Origin: Frateuria terrea
Lineage (GTDB): Bacteria > Pseudomonadota > Gammaproteobacteria > Xanthomonadales > Rhodanobacteraceae
Direction: 5' to 3'
Assembly (NCBI RefSeq): GCF_900115705.1
Contig: NZ_FOXL01000004.1
Coordinates: forward strand, 1-64,000
DNA length: 64,000 bases
Positions 1-64,000 of the stretch are shown in pieces. The first letter of the stretch is position 1. Each line of letters begins with the position of its first letter. The notes beneath the pieces are model-generated. The model saw only the letters and a program-made list of their open reading frames with translations, was not told the origin of the DNA and made no database searches. The position numbers and the translations under genes were made by a program.

Positions 1-217
1 CGACCCGAAGCGCAAACAGCGGAAGGTCACGCACCCGGCGAACGGTCGTCTCATGGACCTGCCGGCATCGGTTGCCGCAATGCGCGCAATGCATCGTTTT
101 GGCGGACGGCTTCAGGTGGATCATCACCGTGCGGCTCTCGCCCTCCGGCCACACGACCCGCTCCACCCGGTATCCCTTCCAGCCACCCAGCGCCTCGATC
201 GTCTTCCGATCCAGCAT
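1..217 (-). CDS. ISL3-family transposase, N-terminal fragment (cut by window edge)
   Basis: Reading leftwards from an ATG at 217, the frame stays open to the edge. It encodes an N-terminus with a CxxC zinc-finger pair (MHCAHCGNRC), followed by a VHETTVRRVRDLPLF-like stretch. That pattern is typical of the DNA-binding N-terminus of ISL3 transposases. Only about 72 residues are inside the window, so it cannot be told whether the element is intact. A perfect 9-bp hairpin lies just upstream. The family call rests on the zinc-finger pattern and the following motif alone. Confidence 0.7.
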   Translation of the reverse strand, partial: MLDRKTIEALGGWKGYRVERVVWPEGESRTVMIHLKPSAKTMHCAHCGNRCRQVHETTVRRVRDLPLFALRV

Positions 218-226
218 GGAACGTCC

Positions 227-252
227 CTTAGACCTCTCTCGAAAGGTCTAAG
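227..252. repeat. perfect inverted repeat upstream of the transposase
   Basis: CTTAGACCT (227-235) is exactly complementary to AGGTCTAAG (244-252), with an 8-nt loop. It lies 10 bp upstream of the transposase start codon, so it would fold in the 5' leader of that transcript or mark the end of the element. The exact terminal inverted repeat of the insertion sequence could not be fixed because the other end is outside the window. Confidence 0.6.
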
Positions 253-347
253 TTATCGATGCTAGGGAAAACGCTCCACGGAAACCTGCGAAGAACCTTT
301 TTATTGTGCCTGGCAGGTGCGGCGGCGAGCTTCGGCCCGCCCGGCAT

Positions 348-1346
<999 letters not shown>

Positions 1347-1512
1347 TTATTCGCCCGGCTCCCTGCGGCGTTACGTCGCCGGCCACCGGGGCGGTGCTGG
1401 AACCCGCCAAGGATGGGGAAGGGCGGACGGCGATTCAAGGTTCCTCGCGATGGCTTTCCCACTCCGCTGACGCGCTTGCGCCGGCCCAACCCCCACAGGA
1501 TCGTCTACTGCC

Positions 1513-2577
1513 ATGCGTATCGGTATTCCCTCCGAAACCAAGACCCTCGAGGGTCGCGTTGCCCTCGTCCCCGCCGCCGCCGCCGACCTGGTCCGCCGCG
1601 GCCACGAGGTGTTCATCCAGGCCGGCGCGGGCGAGAAGAGCGGCTTCTCCGACGCCGACTACACCAGTGAAGGCATCAAGGTCGTTCCCGATGCGGCGGC
1701 GCTGTACGAGAAGGGCGAATTGATCGTCAAGGTCAAGGAGCCGATCGCCGGCGACCTGGCGCTGCTGAAGAAGCACCACCTGTTGTTCTGCTACCTGCAC
1801 CTGGCCGCCGAGCCGGAGCTCACCAAGCGCCTGCTGGAGATCGGCCTCACCGGCGTGGCGTTCGAGTCGGTGGAAGAGAACGGCGGCCTGCCGCTGCTGC
1901 TGCCGATGTCGGTGATCGCCGGCCGCATCGCCACGCAGATTGGTACGACCCTGCTCCATCGCCCGCAGGGCGGCAAGGGCAAGCTGCTCGGTGGCATGGC
2001 CTCCACGCCGCGCGGCAAGGTGGTGGTGCTGGGCGCCGGCGCCGCCGGTGGCAACGCTGCCGCGCTGGCCGCAGCCGCTGGGGCCAACGTGGTGGTGTTC
2101 GACAAGCGCCAGGATCGCCTCGCCGAAATGATGGCAATGGGCCCGAACGTCACCGCGCTGTATGCCTACGAGTCGTCGGTGGCGAAGGAAGTGCGCGATG
2201 CGGACCTGGTCGTCGGCGCCGTGCTGATCCCCAGCGCCAAGGCCCCGCGCGTGGTTACCGAGGACATGGTCAAGACCATGGAGAAGGGCTCGGTGCTGGT
2301 CGACATCTCGATCGACCAGGGCGGCTGCTTCGAGACCTCGCGCCCGACCACCTGGAAGGAGCCGACCTACGACGTGCACGGCGTGACCCACTTCTGCGTG
2401 ACCAACATGCCGGGCGCCGTGCCGCAGACCTCGTCGGTGGCGATCTCGGCGGCGATCCTGCCGTACGTGCAGCGCCTGGCCGCCGGCAACCAGTGGCGCG
2501 ACCACGCACCGCTGGCTGGCGGCATCAACGTCGACGGTGGCAAGCTGGTGCACCCGGCGCTGCAGGGCGTGGTTTGA
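1513..2577 (+). CDS. ald: alanine dehydrogenase
   Basis: The 354-residue product catalyses NAD-dependent interconversion of L-alanine and pyruvate plus ammonia. The N-terminus ([18 protein letters not shown]) is the family signature of the AlaDh/PNT fold; the Rossmann motif GAGAAGGNAA is near residue 175 and the conserved [12 protein letters not shown] stretch is near the C-terminus. Length is usual for the family. It occupies the slot between trxB and ftsK where enterobacteria carry the alanine/leucine-responsive regulator gene lrp. No regulator gene is seen beside it. Confidence 0.95.
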
Positions 2578-2673
2578 AGCCTAAGCGGTAAATTCGGAAC
2601 ACCCGTTCGGGAGAGGGCGTTCCGTTAGGTGGTCAGGGTTTCAGGCGGAGCGTGATCTCGCGCTCCGCCCGGA

Positions 2674-2711
2674 CCCTCGCCCCAGCCCTTCTCCCCGGTC
2701 GGAGAGGGAGC
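2674..2711 (+). repeat. REP-like GC-rich repeat, copy 1
   Basis: A palindromic-looking element beginning CCCTCGCCCCAGCCC and ending GGAGAGGGAGC, lying between ald and ftsK. A diverged copy in opposite orientation occurs at 5182-5219, so the two flank ftsK as an inverted pair. Such CCCTC...GAGGG elements are commonly dispersed in intergenic DNA of gammaproteobacteria. Confidence 0.5.
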
Positions 2712-2806
2712 TTTGGAAAGCTTGCGCCTTTCCAGAAAAATCAAGCTTCTACCCCCTCAGCGCCCTGTGTAGACTTGGGACGAAGTCTCGAGGGGAATCC
2801 ACTCCG

Positions 2807-5131
2807 GTGGCGCGAAGCGCAGCAAACGCAAAGAAAGCAATCGAATCGACCGGCCTGAGCGAAGAAGCCAAGCGCCGCCTGCGCGAAGTCGGCGCCCTGT
2901 TGCTGCTTCCGCTGGCGGTCTATCTGCTGGTCTGCCTGGCCAGCTACAACGACCAGGACCCCAGCTGGGGTCACGTCGGCACGGTCGAGCATGCACGCAA
3001 CTTTGGTGGTGCGGTCGGGGCCAACATCGCCAACCTGCTGCGCTACATTTTCGGCTGGGTCTCCTACTGCTTCCCGCTGCTGTTCCTGCTGCTGGGCGTG
3101 CAGGTGCTGCGCCAGCATGGCGAAGAAGCGGAGCATCCGTGGGAATCCTCGCTGCGGTTGATAGGTTTCGTGTTCTTCTTCGTCACGGCGCCGGCACTGC
3201 TGTATCTGAACTTCACCGAGCCGGTGCTGCCGCAGGGCGTGGGCGGCATCATCGGGCAGTGGGTCGGACACGGCCTGCTGCAGGCGTTCGGCGAGAAGGG
3301 TGCACCGCTGCTCCTGCTGGCGCTGTTCCTGATCGCGGTGACGCTGGCCACCGGCCTGTCCTGGTTCAAGGTGATGGACTGGACCGGACAGGGCACGTTG
3401 ATGGTGGTCGGCTGGCTGCGCGGCAAGCTCAAGCAGGCGCCGGAAGCGGCCAAGGCGCAGCAGGCCCGCGCCGAGCGCGAAGTCGTCAAGAAGGCCGAGG
3501 CGGTGAAGCAGGCCAGGCGCGAGCCAGTGCGCATCGAGACTCCGCCTGCGCCAGTGGCCAAGAGCGAGCGCGCGAAACTCGAGACGCAGATACCGCTGTT
3601 CGTCGGCGCCTCGCAACCCGGCGAATTGCCGCCGCTTTCGCTGCTGGACGAGGCACCGGAGCAAGGCCCGGGGTATTCGGAAGAAACGCTCGAAGTGCTC
3701 TCGCGCCAGGTCGAGCTCAAGCTCAAGGATTTCCGCATCGAGGCCAAGGTGGTCGGCGTCTACCCCGGCCCGGTGATCACCCGTTTCGAGCTCGAACCGG
3801 CCGCCGGCGTGCGCGGCTCGCAGGTTTCCAGCCTGGACAAGGACATCGCCCGCGGCCTGTCGGTGGTGAGCGTGCGCGTGGTCGACGTGATCCCGGGCAA
3901 GAACGTGATCGGCCTGGAGATCCCCAACGCCAGGAAGCAGATCGTGTATCTGTCCGAGATCCTGCGTTCGGATAGATACGACCAGATGAAGTCGCCGCTC
4001 GCGCTTGCCCTGGGCAAGGACATCGGCGGCAAGCCGGTGGTCACGGATCTGGCCAAGATGCCGCACCTGCTGGTGGCCGGTACCACCGGCTCGGGCAAAT
4101 CCGTCGCGGTCAACGCGATGGTGCTTTCGCTGCTCTACAAGGCGAGTCCGAAAGACGTCCGCATGATCATGATCGATCCGAAGATGCTGGAGCTCTCGGT
4201 GTACGAGGGCATTCCGCACCTGCTCGCGCCGGTCGTGACCGACATGAAGGAAGCGGCCAACGCGCTGCGCTGGTGCGTGGCCGAGATGGAGCGTCGCTAC
4301 AAGCTGATGGCCGCGGTGGGCGTGCGCAACCTGGGCGGCTTCAACAAGAAGGTCAAGGACGCCGAGGCGGCTGGGCAGCCCTTGCTCGACCCGCTGTTCC
4401 GCCCCAATCCGGAGATGCCCAACCTGGCGGCCGAGCCGCTCGAGCCGCTGCCCTACATCGTCATCATCATCGACGAATTCGCCGACATGATGATGATCGT
4501 CGGCAAGAAGGTGGAGGAGCTGATCGCCCGCCTGGCGCAGAAGGCTCGCGCCGCTGGCGTGCACCTGGTGCTGGCCACGCAGCGTCCGTCGGTGGACGTC
4601 ATTACCGGCCTGATCAAGGCCAACATCCCGACTCGCATCGCCTTCCAGGTGTCCAGCAAGATCGACTCGCGCACGATCCTCGATCAGTCCGGAGCAGAGG
4701 CGCTGCTCGGCCACGGCGACATGCTCTACCTGCCGCCGGGGACCGCCACCCCCGAACGCGTGCACGGCGCCTTCGTCGACGACCACGAGGTGCACGGCGT
4801 GGTCGCCTGGCTGAAGGCACAGGGCGCACCGCAATACATCGAGGGCGTGCTGGAGGAAGTGCAGGCCACCGCCGATGGCAAGTTCATCAATGACTCGGGC
4901 CTGCCGCAGGACGGCGAGGAAGGCGGCGATGCCGACGCGCAGCTCTACGACAAGGCCGTGGCCGTGGTCACGCAGACCCGCCGCGCCTCGATTTCCGGCG
5001 TGCAGCGCCACCTGCGCATCGGCTACAACCGGGCCGCGCGGCTGATCGAGCAGATGGAACAGGACGGCGTGGTCAGCGCACCGCAGCACAACGGCAACCG
5101 CGAGGTGCTCGCCCCGCCGCCGCCGAAGTAA
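2807..5131 (+). CDS. ftsK: DNA translocase FtsK
   Basis: The 774-residue septal DNA pump couples chromosome segregation and dimer resolution to cell division. The start is GTG with AGGGGA upstream. Residues about 25-190 hold four hydrophobic segments. A charged linker is followed by the RecA-like motor with Walker A ([12 protein letters not shown]), Walker B ([12 protein letters not shown]) and the [12 protein letters not shown] segment. The C-terminal winged-helix gamma domain ([17 protein letters not shown]) recognises KOPS sites. The linker is short relative to E. coli FtsK (about 1330 residues), as in many species. Confidence 0.96.
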
Positions 5132-5181
5132 TGTCGCGCCCATTTGGCCGGCTCGAAGCAAGTTCGGCGTGCCAGTGTCCC

Positions 5182-5219
5182 GCTCCCTCTTCCCGCCGGG
5201 GGAGGGCCGGGGCGAGGGG
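5182..5219 (-). repeat. REP-like GC-rich repeat, copy 2
   Basis: GCTCCCTCTTCCCGCC...GGGGCGAGGGG between ftsK and lolA is the reverse complement, with a few mismatches, of the element at 2674-2711. The self-complementary arms could form a stem-loop and may end or insulate transcripts. The rest of the 5132-5342 intergenic region shows no other clear signal. Confidence 0.5.
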
Positions 5220-5342
5220 CCACTCTTGCGGGAAATCCACTCACATGCGATCGCCATGTTCCCGCACCCATCATCAGCTTGAACCGCGATTAAGCCGCCG
5301 CTACCCAAACTTCCCCGCACGTTCTCGAGAAACAGGGCTTCC

Positions 5343-6005
5343 ATGAACCGCCTTGCCGTCACCTTCTTCGCCACGCTCGCGCTGTCCCTGGCAGGTCTGG
5401 CCAACGCCGCCGTGGGCCCCGCGCGCCAGCGCCTGGATGCCTTCGCCACCGGCCTGCATTCGCTCAAGGGCCGCTTCACCCAGACCCTGACCGACGCCAG
5501 CGGGCAGGGCGCCAAGAGCAGTTCGGGCACGCTCGCGCTGGAAGCACCGCGCGAATTCCGCTGGGACACGCTCGCGCCCTACAAGCAGACCATCGTCGCC
5601 GACGGCAGCCGCGTGTGGCTTTACGACCCGGAGCTGGAGCAGGTCACCGTGCGCGTGCAGAGCACCGAGGAAGCGCACAGCCCGCTGACCGTGATCACCG
5701 ACCTCAAGCAGCTCGACCGCGACTTCAAGGTCACCGAGCAGGGCGAGCGTGACGGCCTGAGCTGGCTGCGCCTGACCTCGAAGGCCAGGGACCCGCAGTT
5801 CGGCTACGCGGACCTCGGTTTCGACGCCAGCGGTCTGAAGCGGATGGTGTTCCAGGACCAGCTTGGCGCCATCACCGACATCCGTTTCGCCGACTGGCAG
5901 CGCAACGTCGAGCTGCCGGCAACGACCTTCAACTTCACGCCCCCGCCGGGCGCCGACGTGATCGGCGACCTGCCGGTGATGACTACCCATCCGCTGAAGG
6001 ATTGA
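5343..6005 (+). CDS. lolA: outer-membrane lipoprotein carrier protein LolA
   Basis: This 220-residue periplasmic chaperone receives lipoproteins from LolCDE and passes them to LolB. A signal peptide is clear (hydrophobic core FFATLALSLAGL, cleavage after ANA). The mature part has LolA hallmarks: LKGRFTQTL near the N-terminus, PREFRWDTLAPYKQTIVADG, and VWLYDPELEQVTV. It follows ftsK and precedes rarA, the conserved order in gammaproteobacteria. Confidence 0.95.
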   Translation: MNRLAVTFFATLALSLAGLANAAVGPARQRLDAFATGLHSLKGRFTQTLTDASGQGAKSSSGTLALEAPREFRWDTLAPYKQTIVADGSRVWLYDPELEQVTVRVQSTEEAHSPLTVITDLKQLDRDFKVTEQGERDGLSWLRLTSKARDPQFGYADLGFDASGLKRMVFQDQLGAITDIRFADWQRNVELPATTFNFTPPPGADVIGDLPVMTTHPLKD

Positions 6006-6012
6006 TCCGGGC

Positions 6013-6699
6013 ATGCCCGTGCTGCGCCAGCTGCCGCGCTGGGCGTGGGTGGGCGGGGCCGCGCTCGCCTTTATTGCCGGCCTGGTCAACGCGGCGGGCT
6101 ACATGGGTTTTCGCCATCAGTCGATCAGCAACCTGACCGGCTCGACGACGTTGCTCGGCATCTCGCTGGGCACCGGAGATGGCGGAGAAGCCTTGCATTG
6201 GGCCTTGTCGCTGCTGGCTTTCGTCGTCGGTGCGACGGCCAGCGGCGCGATCGTGCAGAAAGGCACGCTCAAGCTCGGCCGGCCTTATGGCGTGGCGCTG
6301 CTGATCGAGTCTGTGCTGCTTTTCCTTGCCGTACCGTTGCTGGGTCGCCAGTGCGCTGCCGGTCTTTGGCTGGCGTCGATGGCCTGCGGCCTGCAGAACG
6401 GCATGGTCAGCACCTACAGCGGCATGGTCTTTCGCACCACCCACGTCTCGGGCATGTTCACTGACCTTGGCATCTACCTGGGTCATCGCCTGCGTGGGCT
6501 CGAGGTGGATGCGCTGCGCGTGCGTGTCTGCCTGCTGGTGATCGGCAGCTTCATGCTCGGTGGCGTCGTCGGCGCCATCCTCTATGGCTTCCTGCGCGAG
6601 CGCAGCCTGCTGATCCCGGCCGTGCTGACCGGGTTGTGCGGGTTTGGGTACGGCCTCTACCGCCAGCTCAAGGGCGAGGCGGCCGCGAATAGCTCCTGA
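6013..6699 (+). CDS. DUF1275 (YoaK-type) membrane protein
   Basis: A 228-residue protein with about six hydrophobic segments and the family signatures GLVNAAGYMGF, ISNLTGSTTLLG and GLQNGMVSTYSGMVFRTTHVSGMFTDLG. DUF1275 proteins are inner-membrane proteins of uncertain function, sometimes suggested to be transporters. It starts 8 bp after lolA and is probably cotranscribed with it; it is an insertion relative to the enterobacterial lolA-rarA order. Confidence 0.85.
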   Translation: MPVLRQLPRWAWVGGAALAFIAGLVNAAGYMGFRHQSISNLTGSTTLLGISLGTGDGGEALHWALSLLAFVVGATASGAIVQKGTLKLGRPYGVALLIESVLLFLAVPLLGRQCAAGLWLASMACGLQNGMVSTYSGMVFRTTHVSGMFTDLGIYLGHRLRGLEVDALRVRVCLLVIGSFMLGGVVGAILYGFLRERSLLIPAVLTGLCGFGYGLYRQLKGEAAANSS

Positions 6700-6874
6700 C
6701 ATCTTGTTCCGGTCCGCACTCGGCCAACCGGGGGGGGCGATGGCTGGAGCCGCGCTGGTGCAGGGTCGCTGGCCTCTCCACCGTTCGTCCAAGCAAGGGT
6801 GATGAACCCCGGATCGCCCAACGATGTTCTCGGGCGCCGCTGCAGCGGCGATGGCGAGTCTCTATCATGCCCCG

Positions 6875-8209
6875 ATGGCATCGCCTTCATCACCGGGCCT
6901 GTTCCCCGATCCCGACTCCGACGCGCTGAAGCCGCTGGCCGAGCGCATGCGCCCGCGCAGTTTCGACGAGATCGTCGGCCAGCCGCGGCTGACCGCCGCC
7001 GGATCGCCGCTGCGCCGCGCACTGGAAGCGGGCAAGGTGCACTCGATGGTGCTGTGGGGGCCGCCCGGTTGCGGCAAGACTACGCTGGCGCTGCTGGTGG
7101 CCCGCTACGCCGATGCGGATTTCCGCGCCATCTCGGCGGTGCTCTCCGGCCTGCCGGACGTGCGCAAGGCGCTGGCCGAGGCCGAGGCCAACTTCGCCAG
7201 CGGCCGGCGCACCGTGCTGTTCGTGGACGAGGTGCATCGCTTCAACAAGGCCCAGCAGGATGCCTTCCTGCCGCACATCGAGCGAGGCGTGATCGTCTTC
7301 GTCGGCGCCACCACCGAGAATCCGTCGTTCGAGCTGAACTCCGCTTTGCTCTCGCGGTGCCGCGTACACGTTCTGGAGGCGGTGTCGGCCGATGCCATCG
7401 TCGCCGCACTGGAGCGCGCGCTGGCGGACGACGTGCGCGGCCTGGGCCGGCTGCAGCTCGATGTCGCGTCCGAATCGTTGAAGCTGATCGCCCAGGCCGC
7501 CGACGGCGACGTGCGCCGCGGGCTCACGCTGCTGGAAATTGCCGCCGAACTTGCCGTCGACGGCCACATCGACGAGACCACGCTGACGCAGGTGCTGGCC
7601 GACCGCACGCGCCGCTTCGACAAGGGCGGCGAGCAGTTCTACGACCAGATCTCGGCGCTGCACAAATCGGTGCGCTCATCCGACCCGGATGCCGCGGTGT
7701 ACTGGCTTTGCCGCATGCTCGACGGCGGCTGCGATCCGCTGTACCTCGCCCGTCGCATGACGCGCATGGCGGTCGAGGACGTCGGCCTGGCCGAACCCCG
7801 CGCCTGGCGCATGGCGCTGGACGCGTGGGACACCTACGAGCGCCTGGGCAGCCCGGAGGGTGAACTGGGCCTGGCGCAACTGGCCATCTGGCTCGCCATC
7901 GCACCGAAGAGCAACGCCGCCTACGTGGCCTGCAACAAGGCACGCGCCGCCGTGCGCGAGACCGGCACGCTCGAGGTGCCGATGCACCTGCGCAATGCGC
8001 CTACCAAGCTGATGAAAGGGCTGGGCTACGGCAAGGGATACCAGTACGACCACGACGCCAGGGGGGGCATCGCCCTCGACCAGCAATGCCTGCCCGACGC
8101 CCTCGACGGCACGGTGTTCTACGAGCCGGTGGACCGCGGGCTGGAGCAGAAGCTGCGCGAAAAGCTGCTCGCCCTGCGCGAATCCCGCCGCCAGGCGCGC
8201 GAAAGGTAG
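6875..8209 (+). CDS. rarA: replication-associated recombination protein A (AAA+ ATPase)
   Basis: A 444-residue clamp-loader-like ATPase acting at stalled forks. It contains Walker A (GPPGCGKTTLA), Walker B (LFVDEVHRFNKAQQD), sensor GATTENPSFELNSALLSRC, and the C-terminal MgsA/RarA tetramerisation region (SDPDAAVYWLCRMLDGG). Length matches E. coli RarA (447). In-frame ATGs at 6824 and 6851 are possible, but 6875 fits the family N-terminus best. Confidence 0.93.
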   Translation: MASPSSPGLFPDPDSDALKPLAERMRPRSFDEIVGQPRLTAAGSPLRRALEAGKVHSMVLWGPPGCGKTTLALLVARYADADFRAISAVLSGLPDVRKALAEAEANFASGRRTVLFVDEVHRFNKAQQDAFLPHIERGVIVFVGATTENPSFELNSALLSRCRVHVLEAVSADAIVAALERALADDVRGLGRLQLDVASESLKLIAQAADGDVRRGLTLLEIAAELAVDGHIDETTLTQVLADRTRRFDKGGEQFYDQISALHKSVRSSDPDAAVYWLCRMLDGGCDPLYLARRMTRMAVEDVGLAEPRAWRMALDAWDTYERLGSPEGELGLAQLAIWLAIAPKSNAAYVACNKARAAVRETGTLEVPMHLRNAPTKLMKGLGYGKGYQYDHDARGGIALDQQCLPDALDGTVFYEPVDRGLEQKLREKLLALRESRRQARER

Positions 8210-8308
8210 CCCTCTCTTCCCTCGGCCACGCCCGGCGAGGGGATGGCCCTTGCCCGACGCACTGCAACACCCCTAGATTCGGCGCTGGCAACCGGGGAGG
8301 GGAGCACC

Positions 8309-8887
8309 ATGCGTATCCTGATCGCCGCACTCATCGGCGGCATCGTGATGTTCATCTGGGGCGCCATCGCGCACATGGCGCTGGGCCTGGGCAATCCGGG
8401 CATCCACCCGCCGGCGCACGAGGACGCGGTGCTGTCCAGCCTGCACGAGGGCCTGGGCAATGAACCGGGCGTCTACATCCTGCCCTGGCTCGGCCCCGAT
8501 GCCATGCACGACCAGGCGGCGGTCAAGGCCTACGGTGCCAAGGCCAGCACCGCGCCGTATGCCTGGGTGGTCTACCTGCCGCAAGGGGAGGACATGACCC
8601 GCATGGGCCGGCCGCTGGTGATGCAGTGGGTATCCGACACGCTGGCGGCGCTCGTGCTTGCCGCTCTCATGAGCCTGCCCGGACTGGGGCTTGGCCGCCG
8701 GCTCGCCCTGGCCGGCGCGGCTGCCATCTTCGCCTGGCTCAGCACCATGGTGCCGTACTGGAACTGGTACCGCTTTCCAGCCAGCTTCACCGTGGCGGCG
8801 CTGGCCGAGCAGGTGATCGGCTGGCTGCTCGCTGGCGCGGCTATGGCCTGGTGGATCGGTCGCCTGGAGCGCAGGTCCGCGCTCTGA
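8309..8887 (+). CDS. small integral membrane protein, function unknown
   Basis: A 192-residue protein starting at an ATG with a strong GGGGAGGGGAG ribosome-binding site. An N-terminal membrane segment (ILIAALIGGIVMFIWGAIAHMAL) is followed by a soluble stretch of about 80 residues and then three closely spaced hydrophobic helices to the C-terminus. No catalytic motif is visible. It sits between rarA and serS in the same direction. I do not assign a function. Confidence 0.8.
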   Translation: MRILIAALIGGIVMFIWGAIAHMALGLGNPGIHPPAHEDAVLSSLHEGLGNEPGVYILPWLGPDAMHDQAAVKAYGAKASTAPYAWVVYLPQGEDMTRMGRPLVMQWVSDTLAALVLAALMSLPGLGLGRRLALAGAAAIFAWLSTMVPYWNWYRFPASFTVAALAEQVIGWLLAGAAMAWWIGRLERRSAL

Positions 8888-8972
8888 CAAGCGTCTCGTG
8901 GCGTCGCCACCATGCCCCGAAATGGGGCGGCGCGGCATTCGCGTTGCTAGCGTGTGCCCCCGACAGCGATAA

Positions 8973-10286
<1,314 letters not shown>

Positions 10287-10303
10287 GCAGGGCGCACAAC
10301 AAT

Positions 10304-10393
10304 GGAGAGATGGCCGAGCGGTTTAAGGCACCGGTCTTGAAAACCGGCGAAGGGTCAAACCTTCCGTGGGTTCGAATCCCACTCTCTCCGCCA
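10304..10393 (+). tRNA. tRNA-Ser (anticodon UGA)
   Basis: The 90-nt sequence folds as a type II tRNA: acceptor GGAGAGA/TCTCTCC with discriminator G and encoded CCA; anticodon stem CCGGT/ACCGG with loop CTTGAAA giving anticodon TGA; a long variable arm (CGAAGGGTCAAACCTTCCG); and a T-arm GTGGGTTCGAATCCCAC. tRNA-Ser genes are common integration sites, and the stress island begins immediately after it. Confidence 0.97.
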
Positions 10394-10406
10394 TAAAGAA
10401 AGCTGG

Positions 10407-10429
10407 GCCCCTGATTTCAGGGGCTTTTT
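10407..10429 (+). terminator. rho-independent terminator of the serS/tRNA-Ser unit
   Basis: GCCCCTG (10407-10413) pairs with CAGGGGC (10418-10424) around ATTT and is followed by TTTTTG. Located 13 bp after the tRNA, it would end the housekeeping transcript before the island. Confidence 0.9.
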
Positions 10430-10528
10430 GTTGCACGTTCGTCCAGACCCACGCTCTGCCCCATACCTCGGCTGTCAGCGTCAGATCGCTCGCAGGAGCA
10501 AGCAAGACCCACAGGGAGAAAACACCTC

Positions 10529-10542
10529 TTGACCTTGGTCAA
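10529..10542 (+). promoter_or_regulatory. FNR-type box upstream of L,D-transpeptidase
   Basis: TTGACCTTGGTCAA, an exact TTGAY-N4-RTCAA match. A CACGAT hexamer begins 21 nt downstream (10564). Transcription predicted from this geometry would start near 10576, inside the annotated gene, arguing for a later start codon. Confidence 0.7.
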
Positions 10543-10560
10543 CGGGGAGACGGCCCCGTC

Positions 10561-11595
10561 ATGCACGATGACACCGGGTCACACGCGAGATCGCTCGTGG
10601 ACTGTGTCGATAGCACCGCAGCCGGGCTTGGGCCGCGCCATGTGCCTGCTCGCCATGGCTTGCTGCTGGCGCTCGTGAGCCTGCTCGCGCTTGCGGGCCG
10701 ATCCGCCGCAGGCGTGCCCGGGGACAAATCGTTCTGGCGGCCCGAGCTCGCGCCGAGCGGTCCCATGGTGATGCTGGTCAGCCTCGACGAGCAGCGCATC
10801 TATGTCTACCGCAATGGGGTCGCCATCGGCGCCAGCCGCATCAGTACCGGCCGTCGTGGGCACGAAACACCCACGGGCGTTTACACGATCCTCCAAAAGG
10901 AGCGCGAGCACCGTTCCAATCTCTACGACAACGCCTCCATGCCGTTCATGCAGCGGCTGACCTGGGATGGGCTTGCGCTGCATGCAGGCGTGCTTCCAGG
11001 CCATCCAGCGTCGCACGGTTGTATCCGCTTGCCGCCGGCGTTTGCCGAGCGGCTGTTCGTGATCAGCCCCCGTGGGACCGTGGTGGTGGTTGCCGACCAG
11101 CGCGTCGCACCCCCGCAGATCAACCACCCGGCGGCGATCGCACCGCTCGGGTTGGAGGGCACCGGCCTGGCAAACGACGGGCGGGTGCCCTGGCCGGCGG
11201 ATGATGGTGGGCCGTTGAGCGTGGTGGCGAGCATCCATGATCGCGCTCTGTATGTCCTCCAGTCGGGACGGCTTGTCGCGAGCAGCCCAATAAGCGTGCC
11301 TGCGGGTTTTACTACCGGCGGCATGCTGCTGTACGTGCGACGCGCCGGGCCCCAGGGGGCGCCGGAGGAGGGCGGCGGGCTCTGGTCGGCTTACCGGATT
11401 CTCGGCAAGGGGCCGGCGCCTGCACCGCGCGAGCTGGCCCGTGCGCTCAAGGTGCCGGACGCGTTCGGTGCACAGCTTCGCCAGCGCATCAGCGTAGGCA
11501 CTACTGTGCTGGTCACCGACCTCCCCGCACGGGGTGGTCAGCCGGTACCTTACGGCACCCTGCTCGAGGCATTGGAAACGCCCGCGGCGCGCTAG
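10561..11595 (+). CDS. L,D-transpeptidase (YkuD domain)
   Basis: An exported peptidoglycan-modifying enzyme of up to 344 residues. A signal peptide (LLLALVSLLALAG) is followed by a YkuD domain with the catalytic HPASHGCIRL motif (His, then Ser-His-Gly-Cys). YkuD enzymes make 3-3 crosslinks or attach envelope proteins to peptidoglycan. The region after the domain resembles a second, degenerate repeat (LSVVASIHDRALYVLQSGRL) without the catalytic Cys. The ATG at 10561 gives a long pre-signal extension; GTG at 10597 or 10642 would give a normal signal peptide and agree better with the FNR-type promoter. Confidence 0.88.
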   Translation: MHDDTGSHARSLVDCVDSTAAGLGPRHVPARHGLLLALVSLLALAGRSAAGVPGDKSFWRPELAPSGPMVMLVSLDEQRIYVYRNGVAIGASRISTGRRGHETPTGVYTILQKEREHRSNLYDNASMPFMQRLTWDGLALHAGVLPGHPASHGCIRLPPAFAERLFVISPRGTVVVVADQRVAPPQINHPAAIAPLGLEGTGLANDGRVPWPADDGGPLSVVASIHDRALYVLQSGRLVASSPISVPAGFTTGGMLLYVRRAGPQGAPEEGGGLWSAYRILGKGPAPAPRELARALKVPDAFGAQLRQRISVGTTVLVTDLPARGGQPVPYGTLLEALETPAAR

Positions 11596-11634
11596 CGATT
11601 AATTAAGGGCACGTGGGGCACTCTTGGGCGTGTT

Positions 11635-12345
11635 TTGTCCCCCCACTTCAGGCGGTTGCCCTTGCCGTTCCGATACCTGCTTCCCCTCGTGTTGCTGTTG
11701 CCAGCGGCCGCTGCCGCAACCGATACCGTTTCCAATCCACTTGCCCAGGCCTTGAGCCGCGCGGCGCCCGCGGCCAACCCCAAGGTCCTGGCCCTGGCCA
11801 CCCGGGCGCTCGCCTGCGTGCAGCGAAGCATGCCCGCGCAGACGCTCAGCGTGATCGACTATTCGTTGCCGTCCACCACGCCACGGCTGTGGGTGTTTGG
11901 CCTCGGGCCGCACCCGCATCTGTTGTTCCACGAACTGGTCGCGCACGGGCGCAACAGCGGCGACAACCTGGCCGACCGGTTCTCCAACCAGCCAGGCAGC
12001 CTGATGTCGAGCCTGGGCACGTTCGTGACGGATGGCACCTACACCGGCCACAACGGCTATTCGTTGCGCCTCAAGGGCATCGACGGGAATTTCAACGACC
12101 AGGCCGAAAGCCGCGCGATCGTGATCCATGGCGCCCACTACGTCAGCGAAGCGTTTGCCCGCAGCCAGGGCCGGTTGGGCCGCAGCTGGGGGTGTCCGGC
12201 GGTGCGCGCGGGTGTCGCGCACAAGCTGATCGACGCCATCGCCGCCCATTCGGTGGTGTTCGCTTACTACCCCGATCCGCGCTGGCTGCAGGGCTCGCGC
12301 GTGCTGGGTGATTGCGGGGGCAACGAAGTGCTGTCCTCGCGCTGA
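11635..12345 (+). CDS. murein L,D-transpeptidase catalytic-domain protein (YkuD_2)
   Basis: A 236-residue secreted protein with signal sequence (YLLPLVLLLPAAAAA). It carries the YkuD_2 motifs RAIVIHGAHYVS and GRSWGCPAV, the latter with the likely catalytic Cys. The start appears to be TTG (11635, or 11656 with AGGCGG just upstream). It lies 39 bp after the first transpeptidase and is probably cotranscribed. Its 3' end overlaps the convergent acetate kinase gene by 79 bp. Confidence 0.82.
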   Translation: MSPHFRRLPLPFRYLLPLVLLLPAAAAATDTVSNPLAQALSRAAPAANPKVLALATRALACVQRSMPAQTLSVIDYSLPSTTPRLWVFGLGPHPHLLFHELVAHGRNSGDNLADRFSNQPGSLMSSLGTFVTDGTYTGHNGYSLRLKGIDGNFNDQAESRAIVIHGAHYVSEAFARSQGRLGRSWGCPAVRAGVAHKLIDAIAAHSVVFAYYPDPRWLQGSRVLGDCGGNEVLSSR

Positions 12346-13526
12346 GCCTCCGCGTCGGTGAGCAGGTCGTGCACGTGGCGGCAGATCTGCCGCTCTTCTT
12401 CGGTGGGTATCACGCGCACGTCGCAGGCGGCGCCATCCATGCCGATCCGTAGCCCACCGGCCCGGTTGCGCGCAGGATCCAGCCGGATGCCCGCCCATGA
12501 CAGACCATCGCAGATGTCGGCGCGCGCCTGCGCATCGTGTTCGCCGATGCCCCCGGTGAAGACGAGCGCGTCGATGCCTTGAAGCACGGCGGCCATCGCC
12601 GCGATCTGCTTGCGTACCGACAGCACGAACATCGCGATGGCCAGCCGCGCGAACGGGTCCGTGCGCTCTACCTTCCTTAGCCGGCGCAGGTCGCCGCTGA
12701 CGCCGGAAACCCCTAGCAGGCCGGAACGGTGATCCACCAGGCGCTCGATCGCGCGCGCGTCCATGCCTTTTTCACGGGCGAGCCAGGCCAGTACGCCTGG
12801 GTCCAGGTCGCCGCTGCGCGTGGCCATCATCACACCGCCACTGGGCGTCATGCCCATGCTGGTATCCATGGACCGGCCCTTGCGCACGGCAGTGACGCTG
12901 GCGCCGCTGCCCAGGTGGGCGATCACCAGCCGTGCAGGGGCCTGCGGCCATTGCGCCAGGATCGATGCGCAGGACAGGCCGTGGAAACCGTAGCGCTGCA
13001 CTCCGGCAGCCTGCAGTGCGCGATCCACCGGCAGGGTGCGCGCTTCGTCGGGCAGCGCAGCATGGAAAGCGGTATCCAGGCAAGCGACCTGCGGAAGTGC
13101 CGGAAACCGTCTCTGCGCGGCACGGACCACGGCCAGCGCCGCTGGTACGTGCAATGGCGCGAACGCGCTGGCCGCCTCCAGTTGCGCCATGACCGTGGCG
13201 TCGATGCGCGCATGCGCGCGCAACTGCGCACCGCCATGCACGATGCGGTGGCCAATGGCGTCCGGAGCAGGCACGTCCATGCCGTCCAGGACGCGGGCGA
13301 TGCGCGAAAAGGCCTGCACGCCGTCGGCCATCGGCACGGTCTCCTCGTGCAGGGTGTCGCCGCCATGGCCGTCGCGCACGCGCAGCAGCCCGGCAGAGCT
13401 TCCGATCGCCTGGGCTTCGCCGGCGACGCGCGGTGCCGCCTCGCAACCGCGCGCACTGAACAGGCCGAACTTGAGCGACGAGGAGCCACTGTTGATCGCC
13501 AGCACGTGGAAGCCTGATCGGCGCAT
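12267..13526 (-). CDS. ackA: acetate kinase
   Basis: About 419 residues; converts acetyl phosphate plus ADP to acetate plus ATP. Visible are the N-terminal phosphate-binding motif (LAINSGSSSLKFGLF), IGHRIVHGG, RYGFHGLS, HLGSGASVTAV, and the C-terminal FTGGIGEHDAQARADIC. The last 30 or so residues exceed the usual end of the family and cause the overlap with the convergent transpeptidase. The ATG is 2 bp after the phosphoketolase stop, so the two are translationally linked. Together they form a short route from pentose or hexose phosphate to ATP without respiration. Confidence 0.94.
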   Translation of the reverse strand: MRRSGFHVLAINSGSSSLKFGLFSARGCEAAPRVAGEAQAIGSSAGLLRVRDGHGGDTLHEETVPMADGVQAFSRIARVLDGMDVPAPDAIGHRIVHGGAQLRAHARIDATVMAQLEAASAFAPLHVPAALAVVRAAQRRFPALPQVACLDTAFHAALPDEARTLPVDRALQAAGVQRYGFHGLSCASILAQWPQAPARLVIAHLGSGASVTAVRKGRSMDTSMGMTPSGGVMMATRSGDLDPGVLAWLAREKGMDARAIERLVDHRSGLLGVSGVSGDLRRLRKVERTDPFARLAIAMFVLSVRKQIAAMAAVLQGIDALVFTGGIGEHDAQARADICDGLSWAGIRLDPARNRAGGLRIGMDGAACDVRVIPTEEERQICRHVHDLLTDAEAQREDSTSLPPQSPSTREPCSQRGSG

Positions 13527-13528
13527 GG

Positions 13529-15937
13529 TCACCCCATCGTCCAGCGCCACTGGGCGACTTCCGGCAGGTCCTCGCCGTGTTCGCTGATGTAGAGCCGGTG
13601 GCGCTCCATCGTCGCCCAGTAGCGGTCGGTCGCATCGGACGCGAGAGCCGACAGGCGCGGCACCCGCAGGATCGCGTCCAGCGCCAGCTGGTAACGGTCC
13701 AGGTTGTTCATCACCGTCATGTCGAATGGGGTGGTCGTGGTGCCTTCCTCCCTGTAGCCGCGCACGTGGAAGTTGTCGTGGTTGTGGCGGCGGTAGGCGA
13801 GGCGATGGATCAAACCGGGATAGCCGTGGAAGGCGAAGATCACCGGCTTGTCGCGGGTGAACAACTCATCGAAGTCGACGTCGCTCAGCGCGTGCGGATG
13901 TTCGCCGGGCGGCTGCAGCACCATCAGGTCGACCACGTTGACCACACGCACGCGCAGGTCCGGGGCGTATTCGCGCAGCAGGGTCACCGCGGCGAGCGTC
14001 TCCAAGGTCGGCACGTCACCGGCGCAGGCCATCACCACCTCGGGATCGCGCCCTTCGTCGGTGCTCGCCCATGTCCAGACTCCCGCACCGGTGCTGCAGT
14101 GGCGCGCGGCCGCGTCGATGTCCAGCCACTGCCACTCGGGCTGCTTGCCGGCGACGATTACGTTGACGTAGTTGCGGCTGCGCAGGCAGTGGTCGGCCAC
14201 TGAAAGCAGGCAATTGGCGTCCGGCGGCAGGTAGATGCGCACGACGTCGGCCTTCTTGTTGGCAACGTGGTCGAGGAAGCCCGGATCCTGGTGCGAGAAG
14301 CCGTTGTGGTCCTGGCGCCACACGTGGGAGCTCAGCAGGTAGTTGAGCGAAGCGATCGGCGCACGCCAGGGGATGTGCCGGGTGGTCTTCAACCATTTCG
14401 CATGCTGGTTGAACATCGAGTCGATGATGTGGATGAACGCCTCGTAGCACGAGAACAGGCCATGCCGGCCGGTCAGCAGGTAGCCCTCCAGCCAGCCCTG
14501 GCAGAGGTGCTCGCTCAGTACTTCCATGACGCGTCCCTGCGGTGACAGGTGTTCGTCGACCGGCTCGATGGTCGCCATCCACGCCTTGGAGGTCACCTCG
14601 AACACGTCCTGCAGCCGGTTCGAGGCCGTTTCGTCGGGTCCGAACAGGCGGAAGTTGCCGGCCTGGGCGTTGAGTCGCATGACCTCGCGCAGGTAACGGC
14701 CAAGCACGCGGGTGGACTCGACCTCCAGCCCGCCGGGCGCGGCCAGCCGGACCGCATGGTCGCGGAAGTGGGGCAGGGTGAGCGGCTGCAGCAACACGCC
14801 GCCGTTGGCGTGCGGGTTGGCGCCCATGCGCCGGCGGCCGGTGGGCGCAAGCTCGGCCAGTTCGGGGCGAAGCCGCCCGTCTGCGTCGAACAGCTCGTGC
14901 GGGCGGTAGCTCAGCAGCCAGTCTTCAAGCAGTCGGACGTGGGCGGGGTCGTCGAAATCCTTGAGCGGTACCTGGTGGGCGCGCCAGGTGCCTTCCACCG
15001 GCAGGCCATCGACCACCTTCGGACCGGTCCAGCCCTTGGGCGTGCGAAACACGATCATGGGCCAGCGCGCTCGAGCGGGCGCCTGGCCGTCCGTCGCGTG
15101 GCGGGCAGCCTGCTGGATCCCGTGGATGCGCGCCAGCGCCTTATCCAATGCTGCCGCGAGCTGCCGGTGCACCTGAGCAGGATCGTCGCCTTCGACGAAC
15201 AGCGGCTCGTACCCGTAACCGCGGAACAGTTCGCCCAGCTCGTCAGGAGTGATCCTGGCCAGCAGCGTGGGGTTGGCGATCTTGTAGCCGTTGAGATGGA
15301 GGATCGGCAGCACCGCACCGTCGCGGGCGGGGTTAAGGAATTTGTTCGAGTGCCAGCTGGTGGCGAGCGCACCGGTTTCCGCCTCGCCGTCGCCGACGAT
15401 GCAGGCGACGATCAGGTCCGGGTTGTCGAACGCGGCGCCGTAGGCATGGGCCAGCGAATAGCCCAGTTCGCCGCCCTCGTGGATCGAGCCGGGTGTTTCC
15501 GGCGCCACGTGGCTGGGCACGCCATAGGGCCAGGAAAACTGGCGGAACAGCCGCCGCATGCCGTGCCTGTCGCGCTCGATGTCCGGATACACCTCGGTGT
15601 AGGAGCCTTCCAGGTAAGCCTGCGCGACCAGGCCCGGGCCGCCGTGCCCCGGGCCGATCACGTAGATCATGTCCAGGTCGTGCGCCTTGATCAGCCGGTT
15701 CAGGTGGACGTAGATGAAGTTGAGGCCGGTCGTCGTGCCCCAGTGGCCGAGCAGGCGGGGCTTGATATGGCGCCGCTCCAGCGGGACCTCCAGCAAGGGG
15801 TTGTCCTGCAGGTAGATCTGGCCGACGGTCAGGTAATTGGCTGCACGCCAATAGGCATCCATGCGCCAAAGCAGCTCCTCGGAAAGCGGCATGGACGTCG
15901 CAGGCTTCGCCGCTCGCACTGGGTCATCGGTAAACAT
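13529..15937 (-). CDS. xfp: xylulose-5-phosphate/fructose-6-phosphate phosphoketolase
   Basis: An 802-residue thiamine-diphosphate enzyme that splits xylulose 5-phosphate (or fructose 6-phosphate) with phosphate into acetyl phosphate and an aldose phosphate. Family signatures: [43 protein letters not shown], and the ThDP motif [20 protein letters not shown]; the C-terminal half has [18 protein letters not shown]. The start ATG at 15937 has GGAG upstream and gives the usual length. It sits between a universal stress protein and ackA in one operon behind an FNR-type box, suggesting fermentative energy production. Confidence 0.96.
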
Positions 15938-15984
15938 GGGCGTGGCTCCGGGTACAGGCGTTTCGGTGAGATGGACGCGACGGC

Positions 15985-16785
15985 TCAGTGCGCCAGCAGC
16001 AACGGCAGGTGCGTGTGCGAGAGCACGTGGTGGGTCGTGCCACCGAGGACCAGCTCGCTGATGCGCGAGCGCCCCCATGCGCCCATGACCAGCAGGTCCG
16101 CCCGCATCGTCTCTGCCTCGCGCAGCAGGTGTGCGCCGGCATCCTCCCCGGGATGGAACGGGTGCCGCTGCTGCACGCTCACGCCCTGGCGGGCAAGCCA
16201 TTCGCCTACCGCAAGCGTGGGTGGCCCGAAGCCGGGAAGGGTCTCGCGCCAACCATCCAGCAGGCGCACTTCGGAGGCGCTGCGCAGGAGAGGCAATGCG
16301 GCACGGATGGCCTCGGTGGACTCGCCCGAACCGTTCCAAGCCAGCAGCACGCGGGTGGGTGCGCCGCGCACTTCGTAGGTTTCCGGCACCAGCAGCATGG
16401 GCGCGCCGCCGGCAAAAAGGGTGCGGGTGACGTTGTCCCAGCCGATCGGAAGATCCTGCCGGCCAGGTGCGCTGCACACCAGCAGGTCGGCCATCCGCGA
16501 ACGCGTCGCCAGCACGGTGACGTAGAGCCCCCGGTAGACCTCCCAGGAGCCCTGCACGTTCGACCGCCGGCTCAGCTCGTCCCACCACGGGGCGCGTTGC
16601 CGTGCCGAGTCCTCCTCGGCTTCCAGGATCGCCAGCGCATCGGGAATCGCCGTCACCGATGGGATCTGGGCAACGATGTGCACGCCTGCGGCGAACGCCT
16701 GCTGCTGCCGCGCAACGGCCAGGCCAAGCTGAATGGCGGGTACGTCTTCGCGCATGTGGTCGACGTTGATGATCATCTCGTACAT
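15985..16785 (-). CDS. tandem-domain universal stress protein (USP 1)
   Basis: 266 residues with two UspA-like halves. The C-terminal half keeps RVLLAWNGS and the [16 protein letters not shown] loop, close to the nucleotide-binding G-2x-G-9x-G pattern; the N-terminal half is diverged. It is the first gene of the USP-phosphoketolase-ackA operon. The predicted FNR-type promoter would give a leader of roughly 17 nt before the ATG at 16785. Tandem USPs are typical of anaerobic-survival regulons; the exact biochemical role is unknown. Confidence 0.9.
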
Positions 16786-16835
16786 GGCGCTTCTCCCGGC
16801 GAAGCTTCATGCTCGGCCGTGCACGAGAGTGCGGT

Positions 16836-16849
16836 TTGATCGAGGTCAA
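16836..16849 (-). promoter_or_regulatory. FNR-type box for the USP-phosphoketolase-ackA operon
   Basis: TTGATCGAGGTCAA, exact match. On the minus strand GAGCAT (16814-16809) follows after 21 nt as a plausible -10. Confidence 0.75.
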
Positions 16850-16864
16850 CCCGGGCAGTGCTGA

Positions 16865-18151
16865 TCAGGCGAATGCCATCGCGGCCACGACGCCTGCCAT
16901 GGCTGCCGTGGCGGCCCATCCGAGCAGGCGCAACCACGACCGCACTGCCAGCGCGCCCATGACCTCCCGGCGGGTAGCGAGCCACATGGCGGCCGCCATC
17001 AGGGGCACCGAAATGACACCGTTCAGCACGGCCGCCCAGAACAGCATGTGGATCGGCCTCGTCGGAGTGAGGCTCAACGCGGCGCCGCCCAACGTCGCCA
17101 GGATGATCAGACCGTAGAACAGCTTCGCTTCCCCGAAGCGCCGGTCCAGCCCGCTGCTCCAATGGAACACCTCAGCCAGGGCATACGCTCCCGAGCCGGC
17201 AAGCACGGGTATGGCCAGCAGGCCGGTGCCCACGATGCCCATGGCGAACAGCATGCCGGCGAATCGGCCGGCCAGAGGCCGCAGCGCCCGCGCGGCATCG
17301 GCCGCGTCCTCGATCGCGCGCACGCCATGGCCGTGCAGCACCACCGCCGCCGCGAGGACCACGAAGAAACCGATCGCATTGGAATAGATCATGCCGACGA
17401 CGGTATCGAGGTCGATCCGGCGCAATGCGCCGGGCGCGGCGGCCGGCTGCAGCAGCAGCGGCTCTTCCTGGGCCTGCTCTTCTTCCTCCACCTCCTGCGC
17501 GGCCTGCCAGAAAAACATGTACGGGCTGATCGTGGTGCCGAACATCGCCACCACGGTGAGCAGATAGTCGCGGTCGCGGCGCCAGACCGGCACCCACAGG
17601 CGGTGCAACGCTTCTGCCCACGGCACGTGTACGACCAGGGTGGTCAACACATAGGCCAGAAGGCTCAAGGTGAGCACCTTCAACAGCCGGGCGTAGCGCG
17701 CGAACGGAATGGCCACTTCCAGCACTGCCGAAAGTGCCGCAAACAGCACGACAAAGAGCGAGGCGCTCCCGCCCAGCAGCATGTGCGTCGCCTCGCCCAT
17801 GGCCCCCAGGTCGGCAGCCAGGTTGAACACGTTCGCCGCCAGCAGCAATGCCACCAGCGCGAGCGTGAGCGCGCGTGGAAAACACCGCGTCATGTTGGCG
17901 GCCAGGCCACGCCCGGTAACGCGCCCGATGTGGGCGCACACGGCCTGGATGCCGATCATCAGCGGAAGCGTGAACCAGACGGTCCATAGCGTGGCCAGTC
18001 CGAATCGTGCGCCTGCCTGGGAATAAGTGGCGATTCCACTCGGATCGTCGTCGGCCGCACCCGTGATCAGGCCGGCGCCAAGCCGGATGGCCGATCCGCG
18101 CAGGCGGCGGACACGCAGCGCAACGCCATGTCGGAACAGCCGGATCGCCAT
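16865..18151 (-). CDS. NRAMP-like divalent metal transporter with non-canonical metal site
   Basis: 428 residues, about 11 membrane helices, SLC11/NRAMP fold. In helix 1 the canonical DPGN motif is DPSG (DDDPSGIATYSQAGA); in helix 6 the canonical MPH motif is SPY (TTISPYMFFWQA), so the metal-coordinating Asn and Met are both replaced. Loss of the Met is known to change selectivity away from soft transition metals, as in Mg-transporting relatives; Mg or Mn import is thus an inference. An acidic loop (EVEEEEQAQEE) follows helix 6. ATG 18151 has GGAG 7 nt upstream. It is divergent from the SDR operon and shares its FNR-type box. Confidence 0.85.
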   Translation of the reverse strand: MAIRLFRHGVALRVRRLRGSAIRLGAGLITGAADDDPSGIATYSQAGARFGLATLWTVWFTLPLMIGIQAVCAHIGRVTGRGLAANMTRCFPRALTLALVALLLAANVFNLAADLGAMGEATHMLLGGSASLFVVLFAALSAVLEVAIPFARYARLLKVLTLSLLAYVLTTLVVHVPWAEALHRLWVPVWRRDRDYLLTVVAMFGTTISPYMFFWQAAQEVEEEEQAQEEPLLLQPAAAPGALRRIDLDTVVGMIYSNAIGFFVVLAAAVVLHGHGVRAIEDAADAARALRPLAGRFAGMLFAMGIVGTGLLAIPVLAGSGAYALAEVFHWSSGLDRRFGEAKLFYGLIILATLGGAALSLTPTRPIHMLFWAAVLNGVISVPLMAAAMWLATRREVMGALAVRSWLRLLGWAATAAMAGVVAAMAFA

Positions 18152-18203
18152 GCAGGGCTCCGTGTAGTCGTGCCCAGCCTGCTGTGCGGCAGCCGCTGCA
18201 GGA

Positions 18204-18217
18204 TTGACCAGGGTCAA
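18204..18217. promoter_or_regulatory. shared FNR-type box, NRAMP / SDR operon
   Basis: TTGACCAGGGTCAA, exact match, between divergent genes. To the right TAGGCT starts after 21 nt (18239-18244); to the left CAGGCT starts after 22 nt (18181-18176). Both fit class II activator promoters. Confidence 0.8.
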
Positions 18218-18278
18218 GTTGTCCGATGGCCAGCCGCCTAGGCTGGTCGCACAACCGGCCAACCGCGCGGAGAAAACC

Positions 18279-19049
18279 ATGAACAGGCTGCAGGACAAGG
18301 TCGCCATCGTGACCGGCGGTGCGGTCGGGATTGGCGCCGCGTGTGCGCGACGCATGGCGGAGGAGGGCGCCACGGTCGCCATCCTCGATCGGATGGATGA
18401 CTCCGGACGCGAGCTGGCGGGGGAACTGGTCGGCCTCGGCCACCATGCGCGCTACCTGCACGCCGACGTCGCCTCCGAAGCAGAGGTGGCCCATGCCATC
18501 GACGAAGTGGCCAGCCTGTTCGGGCGGCTGGACGTCCTGGTCAACAACGCCGGCATCGCCGGCACAGACAAGCCCACCCACGAGCTGACCGAGGAAGAGT
18601 GGGACCGCGTACAGGCGGTGAACGTCAAGGGCGTGTTCTTCTGCACCAAGCACGCGATCCTGCACATGCGCCGGGCCGGAGGCGGCAGCATCGTCAACCT
18701 TTCCTCGATCTACGGGCTGGTCGGCGCAGCCGACGTGCCGCCGTACCACGCTTCCAAGGGAGCCGTGCGGCTGATGAGCAAGACCGACGCGCTGCTGTAT
18801 GCGCGCGACGGCATCCGCGTCAATTCGGTGCACCCGGGCTTCATCTGGACGCCCATGGTGCACGGCTTTCTTTCCGGCCACGGTGGCGACCTGGACGAGC
18901 AGCGCCGACAGGTCGGTGCATTGCATCCGCTGGGGCACATGGGCGAGCCGGACGACATCGCCTGGGGCGTGGTCTACCTCGCCAGCGAGGAGTCGAAGTT
19001 CATTACGGGCAGCGAACTGGTCATAGACGGCGGCTACACCTGCCGCTGA
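18279..19049 (+). CDS. short-chain dehydrogenase/reductase (SDR)
   Basis: 256 residues, classical SDR: cofactor motif TGGAVGIGAA near the N-terminus, NNAG near residue 88, catalytic Ser (LSSIYG) and YHASK. The C-terminal part ends in TGSELVIDGGYT, typical of family members acting on steroid-, sugar- or acyl-like alcohols. The Asp after beta-strand 2 (ILDRMD) favours NAD(H) over NADP(H). It is the first gene of an operon with a USP and a P-type ATPase. The substrate cannot be deduced. Confidence 0.9.
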   Translation: MNRLQDKVAIVTGGAVGIGAACARRMAEEGATVAILDRMDDSGRELAGELVGLGHHARYLHADVASEAEVAHAIDEVASLFGRLDVLVNNAGIAGTDKPTHELTEEEWDRVQAVNVKGVFFCTKHAILHMRRAGGGSIVNLSSIYGLVGAADVPPYHASKGAVRLMSKTDALLYARDGIRVNSVHPGFIWTPMVHGFLSGHGGDLDEQRRQVGALHPLGHMGEPDDIAWGVVYLASEESKFITGSELVIDGGYTCR

Positions 19050-19060
19050 AGGAGACGCGT

Positions 19061-19498
19061 ATGTACCGCCACATCCTGTTACCGACGGACGGCTCGGAGG
19101 TGTCCATCCGCGCAGTGGACGCAGGCATCGAGCTGGCGAAATGGCTCAACGCGCGCGTGTATGCGCTGCACGTGATACTGCCGTTCCAGTCGCTTGCCTA
19201 CATGACGCAGATCATTCCGCAGAGCGAGACCAGCTACACCGAAGAGTCGGTGCGATGGGCCGAGCACTACCTCGGCGAAGTGCGGGAGAAGGCCAGGCAG
19301 GTCGGCATCCCTTGCGACAGCGACTACGTGTTCGACAAGCATCCGTGCGATGCGATCCTGCGCGTGGCCCAGGAAAAGGGCTGCGACCTGATCATCATGG
19401 GTTCGCACGGCTGGCGGGGCTTCACCAAGCTGCTGCTCGGCAGCGAAACGCAAAAAGTGCTGGTTCACAGCCAGCTCCCGGTGCTGGTCTGCCATTGA
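19061..19498 (+). CDS. single-domain universal stress protein, ATP-binding type (USP 2)
   Basis: 145 residues, UspA fold. N-terminus RHILLPTDGSEVS and the loop GSHGWRGFTKLLLGSETQKVL match the G-2x-G-9x-G-S/T nucleotide-binding pattern, so ATP binding is likely. GGAGACGCGT precedes the ATG. Located 11 bp after the SDR, and its stop overlaps the TTG start of the downstream ATPase. A single-domain USP differs from most others in the island, which are tandem. Confidence 0.92.
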   Translation: MYRHILLPTDGSEVSIRAVDAGIELAKWLNARVYALHVILPFQSLAYMTQIIPQSETSYTEESVRWAEHYLGEVREKARQVGIPCDSDYVFDKHPCDAILRVAQEKGCDLIIMGSHGWRGFTKLLLGSETQKVLVHSQLPVLVCH

Positions 19499-22062
19499 AC
19501 GTAGCCGCGCCGCCACCGCAGGCCCGTCCGGCCGGACTGGATAGCGACGAAGCCAGGCGCCGCCTTGCGAGGGACGGCCCCAATGCCCTGCCCGGCAGCA
19601 GGCACCAGCCGCTACTGCGCATCGTGCTCAAGGTGCTGCTCGAGCCGATGTTCCTGCTCCTGCTGACGGCCGGTGGGCTTTACCTCGCCCTGGGCGACCG
19701 CGCCGAGGCGGCGTTCCTGCTGGGCTCCGTGCTGCTGGTGATCGGCATCACCCTCGCCCAGGAGCGCAAGACGCAGCGCGCACTGGAAGCGCTGCGCGAC
19801 CTGTCGGCGCCGCGCGCCCTGGTCGTGCGCGACGGCCGCCACCAGCGCATACCTGCTTCGGAGGTCGTGCGTGGCGACCTGCTGGTACTGGGCGAAGGTG
19901 ACCGCATCGCCGCCGACGGGTTGCTGCGCGAGGGGCTGCTGGAGGTGGACGAGTCGCTGCTGACCGGCGAGGCCGTGGCGGCCACGCGGCTGCCTGGCGG
20001 TGAGTCGGCCCGCGTGTCCGCAGGCACGGTGGTGACCAAGGGCAGGGGGCTTGCCGAAGTGGTGGCCACCGGGTCGGCCACTGCCATGGGCCGGATCGGA
20101 CTGGCGCTGGCATCGACGCGGGAAACGCCATCGGGCATGCAACGCGCATCGGCGCGGCTGGTGCGCGCGCTGGCGATCGCGGCGGTGTCGCTCGCCGTGG
20201 CCTACACCCTGCTGCGCTGGCTGTGGGACGGTGCCACCCTGCTCGACGGCATCCTGGCGGGCGTCGCCCTGAGCATGGCGATCCTTCCGGAAGAGATCCC
20301 CGTGATCCTCACCGTCTTCCTCGCGATGGGCGCATGGCGCATGGCACGCCACCAGGTGCTTACCCGCCGCATGGCGGCGGTGGAGGCGCTGGGCGCCGTG
20401 ACCGTGCTGGCGGTCGACAAGACCGGCACGCTGACGCAGAACCGCATGCGGCTCATGGAGATGGCCCGGCCAGACGGTGGGCAGCATCTCAATGGCACCG
20501 GGCTGGTGCTGCCGCCCGGGTTCGCCGCGGTCGTCCACTGCCTGCTGCTGGCGACGCCGCCCTCGCCGTTCGATCCGATGGAGCAGGCGATCTACGCCTT
20601 CGCCGCCCGCTACACCGATGACCGTGGTTCGGCGGCCGCACCAGCGGCCGTGCACGAGTACCCGCTTTCGCCTGAGGTGCTGGCGATGACGCGGGCCTTT
20701 CCCGCCCAGCATCCGGGGCAATACGCACTCGCGGCCAAGGGCGCGCCCGAGGCCATCGTGGCGTTGTGCCGGCTGTCACCGCCCGACACGGCCCTGGCCC
20801 TGGCGCAGGTCGAGGCGATGGCCGCCCGCGGCCTGCGCGTGCTTGGCGTGGCGGAGGCGGACTGGCACGGCCCGGAGTGGCCCGGGAGCCAGCGCGACTT
20901 TCACTACCGCCTGCTGGGTTTCGTAGGGTTCGGCGATCCTCCGCGGGACGGGGTGCCTGCAGCCGTGGCGGAATGCCGCCAGGCGGGCGTTCGCGTGCTC
21001 ATGCTCACCGGCGATCATCCGGTGACCGCCCGTGCGATCGGCGACCAGATCGGCATGGCGCCCGGCCGCGAGGTGCTGACGGGAGACCGGATCGATGCGC
21101 TCGACGACGACGCGCTGCGCGAGCGCCTCCGTCGCGTCGACATATGCGCACGGCTGCGCCCGGAGCAGAAGTTGCGCCTGGTGCGCCTGCTGCAGCAGTC
21201 CGGCGAAGTCGTGGCGATGACCGGCGACGGGGTCAACGACGCGCCCGCACTCAAGGCGGCCGACGTGGGCATCGCCATGGGCGAGCGCGGCACCGACGTG
21301 GCGCGCGAGGCGGCCGCCCTGGTGCTGCTGGACGACAGCTTTGCCAGCATCGTGCGGGCGATCCGCCAAGGCCGCCGGATCTACGACAACATCGTCAACG
21401 CGACTGCCTATGTCTTTGCCGTGCATGCACCGGTGATCGGGCTCGCGCTCATGCCGGCGCTCCTGCACTGGCCGTTGCTGCTCATGCCGACGCACATCGT
21501 GTTGCTGGAATTGGTCATCGATCCGGCGTGCTCGCTGGTCTTCGAGGCCGAGCCGGAGGCGCCGGACGTCATGCGCCGCCCGCCGCGGTCGCCGGGAGAG
21601 TCACCCTTCGCGCCGGCGAAGCTGGCCTACGCCCTGGTCCAGGGCGGTGGCCTGGCGATCATCCTGCTGTGTGGCTGCGGGATCGTCCTGTGGCAGGGCT
21701 GGAGCGCTTCGGAGACGCGGACCGTGATGTTCCTTGGCCTGGTCGCCTGCCTGCTCCTGCTCGTGCTCGTGCGCCGCCAGCGGCATGTCGCCGCCGCGGC
21801 CCCCGGGCAGGGCAATCGCTGGCTGCTCCTGATGCCGGCCGGCCTGGGCGGCATCCTGGTCGTGGCGCTCGGCGTGCCGGTCGTGCGTGGCCTGCTCGAT
21901 CTGGCGCCTCCGAACCCCGGCACCGCTGCGGCGGCCGTCGTCATGGTGCTGGCGCTGGTCTCCTGGCTCGCGCTCCTGCCCACCGCCGCCCACGGCTTGA
22001 GCCAAGCACTGTCGTCAAGGCGATCCAGCCCGCGGGGCTCACGTGACCACGCGCGTAGTTGA
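19495..22062 (+). CDS. cation-transporting P-type ATPase
   Basis: About 855 residues if the TTG at 19495, overlapping the USP stop, is used. The order is typical: N-terminal cation-ATPase segment (DSDEARRRLARDGPNAL), actuator domain with LTGEAV (TGES has become TGEA), membrane helix 4 with PEEIPVIL, phosphorylation motif DKTGTLTQNR, hinge MTGDGVNDAPALKAADVGIAMG, then helices 5-10. PEEIP instead of PEGLP sets it apart from classic Ca pumps; the ion is unknown. It is translationally coupled to USP 2, an unusual pairing suggesting stress-dependent ion homeostasis. Confidence 0.9.
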   Translation: MNVAAPPPQARPAGLDSDEARRRLARDGPNALPGSRHQPLLRIVLKVLLEPMFLLLLTAGGLYLALGDRAEAAFLLGSVLLVIGITLAQERKTQRALEALRDLSAPRALVVRDGRHQRIPASEVVRGDLLVLGEGDRIAADGLLREGLLEVDESLLTGEAVAATRLPGGESARVSAGTVVTKGRGLAEVVATGSATAMGRIGLALASTRETPSGMQRASARLVRALAIAAVSLAVAYTLLRWLWDGATLLDGILAGVALSMAILPEEIPVILTVFLAMGAWRMARHQVLTRRMAAVEALGAVTVLAVDKTGTLTQNRMRLMEMARPDGGQHLNGTGLVLPPGFAAVVHCLLLATPPSPFDPMEQAIYAFAARYTDDRGSAAAPAAVHEYPLSPEVLAMTRAFPAQHPGQYALAAKGAPEAIVALCRLSPPDTALALAQVEAMAARGLRVLGVAEADWHGPEWPGSQRDFHYRLLGFVGFGDPPRDGVPAAVAECRQAGVRVLMLTGDHPVTARAIGDQIGMAPGREVLTGDRIDALDDDALRERLRRVDICARLRPEQKLRLVRLLQQSGEVVAMTGDGVNDAPALKAADVGIAMGERGTDVAREAAALVLLDDSFASIVRAIRQGRRIYDNIVNATAYVFAVHAPVIGLALMPALLHWPLLLMPTHIVLLELVIDPACSLVFEAEPEAPDVMRRPPRSPGESPFAPAKLAYALVQGGGLAIILLCGCGIVLWQGWSASETRTVMFLGLVACLLLLVLVRRQRHVAAAAPGQGNRWLLLMPAGLGGILVVALGVPVVRGLLDLAPPNPGTAAAAVVMVLALVSWLALLPTAAHGLSQALSSRRSSPRGSRDHARS

Positions 22063-22072
22063 CAAGGATCAA
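22059..22072 (+). promoter_or_regulatory. FNR-type box upstream of GNAT-USP-nitroreductase operon
   Basis: TTGACAAGGATCAA, exact match, overlapping the stop codon of the ATPase gene. The -10 is less clear: CCCAAT at 22095-22100 is the best candidate. Confidence 0.65.
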
Positions 22073-22143
22073 TCCGGCCCATGGGCCGCCATGACCCAAT
22101 GAACCCGCAGGACGACATCACTACCACCTGACGAGGTCCGCTC

Positions 22144-22716
22144 ATGTCCACGCTACCCAACGCGACAGCTTCACCGACCCCGGTGAGCGCGCCTACGCTG
22201 CTCGAGGGAACGCACTGGATCGATCACCTGCGCGATGGCACGGTGGTGCTGATCCGCCCATTGCGTCCGGAGGACCGCGAGCTCGAAGAGCAATTCCTGC
22301 GGGCGATGTCGCCGGACGCCAAGCGCCTGCGCTTCCTTTGCAGTTTCCGCGAGGCGAGCCCCCAGCTGGTCGACCAGTTGATGGACGTCGACTACGACAG
22401 GCGCATGGCGTTCCTGGCGCTGGCGCACGAAGACGGGCACCTGCGCGAAGTGGGCATCAGCCGCTACAGCGCATCGAGCGACGACACGCGCTGCGAATGC
22501 GCGGTCACGGTAGCCGAACATTGGCGGCACAAGGGATTGGCCGTGGTGCTGATGCGCCATCTGATCGACGTGGCCCGCAAGCACGGCTTTCGCCAGATGT
22601 ACTCCCTCGACGCCGCCGACAACCAGGCGATGCAGGAGCTGGCCGCCTACCTGGGGTTCAAGCGGTCGCTCGACCCCAGCGACCCGACGCAGGTCATCCA
22701 TACGCTGGCCTTGTGA
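22144..22716 (+). CDS. GNAT-family N-acetyltransferase
   Basis: 190 residues with the GNAT core: TVVLIRPLRPEDRELEEQF at beta 1/alpha 1, ECAVTVAEHWRHKGLAVVLMRHL at the acetyl-CoA loop (motif A, RHKGLA in the Q/RxxGxG/A position), and DNQAMQELAAYLGF. It resembles the acetyltransferase domain at the end of Pat-type protein acetyltransferases, so protein lysine acetylation is possible but unproven. First gene of an operon with a USP and a nitroreductase. Confidence 0.85.
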   Translation: MSTLPNATASPTPVSAPTLLEGTHWIDHLRDGTVVLIRPLRPEDRELEEQFLRAMSPDAKRLRFLCSFREASPQLVDQLMDVDYDRRMAFLALAHEDGHLREVGISRYSASSDDTRCECAVTVAEHWRHKGLAVVLMRHLIDVARKHGFRQMYSLDAADNQAMQELAAYLGFKRSLDPSDPTQVIHTLAL

Positions 22717-22725
22717 GGTGTCGCC

Positions 22726-23610
22726 ATGAACGTCGCGTCCCACCCGCAGGCCTCGGCAACCGGCATGAAGCCGGCTACACCCATCGCCAGCCGCCTCTCG
22801 GACATCGTTGCCGTTGCCACCTGCACCTCGCCCTGGAATCCCGCCGTGGAGGTGGCCGCCACGCTGGCTGCCCGCTGGCAGAGCCTGCTGACCGGATGTT
22901 TCGTGGACGAGTCGCTGCGCATGCTGCGCGGGCCGGAGAGCGAGCCCTCCGTGCTGGGGCTGCTGCTGGACACGCCAGTGCAGAATTACGAGGAGGGCGA
23001 CCAGTTCCGCTCCTTCGCACGGAGCAAAGGCGCACCGCACGCGTCATGGGTCGTCGCCCATACCGGGCTTGCGCGCGTCCTGCGCGAACTGGGGGCATGG
23101 CACAGCATGGCGGTGCTGGAACGGGACGTGGTCGAGGGCGACAGCCTCGCCGAGCTGCTCGGCGAAGTGCTGATCACCTGCCGGTTGCCCAGTCTGATCC
23201 TGCCCTCGGGCTGGGACCGCGACGCCCGCTTCTCGCGCGTACTGGTGGCCTGGGACGGCAGCGTCGAGGCCACGCGCGCCATCCACGCGGCGCTACCGTT
23301 CCTGCAGGATGCCCAGCGCGTGGTCCTGCTCGATGGCGGACGGCCGCACAGACCCGAGGGCGAATGCTATCTGCCGCACTTCGAACCTTTCGTCTACATG
23401 GCCCGGCACGGCGTCGAAGCCGACCCCATGTGCGTCGGCGTTCCGGCCCGCGCCGCGGGTGCCGCACTCCTGAAGAAGGCCGAGCAGGTGGGGGCTGACC
23501 TCATCGTCATGGGCGCGTTCGGACATTCCCGGCTGCGCGAGAACGTGATCGGCGGCGCGACGCGCTACATGCTCGAGCACTCGCGCATTCCCGTGTTCCT
23601 CCAGCACTGA
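22726..23610 (+). CDS. tandem-domain universal stress protein (USP 3)
   Basis: 294 residues. The second half has the conserved RVLVAWDGSVEATRAIHAALPFL and MGAFGHSRLRENVIGGATRYML segments. The first half is diverged and begins after a 27-residue extension. It starts 9 bp after the acetyltransferase, so cotranscription is near certain. GATRYML instead of a G-S/T end leaves ATP binding uncertain. Confidence 0.9.
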   Translation: MNVASHPQASATGMKPATPIASRLSDIVAVATCTSPWNPAVEVAATLAARWQSLLTGCFVDESLRMLRGPESEPSVLGLLLDTPVQNYEEGDQFRSFARSKGAPHASWVVAHTGLARVLRELGAWHSMAVLERDVVEGDSLAELLGEVLITCRLPSLILPSGWDRDARFSRVLVAWDGSVEATRAIHAALPFLQDAQRVVLLDGGRPHRPEGECYLPHFEPFVYMARHGVEADPMCVGVPARAAGAALLKKAEQVGADLIVMGAFGHSRLRENVIGGATRYMLEHSRIPVFLQH

Positions 23611-23649
23611 TGGCGACCGGCAGGCGCTCGGTCCCCACAGGAGGCATCC

Positions 23650-24237
23650 ATGGACATCGAAATCACCAATCGGATAGCCCTTTCGGTGCCGCACAAGGCC
23701 GGCGGCATGCCGCTGATGATGGCGCTCTCCCGGCGCCACAGCACGCGTCTGTATACCGATCGACCGCTGTCTCCACAGTTGCTGTCTGACCTGCTGTGGG
23801 CCGCGTGCGGCATCAATCGCCCCGCCACCGGCGGTCGCACGGCCCCCTCGGCCCGCAACTGGCACGCGATCGACATCTACCTCGCAGCGGCTGACGGTGC
23901 CTGGCGATACGAACCCGAAGCGCACTGCCTGCAACGGGTGCTGGCGAGTGACGTGCGCGCGTCGACCGGCATGCAGGAGTTCGTGGGTACGGCCGCGCTC
24001 GACCTGGTCTACGTCGCGAATCTGGCACGGATGGAGGCGACCGATCCGCTCGAGCGGCGTTTCTACTGCGGCGCCGACGCCGGCGCGATCGCACAGAACG
24101 TCTACCTGTTCTGCGCGGCCGAAGGCCTGGCGACGGTCGTGCGCGGACTGGTGGACCGCCGCGCGCTGGCCACGGCGCTGGGGCTGGGTGCGCGCCAGCG
24201 CGTGCTGCTTGCGCAGACGGTGGGATTCGCGGCCTGA
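23650..24237 (+). CDS. nitroreductase-family protein (SagB/ThcOx-like)
   Basis: 195 residues of the FMN nitroreductase fold: MMALSRRHSTRLYTDRPLS (FMN phosphate contact), LLWAACGINRP, a CGADAGAIAQNVYLFCAAEGLATVVRG stretch of the dimer/FMN region. Similar small proteins are annotated SagB/ThcOx family nitroreductases. An in-vivo substrate cannot be named. Third gene of the operon, 39 bp after USP 3. Confidence 0.87.
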   Translation: MDIEITNRIALSVPHKAGGMPLMMALSRRHSTRLYTDRPLSPQLLSDLLWAACGINRPATGGRTAPSARNWHAIDIYLAAADGAWRYEPEAHCLQRVLASDVRASTGMQEFVGTAALDLVYVANLARMEATDPLERRFYCGADAGAIAQNVYLFCAAEGLATVVRGLVDRRALATALGLGARQRVLLAQTVGFAA

Positions 24238-24248
24238 GGCCCGCAGCG

Positions 24249-25643
24249 CTAGTCCAGGTCGATGCGCTCGCCCATTCGCGGCATCTGCGGGGCCAGGCCG
24301 CGCGAGGCCAGTACGTTGGCGAAGCAGCGCATGCCACGCTCGTACTCGCCATGGACCAGCAGGACCTGCCTGCGCGGCCGGTCGCCTAGCCAGGCCAGCA
24401 GGGAAGGGCGATCGGCATGGGCGGAAAAGCCGTTGATGGTCCATACCTGCGCGCGGACCGGAATGTCCTCGTTGAACACGCGCACGCTGGATGCGCCATC
24501 GACGATGCGCCGGGCGAGCGTGCCCTCCGCCGCATAGCCGACGAACACCACGGAGCTGCGCTCCCGCCACAGGTTGTGCTTCAGGTGGTGGCGCACGCGC
24601 CCGCCGTTGCACATGCCCGAGCCGGCCAGGATCACGGCGCCCCCGTCGATGTTGTTGATGGCCATCGATTCGACGCTGCTGCGGGTGAAATGCAGGCCCT
24701 CCATGGCGAACGGGTCGCCATGGCGAAGCACGTCCAGGAACGCCTGGTCGAAGCACTCGGGGTGGCGGCGAAAGATTTCCGTCGCGGAAATGGCCATCGG
24801 CGAATCGAGGAAGACGCGTACGTGGGCGGGAATCGCACCTTCGCGCAAACCCTGGTGGAGGTAGTAGAGGATCTCCTGCGCGCGTTCCAGCGCGAAGGTC
24901 GGGATCACGACATTGCCGTGCCGCTGGGCCGTCTCGCGGATCGCGCGGAACAACTCCTGCACGGAATCCGGGAGGGGGCGGTGTGGACGGTCGCCGTAGG
25001 TGCATTCCATCACGACGTAGTCCGCATCCGGGGCGGGTGTCGGGTCGCGCAGCAGCGGCCGTCCCGGGTTGCCGAGGTCGCCGGAAAACAGCACCGAGCG
25101 GTGCAGTTCGCCATCCCGCACGTCGAGACGAACCGAGGCCGAACCCAGAATGTGGCCGGCGTCGAGAAAGCGCGCAACGATGCCGGGGACGACCTCGGTC
25201 GCCTCGTCGTACCCGACGCCCCGGTCGAAGAAATCCAGCGCATGCAAGGCATCGTCCAGGTCGTAGAGCGGCGCGGCATGGTCCTGGCCGTTGCGGCTGC
25301 TGCGGCTCGCGTGCGCTGCGTCTTCCACCTGCAGGCTGGCGGCATCGAGCAGCACCACGCGCACCAGCTCCCGGGTCGCCGACGTCGCCAGGATTCGTCC
25401 GTGGAACCCCTGGCGCACGAGCAGGGGGATGCGCCCGCAGTGGTCCAGGTGTGCATGGGTAAGCAGCAATGCGTCGACGGACGCCGGATCGAAGCCGAAC
25501 GGCTGCGCGTTGGCCGCTTCGGTATCGCGGTCGCCCTGGAACATGCCGCAGTCGACGAGCAGGCGGTGGCCGCCGGCCTCGATGAGGTGGCACGAGCCGG
25601 TGACCTCGCGCGCGGCGCCGTGACAAGCGTAGGTAAGGGGCAT
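24249..25643 (-). CDS. beta-CASP metallo-beta-lactamase-fold hydrolase
   Basis: 464 residues. The zinc motif HAHLDHCG lies near residue 63, followed by DAGHILGSAS, FSGDLG, the beta-CASP insert with TFALERAQEILYYL and MAISATEIF, and C-terminal GSGMCNGGRVRHHLKHNL and TINGFSAHADR. This is the arrangement of bacterial RNA-processing exonuclease homologues (Ysh1/CPSF-73 type). Ribonuclease activity is the family expectation. It carries an FNR-type box upstream, pointing to RNA turnover under low oxygen. Confidence 0.9.
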   Translation of the reverse strand: MPLTYACHGAAREVTGSCHLIEAGGHRLLVDCGMFQGDRDTEAANAQPFGFDPASVDALLLTHAHLDHCGRIPLLVRQGFHGRILATSATRELVRVVLLDAASLQVEDAAHASRSSRNGQDHAAPLYDLDDALHALDFFDRGVGYDEATEVVPGIVARFLDAGHILGSASVRLDVRDGELHRSVLFSGDLGNPGRPLLRDPTPAPDADYVVMECTYGDRPHRPLPDSVQELFRAIRETAQRHGNVVIPTFALERAQEILYYLHQGLREGAIPAHVRVFLDSPMAISATEIFRRHPECFDQAFLDVLRHGDPFAMEGLHFTRSSVESMAINNIDGGAVILAGSGMCNGGRVRHHLKHNLWRERSSVVFVGYAAEGTLARRIVDGASSVRVFNEDIPVRAQVWTINGFSAHADRPSLLAWLGDRPRRQVLLVHGEYERGMRCFANVLASRGLAPQMPRMGERIDLD

Positions 25644-25700
25644 CGCGATGCATCCGCCGATCCAGTGCGGCGTACCGTGGCACGCATGGCACCCGGCGGC

Positions 25701-25714
25701 TTGACCAGGGTCAA
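25701..25714 (-). promoter_or_regulatory. FNR-type box, beta-CASP hydrolase / BON protein region
   Basis: TTGACCAGGGTCAA, exact match. CACGGT (25679-25674) lies 21 nt downstream on the minus strand, pointing to the hydrolase gene. Confidence 0.72.
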
Positions 25715-25737
25715 TCGCGGCTGGCCGAACGGCAAAC

Positions 25738-25751
25738 TTGATCTCGCTCAA
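25738..25751 (+). promoter_or_regulatory. second FNR-type box, upstream of BON protein
   Basis: TTGATCTCGCTCAA, one mismatch to the consensus, 23 bp from the previous box. No convincing -10 at the usual spacing. Confidence 0.5.
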
Positions 25752-25814
25752 ATGGCGGCCCGTTCCGTAATGGCGCAATGGCACCTCTCCCCCACCGACA
25801 TAACGAGGTGTGCC

Positions 25815-26465
25815 ATGAACGACCTGAGCCTGAGGGACGACGTACTGGAGGAACTGGATTTCGAGCCGAGCGTCGACGCATCGAACATCGCCGTCATGGC
25901 CAAGGACGGCGTGGTGACCTTGACCGGACACGTCTCCAGCTATGCCCAGAAGATCGCTGCCGAACGCGCGACGTGGCGCGTCAACGGCGTCAAGGCGATC
26001 GCCCAGAAGATCGAGGTCCAGCTGCCGGGCAGCAAGAAGCTCAGCGACGACGACATCGCCAAGCGCGCGCTCAACATCATGACCTGGGACGACCTGACGC
26101 CCTCGGACAAGATCCACGTGAAGGTGTCCGACGGCTGGGTCACCCTGACCGGCGAGGTGCCCTGGAACTACCAGCGCCAGGCCGCGGAGGCGGACGTGCG
26201 CAAACTGTCCGGCGTGACCGGCGTGTCTAACGACATCCAGGTGGTGCCGCACGTGCAGGCCGGCGACGTGCGCAAGAACATCCTCGATGCGCTCAAGCGG
26301 CATGCGGAAGTGGAGGCCGACCGGATCAAGGTGGACATCCATGCCAACGGAGCGGTGGCCATCGAAGGCCGCGTCGACGACTGGGAGGAGCGCCAGGCCG
26401 TCGAGCGCGCTGCCTGGTCGGCGCCGGGCGTGCGCACGGTGGAGAACCGGGTGCGCATCGCATAA
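25815..26465 (+). CDS. triple-BON-domain protein
   Basis: 216 residues made of three BON repeats, each with a VxLxG core: GVVTLTGHV near residue 33, GWVTLTGEV near 107, GAVAIEGRV near 182. No signal peptide is evident, so a cytoplasmic location is likely, unlike OsmY. BON domains bind phospholipid or potassium-related partners and are induced by osmotic stress. It ends in a strong terminator. Confidence 0.9.
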   Translation: MNDLSLRDDVLEELDFEPSVDASNIAVMAKDGVVTLTGHVSSYAQKIAAERATWRVNGVKAIAQKIEVQLPGSKKLSDDDIAKRALNIMTWDDLTPSDKIHVKVSDGWVTLTGEVPWNYQRQAAEADVRKLSGVTGVSNDIQVVPHVQAGDVRKNILDALKRHAEVEADRIKVDIHANGAVAIEGRVDDWEERQAVERAAWSAPGVRTVENRVRIA

Positions 26466-26487
26466 GGAAGGCCGACTGCCTTCCAGA

Positions 26488-26512
26488 GGGGCGCGCCAGC
26501 GCCCCTTTTTTT
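26488..26512 (+). terminator. rho-independent terminator after the BON gene
   Basis: GGGGCGC (26488-26494) pairs with GCGCCCC (26499-26505) around GCCA, followed by seven T. A second perfect hairpin GGAAGGC/GCCTTCC (26466-26484) lies just upstream. It also separates this unit from the convergent USP 4. Confidence 0.93.
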
Positions 26513-26518
26513 GCCCGC

Positions 26519-27322
26519 TCAGTTCTTGAGCAAGACCGGCAGGCGACTCTGCGCCAGCACGGCACGCGTGGTCGGCCCCAGGCAACGCTCTCCGCGGCGA
26601 CGGTGTCCGCTTGCTCCCATCACGATCAGGTCCGCGCGCATGTCGCTGGCGTACGCCAGCAACTGTTCGCTTGCGGCCTCATCGACCCCCGGCACGGTTT
26701 CCACGGCGGCAACTGGGACGCCCTGGGTGCGCAGATGCGAGAGTGCGTCCGTCTGGTCGATGCGCATCCATTCCCGGTCCGGCTGCAACAGGGAGACCAC
26801 CTGGGCGCTGCGCAACAGCGGCAGGGCGGCATGCAGGGCACGGCTGGATGCCGGGGAGCCATCCCAGGTCACCATTGCGTGGATCAGGCGACCCGGGGCC
26901 ACGTTGGCTGGGGGGACGGCGATGCAGGTGGCCCCGGCGAGCAGGACTTCGCCGATCAGGCGCTCTACCGGACCGTCGGCCGTGGCATCGCCCTGCAGCA
27001 CGATCAGGTCGTGCCAGTCGCCGGCCATCGCCAGCGCATCGGCTGCCGGCCCGATCGCAACCTGCCAACGGGTATCGGACACCCCGAGCTGGTTCGCCCA
27101 TGCCGCGAAGTCGCGCCCCGCGAGCATCGCCCGCTGCAGTTCGTCCTGTGCGTAGGCTGCCATCTCGGCGACCAGCCTCCGCGGGCCGGGCACCGGTGTA
27201 TTGCGCGCGGCCACGAAGAGGCCGGTGAGCGATGCCTGCATGGCGGCGGCAAGCTGCGCCGCGTAGCGGACGCTGCCGTGCCAGGTCTGGAATCCGGGGC
27301 TGTGGGCCACGATGTCGCGCAC
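26519..27322 (-). CDS. tandem-domain universal stress protein (USP 4)
   Basis: 267 residues from GTG 27322, chosen because GGAGG lies 7 nt upstream and because its N-terminus (VRDIVAHSP) then aligns with USP 5 (MYDILINTL). A TTG at 27343 is the alternative. C-terminal MGASGHRRRGERCLGPTTRAVL replaces the usual GG or GS with GP. Divergent from USP 5; the two look like an ancient duplicated pair. Confidence 0.88.
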   Translation of the reverse strand: MRDIVAHSPGFQTWHGSVRYAAQLAAAMQASLTGLFVAARNTPVPGPRRLVAEMAAYAQDELQRAMLAGRDFAAWANQLGVSDTRWQVAIGPAADALAMAGDWHDLIVLQGDATADGPVERLIGEVLLAGATCIAVPPANVAPGRLIHAMVTWDGSPASSRALHAALPLLRSAQVVSLLQPDREWMRIDQTDALSHLRTQGVPVAAVETVPGVDEAASEQLLAYASDMRADLIVMGASGHRRRGERCLGPTTRAVLAQSRLPVLLKN

Positions 27323-27383
27323 GGTCGTGACCTCCTCGATCAAGTTGCGCCATCGCAGCGTGGCGCACCTTGCGTGCGCGGTT

Positions 27384-27397
27384 TTGACTTAGGTCAG
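27384..27397 (-). promoter_or_regulatory. FNR-type box for USP 4
   Basis: TTGACTTAGGTCAG, one mismatch. CACGCT (27362-27357) follows after 21 nt on the minus strand. Confidence 0.65.
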
Positions 27398-27430
27398 TCC
27401 TAGGCGTGGCGCGGCGCGCACGTGGTGCAG

Positions 27431-27444
27431 TTGACCTGCGTCAG
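27431..27444 (+). promoter_or_regulatory. FNR-type box for USP 5-alcohol dehydrogenase
   Basis: TTGACCTGCGTCAG, one mismatch. CACGCT (27466-27471) follows after 21 nt, the same hexamer as for USP 4. Confidence 0.65.
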
Positions 27445-27517
27445 CTTGTCCGCTGCACGCTGGCCTAGTGTCGCGACGACGCGGCCCGGCCGGGCGGCGC
27501 AGGCCTGGAGGTACGCC

Positions 27518-28345
27518 ATGTATGACATCCTCATCAACACCCTGAGCCACGAAAACTGGTCGCGTGGTGCACAGTACGGCACGCAGCTGGCGGGCCTCCT
27601 GCAGGCATCGGTCACGGGGGCGTACGTTTATCCGTCCCCCCTGTATGCGACACCAAGCTTCAGCACGCCGGAATTGATCGAGGCGGTTCTGGAAACGTGC
27701 CGCACGCTCGAAGCGAGCGCGCTGGCCGCCGAGCGACCCTTCATCGACTGGGCGAACGGCATGGGCATCGAGCATGCCGCCTGGGTCGTGGGGCAGGGCA
27801 ACCTTCCCGATGCGCTGGTGCAGATCGCGTGCTGGCATGACCTGCTCGTGCTCGAACGCAATCCGGGCTGGGCGTGGTCGTCGCCTTCGGATCTGGCCTC
27901 GCTGATCCTTTCGGTGGGCCTGCCGTGCATCGTGGTACCGCCCCAGCCGGTGCTGACGGTGGCGCTGTCGCGCGTGGCGATTGCCTGGAACGGTGCCTCC
28001 GAAGCGATCCGCGCGGTGCACGCAGCCTTGCCGCTGCTGCAGCGGGCCGACGAGGTGCTGCTGCTGCGCGGGGCACCCAAGGACACGTTCCAGGAAGTCA
28101 CCTGGAAGCCGCCTTTCGACATCGATGCCTACCTCAAGCGGCACGGTGTCCGCGCGCGCTCGCAGGATCTGCTGACCAACGAGCACGGCGCCGGCGAAGC
28201 ATTGCTCGAACAGTCCGATCGCTTCCACGCCGACCTGTTGGTGATGGGCGCCTATGGCCACAGCCGCTTCAGCGAGTGGGCCCTGGGCGGGGCGACGCGG
28301 GACGTGCTTTCGAACGCACGGCTGCCCGTGCTGTTCCGGCATTGA
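27518..28345 (+). CDS. tandem-domain universal stress protein (USP 5)
   Basis: 275 residues, start ATG with GGAGG upstream. Second-half signatures VAIAWNGASEAIRAVHAALPLL and MGAYGHSRFSEWALGGATRDVL. The first half has a clear but degenerate UspA fold. It is followed after 8 bp by a zinc alcohol dehydrogenase, a gene pair behind one FNR-type box. Confidence 0.9.
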   Translation: MYDILINTLSHENWSRGAQYGTQLAGLLQASVTGAYVYPSPLYATPSFSTPELIEAVLETCRTLEASALAAERPFIDWANGMGIEHAAWVVGQGNLPDALVQIACWHDLLVLERNPGWAWSSPSDLASLILSVGLPCIVVPPQPVLTVALSRVAIAWNGASEAIRAVHAALPLLQRADEVLLLRGAPKDTFQEVTWKPPFDIDAYLKRHGVRARSQDLLTNEHGAGEALLEQSDRFHADLLVMGAYGHSRFSEWALGGATRDVLSNARLPVLFRH

Positions 28346-28353
28346 GGCGTTCC

Positions 28354-29337
28354 ATGCGGGCGATGACGCTCGACCGGATCGGGCACCCGCTGGTACTGCA
28401 CAAGCTGCCGGACCCCGAGCCGGGGCCCGGCGAAGTCCGCTTGCGGGTCGAGGCCTGCGGCGTGTGTCGCACCGATCTGCACGTGGTCGATGGCGAGCTT
28501 CCGGACGTGACGCCGCCGCTCGTGCCGGGGCATGAGGTAATCGGCAAGGTCGACCGGCTCGGCACCGGCGTCGGCCGCTTCGGGCTTGGCCAGCGGTTGG
28601 GCGTGCCATGGCTGGGCTCGACCTGCGGCGTGTGCGATTACTGCCGCAGCGGCCGCGAGAACCTGTGCGATGCGCCAGGCTTTACCGGCTATACCCGACC
28701 CGGTGGCTTCGCCAGCCATCTGGTCGCACGGGCCGACTTCTGCATTCCCCTGGGCGAGGAGATCGATCCGGTCGCGACCGCACCGCTGCTGTGCGCAGGC
28801 CTGATCGGCTGGCGCGCGCTGTGCAGGACGGGAACGGCGAGGCGGATCGGCATCTACGGCTTCGGGGCCGCCGCCCACCTGATGACCCAGGTCGCGCGGC
28901 ACCAGGGCCGGCGGGTGTATGCGTTCACCCGTGCGGGCGACCTGGCGGCGCAATCGTTCGCCCTGTCGCAAGGCGCGGCCTGGGCGGGCGATGCCGCGGC
29001 TGCCGCACCCGAGCCGCTCGATGCGGCGATCATCTTCGCGCCGGCGGGTGAGCTCGTGCCGCTGGCGCTCGCGGCCGTACGCAAGGGGGGGCGGGTCGTG
29101 TGCGGCGGCATCCACATGTCCGACATCCCGGCGTTTCCCTACCGGCTGTTGTGGGAGGAGAGGGAACTGGTGTCGGTCGCCAACCTGACGCGGGCCGATG
29201 CCCACGCCTTCTTTGCCGAGGCGGGCCGCGCGGACGTCCATGCCGCGATCCGGCGCTACCGGCTGGACGCGGCGAACGAGGCGCTCGAAGACCTTCGCCA
29301 CGGGAACCTCAGCGGAGCGGCCGTGCTGGTGCCGTAA
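28354..29337 (+). CDS. zinc-dependent alcohol dehydrogenase
   Basis: 327 residues, MDR superfamily. Catalytic zinc residues are visible in CGVCRTDLH and PGHEVIG; the structural zinc has four Cys in CGVCDYCRSGRENLC. The nucleotide-binding motif is GIYGFGAAAHL. Length and motifs match the AdhA-type subgroup. Oxidation/reduction of short alcohols and aldehydes would help recycle NADH in fermentation. A second ATG at 28363 is possible. Confidence 0.9.
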   Translation: MRAMTLDRIGHPLVLHKLPDPEPGPGEVRLRVEACGVCRTDLHVVDGELPDVTPPLVPGHEVIGKVDRLGTGVGRFGLGQRLGVPWLGSTCGVCDYCRSGRENLCDAPGFTGYTRPGGFASHLVARADFCIPLGEEIDPVATAPLLCAGLIGWRALCRTGTARRIGIYGFGAAAHLMTQVARHQGRRVYAFTRAGDLAAQSFALSQGAAWAGDAAAAAPEPLDAAIIFAPAGELVPLALAAVRKGGRVVCGGIHMSDIPAFPYRLLWEERELVSVANLTRADAHAFFAEAGRADVHAAIRRYRLDAANEALEDLRHGNLSGAAVLVP

Positions 29338-29446
29338 CCAACGGTAGCCACGCTGTTACCGACCGTTACACAGGGTTGCAGGGCCGTCGTCGTGCGGTGG
29401 CAATGGCGGGCTAGTCTGGCCGTGTCCCGCCTCTCCGGAAACCGCC

Positions 29447-30169
29447 ATGAACGCCCTTGCCACGCAGACTTCGTTTCCCCCTTACAGCCCGCAGTCCCAG
29501 GCGATGGCCGTGGCGGGCCCGATCGACATCGACCAATTGTCCAGGCACGTTCAGATCCTGCGCCGGAAGCTTGCGCCCGGACAGCACGCTTACCGGGCGG
29601 GACAGTCGTTCCACGCCATCTACCTCGTCCACGCCGGCTTCCTCAAAACCTGCGAGCTGTCCGAGGACGGACGCGAGCGGGTCACCGGCTTCCGCATGCG
29701 CGGCGACCTGGTGGGTGTCGAGTCGATCGGGCTTGCCCATTATTCGTGCGACGTGGTGGCGCTGGACGACAGCGAGATCTGGGAGTTGCCCTATCCGCCG
29801 GTGATGCACGCGTGCCTGTACATGCCCGAGCTGCAGAGCCGCCTGACCGCGGCGCTGGCCGAGGAGATCCGCAACGACCGGGCCTGGATGCTGGCCCTGG
29901 GCACGCTCTCGGCCGAGCAACGCGTGGCCGCTTTCCTGCTGGACATGGCCAGGCGGCACCTGCGGCTGGGCTTCAGCGCGCGGCACTTCCTGCTGCGCAT
30001 GGGGCGCGCCGATATCGCAAGCTTCCTGGGGCTCAAGCACGAGACCGTGACCCGCGCGCTGACCAGGCTCGACCGGCTCCAGTGCATCGAAGTACAGCGG
30101 CGCGAGATCCGCCTGCTCGATGCGGACGGGCTGCAACGCATGGCAGGGCAGGGCGAAACCATCCATTGA
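29447..30169 (+). CDS. Crp/Fnr-family transcription regulator without Fe-S cysteines
   Basis: 240 residues: cyclic-nucleotide-binding-like beta roll (about 35-125), dimer helix (140-165), winged helix-turn-helix (180-225). The recognition helix reads HETVTR (198-203), retaining the Glu and Arg that FNR uses on TTGAT half-sites, with Thr for FNR Ser. Cysteines are at 69, 101, 123 and 213 only; the N-terminal CxxC...C cluster and the central fourth ligand of FNR are absent, so oxygen is not sensed by an FNR-type [4Fe-4S] cluster. It is a good candidate for the factor binding the island boxes. No clear box precedes it; TAGTCT at 29412 may be its -10. Confidence 0.9.
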   Translation: MNALATQTSFPPYSPQSQAMAVAGPIDIDQLSRHVQILRRKLAPGQHAYRAGQSFHAIYLVHAGFLKTCELSEDGRERVTGFRMRGDLVGVESIGLAHYSCDVVALDDSEIWELPYPPVMHACLYMPELQSRLTAALAEEIRNDRAWMLALGTLSAEQRVAAFLLDMARRHLRLGFSARHFLLRMGRADIASFLGLKHETVTRALTRLDRLQCIEVQRREIRLLDADGLQRMAGQGETIH

Positions 30170-30176
30170 GGGGCGA

Positions 30177-32210
30177 TCAGATCGGCCGGGCCTCCAGCGC
30201 CTGCGCCAAGGCCTCGCCCAGCTGATCCACCCGGTAGGGTTTGCGCAGCAGCCGGACACCGTCCGGCAGGGCTTGCTCTGCGCCATCGGTGGCGTGTTCG
30301 TAGCCGGAGGCCAGCAGCGCGGGCAGCCCCGGGCGCAGGCGCCGGGCCTCGCGCACCAGTTGGAACCCGGTCGTGTCGTTGGCCAGGGCGACGTCCGAGA
30401 ACACCAGTCGAATTCCGGCATCGCTGCGCAGCAGCGCCAATGCCTGCGTGGCATCCACGGCCTCCAGCGTGTCGTAGCCCAACGAGTGCAGGAAGCGCAC
30501 GGCCACCCGGCGCACACCAGGTTCGTCCTCGACCACCAGCACCCGCGCATGCCCAGGGCTGATGCTGCCGGCGGTGCGGGCCTCACCGGCGTCTTCCGCG
30601 GGCGGCGCCGTGGGCAGCAGGATCTCCACGCGCGTTCCGCGATCCGGTTGGCTGCCGATCGTCAGGCGTCCGCCCGATTGCCGGACGAAGCCGTAGACCA
30701 TGCTCAGTCCCAGGCCGCTGCCCTTGCCGGCATCCTTGGTGGTGAAGAAGGGCTCCAGTGCATGGTCGAGTACTTCCTGCGGCATGCCGGTGCCGGTGTC
30801 TTCGACCAGGAATGCCACGTACCGCCCCGGCGGCAGGCCGCCCGCCTCCCCGGCGACGATGTCGCGCTCGCGGGCGCTGATGCGCAGCGAGCCGCCCTCG
30901 GGCATGGCGTCACGCGCGTTGATCGAAAGATTGACCAGCGCCGTCTCCAGTTCCCCGGGGTCGGCATAGACCGCGGGAACATCGTCCGGACAATCCAGGC
31001 TTACGTGGATGCGGGCGCCAAACGTGCGCGTCAGCATCTCCTGCACGTCGCCAAATATCTGTTGCGGCCGCACGCCACGCGGACTCAGCGCGCGGTGGCG
31101 CGAGAAGCCCAGCAGCTTGCGGGTCAGGTTGATGCAGCGGTCGACCGCCCGGGAGGCACTGTCGATCAGCTCGCGGGCATCGGCGATCTGGCTGTACTCG
31201 GCGTCGAGGATCTGCAGGTTGCCCGAGACGATGGTCAGCAGGTTGTTGAAGTCGTGTGCGATGCCGCCGGTAAGCTGGCCCAGCGCGTCGAGCCGTTGTG
31301 CGTGGGCAAGCTGCTCGTCGCTGCGGCCGCGCTGGATGGCCGCGGCAAGCATGTTGGCGGCCAGTTGCAGGAAGTGGCGCTGGTCGCTGTCCAGGTCGGC
31401 CGGTTCGCGGATGAGCGCCAGCAGCGCGCCGGTGACGCGGTGCCGGTCCAGCAGCGGCAGGATGGCTGCATCGGCGAAACCGTGCGTGGCGAGTGCTGCC
31501 CGCACGGCGGGCAGTTCGTCCGCGGGCGCCTGCGTCATCATCCAGGCATCCGTGCGCTGCCTCTGCGTCAGGTGAGCGATCAGCTGATCGCGCGCGAAGG
31601 CGTCCGCCATGGCGTCGATCAGTGCGGGTCCCAGGCCGCTGGCCGAACGGATCGGCAGCGCGTTGCCACCGGGCAGGCCCACGGCGACAGCCACGCCGTC
31701 GACCTCCAGTGCCTGGGCGATCAGGGCGGACACCTCGACACGGAGCGACGCGTCGCGGCCGGATTCGAGCACCAGCCGGCCCAGCTCGGCCAGGTAGCCG
31801 TCGCGGCGCGCACGCTCCAGCGCCTGCCGCGCCCGCTGTGTTTCGGAGATATCGCGTATGGACGCGGCATAGAGGCCGCTGCCGACCGGACTCAGGGCGA
31901 TCTCCATCGGAAAGGTCCCGCCGTCGCGGCGTACCCCGGTCAGTTCGTAGCCTGCACCCATCGGGCGGACGCGGGGATGGGCCATGTAGCGCGCTCGGTG
32001 CGCCACGTGCGCGGCCCGCGCGGCCTCCGGCAGCAGTTTTTCCACCGGCTGGCCGACCAGCTCTTCGGGCGGGTAGCCGAACAGCCGCTGGGCCTGCGGA
32101 TTGACCAGTACGACATCGCCCGTCGGATCGACCACCACCATCGCGTCGGGGGCCGTTTCGAAGAGCGTGCGGTAGAGGTCTTCATTGCCGGTGACGCGAA
32201 CGGACGGCAT
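30177..32210 (-). CDS. PAS-GAF hybrid sensor histidine kinase with receiver domain
   Basis: 677 residues, no membrane segments. Order: PAS (about 10-120), GAF-like (145-300), HisKA with GGIAHDFNNLL phosphorylation site, HATPase (NARDAMPEGG, DTGTGMP, GSGLGLSMVYGF), and a C-terminal receiver with Asp in LVFSDVAL. In the PAS domain His68 falls, by ungapped comparison from memory, where FixL carries its heme His; FixL Arg220 is Tyr here. Heme sensing is therefore only a possibility. The start ATG at 32210 has AGGAG overlapping the stop of the response-regulator gene. Confidence 0.92.
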   Translation of the reverse strand: MPSVRVTGNEDLYRTLFETAPDAMVVVDPTGDVVLVNPQAQRLFGYPPEELVGQPVEKLLPEAARAAHVAHRARYMAHPRVRPMGAGYELTGVRRDGGTFPMEIALSPVGSGLYAASIRDISETQRARQALERARRDGYLAELGRLVLESGRDASLRVEVSALIAQALEVDGVAVAVGLPGGNALPIRSASGLGPALIDAMADAFARDQLIAHLTQRQRTDAWMMTQAPADELPAVRAALATHGFADAAILPLLDRHRVTGALLALIREPADLDSDQRHFLQLAANMLAAAIQRGRSDEQLAHAQRLDALGQLTGGIAHDFNNLLTIVSGNLQILDAEYSQIADARELIDSASRAVDRCINLTRKLLGFSRHRALSPRGVRPQQIFGDVQEMLTRTFGARIHVSLDCPDDVPAVYADPGELETALVNLSINARDAMPEGGSLRISARERDIVAGEAGGLPPGRYVAFLVEDTGTGMPQEVLDHALEPFFTTKDAGKGSGLGLSMVYGFVRQSGGRLTIGSQPDRGTRVEILLPTAPPAEDAGEARTAGSISPGHARVLVVEDEPGVRRVAVRFLHSLGYDTLEAVDATQALALLRSDAGIRLVFSDVALANDTTGFQLVREARRLRPGLPALLASGYEHATDGAEQALPDGVRLLRKPYRVDQLGEALAQALEARPI

Positions 32211-32214
32211 GGCG

Positions 32215-32934
32215 CTACTCCTGGCGTACCGTGTCGCTGAAGATGTAGCCGGCCCCACGCACGGACTTGATGAGGACGGGAGCGGCCGGGTCCGATTCGA
32301 TCTTGCGACGCAGGCGACCGATCTGCACGTCCACGGCGCGGTCGTAGGGACCCGCGTCCCTGCCGTAGAGGTGGTTCATCAGCTCGTCGCGCGAAAGCAC
32401 CCGGTTAGCGTGCGTCACCAGCACCCGCAGCAGCCCGTACTCGCCGCTGGTCAGCGGCACGCAGTCGCCGGAGGGTGAGGTGAGGGACCGGCTGTCGAGT
32501 TCGAAACGGTAGCCGGCGAACCGGTAGACCGCAGGCTGCGATGCCGTCTGGCGCGGACGCTCGCCTGCGCGGCGCAGCACGCTGCGGATGCGCGCCAGCA
32601 GCTCGCGCAACTCGAAGGGTTTGGTGACGTAGTCGTCCGCGCCCACTTCCAGCCCCACGATGCGGTCGACCGAATCGCCGCGCCCGGTGACGATGATGAC
32701 CGGACCGTGCCAGTGCTCGTGCAGGTGCCGGGTCAGCTCCAGGCCGTCCTCGCCGGGCAGGCCGAGGTCCAGCAGGACAAGGTCGATCGCGACGGTGGCG
32801 AGCAGCCCAAGCATGGCGTTGCCGTTGCCCACCGTGCTCGTCTGGAAACCCTGCGCGGAGAGATAGCGCTTGAGCAGCGCCGAGATTTCCATGTCGTCGT
32901 CGACCACCAGCAGGTGCGCCTGCCGGAAGGACAT
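32215..32934 (-). CDS. OmpR-family response regulator
   Basis: 239 residues from ATG 32934 (GTG at 32964 or 32997 would lengthen it). Receiver domain with acidic pocket VVDDD, phospho-acceptor Asp in LVLLDLGLPGEDG, conserved Thr in VTGRGD and Lys in VTKPF. C-terminal winged helix with RAVDVQIGRLRRKIE and VRGAGYIF. The kinase gene follows after 4 bp, so they are a cognate pair. Upstream DNA is AT-rich and may hold the promoter. Confidence 0.93.
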   Translation of the reverse strand: MSFRQAHLLVVDDDMEISALLKRYLSAQGFQTSTVGNGNAMLGLLATVAIDLVLLDLGLPGEDGLELTRHLHEHWHGPVIIVTGRGDSVDRIVGLEVGADDYVTKPFELRELLARIRSVLRRAGERPRQTASQPAVYRFAGYRFELDSRSLTSPSGDCVPLTSGEYGLLRVLVTHANRVLSRDELMNHLYGRDAGPYDRAVDVQIGRLRRKIESDPAAPVLIKSVRGAGYIFSDTVRQE

Positions 32935-33041
32935 CTCTCGCTTGTCAGGATGCTGTGCTGACACGAAAGCCCCCAATGGTGTGAGGGAATGGCGCACGAG
33001 CGCGCCGAAAGCAACAAACGCCCACTCCTGGGCAAAACCTT

Positions 33042-33063
33042 CCCTTTTATACCAATAAATATA
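33042..33063 (-). promoter_or_regulatory. AT-rich putative promoter of the response regulator
   Basis: On the minus strand TATATT (33063-33058) and TATAAA (33051-33046) occur in otherwise GC-rich DNA, about 110 bp before the likely start codon. A clear -35 was not found. TTGAT and GTCAA half-sites occur at 33076-33094 but with the wrong spacing for an FNR box. Confidence 0.35.
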
Positions 33064-33104
33064 CCCCGCGCGAACTTGATTAAGTAGACGTCAAAACGCC
33101 CGGA

Positions 33105-33118
33105 TTGATCCGCGTCAA
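33105..33118 (+). promoter_or_regulatory. FNR-type box for USP 6
   Basis: TTGATCCGCGTCAA, exact match; CACGCT (33141-33146) follows after 22 nt. Confidence 0.72.
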
Positions 33119-33177
33119 CAAGCCTGGGTACGTGCCGCGCCACGCTGGTACCCCGTCCTCCGGACCGAGGCCCCCAG

Positions 33178-33969
33178 ATGTTCGAGCTGCTTGTCGATGC
33201 CGGTCCCCACGCGGGGAACCCCTTCATCGAGACGACGCTGGCGCTCGCCAAGCGCGTGAAAGCGTTCGCCTGTGGTTTCCAGGTGCTTCCGTTGCAGCCG
33301 CCGGTGGCGCTGTCCTTCGAAACGACTTTGCTCGAGGCGGAGGAACAGAGCGCGCGGGCACGTCGGGACTGGTGGCTGGGACAATGTGAGAGGCAGGGCG
33401 TGGAGGGAGACTGGGAAGTGCTTCGCGGCGACGTCGCTCCCGCGATTGCCAAGCGCTCGCGGCTGGCCGACCTGGTGTGCCTCGAAGTGTCCAGCGCAGG
33501 CGGCGCGCGCGACGTGCACTCACCCGAGCCTGACCGGGCGCTGGTACAGGCGGCAGGCCCGCTCCTGCTGGTGCCCTCGAGCTGGAGAGGGGCCATGGGC
33601 ACGCGCATCCTGGTGGCCTGGAACGGCTCGGCCGAGGCAGCCACGGCGATCCATGCGGCGCTGCCCCTGCTGACCCAGGCCACGGATGTCCACGTGCTCG
33701 ACGGTGAGCAGGCCTGCCTGCCGGGCATCACTCCCTCGCCGCTGCCGCTGCTTGCGTGGATGGCCAGGCAGGGCGTGCCGGCACAGTGGGAATCGCTAGA
33801 CCCTTCGCACCATCGCGAAGCGACGATCGCCGACAAGGCCAATCGTATGGGCGCCGACCTGCTGGTGATGGGCGCGTACGGTCGCCACTGGACGACCGCG
33901 CTGGGACGCAGTCGCCTGACCCAGGCGCTGCTCAGCCATATCGACCGGCCCATCCTTCTTGCGCACTGA
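33178..33969 (+). CDS. tandem-domain universal stress protein (USP 6)
   Basis: 263 residues. The C-terminal half has RILVAWNGSAEAATAIHAALPLL and MGAYGRHWTTALGRSRLTQALL; the G-9x-G pattern is altered (LGRS). The N-terminal half resembles that of USP 1 and USP 8 (WEVLRGDVAPAIAKRSRLADLV against [22 protein letters not shown]), so these three form a subfamily. Monocistronic behind its own FNR-type box. Confidence 0.9.
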   Translation: MFELLVDAGPHAGNPFIETTLALAKRVKAFACGFQVLPLQPPVALSFETTLLEAEEQSARARRDWWLGQCERQGVEGDWEVLRGDVAPAIAKRSRLADLVCLEVSSAGGARDVHSPEPDRALVQAAGPLLLVPSSWRGAMGTRILVAWNGSAEAATAIHAALPLLTQATDVHVLDGEQACLPGITPSPLPLLAWMARQGVPAQWESLDPSHHREATIADKANRMGADLLVMGAYGRHWTTALGRSRLTQALLSHIDRPILLAH

Positions 33970-34026
33970 GCCTTGCGGTCCGGGAGGTTGCTTACCGGTA
34001 TCCCGCTGCGCCTCGGGCCGGGGCCG

Positions 34027-34449
34027 CTAGTGAAGCAGGTACTCCCGGATGCCGGCGCTGTCCACGCCTGTCAGATTGCGCCTGATCTCCCGGCTCACGC
34101 AGTGCTGCAGCGCCTTGTCCATCTGCCCGTGCAGCGCGCCCAGAAAGCGTGGGGCCGCGGCAATGACGAGCGTCTCGAAGCGCCGCTCCTCGTGTGCCTT
34201 GCGCAACGTGAGCGCCAGCATCGAAGCAAAGCGCGCGTTGGAGGCATCCTTGCGACGGGTGTGCGGCTCAATGGCGTGGCGGGCCGGTCCCATGCTTTCG
34301 TGGACCCGCGCCGGTCGCTCGGGGGCCGGGCCGGTATCGGCATAGGGATTGATGAAGCAGGCCGTTTCGGCCCACGGATCGTTGGACCTTTCGAACTCGA
34401 AGAGACGCGCCTTCACGCTGTCGGCGACCAGTACCCACGTCTTGTTCAT
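34027..34449 (-). CDS. host-attachment-protein family (baeRF-like) protein
   Basis: 140 residues starting MNKTWVLVADSVKARLFEF, the signature of the family named for Agrobacterium attachment proteins and related to eRF1-like domains. The start ATG at 34449 has GGGAGGGAG upstream. Most members lie in stress clusters and their real function is unknown; a ribosome-related role is suspected from the fold. Divergent from a CBS gene across an FNR-type box; TACCCT (34489-34484) is its predicted -10. Confidence 0.85.
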   Translation of the reverse strand: MNKTWVLVADSVKARLFEFERSNDPWAETACFINPYADTGPAPERPARVHESMGPARHAIEPHTRRKDASNARFASMLALTLRKAHEERRFETLVIAAAPRFLGALHGQMDKALQHCVSREIRRNLTGVDSAGIREYLLH

Positions 34450-34510
34450 GGCTCCCTCCCGCCAGGCGGTGACATGCAGGCGAAGGGTAGTAACGCAGGC
34501 GGTCGTCCAG

Positions 34511-34524
34511 TTGATCCTGGTCAA
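34511..34524. promoter_or_regulatory. shared FNR-type box, attachment-family protein / CBS
   Basis: TTGATCCTGGTCAA, exact. Rightward GATCCT (34546) and leftward TACCCT (34489-34484), both after 21 nt. Confidence 0.75.
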
Positions 34525-34583
34525 CCGTTCTCCGCACGAGTGGCCGATCCTGCGGATGCCAGCAGCCACTGACAGGAGCCGCC

Positions 34584-35030
34584 ATGCGCGCTGTCGACAT
34601 CGGTACCCGGCGTGTGATCCAGGCTGATGCTTCCATGACCGTGACCGAGGCGGCCGGCATCATGCGCAGGCACCAGGCCGGCAGCATCGTGGTCACTCGC
34701 GGAGAGGATGGCCGCACCCTGCCGGTGGGCATCGTCACCGACCGGGACCTGGTCACCCGGGGCATTGCCGCGCACTTCGATCCGGCCACCACGGCGATCG
34801 AGTGCATCATGTCGGCGCCCTTGCTGTGCTGCCATCCGGAGGCCACCCTCGACGAGATCGTGGACACGATGCAGGAGCGCGGCGTCCGTCGGCTGCCGTT
34901 GGTCGACCCGTCGGGCGCGCTGGTCGGCATCGTGAGCACGGACGACGTGCTGGTGGCGCTCGCGGCGCTGGCCGACCGCGTCAACCAGACGCTCAACGTC
35001 CAGCCGACGCTCGATCGTGCCTATCTCTAG
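34584..35030 (+). CDS. CBS-domain-pair protein (CBS 1)
   Basis: 148 residues made of two CBS motifs (ASMTVTEAAGIMRRHQAGSIVV and ATLDEIVDTMQERGVRRLPLV), each ending in GIVTDRDL or GIVSTDDV. CBS pairs bind adenosine ligands such as AMP or ATP. It is followed after 8 bp by the AMP/thymidine-phosphorylase-like gene, a context in which AMP sensing would make sense. Confidence 0.92.
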   Translation: MRAVDIGTRRVIQADASMTVTEAAGIMRRHQAGSIVVTRGEDGRTLPVGIVTDRDLVTRGIAAHFDPATTAIECIMSAPLLCCHPEATLDEIVDTMQERGVRRLPLVDPSGALVGIVSTDDVLVALAALADRVNQTLNVQPTLDRAYL

Positions 35031-35038
35031 GAGGCCCC

Positions 35039-36574
35039 GTGCCCGCCGTGCCATTGCCTGATCTGCCGTTCCCGCCCGAACGGCTGCGCCCGCGCCGCAT
35101 GGGCATTGATACCGGTGGCGAGCACGTGGTCTATCTCCTGCATGGGGCTCCGGCATGCCACGGCGAGGGCTTCGGGCCGCACTCGCGGCTGCAGTTGAGC
35201 GTGGGCAGCCGCCGCGTGATGGCCACGCTTGCGATCGTGCAAGGCGGCGCGCTGGCGGCTGACGAGATCGGCTTGTCCGAATCGGTGTGGTTACACCTGC
35301 AACCCACCACGCATGAGCGCGTGAGCCTGTCCCACCCGCCGAGTGTCGAGTCGTTGCCGAGCGTCCGCGCCAAACTCTACGGACGGACCTTGTCCGAGGC
35401 CGAATTGCGCGCGATCGTCACCGACATCGCGGCGCAGCGTTACTCGAACATCGAAATGGCTGCGTTCATCGCCGGCTGCAGCGGCGACCATCTGGCGCTG
35501 GACGAGGTGGTCGCGCTGACCGGTGCGATGGTCGACACCGGTACCCGGCTTCGCTGGCCGGTCCCGGTCGTGGTGGACAAGCACTGCGTCGGCGGCCTCC
35601 CGGGCAACCGCACCACGCCGATCGTGGTCGCCATCGCCACCGCACTGGGCCTGACCATGCCCAAGACCTCCTCGCGGGCGATCACTTCCCCCGCGGGAAC
35701 AGCGGACACCATGGCGGTGCTGACGCCGGTGGACCTGGACATCGAGCGGATGCGCCGCACGGTCGAGCGTACGGGCGGGTGCATCGTGTGGGGCGGGGCG
35801 ATCAACCTGGCGCCGGTGGACGACACGCTGATCCACATCGAGCGTGCGCTGGACATCGACAGTCCCGGGCAACTGGTCGCTTCGATCCTGTCCAAGAAGA
35901 TCGCCGCCGGCTCGACGCACGTAGTGATCGACATGCCGGTCGGCCCGACCGCCAAGGTGCGTGAACCGCGCCAGGCCGGGATGCTCGAGCAGATGCTGCT
36001 CGCGGTGGCTGCCCGCTTCGGCCTCGGGCTGACGGTATTGCGGACCGACGGCCTGCAGCCGGTCGGGCGTGGCGTGGGGCCGGCACTGGAAGCGCGTGAC
36101 GTGCTGGCCGTCATGCAGAACCTGCCGTCACAGCCGCTGGACCTGCGCGAGCGTGCACTGGCGCTTGCGGCCGTCGTGCTCGAAACGGCGGGGCGCGCCG
36201 GGGCCGACACGTCGCTTGCGCTGGCGCGCGAGTGTCTGGACACCGGGCAGGCCTGGCGCCAGTTCCAGGCGATCTGCGAGGCCCAGGGCGGCCTGCGTAC
36301 TCCTGGCCTTGCGCCGTACCGGCATCCGGTGGTGGCGAGCACGTCCGGCAAGGTCGAGGGCATCGACAACCGGCGCCTGGCGCAGGCGGCCAAACTCGCG
36401 GGCGCTCCCTTTTCCCCGCTGGCCGGCCTGACCGTCGACGTGCGCGTGGGCGCCCCGGTGGTCCGCGAGCAGCCGCTCTTCACCCTGCATGCGCAGAGTC
36501 CCGGCGAAGTGGCCTACGCCATGGAATACGTCGCCCGGCATCCCGACATCGTCCGCATTGGTCCCGCCCCATGA
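35039..36574 (+). CDS. AMP/thymidine phosphorylase-like enzyme (archaeal AMP phosphorylase type)
   Basis: 511 residues from GTG 35039, with AGGAGG 4 nt upstream. It is longer than DeoA (about 440) by an N-terminal domain of about 85 residues, as in archaeal AMP phosphorylases and the so-called TP2 family. The phosphate/base loop reads KHCVGGLPGNRTTP and TSSRAITSPAGTADTM, which matches AMP phosphorylase far better than DeoA (KHSTGG, SGRGLGHTGGT). Expected reaction: nucleoside monophosphate plus phosphate to base plus ribose 1,5-bisphosphate, or the nucleoside equivalent. The PRPP-synthetase homologue overlaps its stop codon. Confidence 0.88.
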   Translation: MPAVPLPDLPFPPERLRPRRMGIDTGGEHVVYLLHGAPACHGEGFGPHSRLQLSVGSRRVMATLAIVQGGALAADEIGLSESVWLHLQPTTHERVSLSHPPSVESLPSVRAKLYGRTLSEAELRAIVTDIAAQRYSNIEMAAFIAGCSGDHLALDEVVALTGAMVDTGTRLRWPVPVVVDKHCVGGLPGNRTTPIVVAIATALGLTMPKTSSRAITSPAGTADTMAVLTPVDLDIERMRRTVERTGGCIVWGGAINLAPVDDTLIHIERALDIDSPGQLVASILSKKIAAGSTHVVIDMPVGPTAKVREPRQAGMLEQMLLAVAARFGLGLTVLRTDGLQPVGRGVGPALEARDVLAVMQNLPSQPLDLRERALALAAVVLETAGRAGADTSLALARECLDTGQAWRQFQAICEAQGGLRTPGLAPYRHPVVASTSGKVEGIDNRRLAQAAKLAGAPFSPLAGLTVDVRVGAPVVREQPLFTLHAQSPGEVAYAMEYVARHPDIVRIGPAP

Positions 36575-37464
36575 GCATGCTCTACGCGTTGCCCGGCAAC
36601 GCGGCCTTTGCCCGGGCCGTGCGCCGGCATGCGGGCTGGCAGCGTGGCGAGCTGGAACTGCATCGCTTTCCCGACGGCGAGTCGCGTGTGCGGCTGGTGA
36701 CGCCGCCGCACGGCGCAGTGGCGCTGGCGTGCTCGCTGCACCGGCCCGATGCCAAGCTGTTCCCGCTGCTCGCCGCGGCGAACACCGCGCGGGAACTCGG
36801 CGCCACGCAGGTCGGGCTGCTCGCGCCTTACCTCGCCTACATGCGCCAGGACCAGCGGTTCCGTCCGGGCGAAGCGGTGTCGGCGCGGGTCATCGGCGGC
36901 TTGCTCGGTGGTGCCTTCGACTGGGTGGTGACGGTCGATCCACACCTGCACCGCATCCGCGACCTGGCGGACGTGTTCGCCTGCCGCACGGTTGTCGTCC
37001 GCACGGCGCCGGATCTGGCGGCATGGATTGGCGCGAACGTGCGCCTGCCCCTGCTGGTGGGTCCGGATGGGGAGAGCGCGCAATGGGTGCAGGCGGTGGC
37101 CGACCGGCTCGACGTGCCCTGCGTGGTGGCGCGCAAGCAGCGGCACGGCGATCGCGCCGTCAGCGTGCGGCTGCCGTCGCTGGCGCGCTGGCGTGGCCAC
37201 ACGCCGGTGCTGCTGGACGACATCATCGCCTCGGGACAGACCCTCATCGACACGGCCAGGGGCGTGCGCGAGCAACTGGTGCAACCGGCGCCCGTCGCGG
37301 TGGTCGTGCATGGACTGCTTGGCCGCAAGTCGCTCGATGCACTGCATGGTGCCGGGATCGCGCGACTGGTGACCACCAATACGGTGCCCGGCGAGGTGGC
37401 CGCCATCGACGTCAGCGCCCGCGTCGCCGAGGCGCTGTCGGCCATCGCCGGTAAGGTCCTCTAG
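36571..37464 (+). CDS. ribose-phosphate pyrophosphokinase family protein
   Basis: 297 residues, shorter than PrsA (about 315). Signatures: HRFPDGESRVRL, LLAPYLAYMRQDQRFRPGE, TVDPHLHR and the PRPP loop LLDDIIASGQTL. The ATG overlaps the phosphorylase stop (ATGA), so the products are made together. A paralogue of the housekeeping enzyme is likely. Its product PRPP or its by-product AMP would link directly to the phosphorylase. The stop codons of this gene and of convergent USP 7 share the palindrome CTAG. Confidence 0.88.
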   Translation: MSMLYALPGNAAFARAVRRHAGWQRGELELHRFPDGESRVRLVTPPHGAVALACSLHRPDAKLFPLLAAANTARELGATQVGLLAPYLAYMRQDQRFRPGEAVSARVIGGLLGGAFDWVVTVDPHLHRIRDLADVFACRTVVVRTAPDLAAWIGANVRLPLLVGPDGESAQWVQAVADRLDVPCVVARKQRHGDRAVSVRLPSLARWRGHTPVLLDDIIASGQTLIDTARGVREQLVQPAPVAVVVHGLLGRKSLDALHGAGIARLVTTNTVPGEVAAIDVSARVAEALSAIAGKVL

Positions 37465-37889
37465 CGCACCACCAGCACCGGCACGCGCGAATGGGCCAGC
37501 ACCTTCACCACCACCGAGCCGAGCACCAGGCTGAGCAGCGCGCCCCAGCCATGCGAGCCCATCGCCACCAGGTCGCACTTGAGGCGGGAGGCCAGCTGGA
37601 TGATCACCGAGGCCGGGTCGCCGATCTCGTGCATCTCGTCGAACAGCTGGTTGGCCCGGGCCAATGTGCGCCGGGCGGTGCGCAGGGCCGCACTCGCGTT
37701 GGTCGAATGGAACCGGCTCACGTCGTTCGCACTCAGGTAACGGGTCACCCCGGCGCTGAGCGCCGGATCCACGTGCAGCAGGACCAGCTGCGGGCGCCCC
37801 GCCACCGGCATGCCATTCCAGTGGCGGATGACGTAGCGGACGGCGCGATGGCTGCTCGGGCTCCCGTCGACAGGCAGCAGGATCTTCAT
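37461..37889 (-). CDS. single-domain universal stress protein (USP 7)
   Basis: 142 residues: KILLPVDGSPSSHRAV start, DLVAMGSHGWGALLSLVLGSVVVKVL near the end, matching the ATP-binding G-2x-G-9x-G-S pattern. ATG 37889 has AGGGA upstream. It follows USP 8 after 25 bp, giving a two-gene USP operon. It ends convergently with, and shares stop bases with, the PRPP-synthetase homologue. Confidence 0.92.
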   Translation of the reverse strand: MKILLPVDGSPSSHRAVRYVIRHWNGMPVAGRPQLVLLHVDPALSAGVTRYLSANDVSRFHSTNASAALRTARRTLARANQLFDEMHEIGDPASVIIQLASRLKCDLVAMGSHGWGALLSLVLGSVVVKVLAHSRVPVLVVR

Positions 37890-37914
37890 GATGGACGTCC
37901 CTTCATGACCGGGG

Positions 37915-38703
37915 CTAGGGCGCGAGCAGGAGCGGGACACGGCTGTGACGCAACGAGTGTCGCGTCGCACCGCCCAGCAGCCGCTCGCTGGTCCGCCGGC
38001 GGCCCCAGGCGCCCTGCACCAGCAGGTCGACGCACAGGCGGTCGGCTTCCTGGTGAATGGCTTCGCCCACGTCTGCCCTGGGCTTGAACGGCTGCCAATC
38101 GCATTGCACGTCCTGCCGGGCCAGCCATTCGCGCAGCGGGGCGGCGGTCTTGCCGGCGCCCTGCGTGCCATCCAGGACGGTCACCCGATGGGCCATGTGC
38201 AGCAGCGGCAGCGCCGCACGCGCGGCGCGGGCGGACGGGGCGCTGCCGTTCCAGGCCAGCAGCACGTGCCCGAGCGCCGGCCGGGCGATCCAGTCGTCCG
38301 GCACCACGATGATCGGGCAGCCGCCGTGGACCAGCGTCTCGGCGAGCCGGCGCGAGGCATCCTGCAGGCTGGCCGGCCATCCGGGCAGGCGCCCGATGAC
38401 GAGGTTCGCCAGGCTGGCACGCTCGGCCACGACCTTGCGGTAGACACCGCACACGACCTCCCAGCTACCGGCAACGGCGGCCTTCCGGCAGCGCGCCTGC
38501 CACCATGCGTCGTCGGCAAGCGCATCGCGCTCCTCGCTCGCCAGGACGCCGAGCGAGTCGGGCAGCGCCATGACCAGCGCATCCACCGGCACCACGCACA
38601 GCCCTGTCAGCCAGGCGCGCCACTGGCGGGCGAGGGAGAACGCATAGTCGATCAGCGGCGCCTCCCGCTCCGGTTCCGCCACGTTGACGATCAGCTCGGT
38701 CAT
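37915..38703 (-). CDS. tandem-domain universal stress protein (USP 8)
   Basis: 262 residues from ATG 38703 (MTELIVNVAEPER). A longer upstream reading to 38841 would place the start before the predicted promoter and is not favoured. The second half has [23 protein letters not shown] and QGAWGRRRTSERLLGGATRHSL. The N-terminal half groups with USP 1 and USP 6. First gene of the USP 8-USP 7 operon. Confidence 0.9.
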   Translation of the reverse strand: MTELIVNVAEPEREAPLIDYAFSLARQWRAWLTGLCVVPVDALVMALPDSLGVLASEERDALADDAWWQARCRKAAVAGSWEVVCGVYRKVVAERASLANLVIGRLPGWPASLQDASRRLAETLVHGGCPIIVVPDDWIARPALGHVLLAWNGSAPSARAARAALPLLHMAHRVTVLDGTQGAGKTAAPLREWLARQDVQCDWQPFKPRADVGEAIHQEADRLCVDLLVQGAWGRRRTSERLLGGATRHSLRHSRVPLLLAP

Positions 38704-38758
38704 GCCGCGCGCCCCTGCGGGATTCGTACGCAGCATGCGCGGCTGCGTAAGGCCGCAT

Positions 38759-38772
38759 TTGACCGGGATCAA
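38759..38772 (-). promoter_or_regulatory. FNR-type box for USP 8-USP 7
   Basis: TTGACCGGGATCAA, exact; CATGCT (38737-38732) after 21 nt on the minus strand. Confidence 0.75.
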
Positions 38773-38800
38773 GTTCAGATCACCTGGACGGATGCCCGAG

Positions 38801-39163
38801 TCAGCCCGACCGCGCGCCCCGCTTAATGGCGGCGGCCCCACGCCGCGAGGGCCGGCAGTAGGCGGCGTGCAGGACCTCGATCACCGCCCGTGCCGGTCCC
38901 GGCTCGAGTGCATAGTGGATCGACTGGGCCTCGCGCCGCGTGCGCACCAGGCCTTCCTCGCGCAGCCGCGCCAGGTGCTGCGACAGGGCTGACTGGCTCA
39001 GGTCCGGCAGGTCCTTGTGGATCTCGCCGACCGAACGCTCGCCTTCCACCAGCAGGCACAGCACCCGCAGGCGCTGTGGGTTGCCCAGTGCCTTGAGCAG
39101 GCGTGCAGCCTCGTCGGCTCGCTCGTGCATGGCGGAGAGATCGGGTCGCGGTTCGTTGGGCAT
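38801..39163 (-). CDS. ArsR-family repressor of the BigR/SqrR persulfide-sensing type
   Basis: 120 residues, winged helix. LKALGNPQRLRVLCLLVEGERSVGEI followed by QSALSQHLARLREEGLVRTRR is the ArsR core. Two cysteines, Cys36 in RVLCLL and Cys103 in AAYC, fall where BigR and SqrR carry the pair that forms an intramolecular persulfide/disulfide link. No metal-binding CxC is present in the recognition helix. It is divergent from the sulfide:quinone oxidoreductase operon, the typical target, with an AT-rich operator candidate between them. Confidence 0.88.
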   Translation of the reverse strand: MPNEPRPDLSAMHERADEAARLLKALGNPQRLRVLCLLVEGERSVGEIHKDLPDLSQSALSQHLARLREEGLVRTRREAQSIHYALEPGPARAVIEVLHAAYCRPSRRGAAAIKRGARSG

Positions 39164-39199
39164 GGCGGGGTCCGGTTCGCCTGGACTTTAGCAGGCTTG

Positions 39200-39236
39200 A
39201 ATATTAGCTGTACATAATATTAGTAATGACTAATAT
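39200..39236. promoter_or_regulatory. AT-rich operator candidate for the ArsR/BigR-type repressor
   Basis: AATATTAG occurs at 39200-39207 and 39216-39223 as direct repeats, and its inverted form CTAATAT at 39230-39236. The stretch is conspicuously AT-rich in GC-rich surroundings and sits between the repressor and the operon, next to the FNR-type boxes. Confidence 0.6.
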
Positions 39237-39239
39237 AAG

Positions 39240-39259
39240 TTGACCTTGATCAGGGTCAA
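39240..39259 (+). promoter_or_regulatory. two overlapping FNR-type boxes upstream of SQR
   Basis: TTGATCAGGGTCAA (39246-39259) is an exact match; TTGACCTTGATCAG (39240-39253) overlaps it with one mismatch. GAGCAT (39281-39286) lies 21 nt after the first. The box abuts the repressor operator, so activation and repression could compete. Confidence 0.72.
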
Positions 39260-39314
39260 CGGGCGCGACGCATGAAGCCGGAGCATGACCGGGCACTCCA
39301 CAGGAGCGACATCC

Positions 39315-40616
39315 ATGGCCAACATCATCGTCCTGGGCGCCGGTTTGGGTGGAACCGCCGCCGCCTACGAAATTCATGCCGCACTGGGCAGTGGGCACAC
39401 CGTCACCCTCGTCGGCGACGGGCCGCGCTTCAACTTCACGCCATCCAATCCCTGGCTGGCGCTGGGCACGCGCAAACGCGAGGACATCGGCTTCGAGCTC
39501 GCCGCACCGCTGGAGCGCCACGGCATCGGTTTCATCGACGTGCCGGCGCAGAAGGTGCTCGCGGCCGAGAGCCGGTTGCAGCTGCGCGACGGCCGGACGC
39601 TCGACTACGACTATCTGGTGGTCACCACTGGGCCGCGCCTGGCCTTCGACGAAGTGCCGGGGCTCGGGCCGGAGGGCCACACCCAGTCGATCTGCACCGC
39701 CGAGCATGCGCAGCTGGCATGGGAGGCCTACCAGAAGTTCCTCGGCAGCCCGGGTCCGGTGGTAGTCGGCGCGGCGCCGGGTGCAAGCTGTTTCGGGCCC
39801 GCCTACGAGTTCGCCATGCTGGTGGATGCCGACCTGCGCCGGCGCAGGCTGCGCGACCGCGTGCCGATCACCTACGTCACGCCCGAGCCGTACGCCGGCC
39901 ACATGGGGCTGGGTGGCGTAGGCGATTCGAAGACGTTGATGGAACACGAGTTCCGCCAGCGGGGCATTCGCTGGATCGCCAATGCCAAGGTGCTCGGCGC
40001 CGAGGCCGGCAAGCTCCGCCTGCAGGAGCTCGACGCCAGGGGCGAGCCCGAAGGCGAGAGCGAGCTGCCGTTCACCTACGCCATGCTGCTGCCGGCGTTC
40101 ACCGGCGTGGACGCGGTACGCGGCATCGAAGGATTGACCAACCCGCGCGGCTTCATCCTGATCGACGAGCACCAGCGCAACCCGCGCTTCCGCAACATCT
40201 TCGCCGCGGGCGTGTGCGTCGCGATCCCGCCCGTCGAGGTAACGCCGGTACCCACCGGCGCGCCCAAGACCGGTTTCATGATCGAGTCGATGGTTACCGC
40301 CATCGCGCACAACCTGCGCGAGGAGATCGCCGGTCGCCAGCCCGACGCCCGCGCGACCTGGAACGCGGTGTGCCTGGCCGACATGGGCGACACGGGAGCC
40401 GCGTTCGTAGCGCTGCCGCAGATCCCGCCGCGCAACGTCACCTGGGCGAAGGAGGGCAAGTGGGTGCACCTGGCCAAGCTCGCCTTCGAGAAGTACTACC
40501 TGCACAAGATCCGCAGCGGCAACACCGAGCCGGTGTACGAGAAGTACGTGCTCAAGCTGCTCGGCATCGAGCGGCTCAAGCCGCCCGTGAAGCATGCCCA
40601 GGGAGACCTGCCATGA
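39315..40616 (+). CDS. sqr: sulfide:quinone oxidoreductase
   Basis: 433 residues. FAD motif [14 protein letters not shown] at the N-terminus. Three cysteines, Cys127, Cys159 ([11 protein letters not shown]) and Cys353 ([11 protein letters not shown]), correspond to the three of the Acidithiobacillus-type enzyme, two of which form the catalytic polysulfide bridge. The C-terminus has [20 protein letters not shown] and a membrane-associating helix region. It oxidises sulfide to sulfane sulfur and passes electrons to quinone. First gene of a six-gene, mostly overlapping operon. Confidence 0.92.
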
Positions 40617-40825
40617 ACATCGATCGCATCGTCATGGCTTTCGCCGGGAGCATGGTGCTGCTCTCCCTCGCGCTGGGCTGGTGGGTGGCGCCGGCCTGGT
40701 TCTGGCTCGCCGCATTCGTCGGCGCCAACCTCCTGCAGTCGGCCTTCACCGGTTTCTGCCCGCTGGCACGGATCCTCGAGGCCATGGGCCTCGAACCTGG
40801 CTGCGCCTTTCCCGCCCGTCGCTGA
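40613..40825 (+). CDS. DUF2892 (YgaP-type membrane domain) protein
   Basis: 70 residues, two hydrophobic segments, [22 protein letters not shown] and [16 protein letters not shown]. This matches DUF2892, the membrane part of YgaP-like rhodanese proteins, with the conserved GFCP cysteine. Start overlaps the SQR stop (ATGA). Frequently found with sulfide-oxidation genes, probably handling sulfane sulfur at the membrane. Confidence 0.9.
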
Positions 40826-40837
40826 AGGACGTCTGCC

Positions 40838-41221
40838 GTGTACTACATCGTCGAATCCCGCAAGACTTTCGCGCAGGCCGCCGAAGACCTGGACGCGGCC
40901 GTGCGCCGCAACGGCTTCGGCGTGCTGCACGTGCATGACATCGGCGCCACGCTGCGCAGCAAGGGCGTGCCGTTCGAACGCGAGTGCAAGGTGTTCGAGA
41001 TCTGCAATCCGCGGCAGGCCGCCCAGGTCATGCAGGCGGACATGCGCCTGAACATGGCGCTGCCGTGCCGCATCTCGGTCTATACCGGAGGCGGGCAGAC
41101 CAGCATCGGCATGATCGAGCCGGACCACCTGCTGCGCATGCTGTCGGACGACCCCGTACTGCAGCCCATCGCCAACGAGGTCGAGACGCAGATGCGCCGG
41201 ATGATCGACGAGGCCCGCTGA
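40838..41221 (+). CDS. DUF302 protein
   Basis: 127 residues from GTG 40838. Contains the DUF302 core with FGVLHVHDIG and CKVFEICNPRQAAQVM; two Cys (in RECKVFEICN) and a third in LPCRISVY are conserved in relatives. Function unknown; members often accompany SQR and sulfur-transfer genes. The stop overlaps the start of the next gene by one base. Confidence 0.87.
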   Translation: MYYIVESRKTFAQAAEDLDAAVRRNGFGVLHVHDIGATLRSKGVPFERECKVFEICNPRQAAQVMQADMRLNMALPCRISVYTGGGQTSIGMIEPDHLLRMLSDDPVLQPIANEVETQMRRMIDEAR

Positions 41222-42291
41222 TGCGGTGCCATCGGCTGCCCGGGCTGGCGCTCGGCGTCGTGCTGCTGGCGGGGTGCTGTGGCAGCGAGGCGCCGCCCCC
41301 CCGCACAGCGGTGGCGATGGACCTCGACAGCCGTGTCGTGCGCCTGCAGGACGCTTCGCGCGAGCAGGCGTGGGATGGCGTGGTCGAGGCGGTCCACCAG
41401 GCCACCGTCTCGGCGCAGACGGCCGGGCGCGTGGTCGAGCTGCCCTACGACGTGAACGACACTGTGCCCCAAGGAGCGGTGATCGTGCGCTTCACCGACG
41501 TCGAGCAGAAATCCGCGCATACCCGCGCGCAGGCGCAGATCGCCGCCGCGCAGGCCGCCTATGACGAGGCCAACGCGTCGTACGCGCGCGTCGCAGCGAT
41601 CGCCGCGCGCGGCCTGGTCGCGCGCCAGCAGCTCGACCAGGAACGCGCGCGCCGCGACGCCGCCCTGGCCACGCTGCAGGCTGCCCAGGCGCAGATGCGC
41701 GAGGTCGGCCAGCAACTGGACTACACCGTGGTGCGTGCCCCCTACGCCGGCATCGTCACGCGGCGCTTCGTGCAGATCGGCGAATCGGTGCAGCCGGGGC
41801 AGCCGCTGATGGCCGGCGTGTCGCTCACGGACCTGCGCGTGACGGTGCAGGTGCCGCAGAGCGCGGTGGCGGCGATCCGGCGCCAGGACCATGCCGAGGT
41901 GCTGCTCGACGATGGCGCGCACCGCGTCGCCGCGACGCGGCTGACGGTGTTTCCCTATGCCGATCCCGACACGCACACCTTCAGCGTGCGGCTGGAGCTG
42001 CCGGGCGAGAACACCGGCCTGTATCCGGGCATGACGGTGAAGGTCGCCTTCGCCGTCGGCCGCGAGCGCCGTCTGCTGGTGCCGGCCTCCGCGCTGGTGC
42101 AGCGTGGCGAGCTGCAGGGCATCTACGTGCTGGGGCAGGGTGCGCCGCAGTTGCGCCAGGTGCGCACCGGAGCACGCTACGGCGCCGCCGTGGAAGTGAT
42201 CGCCGGACTGGACGACGGCGAGCGCATCGCGGTCGATCCGGCCGCGGCCGCGCGCTGGATCGGCGCGCATCGCGGCGAAGCGGCGCCATGA
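41221..42291 (+). CDS. RND efflux periplasmic adaptor (lipoprotein)
   Basis: 356 residues. Lipoprotein signal with lipobox LLAGC (Cys19). Barrel-sandwich hybrid split by an alpha hairpin (QIAAAQAAYDEANASYARVAAI), then VVRAPYAGIVTRRFVQIGE and beta-barrel PGMTVKVAF. It links the inner-membrane pump to an outer-membrane channel, no gene for which is seen here. Fully coupled within the sqr operon, suggesting export of a sulfur-related toxic compound; this is inference. Confidence 0.9.
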   Translation: MRCHRLPGLALGVVLLAGCCGSEAPPPRTAVAMDLDSRVVRLQDASREQAWDGVVEAVHQATVSAQTAGRVVELPYDVNDTVPQGAVIVRFTDVEQKSAHTRAQAQIAAAQAAYDEANASYARVAAIAARGLVARQQLDQERARRDAALATLQAAQAQMREVGQQLDYTVVRAPYAGIVTRRFVQIGESVQPGQPLMAGVSLTDLRVTVQVPQSAVAAIRRQDHAEVLLDDGAHRVAATRLTVFPYADPDTHTFSVRLELPGENTGLYPGMTVKVAFAVGRERRLLVPASALVQRGELQGIYVLGQGAPQLRQVRTGARYGAAVEVIAGLDDGERIAVDPAAAARWIGAHRGEAAP

Positions 42292-45200
42292 GCGGACCGG
42301 GCCTCGGTTTCTCCGGCCGCATCGCTCGCGCCTTCCAGGCTTCCCCGCTGACGCCGATCCTGGCGCTGGCCGCGCTGCTGCTGGGCCTGGCCGCCGCCAT
42401 CATCACGCCGCGCGAGGAAGAACCGCAGATCGACGTGACCATGGCCAACGTGATGGTGCCGTTCCCCGGCGCCGACGTGCGGGACGTGGAGAACCTGGTC
42501 GCCTTCCCGCTGGAGCAGAAGCTCTCGGAGATCGAAGGCATCAAGCACGTCTATTCGATCAGCCGGCCGGGCATGGCGGTGTTCACCGTCGAGTTCCAGG
42601 TCGGCGTGCCGCGCCAGAGCGCGATCGTGCGGCTGTACAACCAGGTGTTCCAGAACCAGGACTTCGTGCCGCCCGGACTGGGCGTCGGGCCGCCGCTGAT
42701 CCGCCCGATGGGCATCGACGACGTGCCGGTGATGGCGCTGACGCTGTGGAGCGATTCGCCGGCACAGAACCCGACGCGGCTGGGCGAGGTCGCCCATACG
42801 CTGGAGACCGAGCTCAAGCGCGTGGCCGGCACGCGCGACGTCTACACCATCGGCGCGCCGACGCGGGCGGTGGTGGTCGAGCTGGATGCGGCGCGGCTGG
42901 CCGCCTACGGCATGGCGGTGGGCGACCTCGCCGGGGCGCTCAAGGCCGCCAACGTCGTGGCCCAGGCCGGCGACCGCGTCGCGGGCGACCGCGACGTGCC
43001 CGTCACCGCGGGCACCTTCCTGGCCAACGCCGGGGACGTGGCCAACCTGGTGATCGGCCTGCGGCACGGCCAACCGGTGTTCCTGTCCGACGTGGCGCGC
43101 ATCCACGCCGGCGCCGACCTGCCCAGCCGCTACGCCTGGTTCGGCGCACCGGCAGGCAAGGGCGGCCCGGCCGGCAATGCGCCGGCGGTGACGATCGCGG
43201 TGGCCAAGAAACCCGGCAGCAACGCCGCCGACATCACCACCGCGATCGGTGCACGGCTCGCCGCGTTGCGCAACGTGGTGATCCCCGCCGACGTGCACGT
43301 CACGGTCACCCGCGACTACGGCCAGACCGCCACGAACAAGGCCGACAAGCTGATCCACAAGCTGATCTTCGCGACCGGGTCGGTGGTCCTGCTGGTGCTG
43401 TTCGCGCTGGGCTGGCGCGAGGCGATCGTGGTGGGCAGCGCGGTGGTCATCACCCTGATGCTCACTCTGTTCGCCTCGTGGGCGATGGGCTTCACCATCA
43501 ACCGCGTGTCGCTGTTCGCGCTGATCTTCTCGATCGGCATCCTGGTCGACGATGCGATCGTGGTGGTGGAGAACATCCACCGGCACATGGCGCTGGGCGG
43601 GCGTACCTTGCGCGAGGCCATCCCCGAGGCGGTCGGCGAGGTGGGCGGCCCGACCATCCTGGCGACCTTCACCGTCATCGCCGCGCTGCTGCCGATGGCG
43701 TTCGTGTCCGGCCTGATGGGGCCCTACATGCGGCCGATCCCGATCAACGCCTCGGCGGGCATGCTGCTGTCGCTGGCGGTGGCGCTGATCGTCACCCCGT
43801 GGCTGGCGCTCAAGCTGCTGCGCCACCCTGCGCACGCGAAGGCAGGTCCGCACGTGCCCGCCGGGAGCCGTCTGCATCGCGCGTTCGACCGGGTGATGAC
43901 GCCGTTCATCGCGGGCGAGCGGGCCCGCCGCCGGCGGCGCCTGCTGTTCGCGGCGATGGGCGTGCTGGTGCTCGCCGCGGTCGCTCTGGTGGTAGTCAAG
44001 GCGGTGATCCTCAAGATGCTGCCGTTCGACAACAAGTCGGAGTTCCAGGTGGTGGTCGACATGCCCGAGGGCAGCACGCTGGAGCGCACCAACCGCGTGC
44101 TCGGCGAGCTGGCCCAGGCGGTGTCGACGCTGCCGGAGATCGCCAACTGGCAGGGCTACGCCGGCACGGCTGCGCCGATCACCTTCAACGGGCTGGTGCG
44201 CCAGTACTACCTGCGCAGCGGGCCGGACGTGGGCGACCTGCAGGTCAACCTGGTGGATAAGTCGCTGCGCCACCGGCAGAGCCACGCGATCGCGCTGGCG
44301 ATCCGCCCGACGCTGGCGGCGATCGGCTCGCGCTACGGCGCATCGGTGAAGATCGTCGAGGTGCCGCCCGGTCCGCCGGTACTCGCGCCCATCGTCGCGG
44401 AGGTCTACGGGCCCGACTACGACACGGTGCGCCGCACCGCGCTGGGCCTGGAGCGGCGCTTCAAGGCGAATCCCGACGTGGTGGACATCGACACCAGCGT
44501 CGAGGCCGCCGCCACGCGCGAGGTGATGGTGGTCGACCGCGAACGCGCCGCCCGCCTCGGGCTCGACCAGGCGGGCATCGCGCAGGCACTGCGCGCCGCG
44601 CTCTCGGGCGAGGACGCCACCTACCTGATGGACAGCCACGCCAGGTATGCGGTACCGGTGCGCCTGCGCCTGCCGGCCGGCGACCAGGCCTCGCTGCCGC
44701 AGCTGCTTGCCTTGCGCGTGCGCGCCCAGGGCGGGGCGCTGGTACCCTTGTCCGAGGTGGTGAGCGTGCGCCCGGCCGCCTGGGAGCAGGCGATCTACCA
44801 CAAGGACCTGCTGCCCTACGCCTTCGTTACCGGCGACGACGCGGGCGCCACCGACAGCCCGCTGTACGGCATGTTCAGCCTGGTCGGCGCGCTGCGCCAC
44901 GAGGACGTCGCCGGGGCACGCCTGCAGCAGCACTACATTGCGCAGCCGGAGGACGCCAGCGCGCCCTCGGTGAAATGGGACGGCGAGTGGCAGATCACCT
45001 ACGAGACCTTCCGCGACATGGGCCTGGCCTACTCGGTCGGCCTGCTGCTGATCTACCTGCTGGTGGTCGGCCAGTTCAAGAGCTACGTGGTGCCGCTGAT
45101 CATCATGGCGCCCATCCCGCTGACCGTGATCGGCGTGATGCCCGGGCACGCGCTGCTCGGCGCGCAGTACACCGCCACCTCCATGATCGGCATGATTGCG

Positions 45201-45512
45201 CTGGCCGGCATCATCGTGCGCAACTCGATCCTGCTGATCGACTTCATCAACCACGCGCTGGCCGCCGGCCGGCCGCTGGGCGAGGCGGTGGTCGAAGCGG
45301 CGGCGGTACGCGCCAAGCCGATCGCGCTGACCGGCGTGGCGGCGATGGTCGGCGGCTTCTTCATCATCGACGACCCGATCTTCCAGGGCCTGGCGGTATC
45401 GCTGATCTTCGGCATCATGGTCTCCACGGTGCTTACGCTGCTGGTCATTCCGCTGCTCTACTACGCATGGCTGGCGCACCGCGCGCCGGCATCCGAAGGA
45501 GACGCAACGTGA
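42288..45512 (+). CDS. RND efflux pump inner-membrane transporter
   Basis: 1074 residues, 12 membrane helices with two large periplasmic loops. Helix 4 carries the proton-relay acidic pair (IGILVDDAIVVVENIHRHM). FPGADVRDVENLVAFPLEQ near the N-terminus and GIIVRNSILLIDF near the C-terminus are typical of the HAE/AcrB superfamily. Start overlaps the adaptor stop by 4 bp. Substrate unknown; the sulfide-oxidation context is unusual for an RND pump. Confidence 0.93.
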   Translation: MSGPGLGFSGRIARAFQASPLTPILALAALLLGLAAAIITPREEEPQIDVTMANVMVPFPGADVRDVENLVAFPLEQKLSEIEGIKHVYSISRPGMAVFTVEFQVGVPRQSAIVRLYNQVFQNQDFVPPGLGVGPPLIRPMGIDDVPVMALTLWSDSPAQNPTRLGEVAHTLETELKRVAGTRDVYTIGAPTRAVVVELDAARLAAYGMAVGDLAGALKAANVVAQAGDRVAGDRDVPVTAGTFLANAGDVANLVIGLRHGQPVFLSDVARIHAGADLPSRYAWFGAPAGKGGPAGNAPAVTIAVAKKPGSNAADITTAIGARLAALRNVVIPADVHVTVTRDYGQTATNKADKLIHKLIFATGSVVLLVLFALGWREAIVVGSAVVITLMLTLFASWAMGFTINRVSLFALIFSIGILVDDAIVVVENIHRHMALGGRTLREAIPEAVGEVGGPTILATFTVIAALLPMAFVSGLMGPYMRPIPINASAGMLLSLAVALIVTPWLALKLLRHPAHAKAGPHVPAGSRLHRAFDRVMTPFIAGERARRRRRLLFAAMGVLVLAAVALVVVKAVILKMLPFDNKSEFQVVVDMPEGSTLERTNRVLGELAQAVSTLPEIANWQGYAGTAAPITFNGLVRQYYLRSGPDVGDLQVNLVDKSLRHRQSHAIALAIRPTLAAIGSRYGASVKIVEVPPGPPVLAPIVAEVYGPDYDTVRRTALGLERRFKANPDVVDIDTSVEAAATREVMVVDRERAARLGLDQAGIAQALRAALSGEDATYLMDSHARYAVPVRLRLPAGDQASLPQLLALRVRAQGGALVPLSEVVSVRPAAWEQAIYHKDLLPYAFVTGDDAGATDSPLYGMFSLVGALRHEDVAGARLQQHYIAQPEDASAPSVKWDGEWQITYETFRDMGLAYSVGLLLIYLLVVGQFKSYVVPLIIMAPIPLTVIGVMPGHALLGAQYTATSMIGMIALAGIIVRNSILLIDFINHALAAGRPLGEAVVEAAAVRAKPIALTGVAAMVGGFFIIDDPIFQGLAVSLIFGIMVSTVLTLLVIPLLYYAWLAHRAPASEGDAT

Positions 45513-45967
45513 GCGAAACGCAGACGGTCGAGGTCAGCCTGCGCCAGGTGGGCAACTATGAATTCAACGTGCGCTTCGACGGCGCCACGTTCGGCGAACT
45601 GGTGACCGACGAGCCGCCGCCGCTGGGGCAGGGCCATGGCCCCAATCCGTCGCGCCTGCTCGCAACAGCGGTCGCCAACTGCCTGGCGGCGAGCCTGCTG
45701 TTCGCGCTGCGCAAGTTCGGCAACGGGCCGGCGCCGATCGCCGCCAAGGCGCGCGCGACGGTGGCGCGCAACGCGGGCGGGCGCTGGCGCGTGCCGCGCA
45801 TCGAGGTGGACCTGCAACTGGCCGACGCGGCCGCGTCGCTGCAGCACCTGGATCGGGCGCTGGCCCAGTTCGAGGACTTCTGCGTGGTCACCGGCAGCGT
45901 GCGCCAGGGCGTCGAGGTGGACGTGCGCGTGCTCGATCCGGCGGGCGTTCCATTGCCGCGCAACTGA
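45509..45967 (+). CDS. OsmC-family peroxiredoxin-like protein
   Basis: 152 residues from GTG 45509, preceded by GAAGGAGA. The two OsmC/Ohr redox cysteines are present, in VANCLAASLL and EDFCVVTGSVRQGV. The family reduces organic hydroperoxides with dithiols; some members act on sulfur compounds. The GTG overlaps the RND stop. Last gene of the sqr operon, consistent with oxidative by-products of sulfide handling. Confidence 0.9.
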   Translation: MSETQTVEVSLRQVGNYEFNVRFDGATFGELVTDEPPPLGQGHGPNPSRLLATAVANCLAASLLFALRKFGNGPAPIAAKARATVARNAGGRWRVPRIEVDLQLADAAASLQHLDRALAQFEDFCVVTGSVRQGVEVDVRVLDPAGVPLPRN

Positions 45968-45980
45968 AGCCGCCCACTTC

Positions 45981-45994
45981 TTGACCGGGATCAA
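45981..45994 (+). promoter_or_regulatory. FNR-type promoter of dodecin-PRTase/hydrolase
   Basis: TTGACCGGGATCAA, exact, with TAGGGT (46016-46021) after 21 nt. Confidence 0.82.
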
Positions 45995-46080
45995 GGATCC
46001 CGCGTCCCGCCGGCTTAGGGTGGGATGCCCCGCTCGGGACGGAGCCCGCGCCGGTATTCCTCATCGCCGGAGAAAGCGCC

Positions 46081-46287
46081 ATGAGCAGCGTCGTCAAGGT
46101 CATCGAGATCATTTCCGAATCGCCCTCCAGCGTGGAGGACGCCGTGCAGCAGGGCCTGGAGCGGGCCGCCCGCACGCTCGACGGCATCACCGGCGCCTGG
46201 ATCAGCGAAACCAAGGTGGTGACCGGACCCGACGGCAGGATCACCGCCTGGCGCGTGTGCATGCGGGTCAGTTTCGTGCTCGGTTGA
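46081..46287 (+). CDS. dodecin family flavin-binding protein
   Basis: 68 residues: SSVVKVIEIISESPSSVEDAV, then ITGAWISETKVV with the flavin-stacking Trp, and AWRVCMRVSFVLG. Dodecins form hollow 12-mers that store or buffer riboflavin or FMN. Well-placed FNR-type promoter upstream. Buffering flavin would be useful when respiratory flavoproteins are shut down. Confidence 0.95.
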   Translation: MSSVVKVIEIISESPSSVEDAVQQGLERAARTLDGITGAWISETKVVTGPDGRITAWRVCMRVSFVLG

Positions 46288-46341
46288 GCCCGGCGAATCG
46301 CAAGCTGCCGCGCATTGCGCGGCGCGGCCCTGGAGAACCTC

Positions 46342-47712
46342 ATGAACGTTTTTCCGACATCCGGCAGCAGGCGCTACAGCGACCGCGCCGACGCGGCCCG
46401 GCAACTGGCCGAGGCGTTGGCCGGTTTCCGCGGCCAACGCCCCCTCGTGCTCGCCATTCCCCGCGGGGGGGTTCCGATCGGACGCATCGTCGCCGATGCG
46501 CTGGACGGCGACCTGGACGTGGTGCTGGTGCGCAAGCTCGGCTCGCCGGCCAACTGCGAGGTCGCCATCGGCGCGGTCGATGAGCAGGGCCGCATCGAGC
46601 TCAACACCGATTGCTGCCTCAACAGCGTGGGCATGAGCTACGTGCGCGCGGAGACCGCGCGCCAACTGGCGATCATCCGCAAGCGCCGCGCCATCTACAG
46701 TCCCGGCCGCCATGCGGCCAGCCCCACCGGGCGCGTGGTGATCGTGGTCGATGATGGCCTGGCAACGGGTGCCTCCATGCGCGCTGCGCTGGAAGCGGTA
46801 CGCCAGCAGCGTCCCGCGTTGCTGGTCGTGGCCGTGCCGGTGGCCGCGCCGTCCAGCCTGGAAGGGCTGAACGAGCTGGCCGACGAGGTGGTGTGCCTGC
46901 ACGCGCCGGCGCATTTCCGCGCGGTCGGGGCGTTCTACGCCGACTTCCAGCCGGTCGACGACCTGGACGTGCTGCGGCTGCTGTCCGCCCCGCCCAGGGT
47001 CGCCGCCGGATTGCCCGCCCCCGAGCCGGTCGCCTTCATGCTGCCGGACGTGCGCTTGCCGGGTGACCTGGCCGTACCGCCTCATGCGCGTGGACTGGTG
47101 GTCTTCGCGCACGGCAGCGGCAGCGGCCGGCAAAGCCCGCGCAACCGCAGCGTTGCGCAATGGCTGCAACAGGCGGGCCTGGCCACCTTGTTGGTCGATC
47201 TGCTGACGCCCGAGGAGGAACAATCGCGGGCGTCCGTTTTCGATATCGCGGCATTGGCCGACCGGCTCGCCGCGGTGGTGGCGCAGGTCCGCAACGATCC
47301 GGTGCTGGGCCAGCTGCCGCTCGGTCTGTTCGGCGCCAGCACGGGCACCAGTGCCGCTTTGGCCGTGGCCGCGTCCCGGCCACGGGACATCGCCGCGGTG
47401 GTATCGCGCAGCGGCCGGCCGGATCTGGCCGGGCCGGGCACGCTTGCCCGCGTCACCGCGCCGACGTTGCTGATCGTGGGTGGCGAGGACAAGCAGATCC
47501 AGGCACTCAACCGCGCCGCGCAGAAGCGCATTCCCGGCAAGAACGAACTGGTGGTGGTGCCCGGCGCCACCCACCTGTTCCCCGAGCCCGGTGCACTCGA
47601 TGCGGCGTCGAAGCTGGCCTGCGACTGGTTCGGCTGCTGGCTGGGCGGGGCCGTGCGCGCTCCACGCAGGAAGCCGGCGGCCGGGCGTGAAACGGGACGG
47701 CTGGCCAGCTAG
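46342..47712 (+). CDS. phosphoribosyltransferase-alpha/beta hydrolase fusion
   Basis: 456 residues, two domains. Residues about 10-215: type I phosphoribosyltransferase with LAIPRGGVPIGRIVADAL and PRPP loop VVIVVDDGLATGASM. Residues about 240-440: alpha/beta hydrolase (dienelactone-hydrolase-like) with VVFAHGSGSGR, nucleophile elbow FGASTGTSAAL and His in GATHLFPEPG. Separate genes in many bacteria, fused here. GGAG precedes the ATG. The substrates are unknown; the PRTase half may use a purine or nucleotide derivative. Confidence 0.88.
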   Translation: MNVFPTSGSRRYSDRADAARQLAEALAGFRGQRPLVLAIPRGGVPIGRIVADALDGDLDVVLVRKLGSPANCEVAIGAVDEQGRIELNTDCCLNSVGMSYVRAETARQLAIIRKRRAIYSPGRHAASPTGRVVIVVDDGLATGASMRAALEAVRQQRPALLVVAVPVAAPSSLEGLNELADEVVCLHAPAHFRAVGAFYADFQPVDDLDVLRLLSAPPRVAAGLPAPEPVAFMLPDVRLPGDLAVPPHARGLVVFAHGSGSGRQSPRNRSVAQWLQQAGLATLLVDLLTPEEEQSRASVFDIAALADRLAAVVAQVRNDPVLGQLPLGLFGASTGTSAALAVAASRPRDIAAVVSRSGRPDLAGPGTLARVTAPTLLIVGGEDKQIQALNRAAQKRIPGKNELVVVPGATHLFPEPGALDAASKLACDWFGCWLGGAVRAPRRKPAAGRETGRLAS

Positions 47713-48383
47713 GGCTGGATGCGCCCGTCGACGATGCGGACGCGCCGGTCCGCCTGCGCGGCGAAGTCGGGATCGTGCGTGACCACCGCGACCGCGCGTC
47801 CTTGCTCGTGCGCCAGGGCCAGGACGGTTCGTTGCACGTTGCGGCTGGCGACGCTGTCCAGGTTGCCGGTCGGTTCGTCGGCCAGCACCAGCATCGGATC
47901 GTTGGCCAGCGCACGGGCGATCGCCACGCGCTGGCTCTGGCCGCCGGAAAGCTGGCGCGGCCCCTTGTCGCGCTGGTCTTCCAGGCCCAGCCCGCCGAGC
48001 AGCACACGCGCCCGCTCGCGGATCGTTGCGTCGTCGTAGGCGCCCAGCCGGCGCATCGGCAGCATCACGTTCTCGCAGGCGCTGAATTCCGGCAGCAGGA
48101 AGTGCGACTGGAACACGAAGCCGATCGTGCGCAGCCGCGCCTCGGAGCGCTCGACCTCGCCGTACCCGGCCGTGTCGGCGCCACCGAGCCAGACCCGCCC
48201 CTCGCTCGGCAGGTCGAGCAGGCCCATCAGGTAGAGCAGCGACGACTTGCCCGAGCCGGACGGACCGGTGATCGCCACACACTCGCCGCCATCGATGCGC
48301 AGGCTGGCGTCGCTCACCAGCGTCACCGGCACCTCGCCCTCCAGCCGGCGCGTCACGTGCTCCAGCCGGATCGCCTCGGCCAT
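47709..48383 (-). CDS. ABC transporter ATP-binding protein (LolD/MacB-type)
   Basis: 224 residues: Walker [13 protein letters not shown]-loop [12 protein letters not shown], signature [15 protein letters not shown], Walker [14 protein letters not shown], switch His in VVTHDPDF. Members of this class power mechanotransmission of periplasmic substrates rather than classic import. Start overlaps the permease stop; the stop overlaps that of the convergent hydrolase gene. Confidence 0.95.
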
Positions 48384-49630
48384 CACGTGCCCCCGCGCAG
48401 CACGTCGACCGGCTCGACCTTGGCCGCGCGACGCGCCGGCAGGTAGGCCGCGATCATCGCCGCCAGCATCGCCACGCCGCCGGCCAGGACAAACTGGAAC
48501 AGGCTCCAGTCGATCGCCAGGTAATTGACGTCGGTGCTGCCCGGGACGCGGAAATGGATGCGCATCAGCCCGGCCATCAGCCCGCAGCCCAGCCCGATCC
48601 CGAACACGTTGCCGACCGCGCCGATCAGCGCGCCCTGGGCGAGGAACATGCCCTCGATGTCGCGCGCCTGAAAGCCCATGGCGCGCAGGATCGCGATGTC
48701 CCGCTGCTTCTCCAGCACCACCGTGGAGATCACGTTGTAGATGCCGAACGCGGCCACCACCAGCACAGCACCGACCACGGCGTACATGATGACGCTGCGG
48801 ATCGCCAGGGCGCTCATCAGGTCTTCGGACCGTTCCTGCCAGGACACCGTCTTGTAGCGCACGCGCTGCTCGATACGCGCCGCCTCGGTGCGCGCGGCGT
48901 TGGGATCGGCCAGCTTGATCACGATGGTGTTGATGCGGTTGGGACGATCGAGCATCGACTGCACGCGCTTGAGCGCGACGAACGCCTGGCCCGCGTCGAA
49001 ATCGGAGCGGCCCGTGTGGAACAGCCCGATGATCTTGAACGTGCGCACCTGCCCGGTGGTGCTGGCGATGCGCAGGTTGTCGCCCATCGACAGGCTCATC
49101 CGCCGCGCCAGCTCGTCGCCGATGACGATGCCATTGGGGTTGGCCTCCAACTCGTCCAGCGAGCCGCGCACCATGTAGCGGCGGATCGTGGAGACCTGCG
49201 CGTACTCGCTGGCGACGATGCCGTAGAGGCCGATCGCGCGGTCCTTGCCGGCGAAGCTGGCCAGCGCCTGGCCGCTCAGCACTGCCGACGCGCGCAGGCC
49301 CGGCGTGCGGCGCAGGAAGTCGAGGATCTGCGCATAGCCGCGGATGCCGCGTGTCTCGGTCTGCGGGACCACGTGGCGCAGCTGCACGGCGGCGTCCGGG
49401 AACAGCTGGCTCACCGGTTGCAGGGTCGGATTGCGGTAGTCGTCCTCGATGGTGATGTGCGGCGCGTTGTCGACCAGCCGGTGGATGATGTCCTGCTCGG
49501 AGCCTCGCATCATCGCCGAGATCGACAGGAAGAAGGACACGCCCAGCACCACGCCCAGCAGCGAGACGATGCTCTGCCGCCGGCGTGCCAGCAGGTGTCG
49601 CGCGGCGACGTCGACGAGCAGGCGGATCAC
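48383..49630 (-). CDS. ABC transporter permease (FtsX/MacB-type)
   Basis: 415 residues, four membrane helices: one at the N-terminus (SIVSLLGVVLGVSFFLSISA) and three at the C-terminus, with a large periplasmic domain between, the MacB/LolC topology. EKQRDIAILRAMGFQARDI is the coupling region. Together with the ATPase and the HlyD-type adaptor it forms a tripartite export system; cargo unknown. Confidence 0.92.
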   Translation of the reverse strand: MIRLLVDVAARHLLARRRQSIVSLLGVVLGVSFFLSISAMMRGSEQDIIHRLVDNAPHITIEDDYRNPTLQPVSQLFPDAAVQLRHVVPQTETRGIRGYAQILDFLRRTPGLRASAVLSGQALASFAGKDRAIGLYGIVASEYAQVSTIRRYMVRGSLDELEANPNGIVIGDELARRMSLSMGDNLRIASTTGQVRTFKIIGLFHTGRSDFDAGQAFVALKRVQSMLDRPNRINTIVIKLADPNAARTEAARIEQRVRYKTVSWQERSEDLMSALAIRSVIMYAVVGAVLVVAAFGIYNVISTVVLEKQRDIAILRAMGFQARDIEGMFLAQGALIGAVGNVFGIGLGCGLMAGLMRIHFRVPGSTDVNYLAIDWSLFQFVLAGGVAMLAAMIAAYLPARRAAKVEPVDVLRGGT

Positions 49631-50709
49631 CGGCGTGCCCCGCCATCAGCCACGCGCACCTTCGCATCTGCGCGCAGGCCCTCGGACGGTGCGGCCACGA
49701 CCGCGTCGTCCGTCGACAGGCCGCTGGTGATTTCCACCTGCCGTTCGCCGCGGATGCCGACCTCGACCGGGCGCGCCTGCAACCGGTCGCCGCGCACGAC
49801 CCAGACGCGGTCACCGGCAACCGCGCCGTCGGGCAACAGCAGGGCATCGGCATGGCGGCGCACGATGATGTTGACCTCGGCGGTCATGCCCACGCGCAGC
49901 GGCGTGGACCCGTCGATCGCGATGCGCACGCGGTAGCTTCGACCGGTCGGATCGCCCTTGGGCGTGACGCTGTGCACCCGACCCTGGAACACCAGGCCGG
50001 GAAAGGCATCGGCGCGGATCAGCACCGCCTGCCCGGGACTCACCCGCGCGATGTCTTCCTCGTCGACGTCGGCGGTCACCCGTGGCGGCGAGTCGACGGC
50101 CAGCCAGAACACGGTGCTGCCCGGTGTCATCAGCTGGCCGATCTCGCCATCGCGGCGGATCACCGTGCCTGCCGTGGGTGCCAGCAGGCGGGCGTAGCGC
50201 AGCTCGGCGGCGGCACGGTCGGCGGCCGAGCGCGTCGCCAGCCAGTCCGAGCGGGCCTTGTCGTACTGCGTGCGCGCGATCACGCCCCGCGGAAGCAGGG
50301 CGGCATAGCGGCGATACTCGGCCTGCGCGAACGCTTCCTGTGAGCGCAACTGAGCCAGGTTGCTGGCCAGGTCGGTGTCCTCCAGCCGGGCCAGTTGCTG
50401 GCCGGCGCGCACGCGCGCGCCTTCGTCCACGTCCAGTTCGACCAGGCGCGCCGTGATGCGCGCGGCGATCGGCAGCATGATGGTGGGCTCCACCGTGCCG
50501 GTGGCATACACCGCCTCGACGGCCAGGCCCCGATGCGCGTGCACCACCGTCACGCGCGGCGGCAGCATCCACCATGTCGACAGCCCGGCCAAGGCAAGCA
50601 CGAGCACGATTCCCATGAGCCAGGCGAGCAGGTGGTGGCGCCGAGCCGGGCGAGCCGGCAAGGTGCGCGCGGTGGTCGCCTGCTGGGGGAGGGGGAGGTC
50701 GTCTGGCAT
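49627..50709 (-). CDS. HlyD/MacA-type membrane fusion protein
   Basis: 360 residues from ATG 50709 (GGAG 6 nt upstream). One N-terminal membrane anchor (LLAWLMGIVLVLALAGLST), barrel-sandwich halves (AVYATGTVEPTIMLPIAARI; LLAPTAGTVIRRDGEIG) around a coiled-coil hairpin, and a C-terminal barrel. First gene of the ABC export operon; ATGA overlap with the permease. Confidence 0.92.
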   Translation of the reverse strand: MPDDLPLPQQATTARTLPARPARRHHLLAWLMGIVLVLALAGLSTWWMLPPRVTVVHAHRGLAVEAVYATGTVEPTIMLPIAARITARLVELDVDEGARVRAGQQLARLEDTDLASNLAQLRSQEAFAQAEYRRYAALLPRGVIARTQYDKARSDWLATRSAADRAAAELRYARLLAPTAGTVIRRDGEIGQLMTPGSTVFWLAVDSPPRVTADVDEEDIARVSPGQAVLIRADAFPGLVFQGRVHSVTPKGDPTGRSYRVRIAIDGSTPLRVGMTAEVNIIVRRHADALLLPDGAVAGDRVWVVRGDRLQARPVEVGIRGERQVEITSGLSTDDAVVAAPSEGLRADAKVRVADGGARR

Positions 50710-50793
50710 GGCAACTCCGGCGAACGGCGCGGGGCCGTCCATGGCACACCGCGTCGCTCGTCCGGAACCGTACGTCCTCGCCGCCGGGCCACT

Positions 50794-50807
50794 TTGATGC
50801 ATGTCAA
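50794..50807. promoter_or_regulatory. shared FNR-type box, ABC export operon / RMD1-like
   Basis: TTGATGCATGTCAA, exact. Leftward TACGGT (50772-50767) and rightward GACGAT (50829-50834), each after 21 nt. Confidence 0.78.
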
Positions 50808-50860
50808 AGGAGCTGCGATGACGTAGGCGACGATCGTGTCGTCCTCCCACGCCCTCTGCC

Positions 50861-51943
50861 ATGAGCCCAGACCCCCTCGAAGTGCGATCGGGCCGCGTCA
50901 TCCTGCAGCGGCTGATCGACATCGCCGATGCGATCGACCTGCGGCACATCCGTGCCAGGCCCGCATCGGCAGCCGGTGGGCACGCGCCACGCCTGACGGC
51001 GGGCCTGCCCGCCGTAGCCATCGACCTCGGCACGGTCGCTCTCGCAGGCGTGGGCATCGAGGGCAGGGCGATGGCGCGTATCTACGATTTCGGCGTGGTC
51101 GCACTGGCGCTCACCTGCGAGGTGGTGCACCTGGAATGGGACGCCGTGTTGGCGCAGGTCGAGCCACTCGCCCCCGAGACGCTGCCCGATCCGGTCGTGC
51201 GGGCCTGGGACACGATCACGCACAGGCTGCTTGCAACCACCGGCCTGGCGTTCCGCGATGGCGAGGGGCTGCCGCTGGCGGAGCAGCACCTGATAGTGGA
51301 AGTGGACGCGTTCGCGGCGTCGCCGGAGGTCTCCTCGTTGCCGACGCAACTGGATCTTCCCCGGTTCCTGGCCGGCGACCCCTTTCCCTTGTCCGCACGG
51401 ACGAGGCAGCACCTGCTCAGGCACTGCTTTTCGCACCATGCCGATGACCTGGTGGCGCTCGGTCGCCTGCGCAGCTTCGTCTACCGCCCCGGTTCCACCC
51501 CGGGCATGGCCGAAGTGCTGGAGGCAGCCCATGCCCGTCTGCTCGAACTGCGCTATTACGACGCTCTGCTCGATGCCGAACTGCCGCGCATGTATGCCCT
51601 CGTCGCCCGCAGCCGCCGGCGCTTCGATCTGCTCGCGCCCCGGCGCATGGCGAACCTGGCACGTCGGCTCTACACCCTGGTGGCGGAAGTGAGCGAGCTG
51701 ACCGGCAGGCTGGATGCCAGCATGCAGCTTGCCGGCAGCACGCATCTCGCCCGTGCCTACACGGCCGCGCTCGAGTTGCTGCAGGTCGAGCCCCTGAACC
51801 AGGCCGTGGACCGCAAGCTGGCGATCGTCCGGGACACCTACGCGGCGCTCTACGACGAGGCCGCTGCCAGCCGCGCGGGGCTGCTGGAGGTCATCATCAT
51901 TGCACTCATCAGCCTGGAGATCCTGTTGGCGCTGCTCCGTTGA
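50861..51943 (+). CDS. RMD1/DUF155-like protein with C-terminal membrane anchor
   Basis: 360 residues. It ends in a single hydrophobic helix followed by almost nothing (GLLEVIIIALISLEILLALL), the tail-anchored layout of bacterial RMD1/DUF155 proteins, and contains the acidic/aromatic central pattern ending in KLAIVRDTYAALYDEAA. Function in bacteria unknown; yeast homologues act in mitochondria. No clear ribosome-binding site before the ATG. Assignment rests on general pattern, so is moderate. Confidence 0.75.
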   Translation: MSPDPLEVRSGRVILQRLIDIADAIDLRHIRARPASAAGGHAPRLTAGLPAVAIDLGTVALAGVGIEGRAMARIYDFGVVALALTCEVVHLEWDAVLAQVEPLAPETLPDPVVRAWDTITHRLLATTGLAFRDGEGLPLAEQHLIVEVDAFAASPEVSSLPTQLDLPRFLAGDPFPLSARTRQHLLRHCFSHHADDLVALGRLRSFVYRPGSTPGMAEVLEAAHARLLELRYYDALLDAELPRMYALVARSRRRFDLLAPRRMANLARRLYTLVAEVSELTGRLDASMQLAGSTHLARAYTAALELLQVEPLNQAVDRKLAIVRDTYAALYDEAAASRAGLLEVIIIALISLEILLALLR

Positions 51944-51999
51944 ACGTGTTCCCGTTCGGTCCGGCCCGGCCGGGCCCGGTGCGGCGTGGCGCGGTCGGA

Positions 52000-52013
52000 T
52001 TGACGTCGATCAA
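52000..52013 (+). promoter_or_regulatory. FNR-type promoter of Hsp20
   Basis: TTGACGTCGATCAA, exact, with TAGGGT (52035-52040) after 21 nt, identical to the dodecin -10. Confidence 0.82.
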
Positions 52014-52107
52014 ACCGTGGGCGCCCGGGCGGGGTAGGGTCGAAGTCGGCCCAGCGGGTGTGCTGCCCCGGGGCCTTCTCCCCAACCCCTATTGGAGGCT
52101 TGCCATC

Positions 52108-52551
52108 ATGACCATGCTCGCCCGCTGGAATCCCATGAAGTCGCTCGCACGGGGCGACACCGCCGATTTCGACGACCTCTTCCGCACTTTCGGTTTGCGT
52201 CCGATGTTCCGTGATCTGGACGTGGCGCCGGAAATCCGCATCGACGTCAACGAGAGCGAGGAAGCCTACGACATCGACGCCGATCTGCCTGGCGTACGCA
52301 AGGAGGACATCGACGTCACGGTCGACGGCAACCAGGTGTCCATTACCGCCGAAGCCCGTCGCGAATCGGAAAGGAAGAACGGTGGCCGCGAGGTGCGTAC
52401 GGAGCGCTACTACGGCCGGGTGTTCCGTTCGTTCAGCCTGCCCACCGATGTGGACGACGCCAAGGCAAATGCCCGTTACGAAAACGGCGTGCTGAGCCTG
52501 CACCTGCCCAAGAAGGAAGACGGCCACCAGCGGCGGATCAAGGTCGGCTGA
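52108..52551 (+). CDS. Hsp20/alpha-crystallin small heat-shock protein
   Basis: 147 residues; ATP-independent holdase. Alpha-crystallin domain (about 48-147) with EIRIDVNESEEAYDIDADLPGV, VTVDGNQVSITAE, and YENGVLSLHLPKK. GGAGG precedes the ATG. No heat-shock sigma-32 promoter or ROSE-type leader was recognised; control seems to be by the FNR-type box instead. Confidence 0.95.
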   Translation: MTMLARWNPMKSLARGDTADFDDLFRTFGLRPMFRDLDVAPEIRIDVNESEEAYDIDADLPGVRKEDIDVTVDGNQVSITAEARRESERKNGGREVRTERYYGRVFRSFSLPTDVDDAKANARYENGVLSLHLPKKEDGHQRRIKVG

Positions 52552-52571
52552 CTGCCCGGATGCTGGCGGAA

Positions 52572-52596
52572 AAGGGCGCCCCTGGCGGGCGCCCTT
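52572..52596. terminator. bidirectional terminator between hsp20 and ftsH
   Basis: AAGGGCGCCC (52572-52581) pairs perfectly with GGGCGCCCTT (52587-52596), loop CTGGC, in the gap between convergent genes. T-rich on the plus side. Confidence 0.85.
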
Positions 52597-52612
52597 GATT
52601 TGTCACCTGGAG

Positions 52613-54487
52613 TCAGCCGCGGCCAGCCGCGCGCATGGCCTGCAGGGAGCTTGCAGCTGGCGGCACGTCCGTCGGCCGGTCGGCCTGTTGCACGAGGGCT
52701 TTCAGCTGGTCGCCACTGAGTGTTTCGTGCAGGAGCAGTTGTTCCGCCGCCGCTTCCAGCCCGACGCGATGGTGGCGCAGTACGTCGGTCGCCGTGAGCA
52801 AGGCCTCGTCGAGCAGCTGGCGTACCGCACGATCGATCGCCGCCGCGGTGACCTCGGCATAGCGCCGTGGTTGCCAGGCATCGGCGGGAGTGCCCAGCAT
52901 GGGCGTGGCGTCGGTTTCGTAGCTGACCGTGCCCAGCTCGGCGGCCATGCCATGGTGCGTGACCATGGCGCGTGCAAGTCCGGTCGCCTTGGCCAGGTCG
53001 TCGGCTGCGCCGGTGGATGCTTCGCCGAAGATCATCAGTTCGGCCGCGCGCCCGCCCAGCAACATCGCCAGGCGCTGCGTGATCTCCTGCCGCTGCATCA
53101 GGAAGCGGTCTTCGGTCGGCCGCTCGATCGTGTAGCCGAGCGCGCCGATGCCGCGCGGCACGATGGAGAGCTTCTGCACCTTGGTATCGCCCGACAGCTC
53201 GATCGAGACCAGCGCATGCCCGACCTCGTGGAATGCGACGATGCGCCGCTCCCTGGCACTGAGCACGCGACTGTGCTTTTCCAGTCCGGCGACCACGCGT
53301 TCGAGCGCATCGGTCAGGTCATCCATGCCGACGTCCTGGGCGCCCCGGCGAGTGGCGAGCAGCGCCGCTTCGTTGGCGAGGTTGGCAAGGTCCGCGCCGC
53401 TGAAGCCGGTGGTCAGGGCAGCGATCTCCTCGACGTTCACGTCCTTGCCGAGCACCAGTCTGGCAAGGTGCACGCGCAGGATCGCCACGCGCTCGCGCTT
53501 GTCCGGACGGTCGACCAGGATCTGGCGGTCGAAGCGCCCGGCGCGGAGCAGGGCCGGGTCGAGGATCTCCGGCCGGTTGGTCGCGGCAAGCAGCACCACG
53601 CCAGCGCTGGGGTCGAAGCCGTCCATTTCCTTGAGCAGCTGGTTGAGCGTCTGTTCCTTCTCGTCGTGCCCGCCGGTCGGCAGGGACGCGCCGCGTGCGC
53701 GGCCGACCGCGTCCAGTTCGTCGATGAAGATGATGCATGGCGCCTGCGCCCGCGCCTGCTCGAACAGGTCGCGCACGCGCGCCGCGCCCACGCCGACGAA
53801 CAGCTCCACGAATTCCGAGCCGCTGATCGAGAAGAACGGCACGCCGGCCTCGCCGGCGACCGCACGGGCCAGCAGCGTCTTGCCGGTGCCCGGCGGCCCC
53901 ACCAGCAGGATGCCCTTGGGCATGCGCGCACCCAGGCGGCCGTACTGCTTGGGGTTGCGCAGGAAGCTGATGACCTCCTTCAGTTCGTCCTTGGCCTCGT
54001 CCTCGCCGGCCACGTCGGCGAAGGTGACGCCGGTGCCGCGCTCCAGGTACACCTTGGCCTTGCTCTTGCCCACGCTCATCAGGCCGGAGGTCGGACTGCC
54101 GCTGGTCGCTCTTCCCATCGACCACAGCCACAGGCCGGAAAGCACCAGCCCGCCAACCAGCCACGGCAGCACGCGATCGTAGGAACCGGGAGGCGGCTCA
54201 GCGCTGAATTCCACCCTGGCGGCAGCCAGCGTATCGGCAAGCCGCGGTTCGACAGGGACCGTGGTGAACCGGCGACCTGCCGTACCGGGCCGGGCCGGCT
54301 TGAACGTCCCGCTGATCTCGTCGCGCCCGACCTGCACACGCTCGATCCGCCCCGCGGCCAGGGCGGCGCGGAACTGGCTGTAGGCAATGGAGTCGTCCTG
54401 CAGCGGGGGGAGCATCAGCTGCGTACCGACCAGGATGATCAGCGGTATCAGCAGGTACCAGAGGGAAACGCGTCGCGGGGTGTCCAT
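52613..54487 (-). CDS. ftsH: ATP-dependent zinc metalloprotease FtsH (second copy type)
   Basis: 624 residues, membrane-bound AAA protease. Two N-terminal membrane helices flank a periplasmic domain; then Walker [13 protein letters not shown], second-region-of-homology ([22 protein letters not shown]) and zinc site HEVGH. Position in a stress island suggests a paralogue of the housekeeping gene. Start ATG 54487 has no ribosome-binding site, and the predicted transcript starts at or next to it, so the mRNA may be leaderless. Confidence 0.93.
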
Positions 54488-54520
54488 GGAGTTTTTATGC
54501 CCGCGTCCAGCCGTTCGCTT

Positions 54521-54534
54521 TTGACGCAGGTCAA
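54521..54534 (-). promoter_or_regulatory. FNR-type box for ftsH
   Basis: TTGACGCAGGTCAA, exact, overlapping the 3' end of the phosphorylase gene; CATAAA (54499-54494) after 21 nt. Confidence 0.72.
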
Positions 54535-56342
54535 GCTGCACGGACGGGCGGCGGCGATCGGCCGGCCGGCTGGTCCGTTGCCGTACGGATGGCCGAACCG
54601 CGATGCTGGAGATAGGCCTCCGCCGCGTACCGGCGCATCATGCGGTGGGCGTTGAAGTAGCTGGCGAGCTTGCTCACCGACTGCTTCATCATCCCGATCC
54701 AGCCGGCGCGGTTGCGGTGGTAGAGCGGCAGCACGACCTGCTCCAGGCAGTCGTAGAGCTTCCGGCTCGCCGCACCGTCGTCGTGCTCCTCGCCCAGCGA
54801 CCAGCCGGTGACGCCATCGATGCAGCCCTCGACCCACCACCCGTCCAGCACGCTCAGGTTGAGCACGCCGTTGGCGGCGGCCTTCATGCCGCTGGTGCCG
54901 GAGGCCTCCAGCGGCGGCAGCGGCGTGTTGAGCCAGAGGTCGCAACCGGCCACCAGCGCCCGCGCGGCGGCAAGGTCGTAGTCGGGCAGGAACACCAGGC
55001 GGATCTGCGGGGCCAGTTCGCGGGACAGCGCGTGCAACTGCCGCACCAGCTGCTTGCCCGCCTCGTCGTGCGGGTGCGCCTTGCCTGCCATGACGACCTG
55101 GAAGGGCGCCTTCGCATGGATCGCGCGCAGGCGCAGCGTGTCGGTGAACAGCAGCATCGGCCGCTTGTAGGCCGTCATGCGGCGGGCGAAGCCGATGATC
55201 GGCAGCTGCGTATCCAGCGCCACACCGGTGCGGTCGGCGACGAACGCGACCAGGTCGCCGCGCGCCTGCGCGTGGGCCTGCCATACGTCGCCATCAGGCA
55301 ACTGGTCGAACCGCGCCAGCGTCTCCGGATCGTGCACCCAGCAGTTGGAGCAGCGGTGGAAGAGGGTGGCAAATGCCGGATGCACCCAGTCGGGCAGGTA
55401 GACGCCATTGGTCACCGCGCGCACGTCATAGCCGGGGAACAGGCGCGTGGTCACCTCCGCGTGGCGCACGGCGACGCCATTGACGAAGCCGGCCAGGTTG
55501 AGCGCCAGCCGGGTCAGGTTGAGCGCGTCCGGGCCGGCCAGCAGGCGCACCTGCCCGCTGTCGACATAGCCCGGCAGCAGGCGCTCGTAGAGGTCGTATG
55601 CAAAGCGGTCGTGGCCCGCATCGACCGGCGTGTGCGTGGTGAATACGCAGGAGCGGCGTACCGGACCGGCATCGAAGCCCAGCTCGCCGGCGCCCACGGT
55701 GTCGGCCGGCAGCGGATAGCGGCGCAGGAGTTCCAGTCCGAGCAACGCCGCATGGCCCTCGTTCAGATGGTAGGTGGTGATCTCGAAGCCGAGCGCGTGC
55801 AGGACGCGCACGCCGGCGATGCCCAGCACGATTTCCTGCCTGAGCCGGTAGCTGGCGTCGCCCCCATACAGCTCGCTGGTGATCGCGCGATCCTCCGGGC
55901 TGTTCTCGGGCAGGTCGGTGTCCAGCAGCAGCACGGGCACCGGTTGCCCGAGACGGCCGTGCAGCCGGTACAGCCACGGGCGCACCCAGACTTCCCGGCA
56001 CTCGATGAGTACGGCCACCTTGGCGCGCAGCGGATGGACGAAGGCTTCGGGCACCCACGGGTCGGCCGATTCGAACTGGTTGCCCTGCGCGTCGAACGAC
56101 TGGCGCAGGTAGCCCTGCCTGGACATGAGGGTGACGAACACCATCGGCAGTTCCAGGTCCGCGGCCGCGCGCGCGGTGTCGCCCGCCAGCACGCCCAGGC
56201 CACCGGCATAGGTGTGCATGCGCGGCTCGAGCGCGATCTCCATCGAGAAGTAGGCAATGTGCGTGCGCGGCAGGTAAGGGCCGATGGCCGCCACGAACGC
56301 TGGCGCGGCCGTGGCGGTTGCGACCGGCGCGTCGGGGCTCAC
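54531..56342 (-). CDS. alpha-glucan (glycogen) phosphorylase family protein
   Basis: 603 residues. Pyridoxal-phosphate enzyme releasing glucose 1-phosphate from alpha-glucans. N-terminus [27 protein letters not shown]-terminal [28 protein letters not shown] with the cofactor Lys. Shorter than GlgP (about 800), as in the compact alpha-glucan phosphorylase subfamily. It overlaps the CBS 2 stop by 4 bp, so AMP/ATP sensing and glucan breakdown are coupled. Confidence 0.93.
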
Positions 56343-56788
56343 GGACGCGCTTCCATTTCACGCACCTGCCCGCGCACCAGCGCGCGGCTCATCTCCTGCA
56401 GGTAGACACCCAGCGCGCCGTAGATGTCGTCCAGGCTCAGCAGGCCGCACAGGCCGCCCTTGGCGTTGAGCACCGGCAGGCGGCGCACGCCGTGCGTACG
56501 CATGCGCGCCACCGCGTCGAGCAGCAGCTCGTCGTGCGAGCAGGTCGCCGGGTCGCGGGTCATCACCTCATCGACCCGCAACTGCGCGCAAGGCACTTCG
56601 GGCGCGACCACCTGTATGACGATGTCGCGGTCGGTCAGGACGCCGACGGGGATGCGCTCGCCATTGGGCTGCTCGACCACCACGAGCATGCCCACGTGCC
56701 GTTGGCGCATCAATCGCGCGGCCTCGGTCACGGAAGCGGCAGGGCTGACCGAAACTACCTGGTGGGTGCATAGCTTGTGGACTTGCAT
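56339..56788 (-). CDS. CBS-domain-pair protein (CBS 2)
   Basis: 149 residues with two CBS motifs (ASVTEAARLMRQRHVGMLVVV and LLDAVARMRTHGVRRLPVL), each followed by GVLTDRDI or GLLSLDDI. Close in design to CBS 1. First gene of the CBS-phosphorylase operon behind an FNR-type box. Confidence 0.92.
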   Translation of the reverse strand: MQVHKLCTHQVVSVSPAASVTEAARLMRQRHVGMLVVVEQPNGERIPVGVLTDRDIVIQVVAPEVPCAQLRVDEVMTRDPATCSHDELLLDAVARMRTHGVRRLPVLNAKGGLCGLLSLDDIYGALGVYLQEMSRALVRGQVREMEARP

Positions 56789-56841
56789 GGCCGGTTCCTC
56801 CCGCTTGCGCGGGAGCCTGCTGCCGTGGGCGCGGATGCGAG

Positions 56842-56855
56842 TTGACCCTGGTCAA
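56842..56855 (-). promoter_or_regulatory. FNR-type box for CBS 2-glucan phosphorylase
   Basis: TTGACCCTGGTCAA, exact; CAGGCT (56819-56814) after 22 nt. Confidence 0.72.
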
Positions 56856-56921
56856 CCCGGCGGCGGACGCCCTGTTCCGCTGCATGCTGCCCGCGCCGAT
56901 CCGGTGGTCCGAGCCAATCGA

Positions 56922-56935
56922 CTGATCCAGGTCAA
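56922..56935 (+). promoter_or_regulatory. FNR-type promoter of the PepSY-like gene
   Basis: CTGATCCAGGTCAA, one mismatch; TAGCGT (56957-56962) after 21 nt. Confidence 0.75.
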
Positions 56936-57022
56936 ATGGCAGGCCACGTTAGGTCCTAGCGTTGTTGCAGGTCGCGCCGAACCCCTGCATCACCGGCCTG
57001 CCTGCGGCCAAGCGAGGATGGA

Positions 57023-57400
57023 ATGTATGCCCGGTCCCCACTGCTTTGCGCGCGAATCCTGCTGGCCGTATGTGCGGGAACCGGCGCTGCGTGCGGAATG
57101 ACACGGGACGTGTCGCAGGCAGGCGCGCCGACCGGCCATTGGACGAAGTCCATCGACAAGGAACTGAGGGGAGCGAAGTACCTCAAGCAAGCGCGGATCC
57201 AGCCCGAGCAGGCGCGGGCGCTGGCGCTCAGGGTGTTCGACGGCGACATCATCTATCAGCGGATCGAGCCCAAGCCGGGCGGCAGTGGGCTGCGCTACTC
57301 GTTCATCATCAGGAACCGCCAGATGGAAGAGCGCCAGGTGGAGATCGACGCCAACGACGGCGCCACGTTGGAAAACGCCCAGACCGACAGATTTCGCTGA
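57023..57400 (+). CDS. small exported PepSY-like protein
   Basis: 125 residues. N-terminal hydrophobic stretch (LLCARILLAVCAGTGAACG) looks like a signal peptide, perhaps with a lipobox-like Cys. The mature part has ARIQPEQARALALRVFDGDI and a second strand set ending VEIDANDGATLE, typical of a PepSY domain (peptidase inhibitor or metal-related). AGGATGGA precedes the ATG. It precedes the ACP-ligase-PlsC gene by 77 bp. Confidence 0.78.
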   Translation: MYARSPLLCARILLAVCAGTGAACGMTRDVSQAGAPTGHWTKSIDKELRGAKYLKQARIQPEQARALALRVFDGDIIYQRIEPKPGGSGLRYSFIIRNRQMEERQVEIDANDGATLENAQTDRFR

Positions 57401-57477
57401 CCGGCCCCGGCGCCGGGCGCGCCCGCGTCTTCGCGCGAGTACGCGCCCCGTCGTGCCCGCCATGAGAGGCAAGCCGG

Positions 57478-60285
57478 ATGAACGACGCATCGATTCCCGG
57501 TAGCGACGTCCTGCTCGATGAAATCGGCAGGTTGCTGCGCGAACTGCACCCCAGGGACGCGAACATGCCAGCCGTATGGATGGGTGCGCGGCTGGACCGC
57601 GATCTGGGCCTGGACAGCCTGTCGCGGATGGAACTGCTGATGCGGCTGGAGAAGCGCCTGCACGTCTCGGTGGCCGAAACACGCGCCGTCGAGGCACGCA
57701 CGCCTGCCGACCTGCTGCGCGTCCTGGCGGCGTCGCCCTCGTGGGCGGCCAGCCATCCCGGCCCTGCCGCAGCGCTGGCGAGCCAGGTCGTGCTGGCAAC
57801 GCCCGAAGACGCGCGGACGCTGCCAGAGGTGCTGGCCTGGCATGCGCAGCGGCATCCGGACCGGGTGCACGTGCACTTCACCGGCGGTGAAGCCGACGGG
57901 ATCGAGCTGACCTACGCAGGGCTCTACGCCGCGGCCAGCGAGGTGGCGGGCGGCCTGCAGCGGGAAGGCCTGCGTGATGGCGAACCGGTGGCGCTGATGT
58001 TCCCCACGCACCCGGACCTGCTGATCGCCTTTTTCGCGGTGATGCTTGCCGGCGGCGTACCCGTGCCGTTGTACCCGCCGCTGCGGCCTGGCGAGCTTGG
58101 CGACTACTGGGGCCGCCAGACCGGCATCCTGCGCAATTGCGGGGCGCGGTTGATGCTCGTCGCGCCGGCGCTTTTCGCGCACCGCCATGCGATCGGGACC
58201 CTGGCCGGCGGCGTGGAACGGCTGCTTGCGGTCGCCTCGTTGCGTGGGCACGAGCCCCTGTCGGAACCCGCGCCGCGGCGCGGCGACCACCTGGCGATGC
58301 TGCAGTACACCTCCGGCAGCACCGCCGATCCGAAGGGCGTGATGCTCAGCCACGACAACCTGCTCGCCAATATCCGCACCATGGGGCGCCAGGTGGGCGC
58401 ATCGGCCAGGGACGTCTTCGTCAGCTGGTTGCCGCTCTACCATGACATGGGGCTGATCGGCGCGTGGCTGGGCAGCCTGTATTTCGGCATTCCGCTGGTC
58501 CTGATGCCGCCGCAGGCGTTCCTGCTGCACCCCGAACAGTGGCTGCGCGCGATCGACCGCTTCGGCGCCACCCTGTCGGCGGCTCCGAACTTTGCCTACG
58601 AGCTGTGCCTGCACCGGATCGAGGATCACGCGCTCGACGACCTGGATCTGCACCGGCTGCGCATCTGCTTCTGCGGTGCCGAGCCGGTGTTCCCCGACAC
58701 GCTGGAGCGCTTCACTGCACGCTTCGCCCGAGCCGGGCTCGCGCCCGCGGCCCTGCTTCCCGTCTACGGGCTGGCCGAAAACAGCCTCGGCCTGACCTTT
58801 CCGCCTGCGGGGCGGGGCATCCGCGTGTTGCGCGTGCGGCAGGACCGCTTCCTTCGCCACGGCGAGGCGGTGGTGGCAGATGACGAGGAGACACCGTCAC
58901 TGCGATTTGTCTCCTGCGGCGTCCCCTTGCCGGCACACGAAGTGCGCATCGTCGACGATTACGACCACGAATTGTCCGAAGGCCGGCAGGGGCGCATCCA
59001 GTTTCGCGGACCCTCCGCAACGGCAGGCTATTTCCACCAGCCGCAGCTCACGCGGGAGCTGTTCCACGATGGCTGGCTGGATACCGGCGACCTGGGCTTC
59101 GTGCGGCAGGGCGAGCTGTACCTTACCGGTCGCGCCAAGGACCTGGTCATCCGCGCCGGCCAGCATCTGCATCCCCAGGGCATCGAGCAGGCGGTCGGCG
59201 AGGTGCCGGGCATACGGCGTGGCCGCGTAGCGGCCTTCGGCACCCGCAAACAAGGCACGGAACGCCTGGTTGTCGTCGCCGAAACGCGGGTGACCGAGGC
59301 GGCACGGCGGCAGCAACTCCAGCGTGCCGTCAACGCGGCCGTCCACGCCTGCACGGGAGCACCGGCCGACGAGGTCGTGCTTGCCGCGCCGGGCGCCATA
59401 CTGAAGACATCGAGCGGCAAACTGCGCCGGTCCGCGTGCCGCACCGCGTTCGAAGGCGGCCGGCTCGATACGCCGGACCGGTGGCGCCTGCTGGCCGTGG
59501 TGGTGCGATCCCAATGGGATCGGCTGCGGCGCGTGACCGGCCACGCCGGCATGCTCGCCTACGCCGCTTACGCATGGCTGCTGCTGGGCCTGGCGGTCGT
59601 CCCCATGCTGGCCTGGCTTGCCTTGCCGATGCCCGCGGCATCGCGGTGGTGGGCCGCACGCCGGCTGCTGGGGGCGGTGGCAGCCGCCGCAGGCATCCGG
59701 GTTCGAATGCACCTGGTCGAAGCCTTGCCGGAGGGTCCATGCATCTTCGTCAGCAACCACGCCAGCTATGCCGACGCGCTGGCGCTGGTTTGCGCGCTCC
59801 CCAGACCCGTGGCGTTCGTCGCCAAACGGGAACTGGCGTCGCTGCCGCTGGTGGGCTGGATGCTGCGCCGGCTCGGCGTGGTGTTCGTGGCGCGCTCCGA
59901 TCCCCACACGCACGCACGAGCCCTGCAGCAGGTCAGCCGCGGCACGGGCGACGTGCTCTTCTTTCCCGAAGGCACCTTCCGCAGCATGCCGGGACTGGTG
60001 CACTTCCGCCTGGGCGCCTTCGTCGCGGCCGTCGAGGCGGGCATGCCGGTGATTCCCGTCGCCTTGCGCGGAACCCGCGCCGTGCTGCGCGACGACGAAT
60101 GGCTGCCGCATCCGGGCACGGTCGATGTCACGATCGCCGCGGCGATACATCCCCGCCGCAGCCCCGACACGTGGCCGGAGGCATTGCGGCTTGCGGCCGA
60201 AACGCGAGCGCCCATCCTCGAGCATTGTGGCGAGCCGGACGCCGACAGCGAGCGACCGGACATGCCCGATGCGCAGGCGCGCTAG
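57478..60285 (+). CDS. ACP-fatty acyl-AMP ligase-PlsC acyltransferase fusion
   Basis: 935 residues, three domains. Residues 1-85: acyl carrier domain with phosphopantetheine Ser47 (GLDSLSRMEL). About 100-655: fatty acyl-AMP ligase with YTSGSTADPKGVMLSH and the hallmark VSWLPLYHDMGLIG. About 690-900: 1-acylglycerol-phosphate acyltransferase (PlsC) with NHASYAD (H-x4-D) and FPEGTFRS. Membrane-associating hydrophobic segment near 700-730. It should activate a fatty acid, load its own carrier and transfer the chain to a lipid. The order is reverse of Aas, which is acyltransferase then ligase. Confidence 0.92.
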   Translation: MNDASIPGSDVLLDEIGRLLRELHPRDANMPAVWMGARLDRDLGLDSLSRMELLMRLEKRLHVSVAETRAVEARTPADLLRVLAASPSWAASHPGPAAALASQVVLATPEDARTLPEVLAWHAQRHPDRVHVHFTGGEADGIELTYAGLYAAASEVAGGLQREGLRDGEPVALMFPTHPDLLIAFFAVMLAGGVPVPLYPPLRPGELGDYWGRQTGILRNCGARLMLVAPALFAHRHAIGTLAGGVERLLAVASLRGHEPLSEPAPRRGDHLAMLQYTSGSTADPKGVMLSHDNLLANIRTMGRQVGASARDVFVSWLPLYHDMGLIGAWLGSLYFGIPLVLMPPQAFLLHPEQWLRAIDRFGATLSAAPNFAYELCLHRIEDHALDDLDLHRLRICFCGAEPVFPDTLERFTARFARAGLAPAALLPVYGLAENSLGLTFPPAGRGIRVLRVRQDRFLRHGEAVVADDEETPSLRFVSCGVPLPAHEVRIVDDYDHELSEGRQGRIQFRGPSATAGYFHQPQLTRELFHDGWLDTGDLGFVRQGELYLTGRAKDLVIRAGQHLHPQGIEQAVGEVPGIRRGRVAAFGTRKQGTERLVVVAETRVTEAARRQQLQRAVNAAVHACTGAPADEVVLAAPGAILKTSSGKLRRSACRTAFEGGRLDTPDRWRLLAVVVRSQWDRLRRVTGHAGMLAYAAYAWLLLGLAVVPMLAWLALPMPAASRWWAARRLLGAVAAAAGIRVRMHLVEALPEGPCIFVSNHASYADALALVCALPRPVAFVAKRELASLPLVGWMLRRLGVVFVARSDPHTHARALQQVSRGTGDVLFFPEGTFRSMPGLVHFRLGAFVAAVEAGMPVIPVALRGTRAVLRDDEWLPHPGTVDVTIAAAIHPRRSPDTWPEALRLAAETRAPILEHCGEPDADSERPDMPDAQAR

Positions 60286-62060
60286 GCGCCCATGGTGGTT
60301 GCCAGGCGGGCCCTCAATGCGGGCAACGGCAGCGTGTTGATCACGTCTTTGGCCTCGATCCAGCCGCGGCGCAGCTGACCGATGCCGAAGCGCAGCGCGG
60401 CCAAGCCGCCGGCGTCGTGCGCGTCGCTGCCGATGGCCAGCGGCACGCCGGCGGCCTTCGCCAGCCGGCAATGCACGTCGTCCAGATCCAGCCGGTCCGG
60501 GTGCGCGTTGGCCTCCAGAAAGCAGCCGCGTTCACGTGCGTGGCGCACGATGCGCTCGATGTCCACAGCGTAGGGGGCACGTTCCTCGATCAGGCGCCCG
60601 GTGGGGTGGGCCAGGATGCTGAAGCAGCGATGATCCATCGCACGCAGCAGGCGCGTGATCTGGCGCTCCCGCGAGAGGTCGAAGTGGCTGTGTACCGCGC
60701 CGACCACCAGGTCCAGGCGGGCCAGCAGGTCGTCCGGGAGATCCAGGCGGCCATCCTCGAGGATGTCCACTTCGATGCCCTTGAGCAGCACCGGTGCGAC
60801 ATGGGTTTCGTTGAAGCGGTCGATCGCCTCGATCTGTGCCAGCAACCGGCGGCGGTCCAGGCCACGCGCGACGGCGAGACCGTGCGAATGGTCGGTGATC
60901 GCCAGGTACTCAAGCCCCGCGGCGGCGGCGGCGGCGGCGCGCGCCATCGTTTCCAGGTCGGCACGACCGTCGCTGGCCTCGGTGTGGCTGTGCAGGTCGC
61001 CGCGCACGTCCTTCAGCTCGATCAGCGAGGGCAGGGTTCCGGCGGCGGCAGCTTCGATCTCGCCGAGGTTCTCGCGCAGTTCCGGCGGGATGGGTGGCAG
61101 GTCGATGCACGCATAGACTGAGGCTTCGGTAAGCCCCGCAATGCGACGGCTGCCGTGGTAGACACCGTACTCGTTGACCTTCATGCCGCGCTTGTGCGCC
61201 AGCCCGCGCAGCGCGAGGTTGTGCGCCTTCGAGCCGGTGAAGTAGACCAGGGCGGCGCCGAGGCTCGCCGGGCGCACCACCCGCAGATCCACCTGCAGCC
61301 CGCTGCGCAACACGACGCTTGACCGGGTGGCTCCCTGCGCGAGGACGCGGTGCACCATCGGGTAGGAGAGAAAGCGCCTGGACAGTGCGCTTCCATGGCC
61401 GGTCGCCACGAGCACGTCCACGTCGCCGACCGTTTCGCGCCAGCGGCGCAGGCTGCCGGCAAGCACCACCCGGGCTGGCTCCGGCGCACCCTGCACGTAG
61501 GAAGCCAGCGCCTCGGCCTGCTGCAGGGCGTCTGAAAGCTTCCAGCGATGGACCGTTCCGAGGGACTGAACGGCCGCCTCCAGAAGGTGTCGCTCGGTGT
61601 CCTTGCCGAAACCCTTGATGGTCTGGATGCGCCCGGCACGTGCGGCACGCAACAGCCCCGCGACCGAAGTGATGCCCAGCTCGTCGTGCAACCGCTGGGC
61701 ACGTCGCGGGCCGAGCCCCGGCAATCTGAGCAGGGCGGTCAGGCCTCTGGGGTGGGTCCGCCGCAGCTCGCGCAGCAGATGGCACGAACCCGTCGCCAGG
61801 ATTTCCTCGATCTTGCCTGCGAGGTCATTGCCTATGCCCGGCAGGTCGGCCAACCGATGCGCTGGATCGCGCCACGTAACCAGTGGTTGCGGCCAGCCGC
61901 CCACGGTGCGTGCAGCGTTGCGGTAGGCGCGCACGCGGAACGGATTGGCGCCGTCCAGTTCCAGCCAGTCGGCGATCTCATCGAAGACTCCGCCGACTTC
62001 GGCATTGCTTGCAGCGACCCCGCGGGACGCTGTGGGCTGGAGGGCTAGCGTGTGTGCCAT
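60282..62060 (-). CDS. polX: DNA polymerase X-family / PHP-domain protein
   Basis: 592 residues from ATG 62060; the predicted transcript starts nearby, ruling out 62093. Helix-hairpin-helix repeats (LPGIGNDLAGKIEEI; LPGLGPRRAQRL), nucleotidyltransferase domain with GSLRRWRETVGDVDVLV and third Asp in VDLRVV, and a C-terminal PHP domain (DLHSHTEASDGR; AITDHSHG; ILAHPTG; GSDAHD) expected to give 3'-5' exonuclease activity. PolX repairs gaps in non-replicating DNA. It is downstream of an FNR-type box. Confidence 0.92.
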   Translation of the reverse strand: MAHTLALQPTASRGVAASNAEVGGVFDEIADWLELDGANPFRVRAYRNAARTVGGWPQPLVTWRDPAHRLADLPGIGNDLAGKIEEILATGSCHLLRELRRTHPRGLTALLRLPGLGPRRAQRLHDELGITSVAGLLRAARAGRIQTIKGFGKDTERHLLEAAVQSLGTVHRWKLSDALQQAEALASYVQGAPEPARVVLAGSLRRWRETVGDVDVLVATGHGSALSRRFLSYPMVHRVLAQGATRSSVVLRSGLQVDLRVVRPASLGAALVYFTGSKAHNLALRGLAHKRGMKVNEYGVYHGSRRIAGLTEASVYACIDLPPIPPELRENLGEIEAAAAGTLPSLIELKDVRGDLHSHTEASDGRADLETMARAAAAAAAGLEYLAITDHSHGLAVARGLDRRRLLAQIEAIDRFNETHVAPVLLKGIEVDILEDGRLDLPDDLLARLDLVVGAVHSHFDLSRERQITRLLRAMDHRCFSILAHPTGRLIEERAPYAVDIERIVRHARERGCFLEANAHPDRLDLDDVHCRLAKAAGVPLAIGSDAHDAGGLAALRFGIGQLRRGWIEAKDVINTLPLPALRARLATTMGA

Positions 62061-62110
62061 GCGGGGGAATCTCCGATGCGCCCACGCTGCCACTGCCCCC
62101 GTGCCACCCC

Positions 62111-62124
62111 TTGACGTGGGTCAA
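62111..62124 (-). promoter_or_regulatory. FNR-type box for polX
   Basis: TTGACGTGGGTCAA, exact; CAGCGT (62089-62084) after 21 nt. The box contains the stop codon of the upstream gene. Confidence 0.72.
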
Positions 62125-63152
62125 GTCTGCCCGTGCGGGTCGCGCAAGGCATGGCGCGCGAGCCACAGCCCCGGCAGCATCGGCAGCCAGGTGGTGCAGC
62201 CGCGCAACAGCAAGGTTCCCGCCAGCGCGCCTTCGATGGGCAGCCCTTGCGTCGAAAGTGCGGCAACGCAGGCCGCTTCGAAGGTACCCAGGCCCATCGG
62301 GATCGGACTCACCGTCGCCACCATCATGGCCAGCAGGAAACTGGGATAGACCACGCCGTAGGAGACCTGCAGCCCAAGCGCGTGGAGCATGGTCCACAGT
62401 GTCGCCGCATCCGCGGCAATGACGAGGAGGTTGAGCGCAGCCGTGGCGGCGAGCAGCCGCTTGCGATGCAGCAGGTGAGCGACCGGGGCTTCCGCGGCGG
62501 CCTCCGCCAGCGAGGTTACGCCCGGCAGGCGCTCCATCCAGCGGGGTGCCCGGCGGCCGAACCGATGCAACACGAACAGGGCCAACGGTACCGACACGGC
62601 CACCAAGACGAAAAGGCCGGTCACGGTTGCCATCCAGGGACGTGCCTCGTGGTGAAGCCACAACAGCCCCATGCCCGTCACTGCGGAAAGCAGGTAGGCA
62701 CCGTAGAAGCCGATGAAGTTGGTCATCAGCGCCGCCATGCATGCCGGCCGCGGTACGCGCCGGCGGGCCAGTACGCCGACCAGGAAGGCCGTGCCGCCGA
62801 TACCGCCCGTCGGCACGGACTGGTCCACGAACAGCTTGGCCACGGAAAGCCCGATGAGCGAGCTCCAGGGGCGCTGTGCACCGGCACGATCCAGCCCCAG
62901 CCACCAGGCCGTGGCGACGCAGGCATAGGTGGTGATCTGCAGGAACACGGCCAGGGCAAGCCAGGCCGGTGCGAGCGAGCGGAGCAGGTCGAGGAAGCGT
63001 TCCACCTCGACGCGGCGCAGGACCACGCCGGCCAGTGCTGCCAGAGCCAGCACGCCCAGCAACCAGCCGGTCCATTGCAGCGTGGCCGCCGGTCGCTCGC
63101 CATTCGTCGGCGGCGAGGGCCATTGGCGTGATGCAGGCAGGTGATGGTCCAT
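62121..63152 (-). CDS. lysylphosphatidylglycerol synthase-type TM protein (UPF0104)
   Basis: 343 residues, seven to eight hydrophobic helices. Family motifs VDQSVPTGGIGGTAFLV and ATVSPIPMGLGTFEAACVAAL identify the UPF0104/AglD2 flippase-like domain, without the catalytic lysyltransferase part. Likely lipid or isoprenoid-linked glycolipid transfer. No convincing ribosome-binding site. Its position next to the PlsC fusion suggests joint envelope-lipid changes. Confidence 0.88.
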   Translation of the reverse strand: MDHHLPASRQWPSPPTNGERPAATLQWTGWLLGVLALAALAGVVLRRVEVERFLDLLRSLAPAWLALAVFLQITTYACVATAWWLGLDRAGAQRPWSSLIGLSVAKLFVDQSVPTGGIGGTAFLVGVLARRRVPRPACMAALMTNFIGFYGAYLLSAVTGMGLLWLHHEARPWMATVTGLFVLVAVSVPLALFVLHRFGRRAPRWMERLPGVTSLAEAAAEAPVAHLLHRKRLLAATAALNLLVIAADAATLWTMLHALGLQVSYGVVYPSFLLAMMVATVSPIPMGLGTFEAACVAALSTQGLPIEGALAGTLLLRGCTTWLPMLPGLWLARHALRDPHGQT

Positions 63153-63210
63153 GGAACGACCGGCGCAGGCGGGCAGGCGCCCATGCCACCACGACCGTCG
63201 CCCCTGTAGC

Positions 63211-63224
63211 TTGAGTTGCATCAA
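63211..63224 (-). promoter_or_regulatory. degenerate FNR-type box, UPF0104 side
   Basis: TTGAGTTGCATCAA, one mismatch. No clear -10 at the usual distance. Confidence 0.45.
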
Positions 63225-63246
63225 AGCAGGGTGGCATCGGCCGGAA

Positions 63247-63260
63247 TTGACCGTGGTCAA
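63247..63260 (+). promoter_or_regulatory. FNR-type box for the MgtA-like ATPase
   Basis: TTGACCGTGGTCAA, exact; CATGGT (63282-63287) after 21 nt. This places transcription start close to the ATG at 63294. Confidence 0.72.
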
Positions 63261-63293
63261 CGGCGCTTCGGCGTGGCCGTGCATGGTGCCGGC

Positions 63294-64000
63294 ATGGATT
63301 CGCCAACCTCCCTTGCCGACGGTCCGCTGCCTACGTCGGGAGGGCGCGCCGAAGCCTCATGCGCCGGCTTGTCCGAGGCCGAGGCAGCCCGCCGCCGGGC
63401 GCGTTACGGCGCAAACGAACTCCGTCGTGGCGGGTCGGGCATCCTGGCCCTGGTGGCCGCCGCTTTGGCCAATCCGCTGGTGGCGATCCTGATCGCGGCG
63501 GCGGCGACCTCCGGCGTGTTGGGCGACGTGCTGGGCGCAATGATCATCGCGGTGATCGTGCTGCTGAGCCTCGTGCTCAACGCCACGCTCGGGTTCCGCT
63601 CGCAGCGCGCCGCCGAGCGTCTGCGCGAGGAGATCACGCCGATGGCGACGGTCTGCCGCGACGGTCGCTGGCAGGACCGGCCGCGGCGCGAGCTGGTGCC
63701 CGGTGACCTGATCCGGCTGTCGGCCGGCGATCGCATACCGGCCGACGCACGCCTGCTCGATGCTCGGGACTTCCATGTCCAGCAGGCGGCGCTGACCGGC
63801 GAATCCCTGCCGGTCGAGAAGGAACCTGCGTCCGCCGATGCCCGCACCGGGCCCGAGGCGAAGGGCAGGGTATTCCTCGGCTCGTCCGTGGTGGCCGGCA
63901 CGGCGGTGGCCGAGGTGGAGGCTACGGGCGCGGCGACGGCCTTCGGCGAGGTGGCCGCGCGCCTGGACGAGCGACCGCCGTTGACCGAGTTCGAGCGCGG
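63294..64000 (+). CDS. MgtA-like P-type ATPase, N-terminal part (runs off the window)
   Basis: 235 residues in the window. N-terminal cation-ATPase domain (LSEAEAARRRARYGANEL), two membrane helices, then actuator region with FHVQQAALTGESLPVEKE, which resembles the Mg-importing MgtA class. The phosphorylation site is beyond the edge. A predicted promoter with the FNR-type box is directly upstream. With the Mg-like NRAMP protein it suggests Mg homeostasis in the island. Confidence 0.88.
   Translation, partial: MDSPTSLADGPLPTSGGRAEASCAGLSEAEAARRRARYGANELRRGGSGILALVAAALANPLVAILIAAAATSGVLGDVLGAMIIAVIVLLSLVLNATLGFRSQRAAERLREEITPMATVCRDGRWQDRPRRELVPGDLIRLSAGDRIPADARLLDARDFHVQQAALTGESLPVEKEPASADARTGPEAKGRVFLGSSVVAGTAVAEVEATGAATAFGEVAARLDERPPLTEFER

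Follow-up and report, generated by a model that had tools for sequence, protein, structure and literature searches.

A 57-kb block of genes headed by FNR-type boxes in Frateuria terrea, a predicted low-oxygen regulon resembling the Burkholderia lxa locus

Regulons are usually viewed as scattered genes, each of which gained its own site, and the E. coli FNR and Pseudomonas ANR regulons are dispersed over the chromosome. The mycobacterial DosR dormancy regulon depends on a regulator family and a DNA site that differ from those of FNR type. It is described as having 48 genes, with 10 USPs and alpha-crystallin, and as serving hypoxia survival (PMC6127331), and USP genes of P. aeruginosa are described as being under ANR (PMC8509486). 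Published accounts indicate that contiguous blocks similar to the one reported here are already known in Burkholderia, as the low-oxygen-activated (lxa) locus (B. cenocepacia BCAM0275A-BCAM0323). The published table of lxa and its neighbours (PMC4981469) has, besides USPs and a heat-shock protein, genes for acetate kinase, alcohol dehydrogenases, a cell-division-related metallopeptidase and a metallo-beta-lactamase superfamily protein. It also includes HlyD and ABC transporters together with a cation ATPase and, on the regulatory side, two-component genes and a CRP-family regulator. An FNR-box-like motif has been reported alongside many of the B. cenocepacia genes that microaerobic conditions induce (PMC4505428).

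We analysed a window of 64,000 nucleotides from the soil-type gammaproteobacterium Frateuria terrea (contig NZ_FOXL01000004.1 of GCF_900115705.1, positions 1 to 64,000). A sequence-only reading had proposed a low-oxygen-type regulon of about 50 kb here; the contiguous block is real but longer, spanning 57 kb and about 48 genes for stress, fermentation and transport from the end of a tRNA-Ser gene (10393) to about 67435, a right limit judged from the last box-headed gene and synteny. The likeness to lxa, as far as the published descriptions go, extends to the number of contiguous genes (about 50 in lxa), patchy presence among strains and many USPs (6 in lxa, 8 in the block). Both loci have a heat-shock protein, acetate kinase, a Zn alcohol dehydrogenase, a metallo-beta-lactamase superfamily protein, a cell-division-type metallopeptidase (FtsH in the block), a cation ATPase, two-component genes, an internal Crp/Fnr regulator and ABC transporter genes, with HlyD-ABC export described for the extended lxa of B. 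contaminans and B. multivorans. This agreement is by gene family against the published table, not by sequence, and it makes the mix of genes under one box type less surprising than had been suggested, given that the lxa table lists similar families (PMC4981469). In the same comparison, phosphoketolase, the thymidine/AMP phosphorylase- and PRPP-synthetase-type pair, PolX, Nramp and an RND pump are found only in the block, and the PHB and phosphofructokinase genes of lxa have no counterpart among the 46 block genes scanned. The described DosR regulon is likewise similar to the block in gene number, USPs and alpha-crystallin, and its part in hypoxia survival resembles the role predicted for the block.

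We observed 16 exact TTGAYN4RTCAA boxes in the window, compared with a mean of 0.05 (never more than 1) over 100 dinucleotide shuffles. As previously counted, all 16 lie within 10529-63260, and no exact or one-mismatch box lies in 1-10393. One further exact box is found just past the window edge, at C10:65919. The whole genome (3.84 Mb) has 25 exact boxes, with 2 for a reversed-pattern control: 16 in the window, the one at C10:65919 and 8 elsewhere. Hence, 17 of 25 fall within 55 kb, or 1.4% of the genome, a density of 307 per Mb inside the block versus 2.1 per Mb outside (8 per 3.78 Mb; binomial P 5e-26), and only one pair outside is close together (C8, 3 kb apart). None of the 17 block boxes lies inside a gene, though 3 share 4 bases with a gene end, consistent with the sequence-only reading that nearly all boxes occupy gaps before genes; the genome-wide scan that it had proposed thus did not find the motif equally dense and unplaced elsewhere. 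An unsupervised dyad scan of intergenic DNA in the island returned TTGA-N6-TCAA as the top dyad (17 versus 0.009 expected). Allowing one mismatch added 8 sites in the window, rather than the 5 counted earlier (chance mean for all 24, 1.75): six are intergenic (25738, 27384, 27431, 39240, 56922 and 63211), and two within genes (22378 and 24655) look like chance matches. Genome-wide, there are 236 sites with at most one mismatch, the 25 exact boxes among them, versus 108 for the reversed-pattern control, and one-mismatch sites are weak evidence. With transcription units delimited by a 100-bp gap rule on codon-model rather than curated gene calls, boxes head 26 of 28 units, which hold 46 of the 48 genes. 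Moving the limit through 60, 100, 150 and 200 bp gives 26/30, 26/28, 26/27 and 26/26 units, and 43, 46, 47 and 48 of the 48 genes. Among 100 control genes, 5 have an exact box and 3 a one-mismatch box, figures that overstate the background because five loci in the control set were fetched for holding a box.

The leftmost box (TTGACCTTGGTCAA, 10529..10542) precedes a YkuD L,D-transpeptidase gene (10660-11595) and is kept in the congeners G012, G038 and G053. The gene families that follow are Pfam assignments unless stated otherwise, and the exact boxes were called on pattern matches and, other than at 18204, 25701 and 50794, on conservation. TTGATCGAGGTCAA (16836..16849) heads a minus-strand operon (12267..16785) for a USP (15985-16785), phosphoketolase (13529-15892) and acetate kinase (12267-13550). 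TTGACCAGGGTCAA (18204..18217), with TAGGCT 21 nt downstream on its plus side, separates an Nramp-type metal transporter gene (16865..18151, minus) from divergent genes for an SDR oxidoreductase, a USP and a cation P-type ATPase of uncertain start (18279..22062, plus). The end of the ATPase gene is overlapped by the first 4 bases of TTGACAAGGATCAA (22059..22072), which stands before a GNAT acetyltransferase-USP-nitroreductase operon (22183..24237, plus), and TTGACCAGGGTCAA recurs (25701..25714) before the gene for a beta-CASP metallo-beta-lactamase-fold protein (24249..25643, minus). The segment 26519..29337 holds divergent USP genes (26519-27322, minus; 27518-28345, plus) and an alcohol dehydrogenase gene (28354-29337); between the USP genes lies a one-mismatch box, TTGACTTAGGTCAG (27384..27397), where three congeners also keep one-mismatch boxes, and a second, TTGACCTGCGTCAG (27431..27444), has TAGTGT 21 nt downstream. 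After the island Crp/Fnr-family regulator gene (29504..30169, plus) comes a two-component pair (30177..32934, minus) of a PAS histidine kinase (30177-32210) and a Trans_reg_C response regulator (32215-32934), with TTGATCCGCGTCAA (33105..33118) between the latter and a USP gene (33178..33969, plus). The divergent box TTGATCCTGGTCAA (34511..34524) lies between genes for a Host_attach/baeRF family 12 protein (34027..34449, minus) and for a CBS protein, a thymidine/AMP phosphorylase-type enzyme and a PRPP synthetase-type enzyme (34635..37464, plus).

Further right, TTGACCGGGATCAA (38759..38772) precedes two USP genes (37461..38703, minus). TTGATCAGGGTCAA (39246..39259), overlapped by the one-mismatch box at 39240, lies between an ArsR-type repressor gene (38801..39130, minus) and an operon for a Pyr_redox_2 oxidoreductase, a YgaP-like TM protein, DUF302, an HlyD-type adaptor, an RND pump and OsmC (39315..45967, plus); this oxidoreductase is the protein earlier named SQR. 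A second TTGACCGGGATCAA (45981..45994), with TAGGGT 21 nt downstream, precedes genes for dodecin and a phosphoribosyltransferase-alpha/beta hydrolase fusion (46081..47712, plus). Genes for an HlyD adaptor, an FtsX/MacB permease and an ABC ATPase (47709..50742, minus) and for a 360-aa protein with no Pfam match (50861..51943, plus) diverge from TTGATGCATGTCAA (50794..50807), which has TACGGT 21 nt downstream on its minus side. TTGACGTCGATCAA (52000..52013), with TAGGGT 21 nt downstream, stands before an Hsp20 gene (52108..52551, plus), and TTGACGCAGGTCAA (54521..54534) before the gene for an FtsH-type protease (52613..54487, minus), its last 4 bases overlapping the end of the phosphorylase gene in the next segment (glucan phosphorylase and a CBS protein; 54531..56710, minus). 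TTGACCCTGGTCAA (56842..56855) and the one-mismatch box at 56922, with TAGCGT 21 nt downstream, are followed by genes for a PepSY-like protein (just below the Pfam cut-off) and an ACP-adenylate-forming-acyltransferase fusion (57098..60285, plus). TTGACGTGGGTCAA (62111..62124) precedes polX (polymerase beta-type plus PHP; 60282..62060, minus), its last 4 bases overlapping the end of a neighbouring gene for an LPG-synthase-type membrane protein (62121..63062, minus), and TTGACCGTGGTCAA (63247..63260) precedes a P-type ATPase gene, named by eye, that runs past the window end (C10:63369-65828).

Promoter geometry was counted over six related regions, four of which come from close relatives and cannot count as independent. 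Of 123 gene-facing sides, 25 have TANNNT exactly 21 nt past the box, and any other offset from 8 to 39 gives at most 4; none of 53 non-facing sides has it at +21. The boxes of this genome by themselves have TANNNT at +21 on 6 of 50 sides, with 3 in total over other offsets from 5 to 33, and the independent Cupriavidus necator megaplasmid has it on 7 of 10 sides, with 2 at other offsets. On a large minority of gene-facing sides, a -10-like hexamer therefore starts 28.5 nt from the box centre, and, judged from these hexamers and the starts they imply, the box centre lies near -41.5, as at class II sites. This geometry, which supports working boxes, and the box sequence itself match the FNR/ANR regulons of E. 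coli and Pseudomonas; unlike in those dispersed regulons, most exact Frateuria sites are gathered in one block. In a Variovorax plasmid stretch, a called gene start lies within 300 bp of only 2 of 5 boxes.

Counted per gene, such that one box can serve two divergent genes, an exact box precedes 20/20 orthologues in G012, 13/13 in G038 and 11/11 in G053; in the more distant family member G049, it is retained before only 3/8. The congeners G067 and G081 have 6 and 2 boxes, versus 22-37 in four carriers of the block markers. Both lack phosphorylase and phosphoketolase, and neither has a protein closely related to the island regulator (the G081 assembly is 86% complete). Across the family, 28 genomes with phosphorylase at E below 1e-100 have a median of 23.5 boxes, versus 14.5 in the 82 without (Mann-Whitney 7e-6, leaving out 7 genomes whose matches were weak), a real but loose association. 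G015 and G034 are rich in boxes (33 and 32) without the phosphorylase marker, indicating that boxes are not confined to such blocks.

The sites, their placement, the promoter geometry, their conservation and the differing location of the block in relatives are direct observations. From the geometry and conservation, a working FNR-type regulon is by far the best reading, and the FNR-like regulon proposed at the outset is supported by the concentration and placement of the boxes as well. We consider it likely that the block is an FNR/ANR class II-activated low-oxygen survival regulon, kept as one unit. Expression of lxa has been reported in B. contaminans under normal aerobic conditions, its authors suspecting another role (PMC4981469); on that account even the nearest known counterpart is not exclusively an anoxia locus, which lowered our confidence slightly, to a level that is still high. 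The oxygen response of the Frateuria block is predicted from sequence, whereas lxa is described as low-oxygen-induced. As oxygen drops, a chromosomal four-cysteine FNR/ANR would bind the boxes at class II sites, centred about 40.5-41.5 nt upstream of the inferred start of nearly every unit. Binding would switch on the USPs; phosphoketolase and acetate kinase, which would draw ATP from sugar phosphates; glucan phosphorylase, proteases and chaperones; and RNA and DNA maintenance enzymes together with metal and envelope pumps. The cysteine-less island Crp/Fnr protein, itself a regulon member, would probably be a second-tier amplifier on the same boxes, in the manner of FixK. With a box before nearly every gene unit, the block looks like a ready-made oxygen-starvation programme.

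The genome encodes an FNR with the four cluster cysteines and an ETVSR helix, of the E..SR type (C11:~41.5-42.2 kb). Its gene is adjoined by a hemN-like gene with an exact box and by an nnrS-like NO-response gene, and a CcoN-like protein is encoded 11 kb away (all three named by eye). The island regulator, identified by Pfam, PDB search and alignment, lacks both the cysteine triad and the central cysteine in G000, G012, G038 and G053, with Trp at the central position; BCAM0287, by comparison, is introduced among FNR proteins that keep the cysteines (PMC4505428). We infer the box-binding protein, the oxygen signal (as opposed to NO or another redox cue) and the survival role; the chromosomal FNR, rather than the island protein, probably senses oxygen. 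The main alternative, which we judge rather unlikely, is that the cluster-less island protein is the principal reader of the boxes, responding to NO, redox or a metabolite instead of oxygen. Its recognition helix, HETVTR, retains the Glu and Arg of FNR; with Thr in place of E. coli FNR Ser-212, this protein is a candidate rather than an established box binder. Orthologues at 88-90% identity lie inside the block in three congeners, and the 37 of 117 family genomes with a copy at 54% identity or more have a median of 23 boxes versus 14 elsewhere (copies below 54%, such as G066 at 50% and the second G057 copy at 44%, were scored absent). As a point against the main reading, only 18 of 38 family orthologues lie within 40 kb of a phosphoketolase or phosphorylase marker, some of them on short contigs. 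Against this alternative, the same genome has the four-cysteine, canonical-helix FNR beside a box-bearing hemN-like gene, and the gene families agree with the low-oxygen-induced lxa locus.

DNR proteins use the same box, and the nnrS-like gene adjoins fnr, as might be expected if the block were a DNR-type, NO-responsive nitrosative-stress regulon. That reading is very unlikely: narG, the denitrification gene searched genome-wide, has no match, a Pfam scan of 46 block genes yielded no nitrite or NO reductase, and the island regulator is far closer to FNR structures in the PDB (E about 1e-36) than to DNR (8.7e-6). The crowding of many boxes into one stretch might also arise if a single promoter cassette or repeat had spread and left copies of itself, an idea that we reject as largely refuted and scarcely credible, given that the box flanks are dissimilar and that the N4 centre often changes between congeners while TTGAY/RTCAA is constant. 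Chance palindromes in a G+C-rich genome, for which we found no supporting point, are effectively excluded by the dinucleotide shuffles, the reversed-pattern genome control, the dyad scan, intergenic placement, the +21 element and conservation. A Crp-type site, with the consensus core TGTGA, was set aside because the core here is TTGA.

The left edge of the block is a tRNA-Ser (TGA) gene (10304..10393, plus; ARAGORN), where synteny with relatives breaks, and in G012, G038 and G053 the block lies at other places in the genome. Comparison of 10281-10560 with 62-80 kb gave no exact direct repeat as long as 12 bp, and a Pfam scan covering 46 of the 48 block genes revealed no integrase; lacking attachment repeats, the block is not claimed as a simple integrase-type island. 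Its G+C content (69.2%) does not depart from that of the right flank (69.1%; left flank 67.2%), and base composition therefore does not point to a recent foreign source. With 17 of 25 sites in 1.4% of the DNA and the block located elsewhere in relatives, it becomes testable whether an entire regulon can spread through a single transfer or relocation. More tentatively, the block may be a relocatable, pre-wired regulon, an anoxia-survival programme that moves together with its FNR class II promoters and a cluster-less relay regulator; if so, with such a promoter on nearly every unit, any FNR-bearing recipient would gain the response in one step. Related payloads occur on three alphaproteobacterial plasmids (Sphingobium xenophagum pSH1, Sphingopyxis sp. 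DBS4 pDB-2 and Pseudorhizobium flavum plasmid 3), all with phosphorylase and PRPP-synthetase genes and at least one with phosphoketolase, acetate kinase, USPs, Zn-ADH, P-type ATPase or FtsH. Unlike the block, these payloads have just 0-1 FNR boxes per 37-41 kb, and a search of two of the plasmids gave no convincing replacement dyad (best pair 8 versus 0.66 expected, with very many pairs tested). If the relocation reading is true, the box-free payloads must have another input, and the same cargo would have been rewired between regulators during transfer. The block also offers a prediction of how anoxia may be survived by a bacterium in which NarG has no match, and it marks proteins of unknown function, such as the 360-aa protein at 50861-51943, as predicted members of the low-oxygen response.

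The block that follows the tRNA-Ser gene (10304–10393) comprises 48 called genes on the same contig and ends at ~67435. The window has 16 exact FNR-type boxes (TTGAYN4RTCAA), where shuffled sequence averages 0.05, and a further eight boxes with one mismatch, six of them intergenic. The whole 3.84-Mb genome has 25 exact boxes (two for the reversed-pattern control), 17 of which fall within 55.4 kb of block sequence. Intergenic DNA makes up only 9.1% of the block, yet it holds all 17, of which three run 4 bases into the end of a gene. An unsupervised scan of block intergenic DNA for any 4+4 inverted dyad with a spacing of 0–16 returned TTGA-N6-TCAA as the top dyad, with 17 occurrences versus 0.009 expected. 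We counted a transcription unit as box-headed if a box lay within 300 bp, crediting divergent genes with a shared box. Under a 100-bp gap rule, 26 of 28 units, covering 46 of 48 genes, were box-headed, 24 by an exact box and two by a one-mismatch box. With a 60-bp rule the count was 26 of 30 units (43 genes), and with a 200-bp rule all 26 units and all 48 genes.

A Pfam scan of 46 of the 48 genes identified eight universal stress proteins, phosphoketolase, acetate kinase, an Nramp transporter, SDR, zinc-type alcohol dehydrogenase, nitroreductase, GNAT and a cation P-type ATPase (a second, at 63369–65828 of the same contig, C10, was named by eye). It also identified a beta-CASP metallo-hydrolase, a Host_attach/baeRF protein, two CBS proteins, a Crp/Fnr regulator, a PAS kinase and response regulator pair, ArsR, a thymidine/AMP phosphorylase and PRPP-synthetase-type pair, a pyridine-nucleotide-disulphide oxidoreductase with RND efflux, OsmC, dodecin, HlyD/ABC export, Hsp20, FtsH, glucan phosphorylase, an ACP-adenylate-acyltransferase fusion, PolX and an LPG-synthase-type protein. 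A box-headed 360-aa protein (50861–51943) adjoining the ABC export operon had no Pfam match and lacked a reciprocal-best orthologue in all five regions used for comparison. In the gap between arsR and the oxidoreductase operon (39130–39315), an A+T-rich ATTAG/CTAAT-type inverted sequence stands beside the FNR box, and recurs at the same spot in the block-bearing congeners G012, G038 and G053. It is probably an ArsR operator, in which case the oxidoreductase-RND operon would be under dual control.

We analysed 88 boxes from six regions: this one and those of G012, G038, G053, Rhodanobacter lindaniclasticus (G001) and a more distant family member (G049). A gene start lay within 300 bp of 85 boxes. 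Of 123 sides facing a gene, 25 had a −10-like TANNNT exactly 21 nt past the box, and no other offset between 8 and 39 gave more than four; the 53 sides without a facing gene start had none at +21. These counts are non-independent because four of the six regions come from close relatives. The relaxed YANNNT gave 45 at +21 and 12 at +22. For own-genome boxes alone, TANNNT occurred at +21 on 6 of 50 sides and once at each of three other offsets. The spacing from box centre to the first base of the −10-like hexamer, 28.5 nt, would place the box near −41, where class II activators bind; a reference class II promoter has its site at −41.5 (PMC4505428).

Of the block genes, 24 have an exact box; for these we asked whether reciprocal-best orthologues in retrieved regions also had one within 300 bp. 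Counted per gene, so that one box may serve two divergent genes, the box was kept in 20 of 20 (G012), 13 of 13 (G038), 11 of 11 (G053), 4 of 5 (G001) and 3 of 8 cases (G049). TTGAY and RTCAA were constant between relatives, and the four central bases varied freely. The congeners G067 and G081 (86% complete) gave no phosphorylase or phosphoketolase match; a search with the island regulator (29504–30169) gave a match only at host-FNR level in G067 (37%) and nothing at E 1e-30 in G081. These two genomes have 6 and 2 boxes, respectively, versus 22–37 in F. terrea, G012, G038 and G053. Among 117 family genomes, the median number of boxes was 23 with the island regulator (n = 37) versus 14 without (n = 80; P 1.5e-7). 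Across the family, the link of regulator and markers to box number is loose: of 38 regulator copies, only 18 have the phosphoketolase or phosphorylase marker within 40 kb, and 30 or more boxes can occur in genomes that lack the phosphorylase. In G049 the block is rearranged and has 16 boxes (C1:250–300 kb; L059–L061); by eye it also contains a hemN-like gene and narG/narH-like nitrate reductase genes. A second group, of 10 exact boxes, spans 73 kb in R. lindaniclasticus (C16:136–209 kb).

In F. terrea the block is flanked by tRNA-Ser on one side and a core region on the other. It is collinear in G038 and G012 (32 and 42 reciprocal-best orthologues), although some genes are missing or added, and in both it ends with the same two genes, YkuD and tyrosinase-like, with further box-bearing genes past its edge. 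The distance from serS to its nearest edge is ~112 kb in G038 and ~131 kb in G012. The serS–tRNA-Ser site, which the block occupies in F. terrea, holds other DNA in relatives (~4 kb in G038, 11 kb in G053 and G067); by eye, this site has bacteriophytochrome-like and response-regulator genes in G038, G012, G067 and G053 (L070–L073), and an additional, apparently integrase-bearing element in G012. We found no integrase of the block's own (Pfam, 46 of 48 genes) and no att repeat (exact, 12 bp or more, comparing 10281–10560 with 62–80 kb), and its G+C matches that of the right flank.

An HTH_Crp_2 profile search of the genome returned six proteins, four above the cut-off. One, at ~41.5–42.2 kb of another contig (C11), has a CX2CX5C triad, a central Cys and an ETVSR helix; by eye, it lies beside an nnrS-like gene and a hemN-like gene, the latter carrying an exact box. 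The island regulator lacks the triad and central cysteines in four congeners. Its recognition helix is HETVTR, and its closest solved structures are FNR-type regulators (E about 1e-36). In R. lindaniclasticus an exact box lies ~120 nt upstream of its gene. From a cysteine-bearing FNR, a cysteine-less FNR-like island protein and this upstream box, we infer that a two-tier scheme is most likely, in which the chromosomal FNR would sense oxygen and the island regulator would relay as a second tier. The genome gave no match to narG; it has three COX1-type proteins, of which that at C11:29383 resembles CcoN by eye.

The closest known system is the Burkholderia lxa locus, described as contiguous and low-oxygen-induced, with ~50 genes and six USPs, and its gene-family list overlaps that of the block (PMC4981469, PMC6127331, PMC9104464). 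It includes the FNR protein BCAM0287, and many microaerobically induced genes of its organism are reported to have an FNR-box-like motif (PMC4505428). Aerobic expression of lxa is reported in B. contaminans, where another role is suspected (PMC4981469), which counts against a purely low-oxygen reading. The block differs from lxa in its family, its payload and its cluster-less regulator. Given the likeness, this kind of locus is already known, and the block is best regarded as a variant in another family. Titles and abstracts of the best-ranked papers per search gave no description of the block in Frateuria or Rhodanobacter, and the main text of a Rhodanobacter comparative paper (PMC8809349) contains neither "FNR" nor "universal stress".

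The most interesting lead is the same cargo under other wiring on plasmids. The phosphorylase matched 170 plasmid records from many genera, all below 60% identity, of which we examined eight. Four alphaproteobacterial stretches have 0–1 boxes in 37–41 kb (S. xenophagum and Pseudorhizobium, one each; Sphingopyxis and Ruegeria, none); payload genes of the block's kind are present in those of S. xenophagum, Pseudorhizobium and Sphingopyxis (L076, L082, L077), with USPs in two of the three. The others have five (Variovorax), five (Cupriavidus), one (Acidovorax) and one (Methylophaga). All ten boxes of the betaproteobacterial Variovorax and Cupriavidus stretches are intergenic, but only two of five and four of five, respectively, lie within 300 bp of a called gene start. 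In the Cupriavidus stretch (L079; C. necator C39 megaplasmid p1), TANNNT occurs at +21 on 7 of 10 sides and twice at other offsets, and we regard this part of the megaplasmid as putatively FNR-wired. For the box-bearing stretch, the record's gene table lists no genes.
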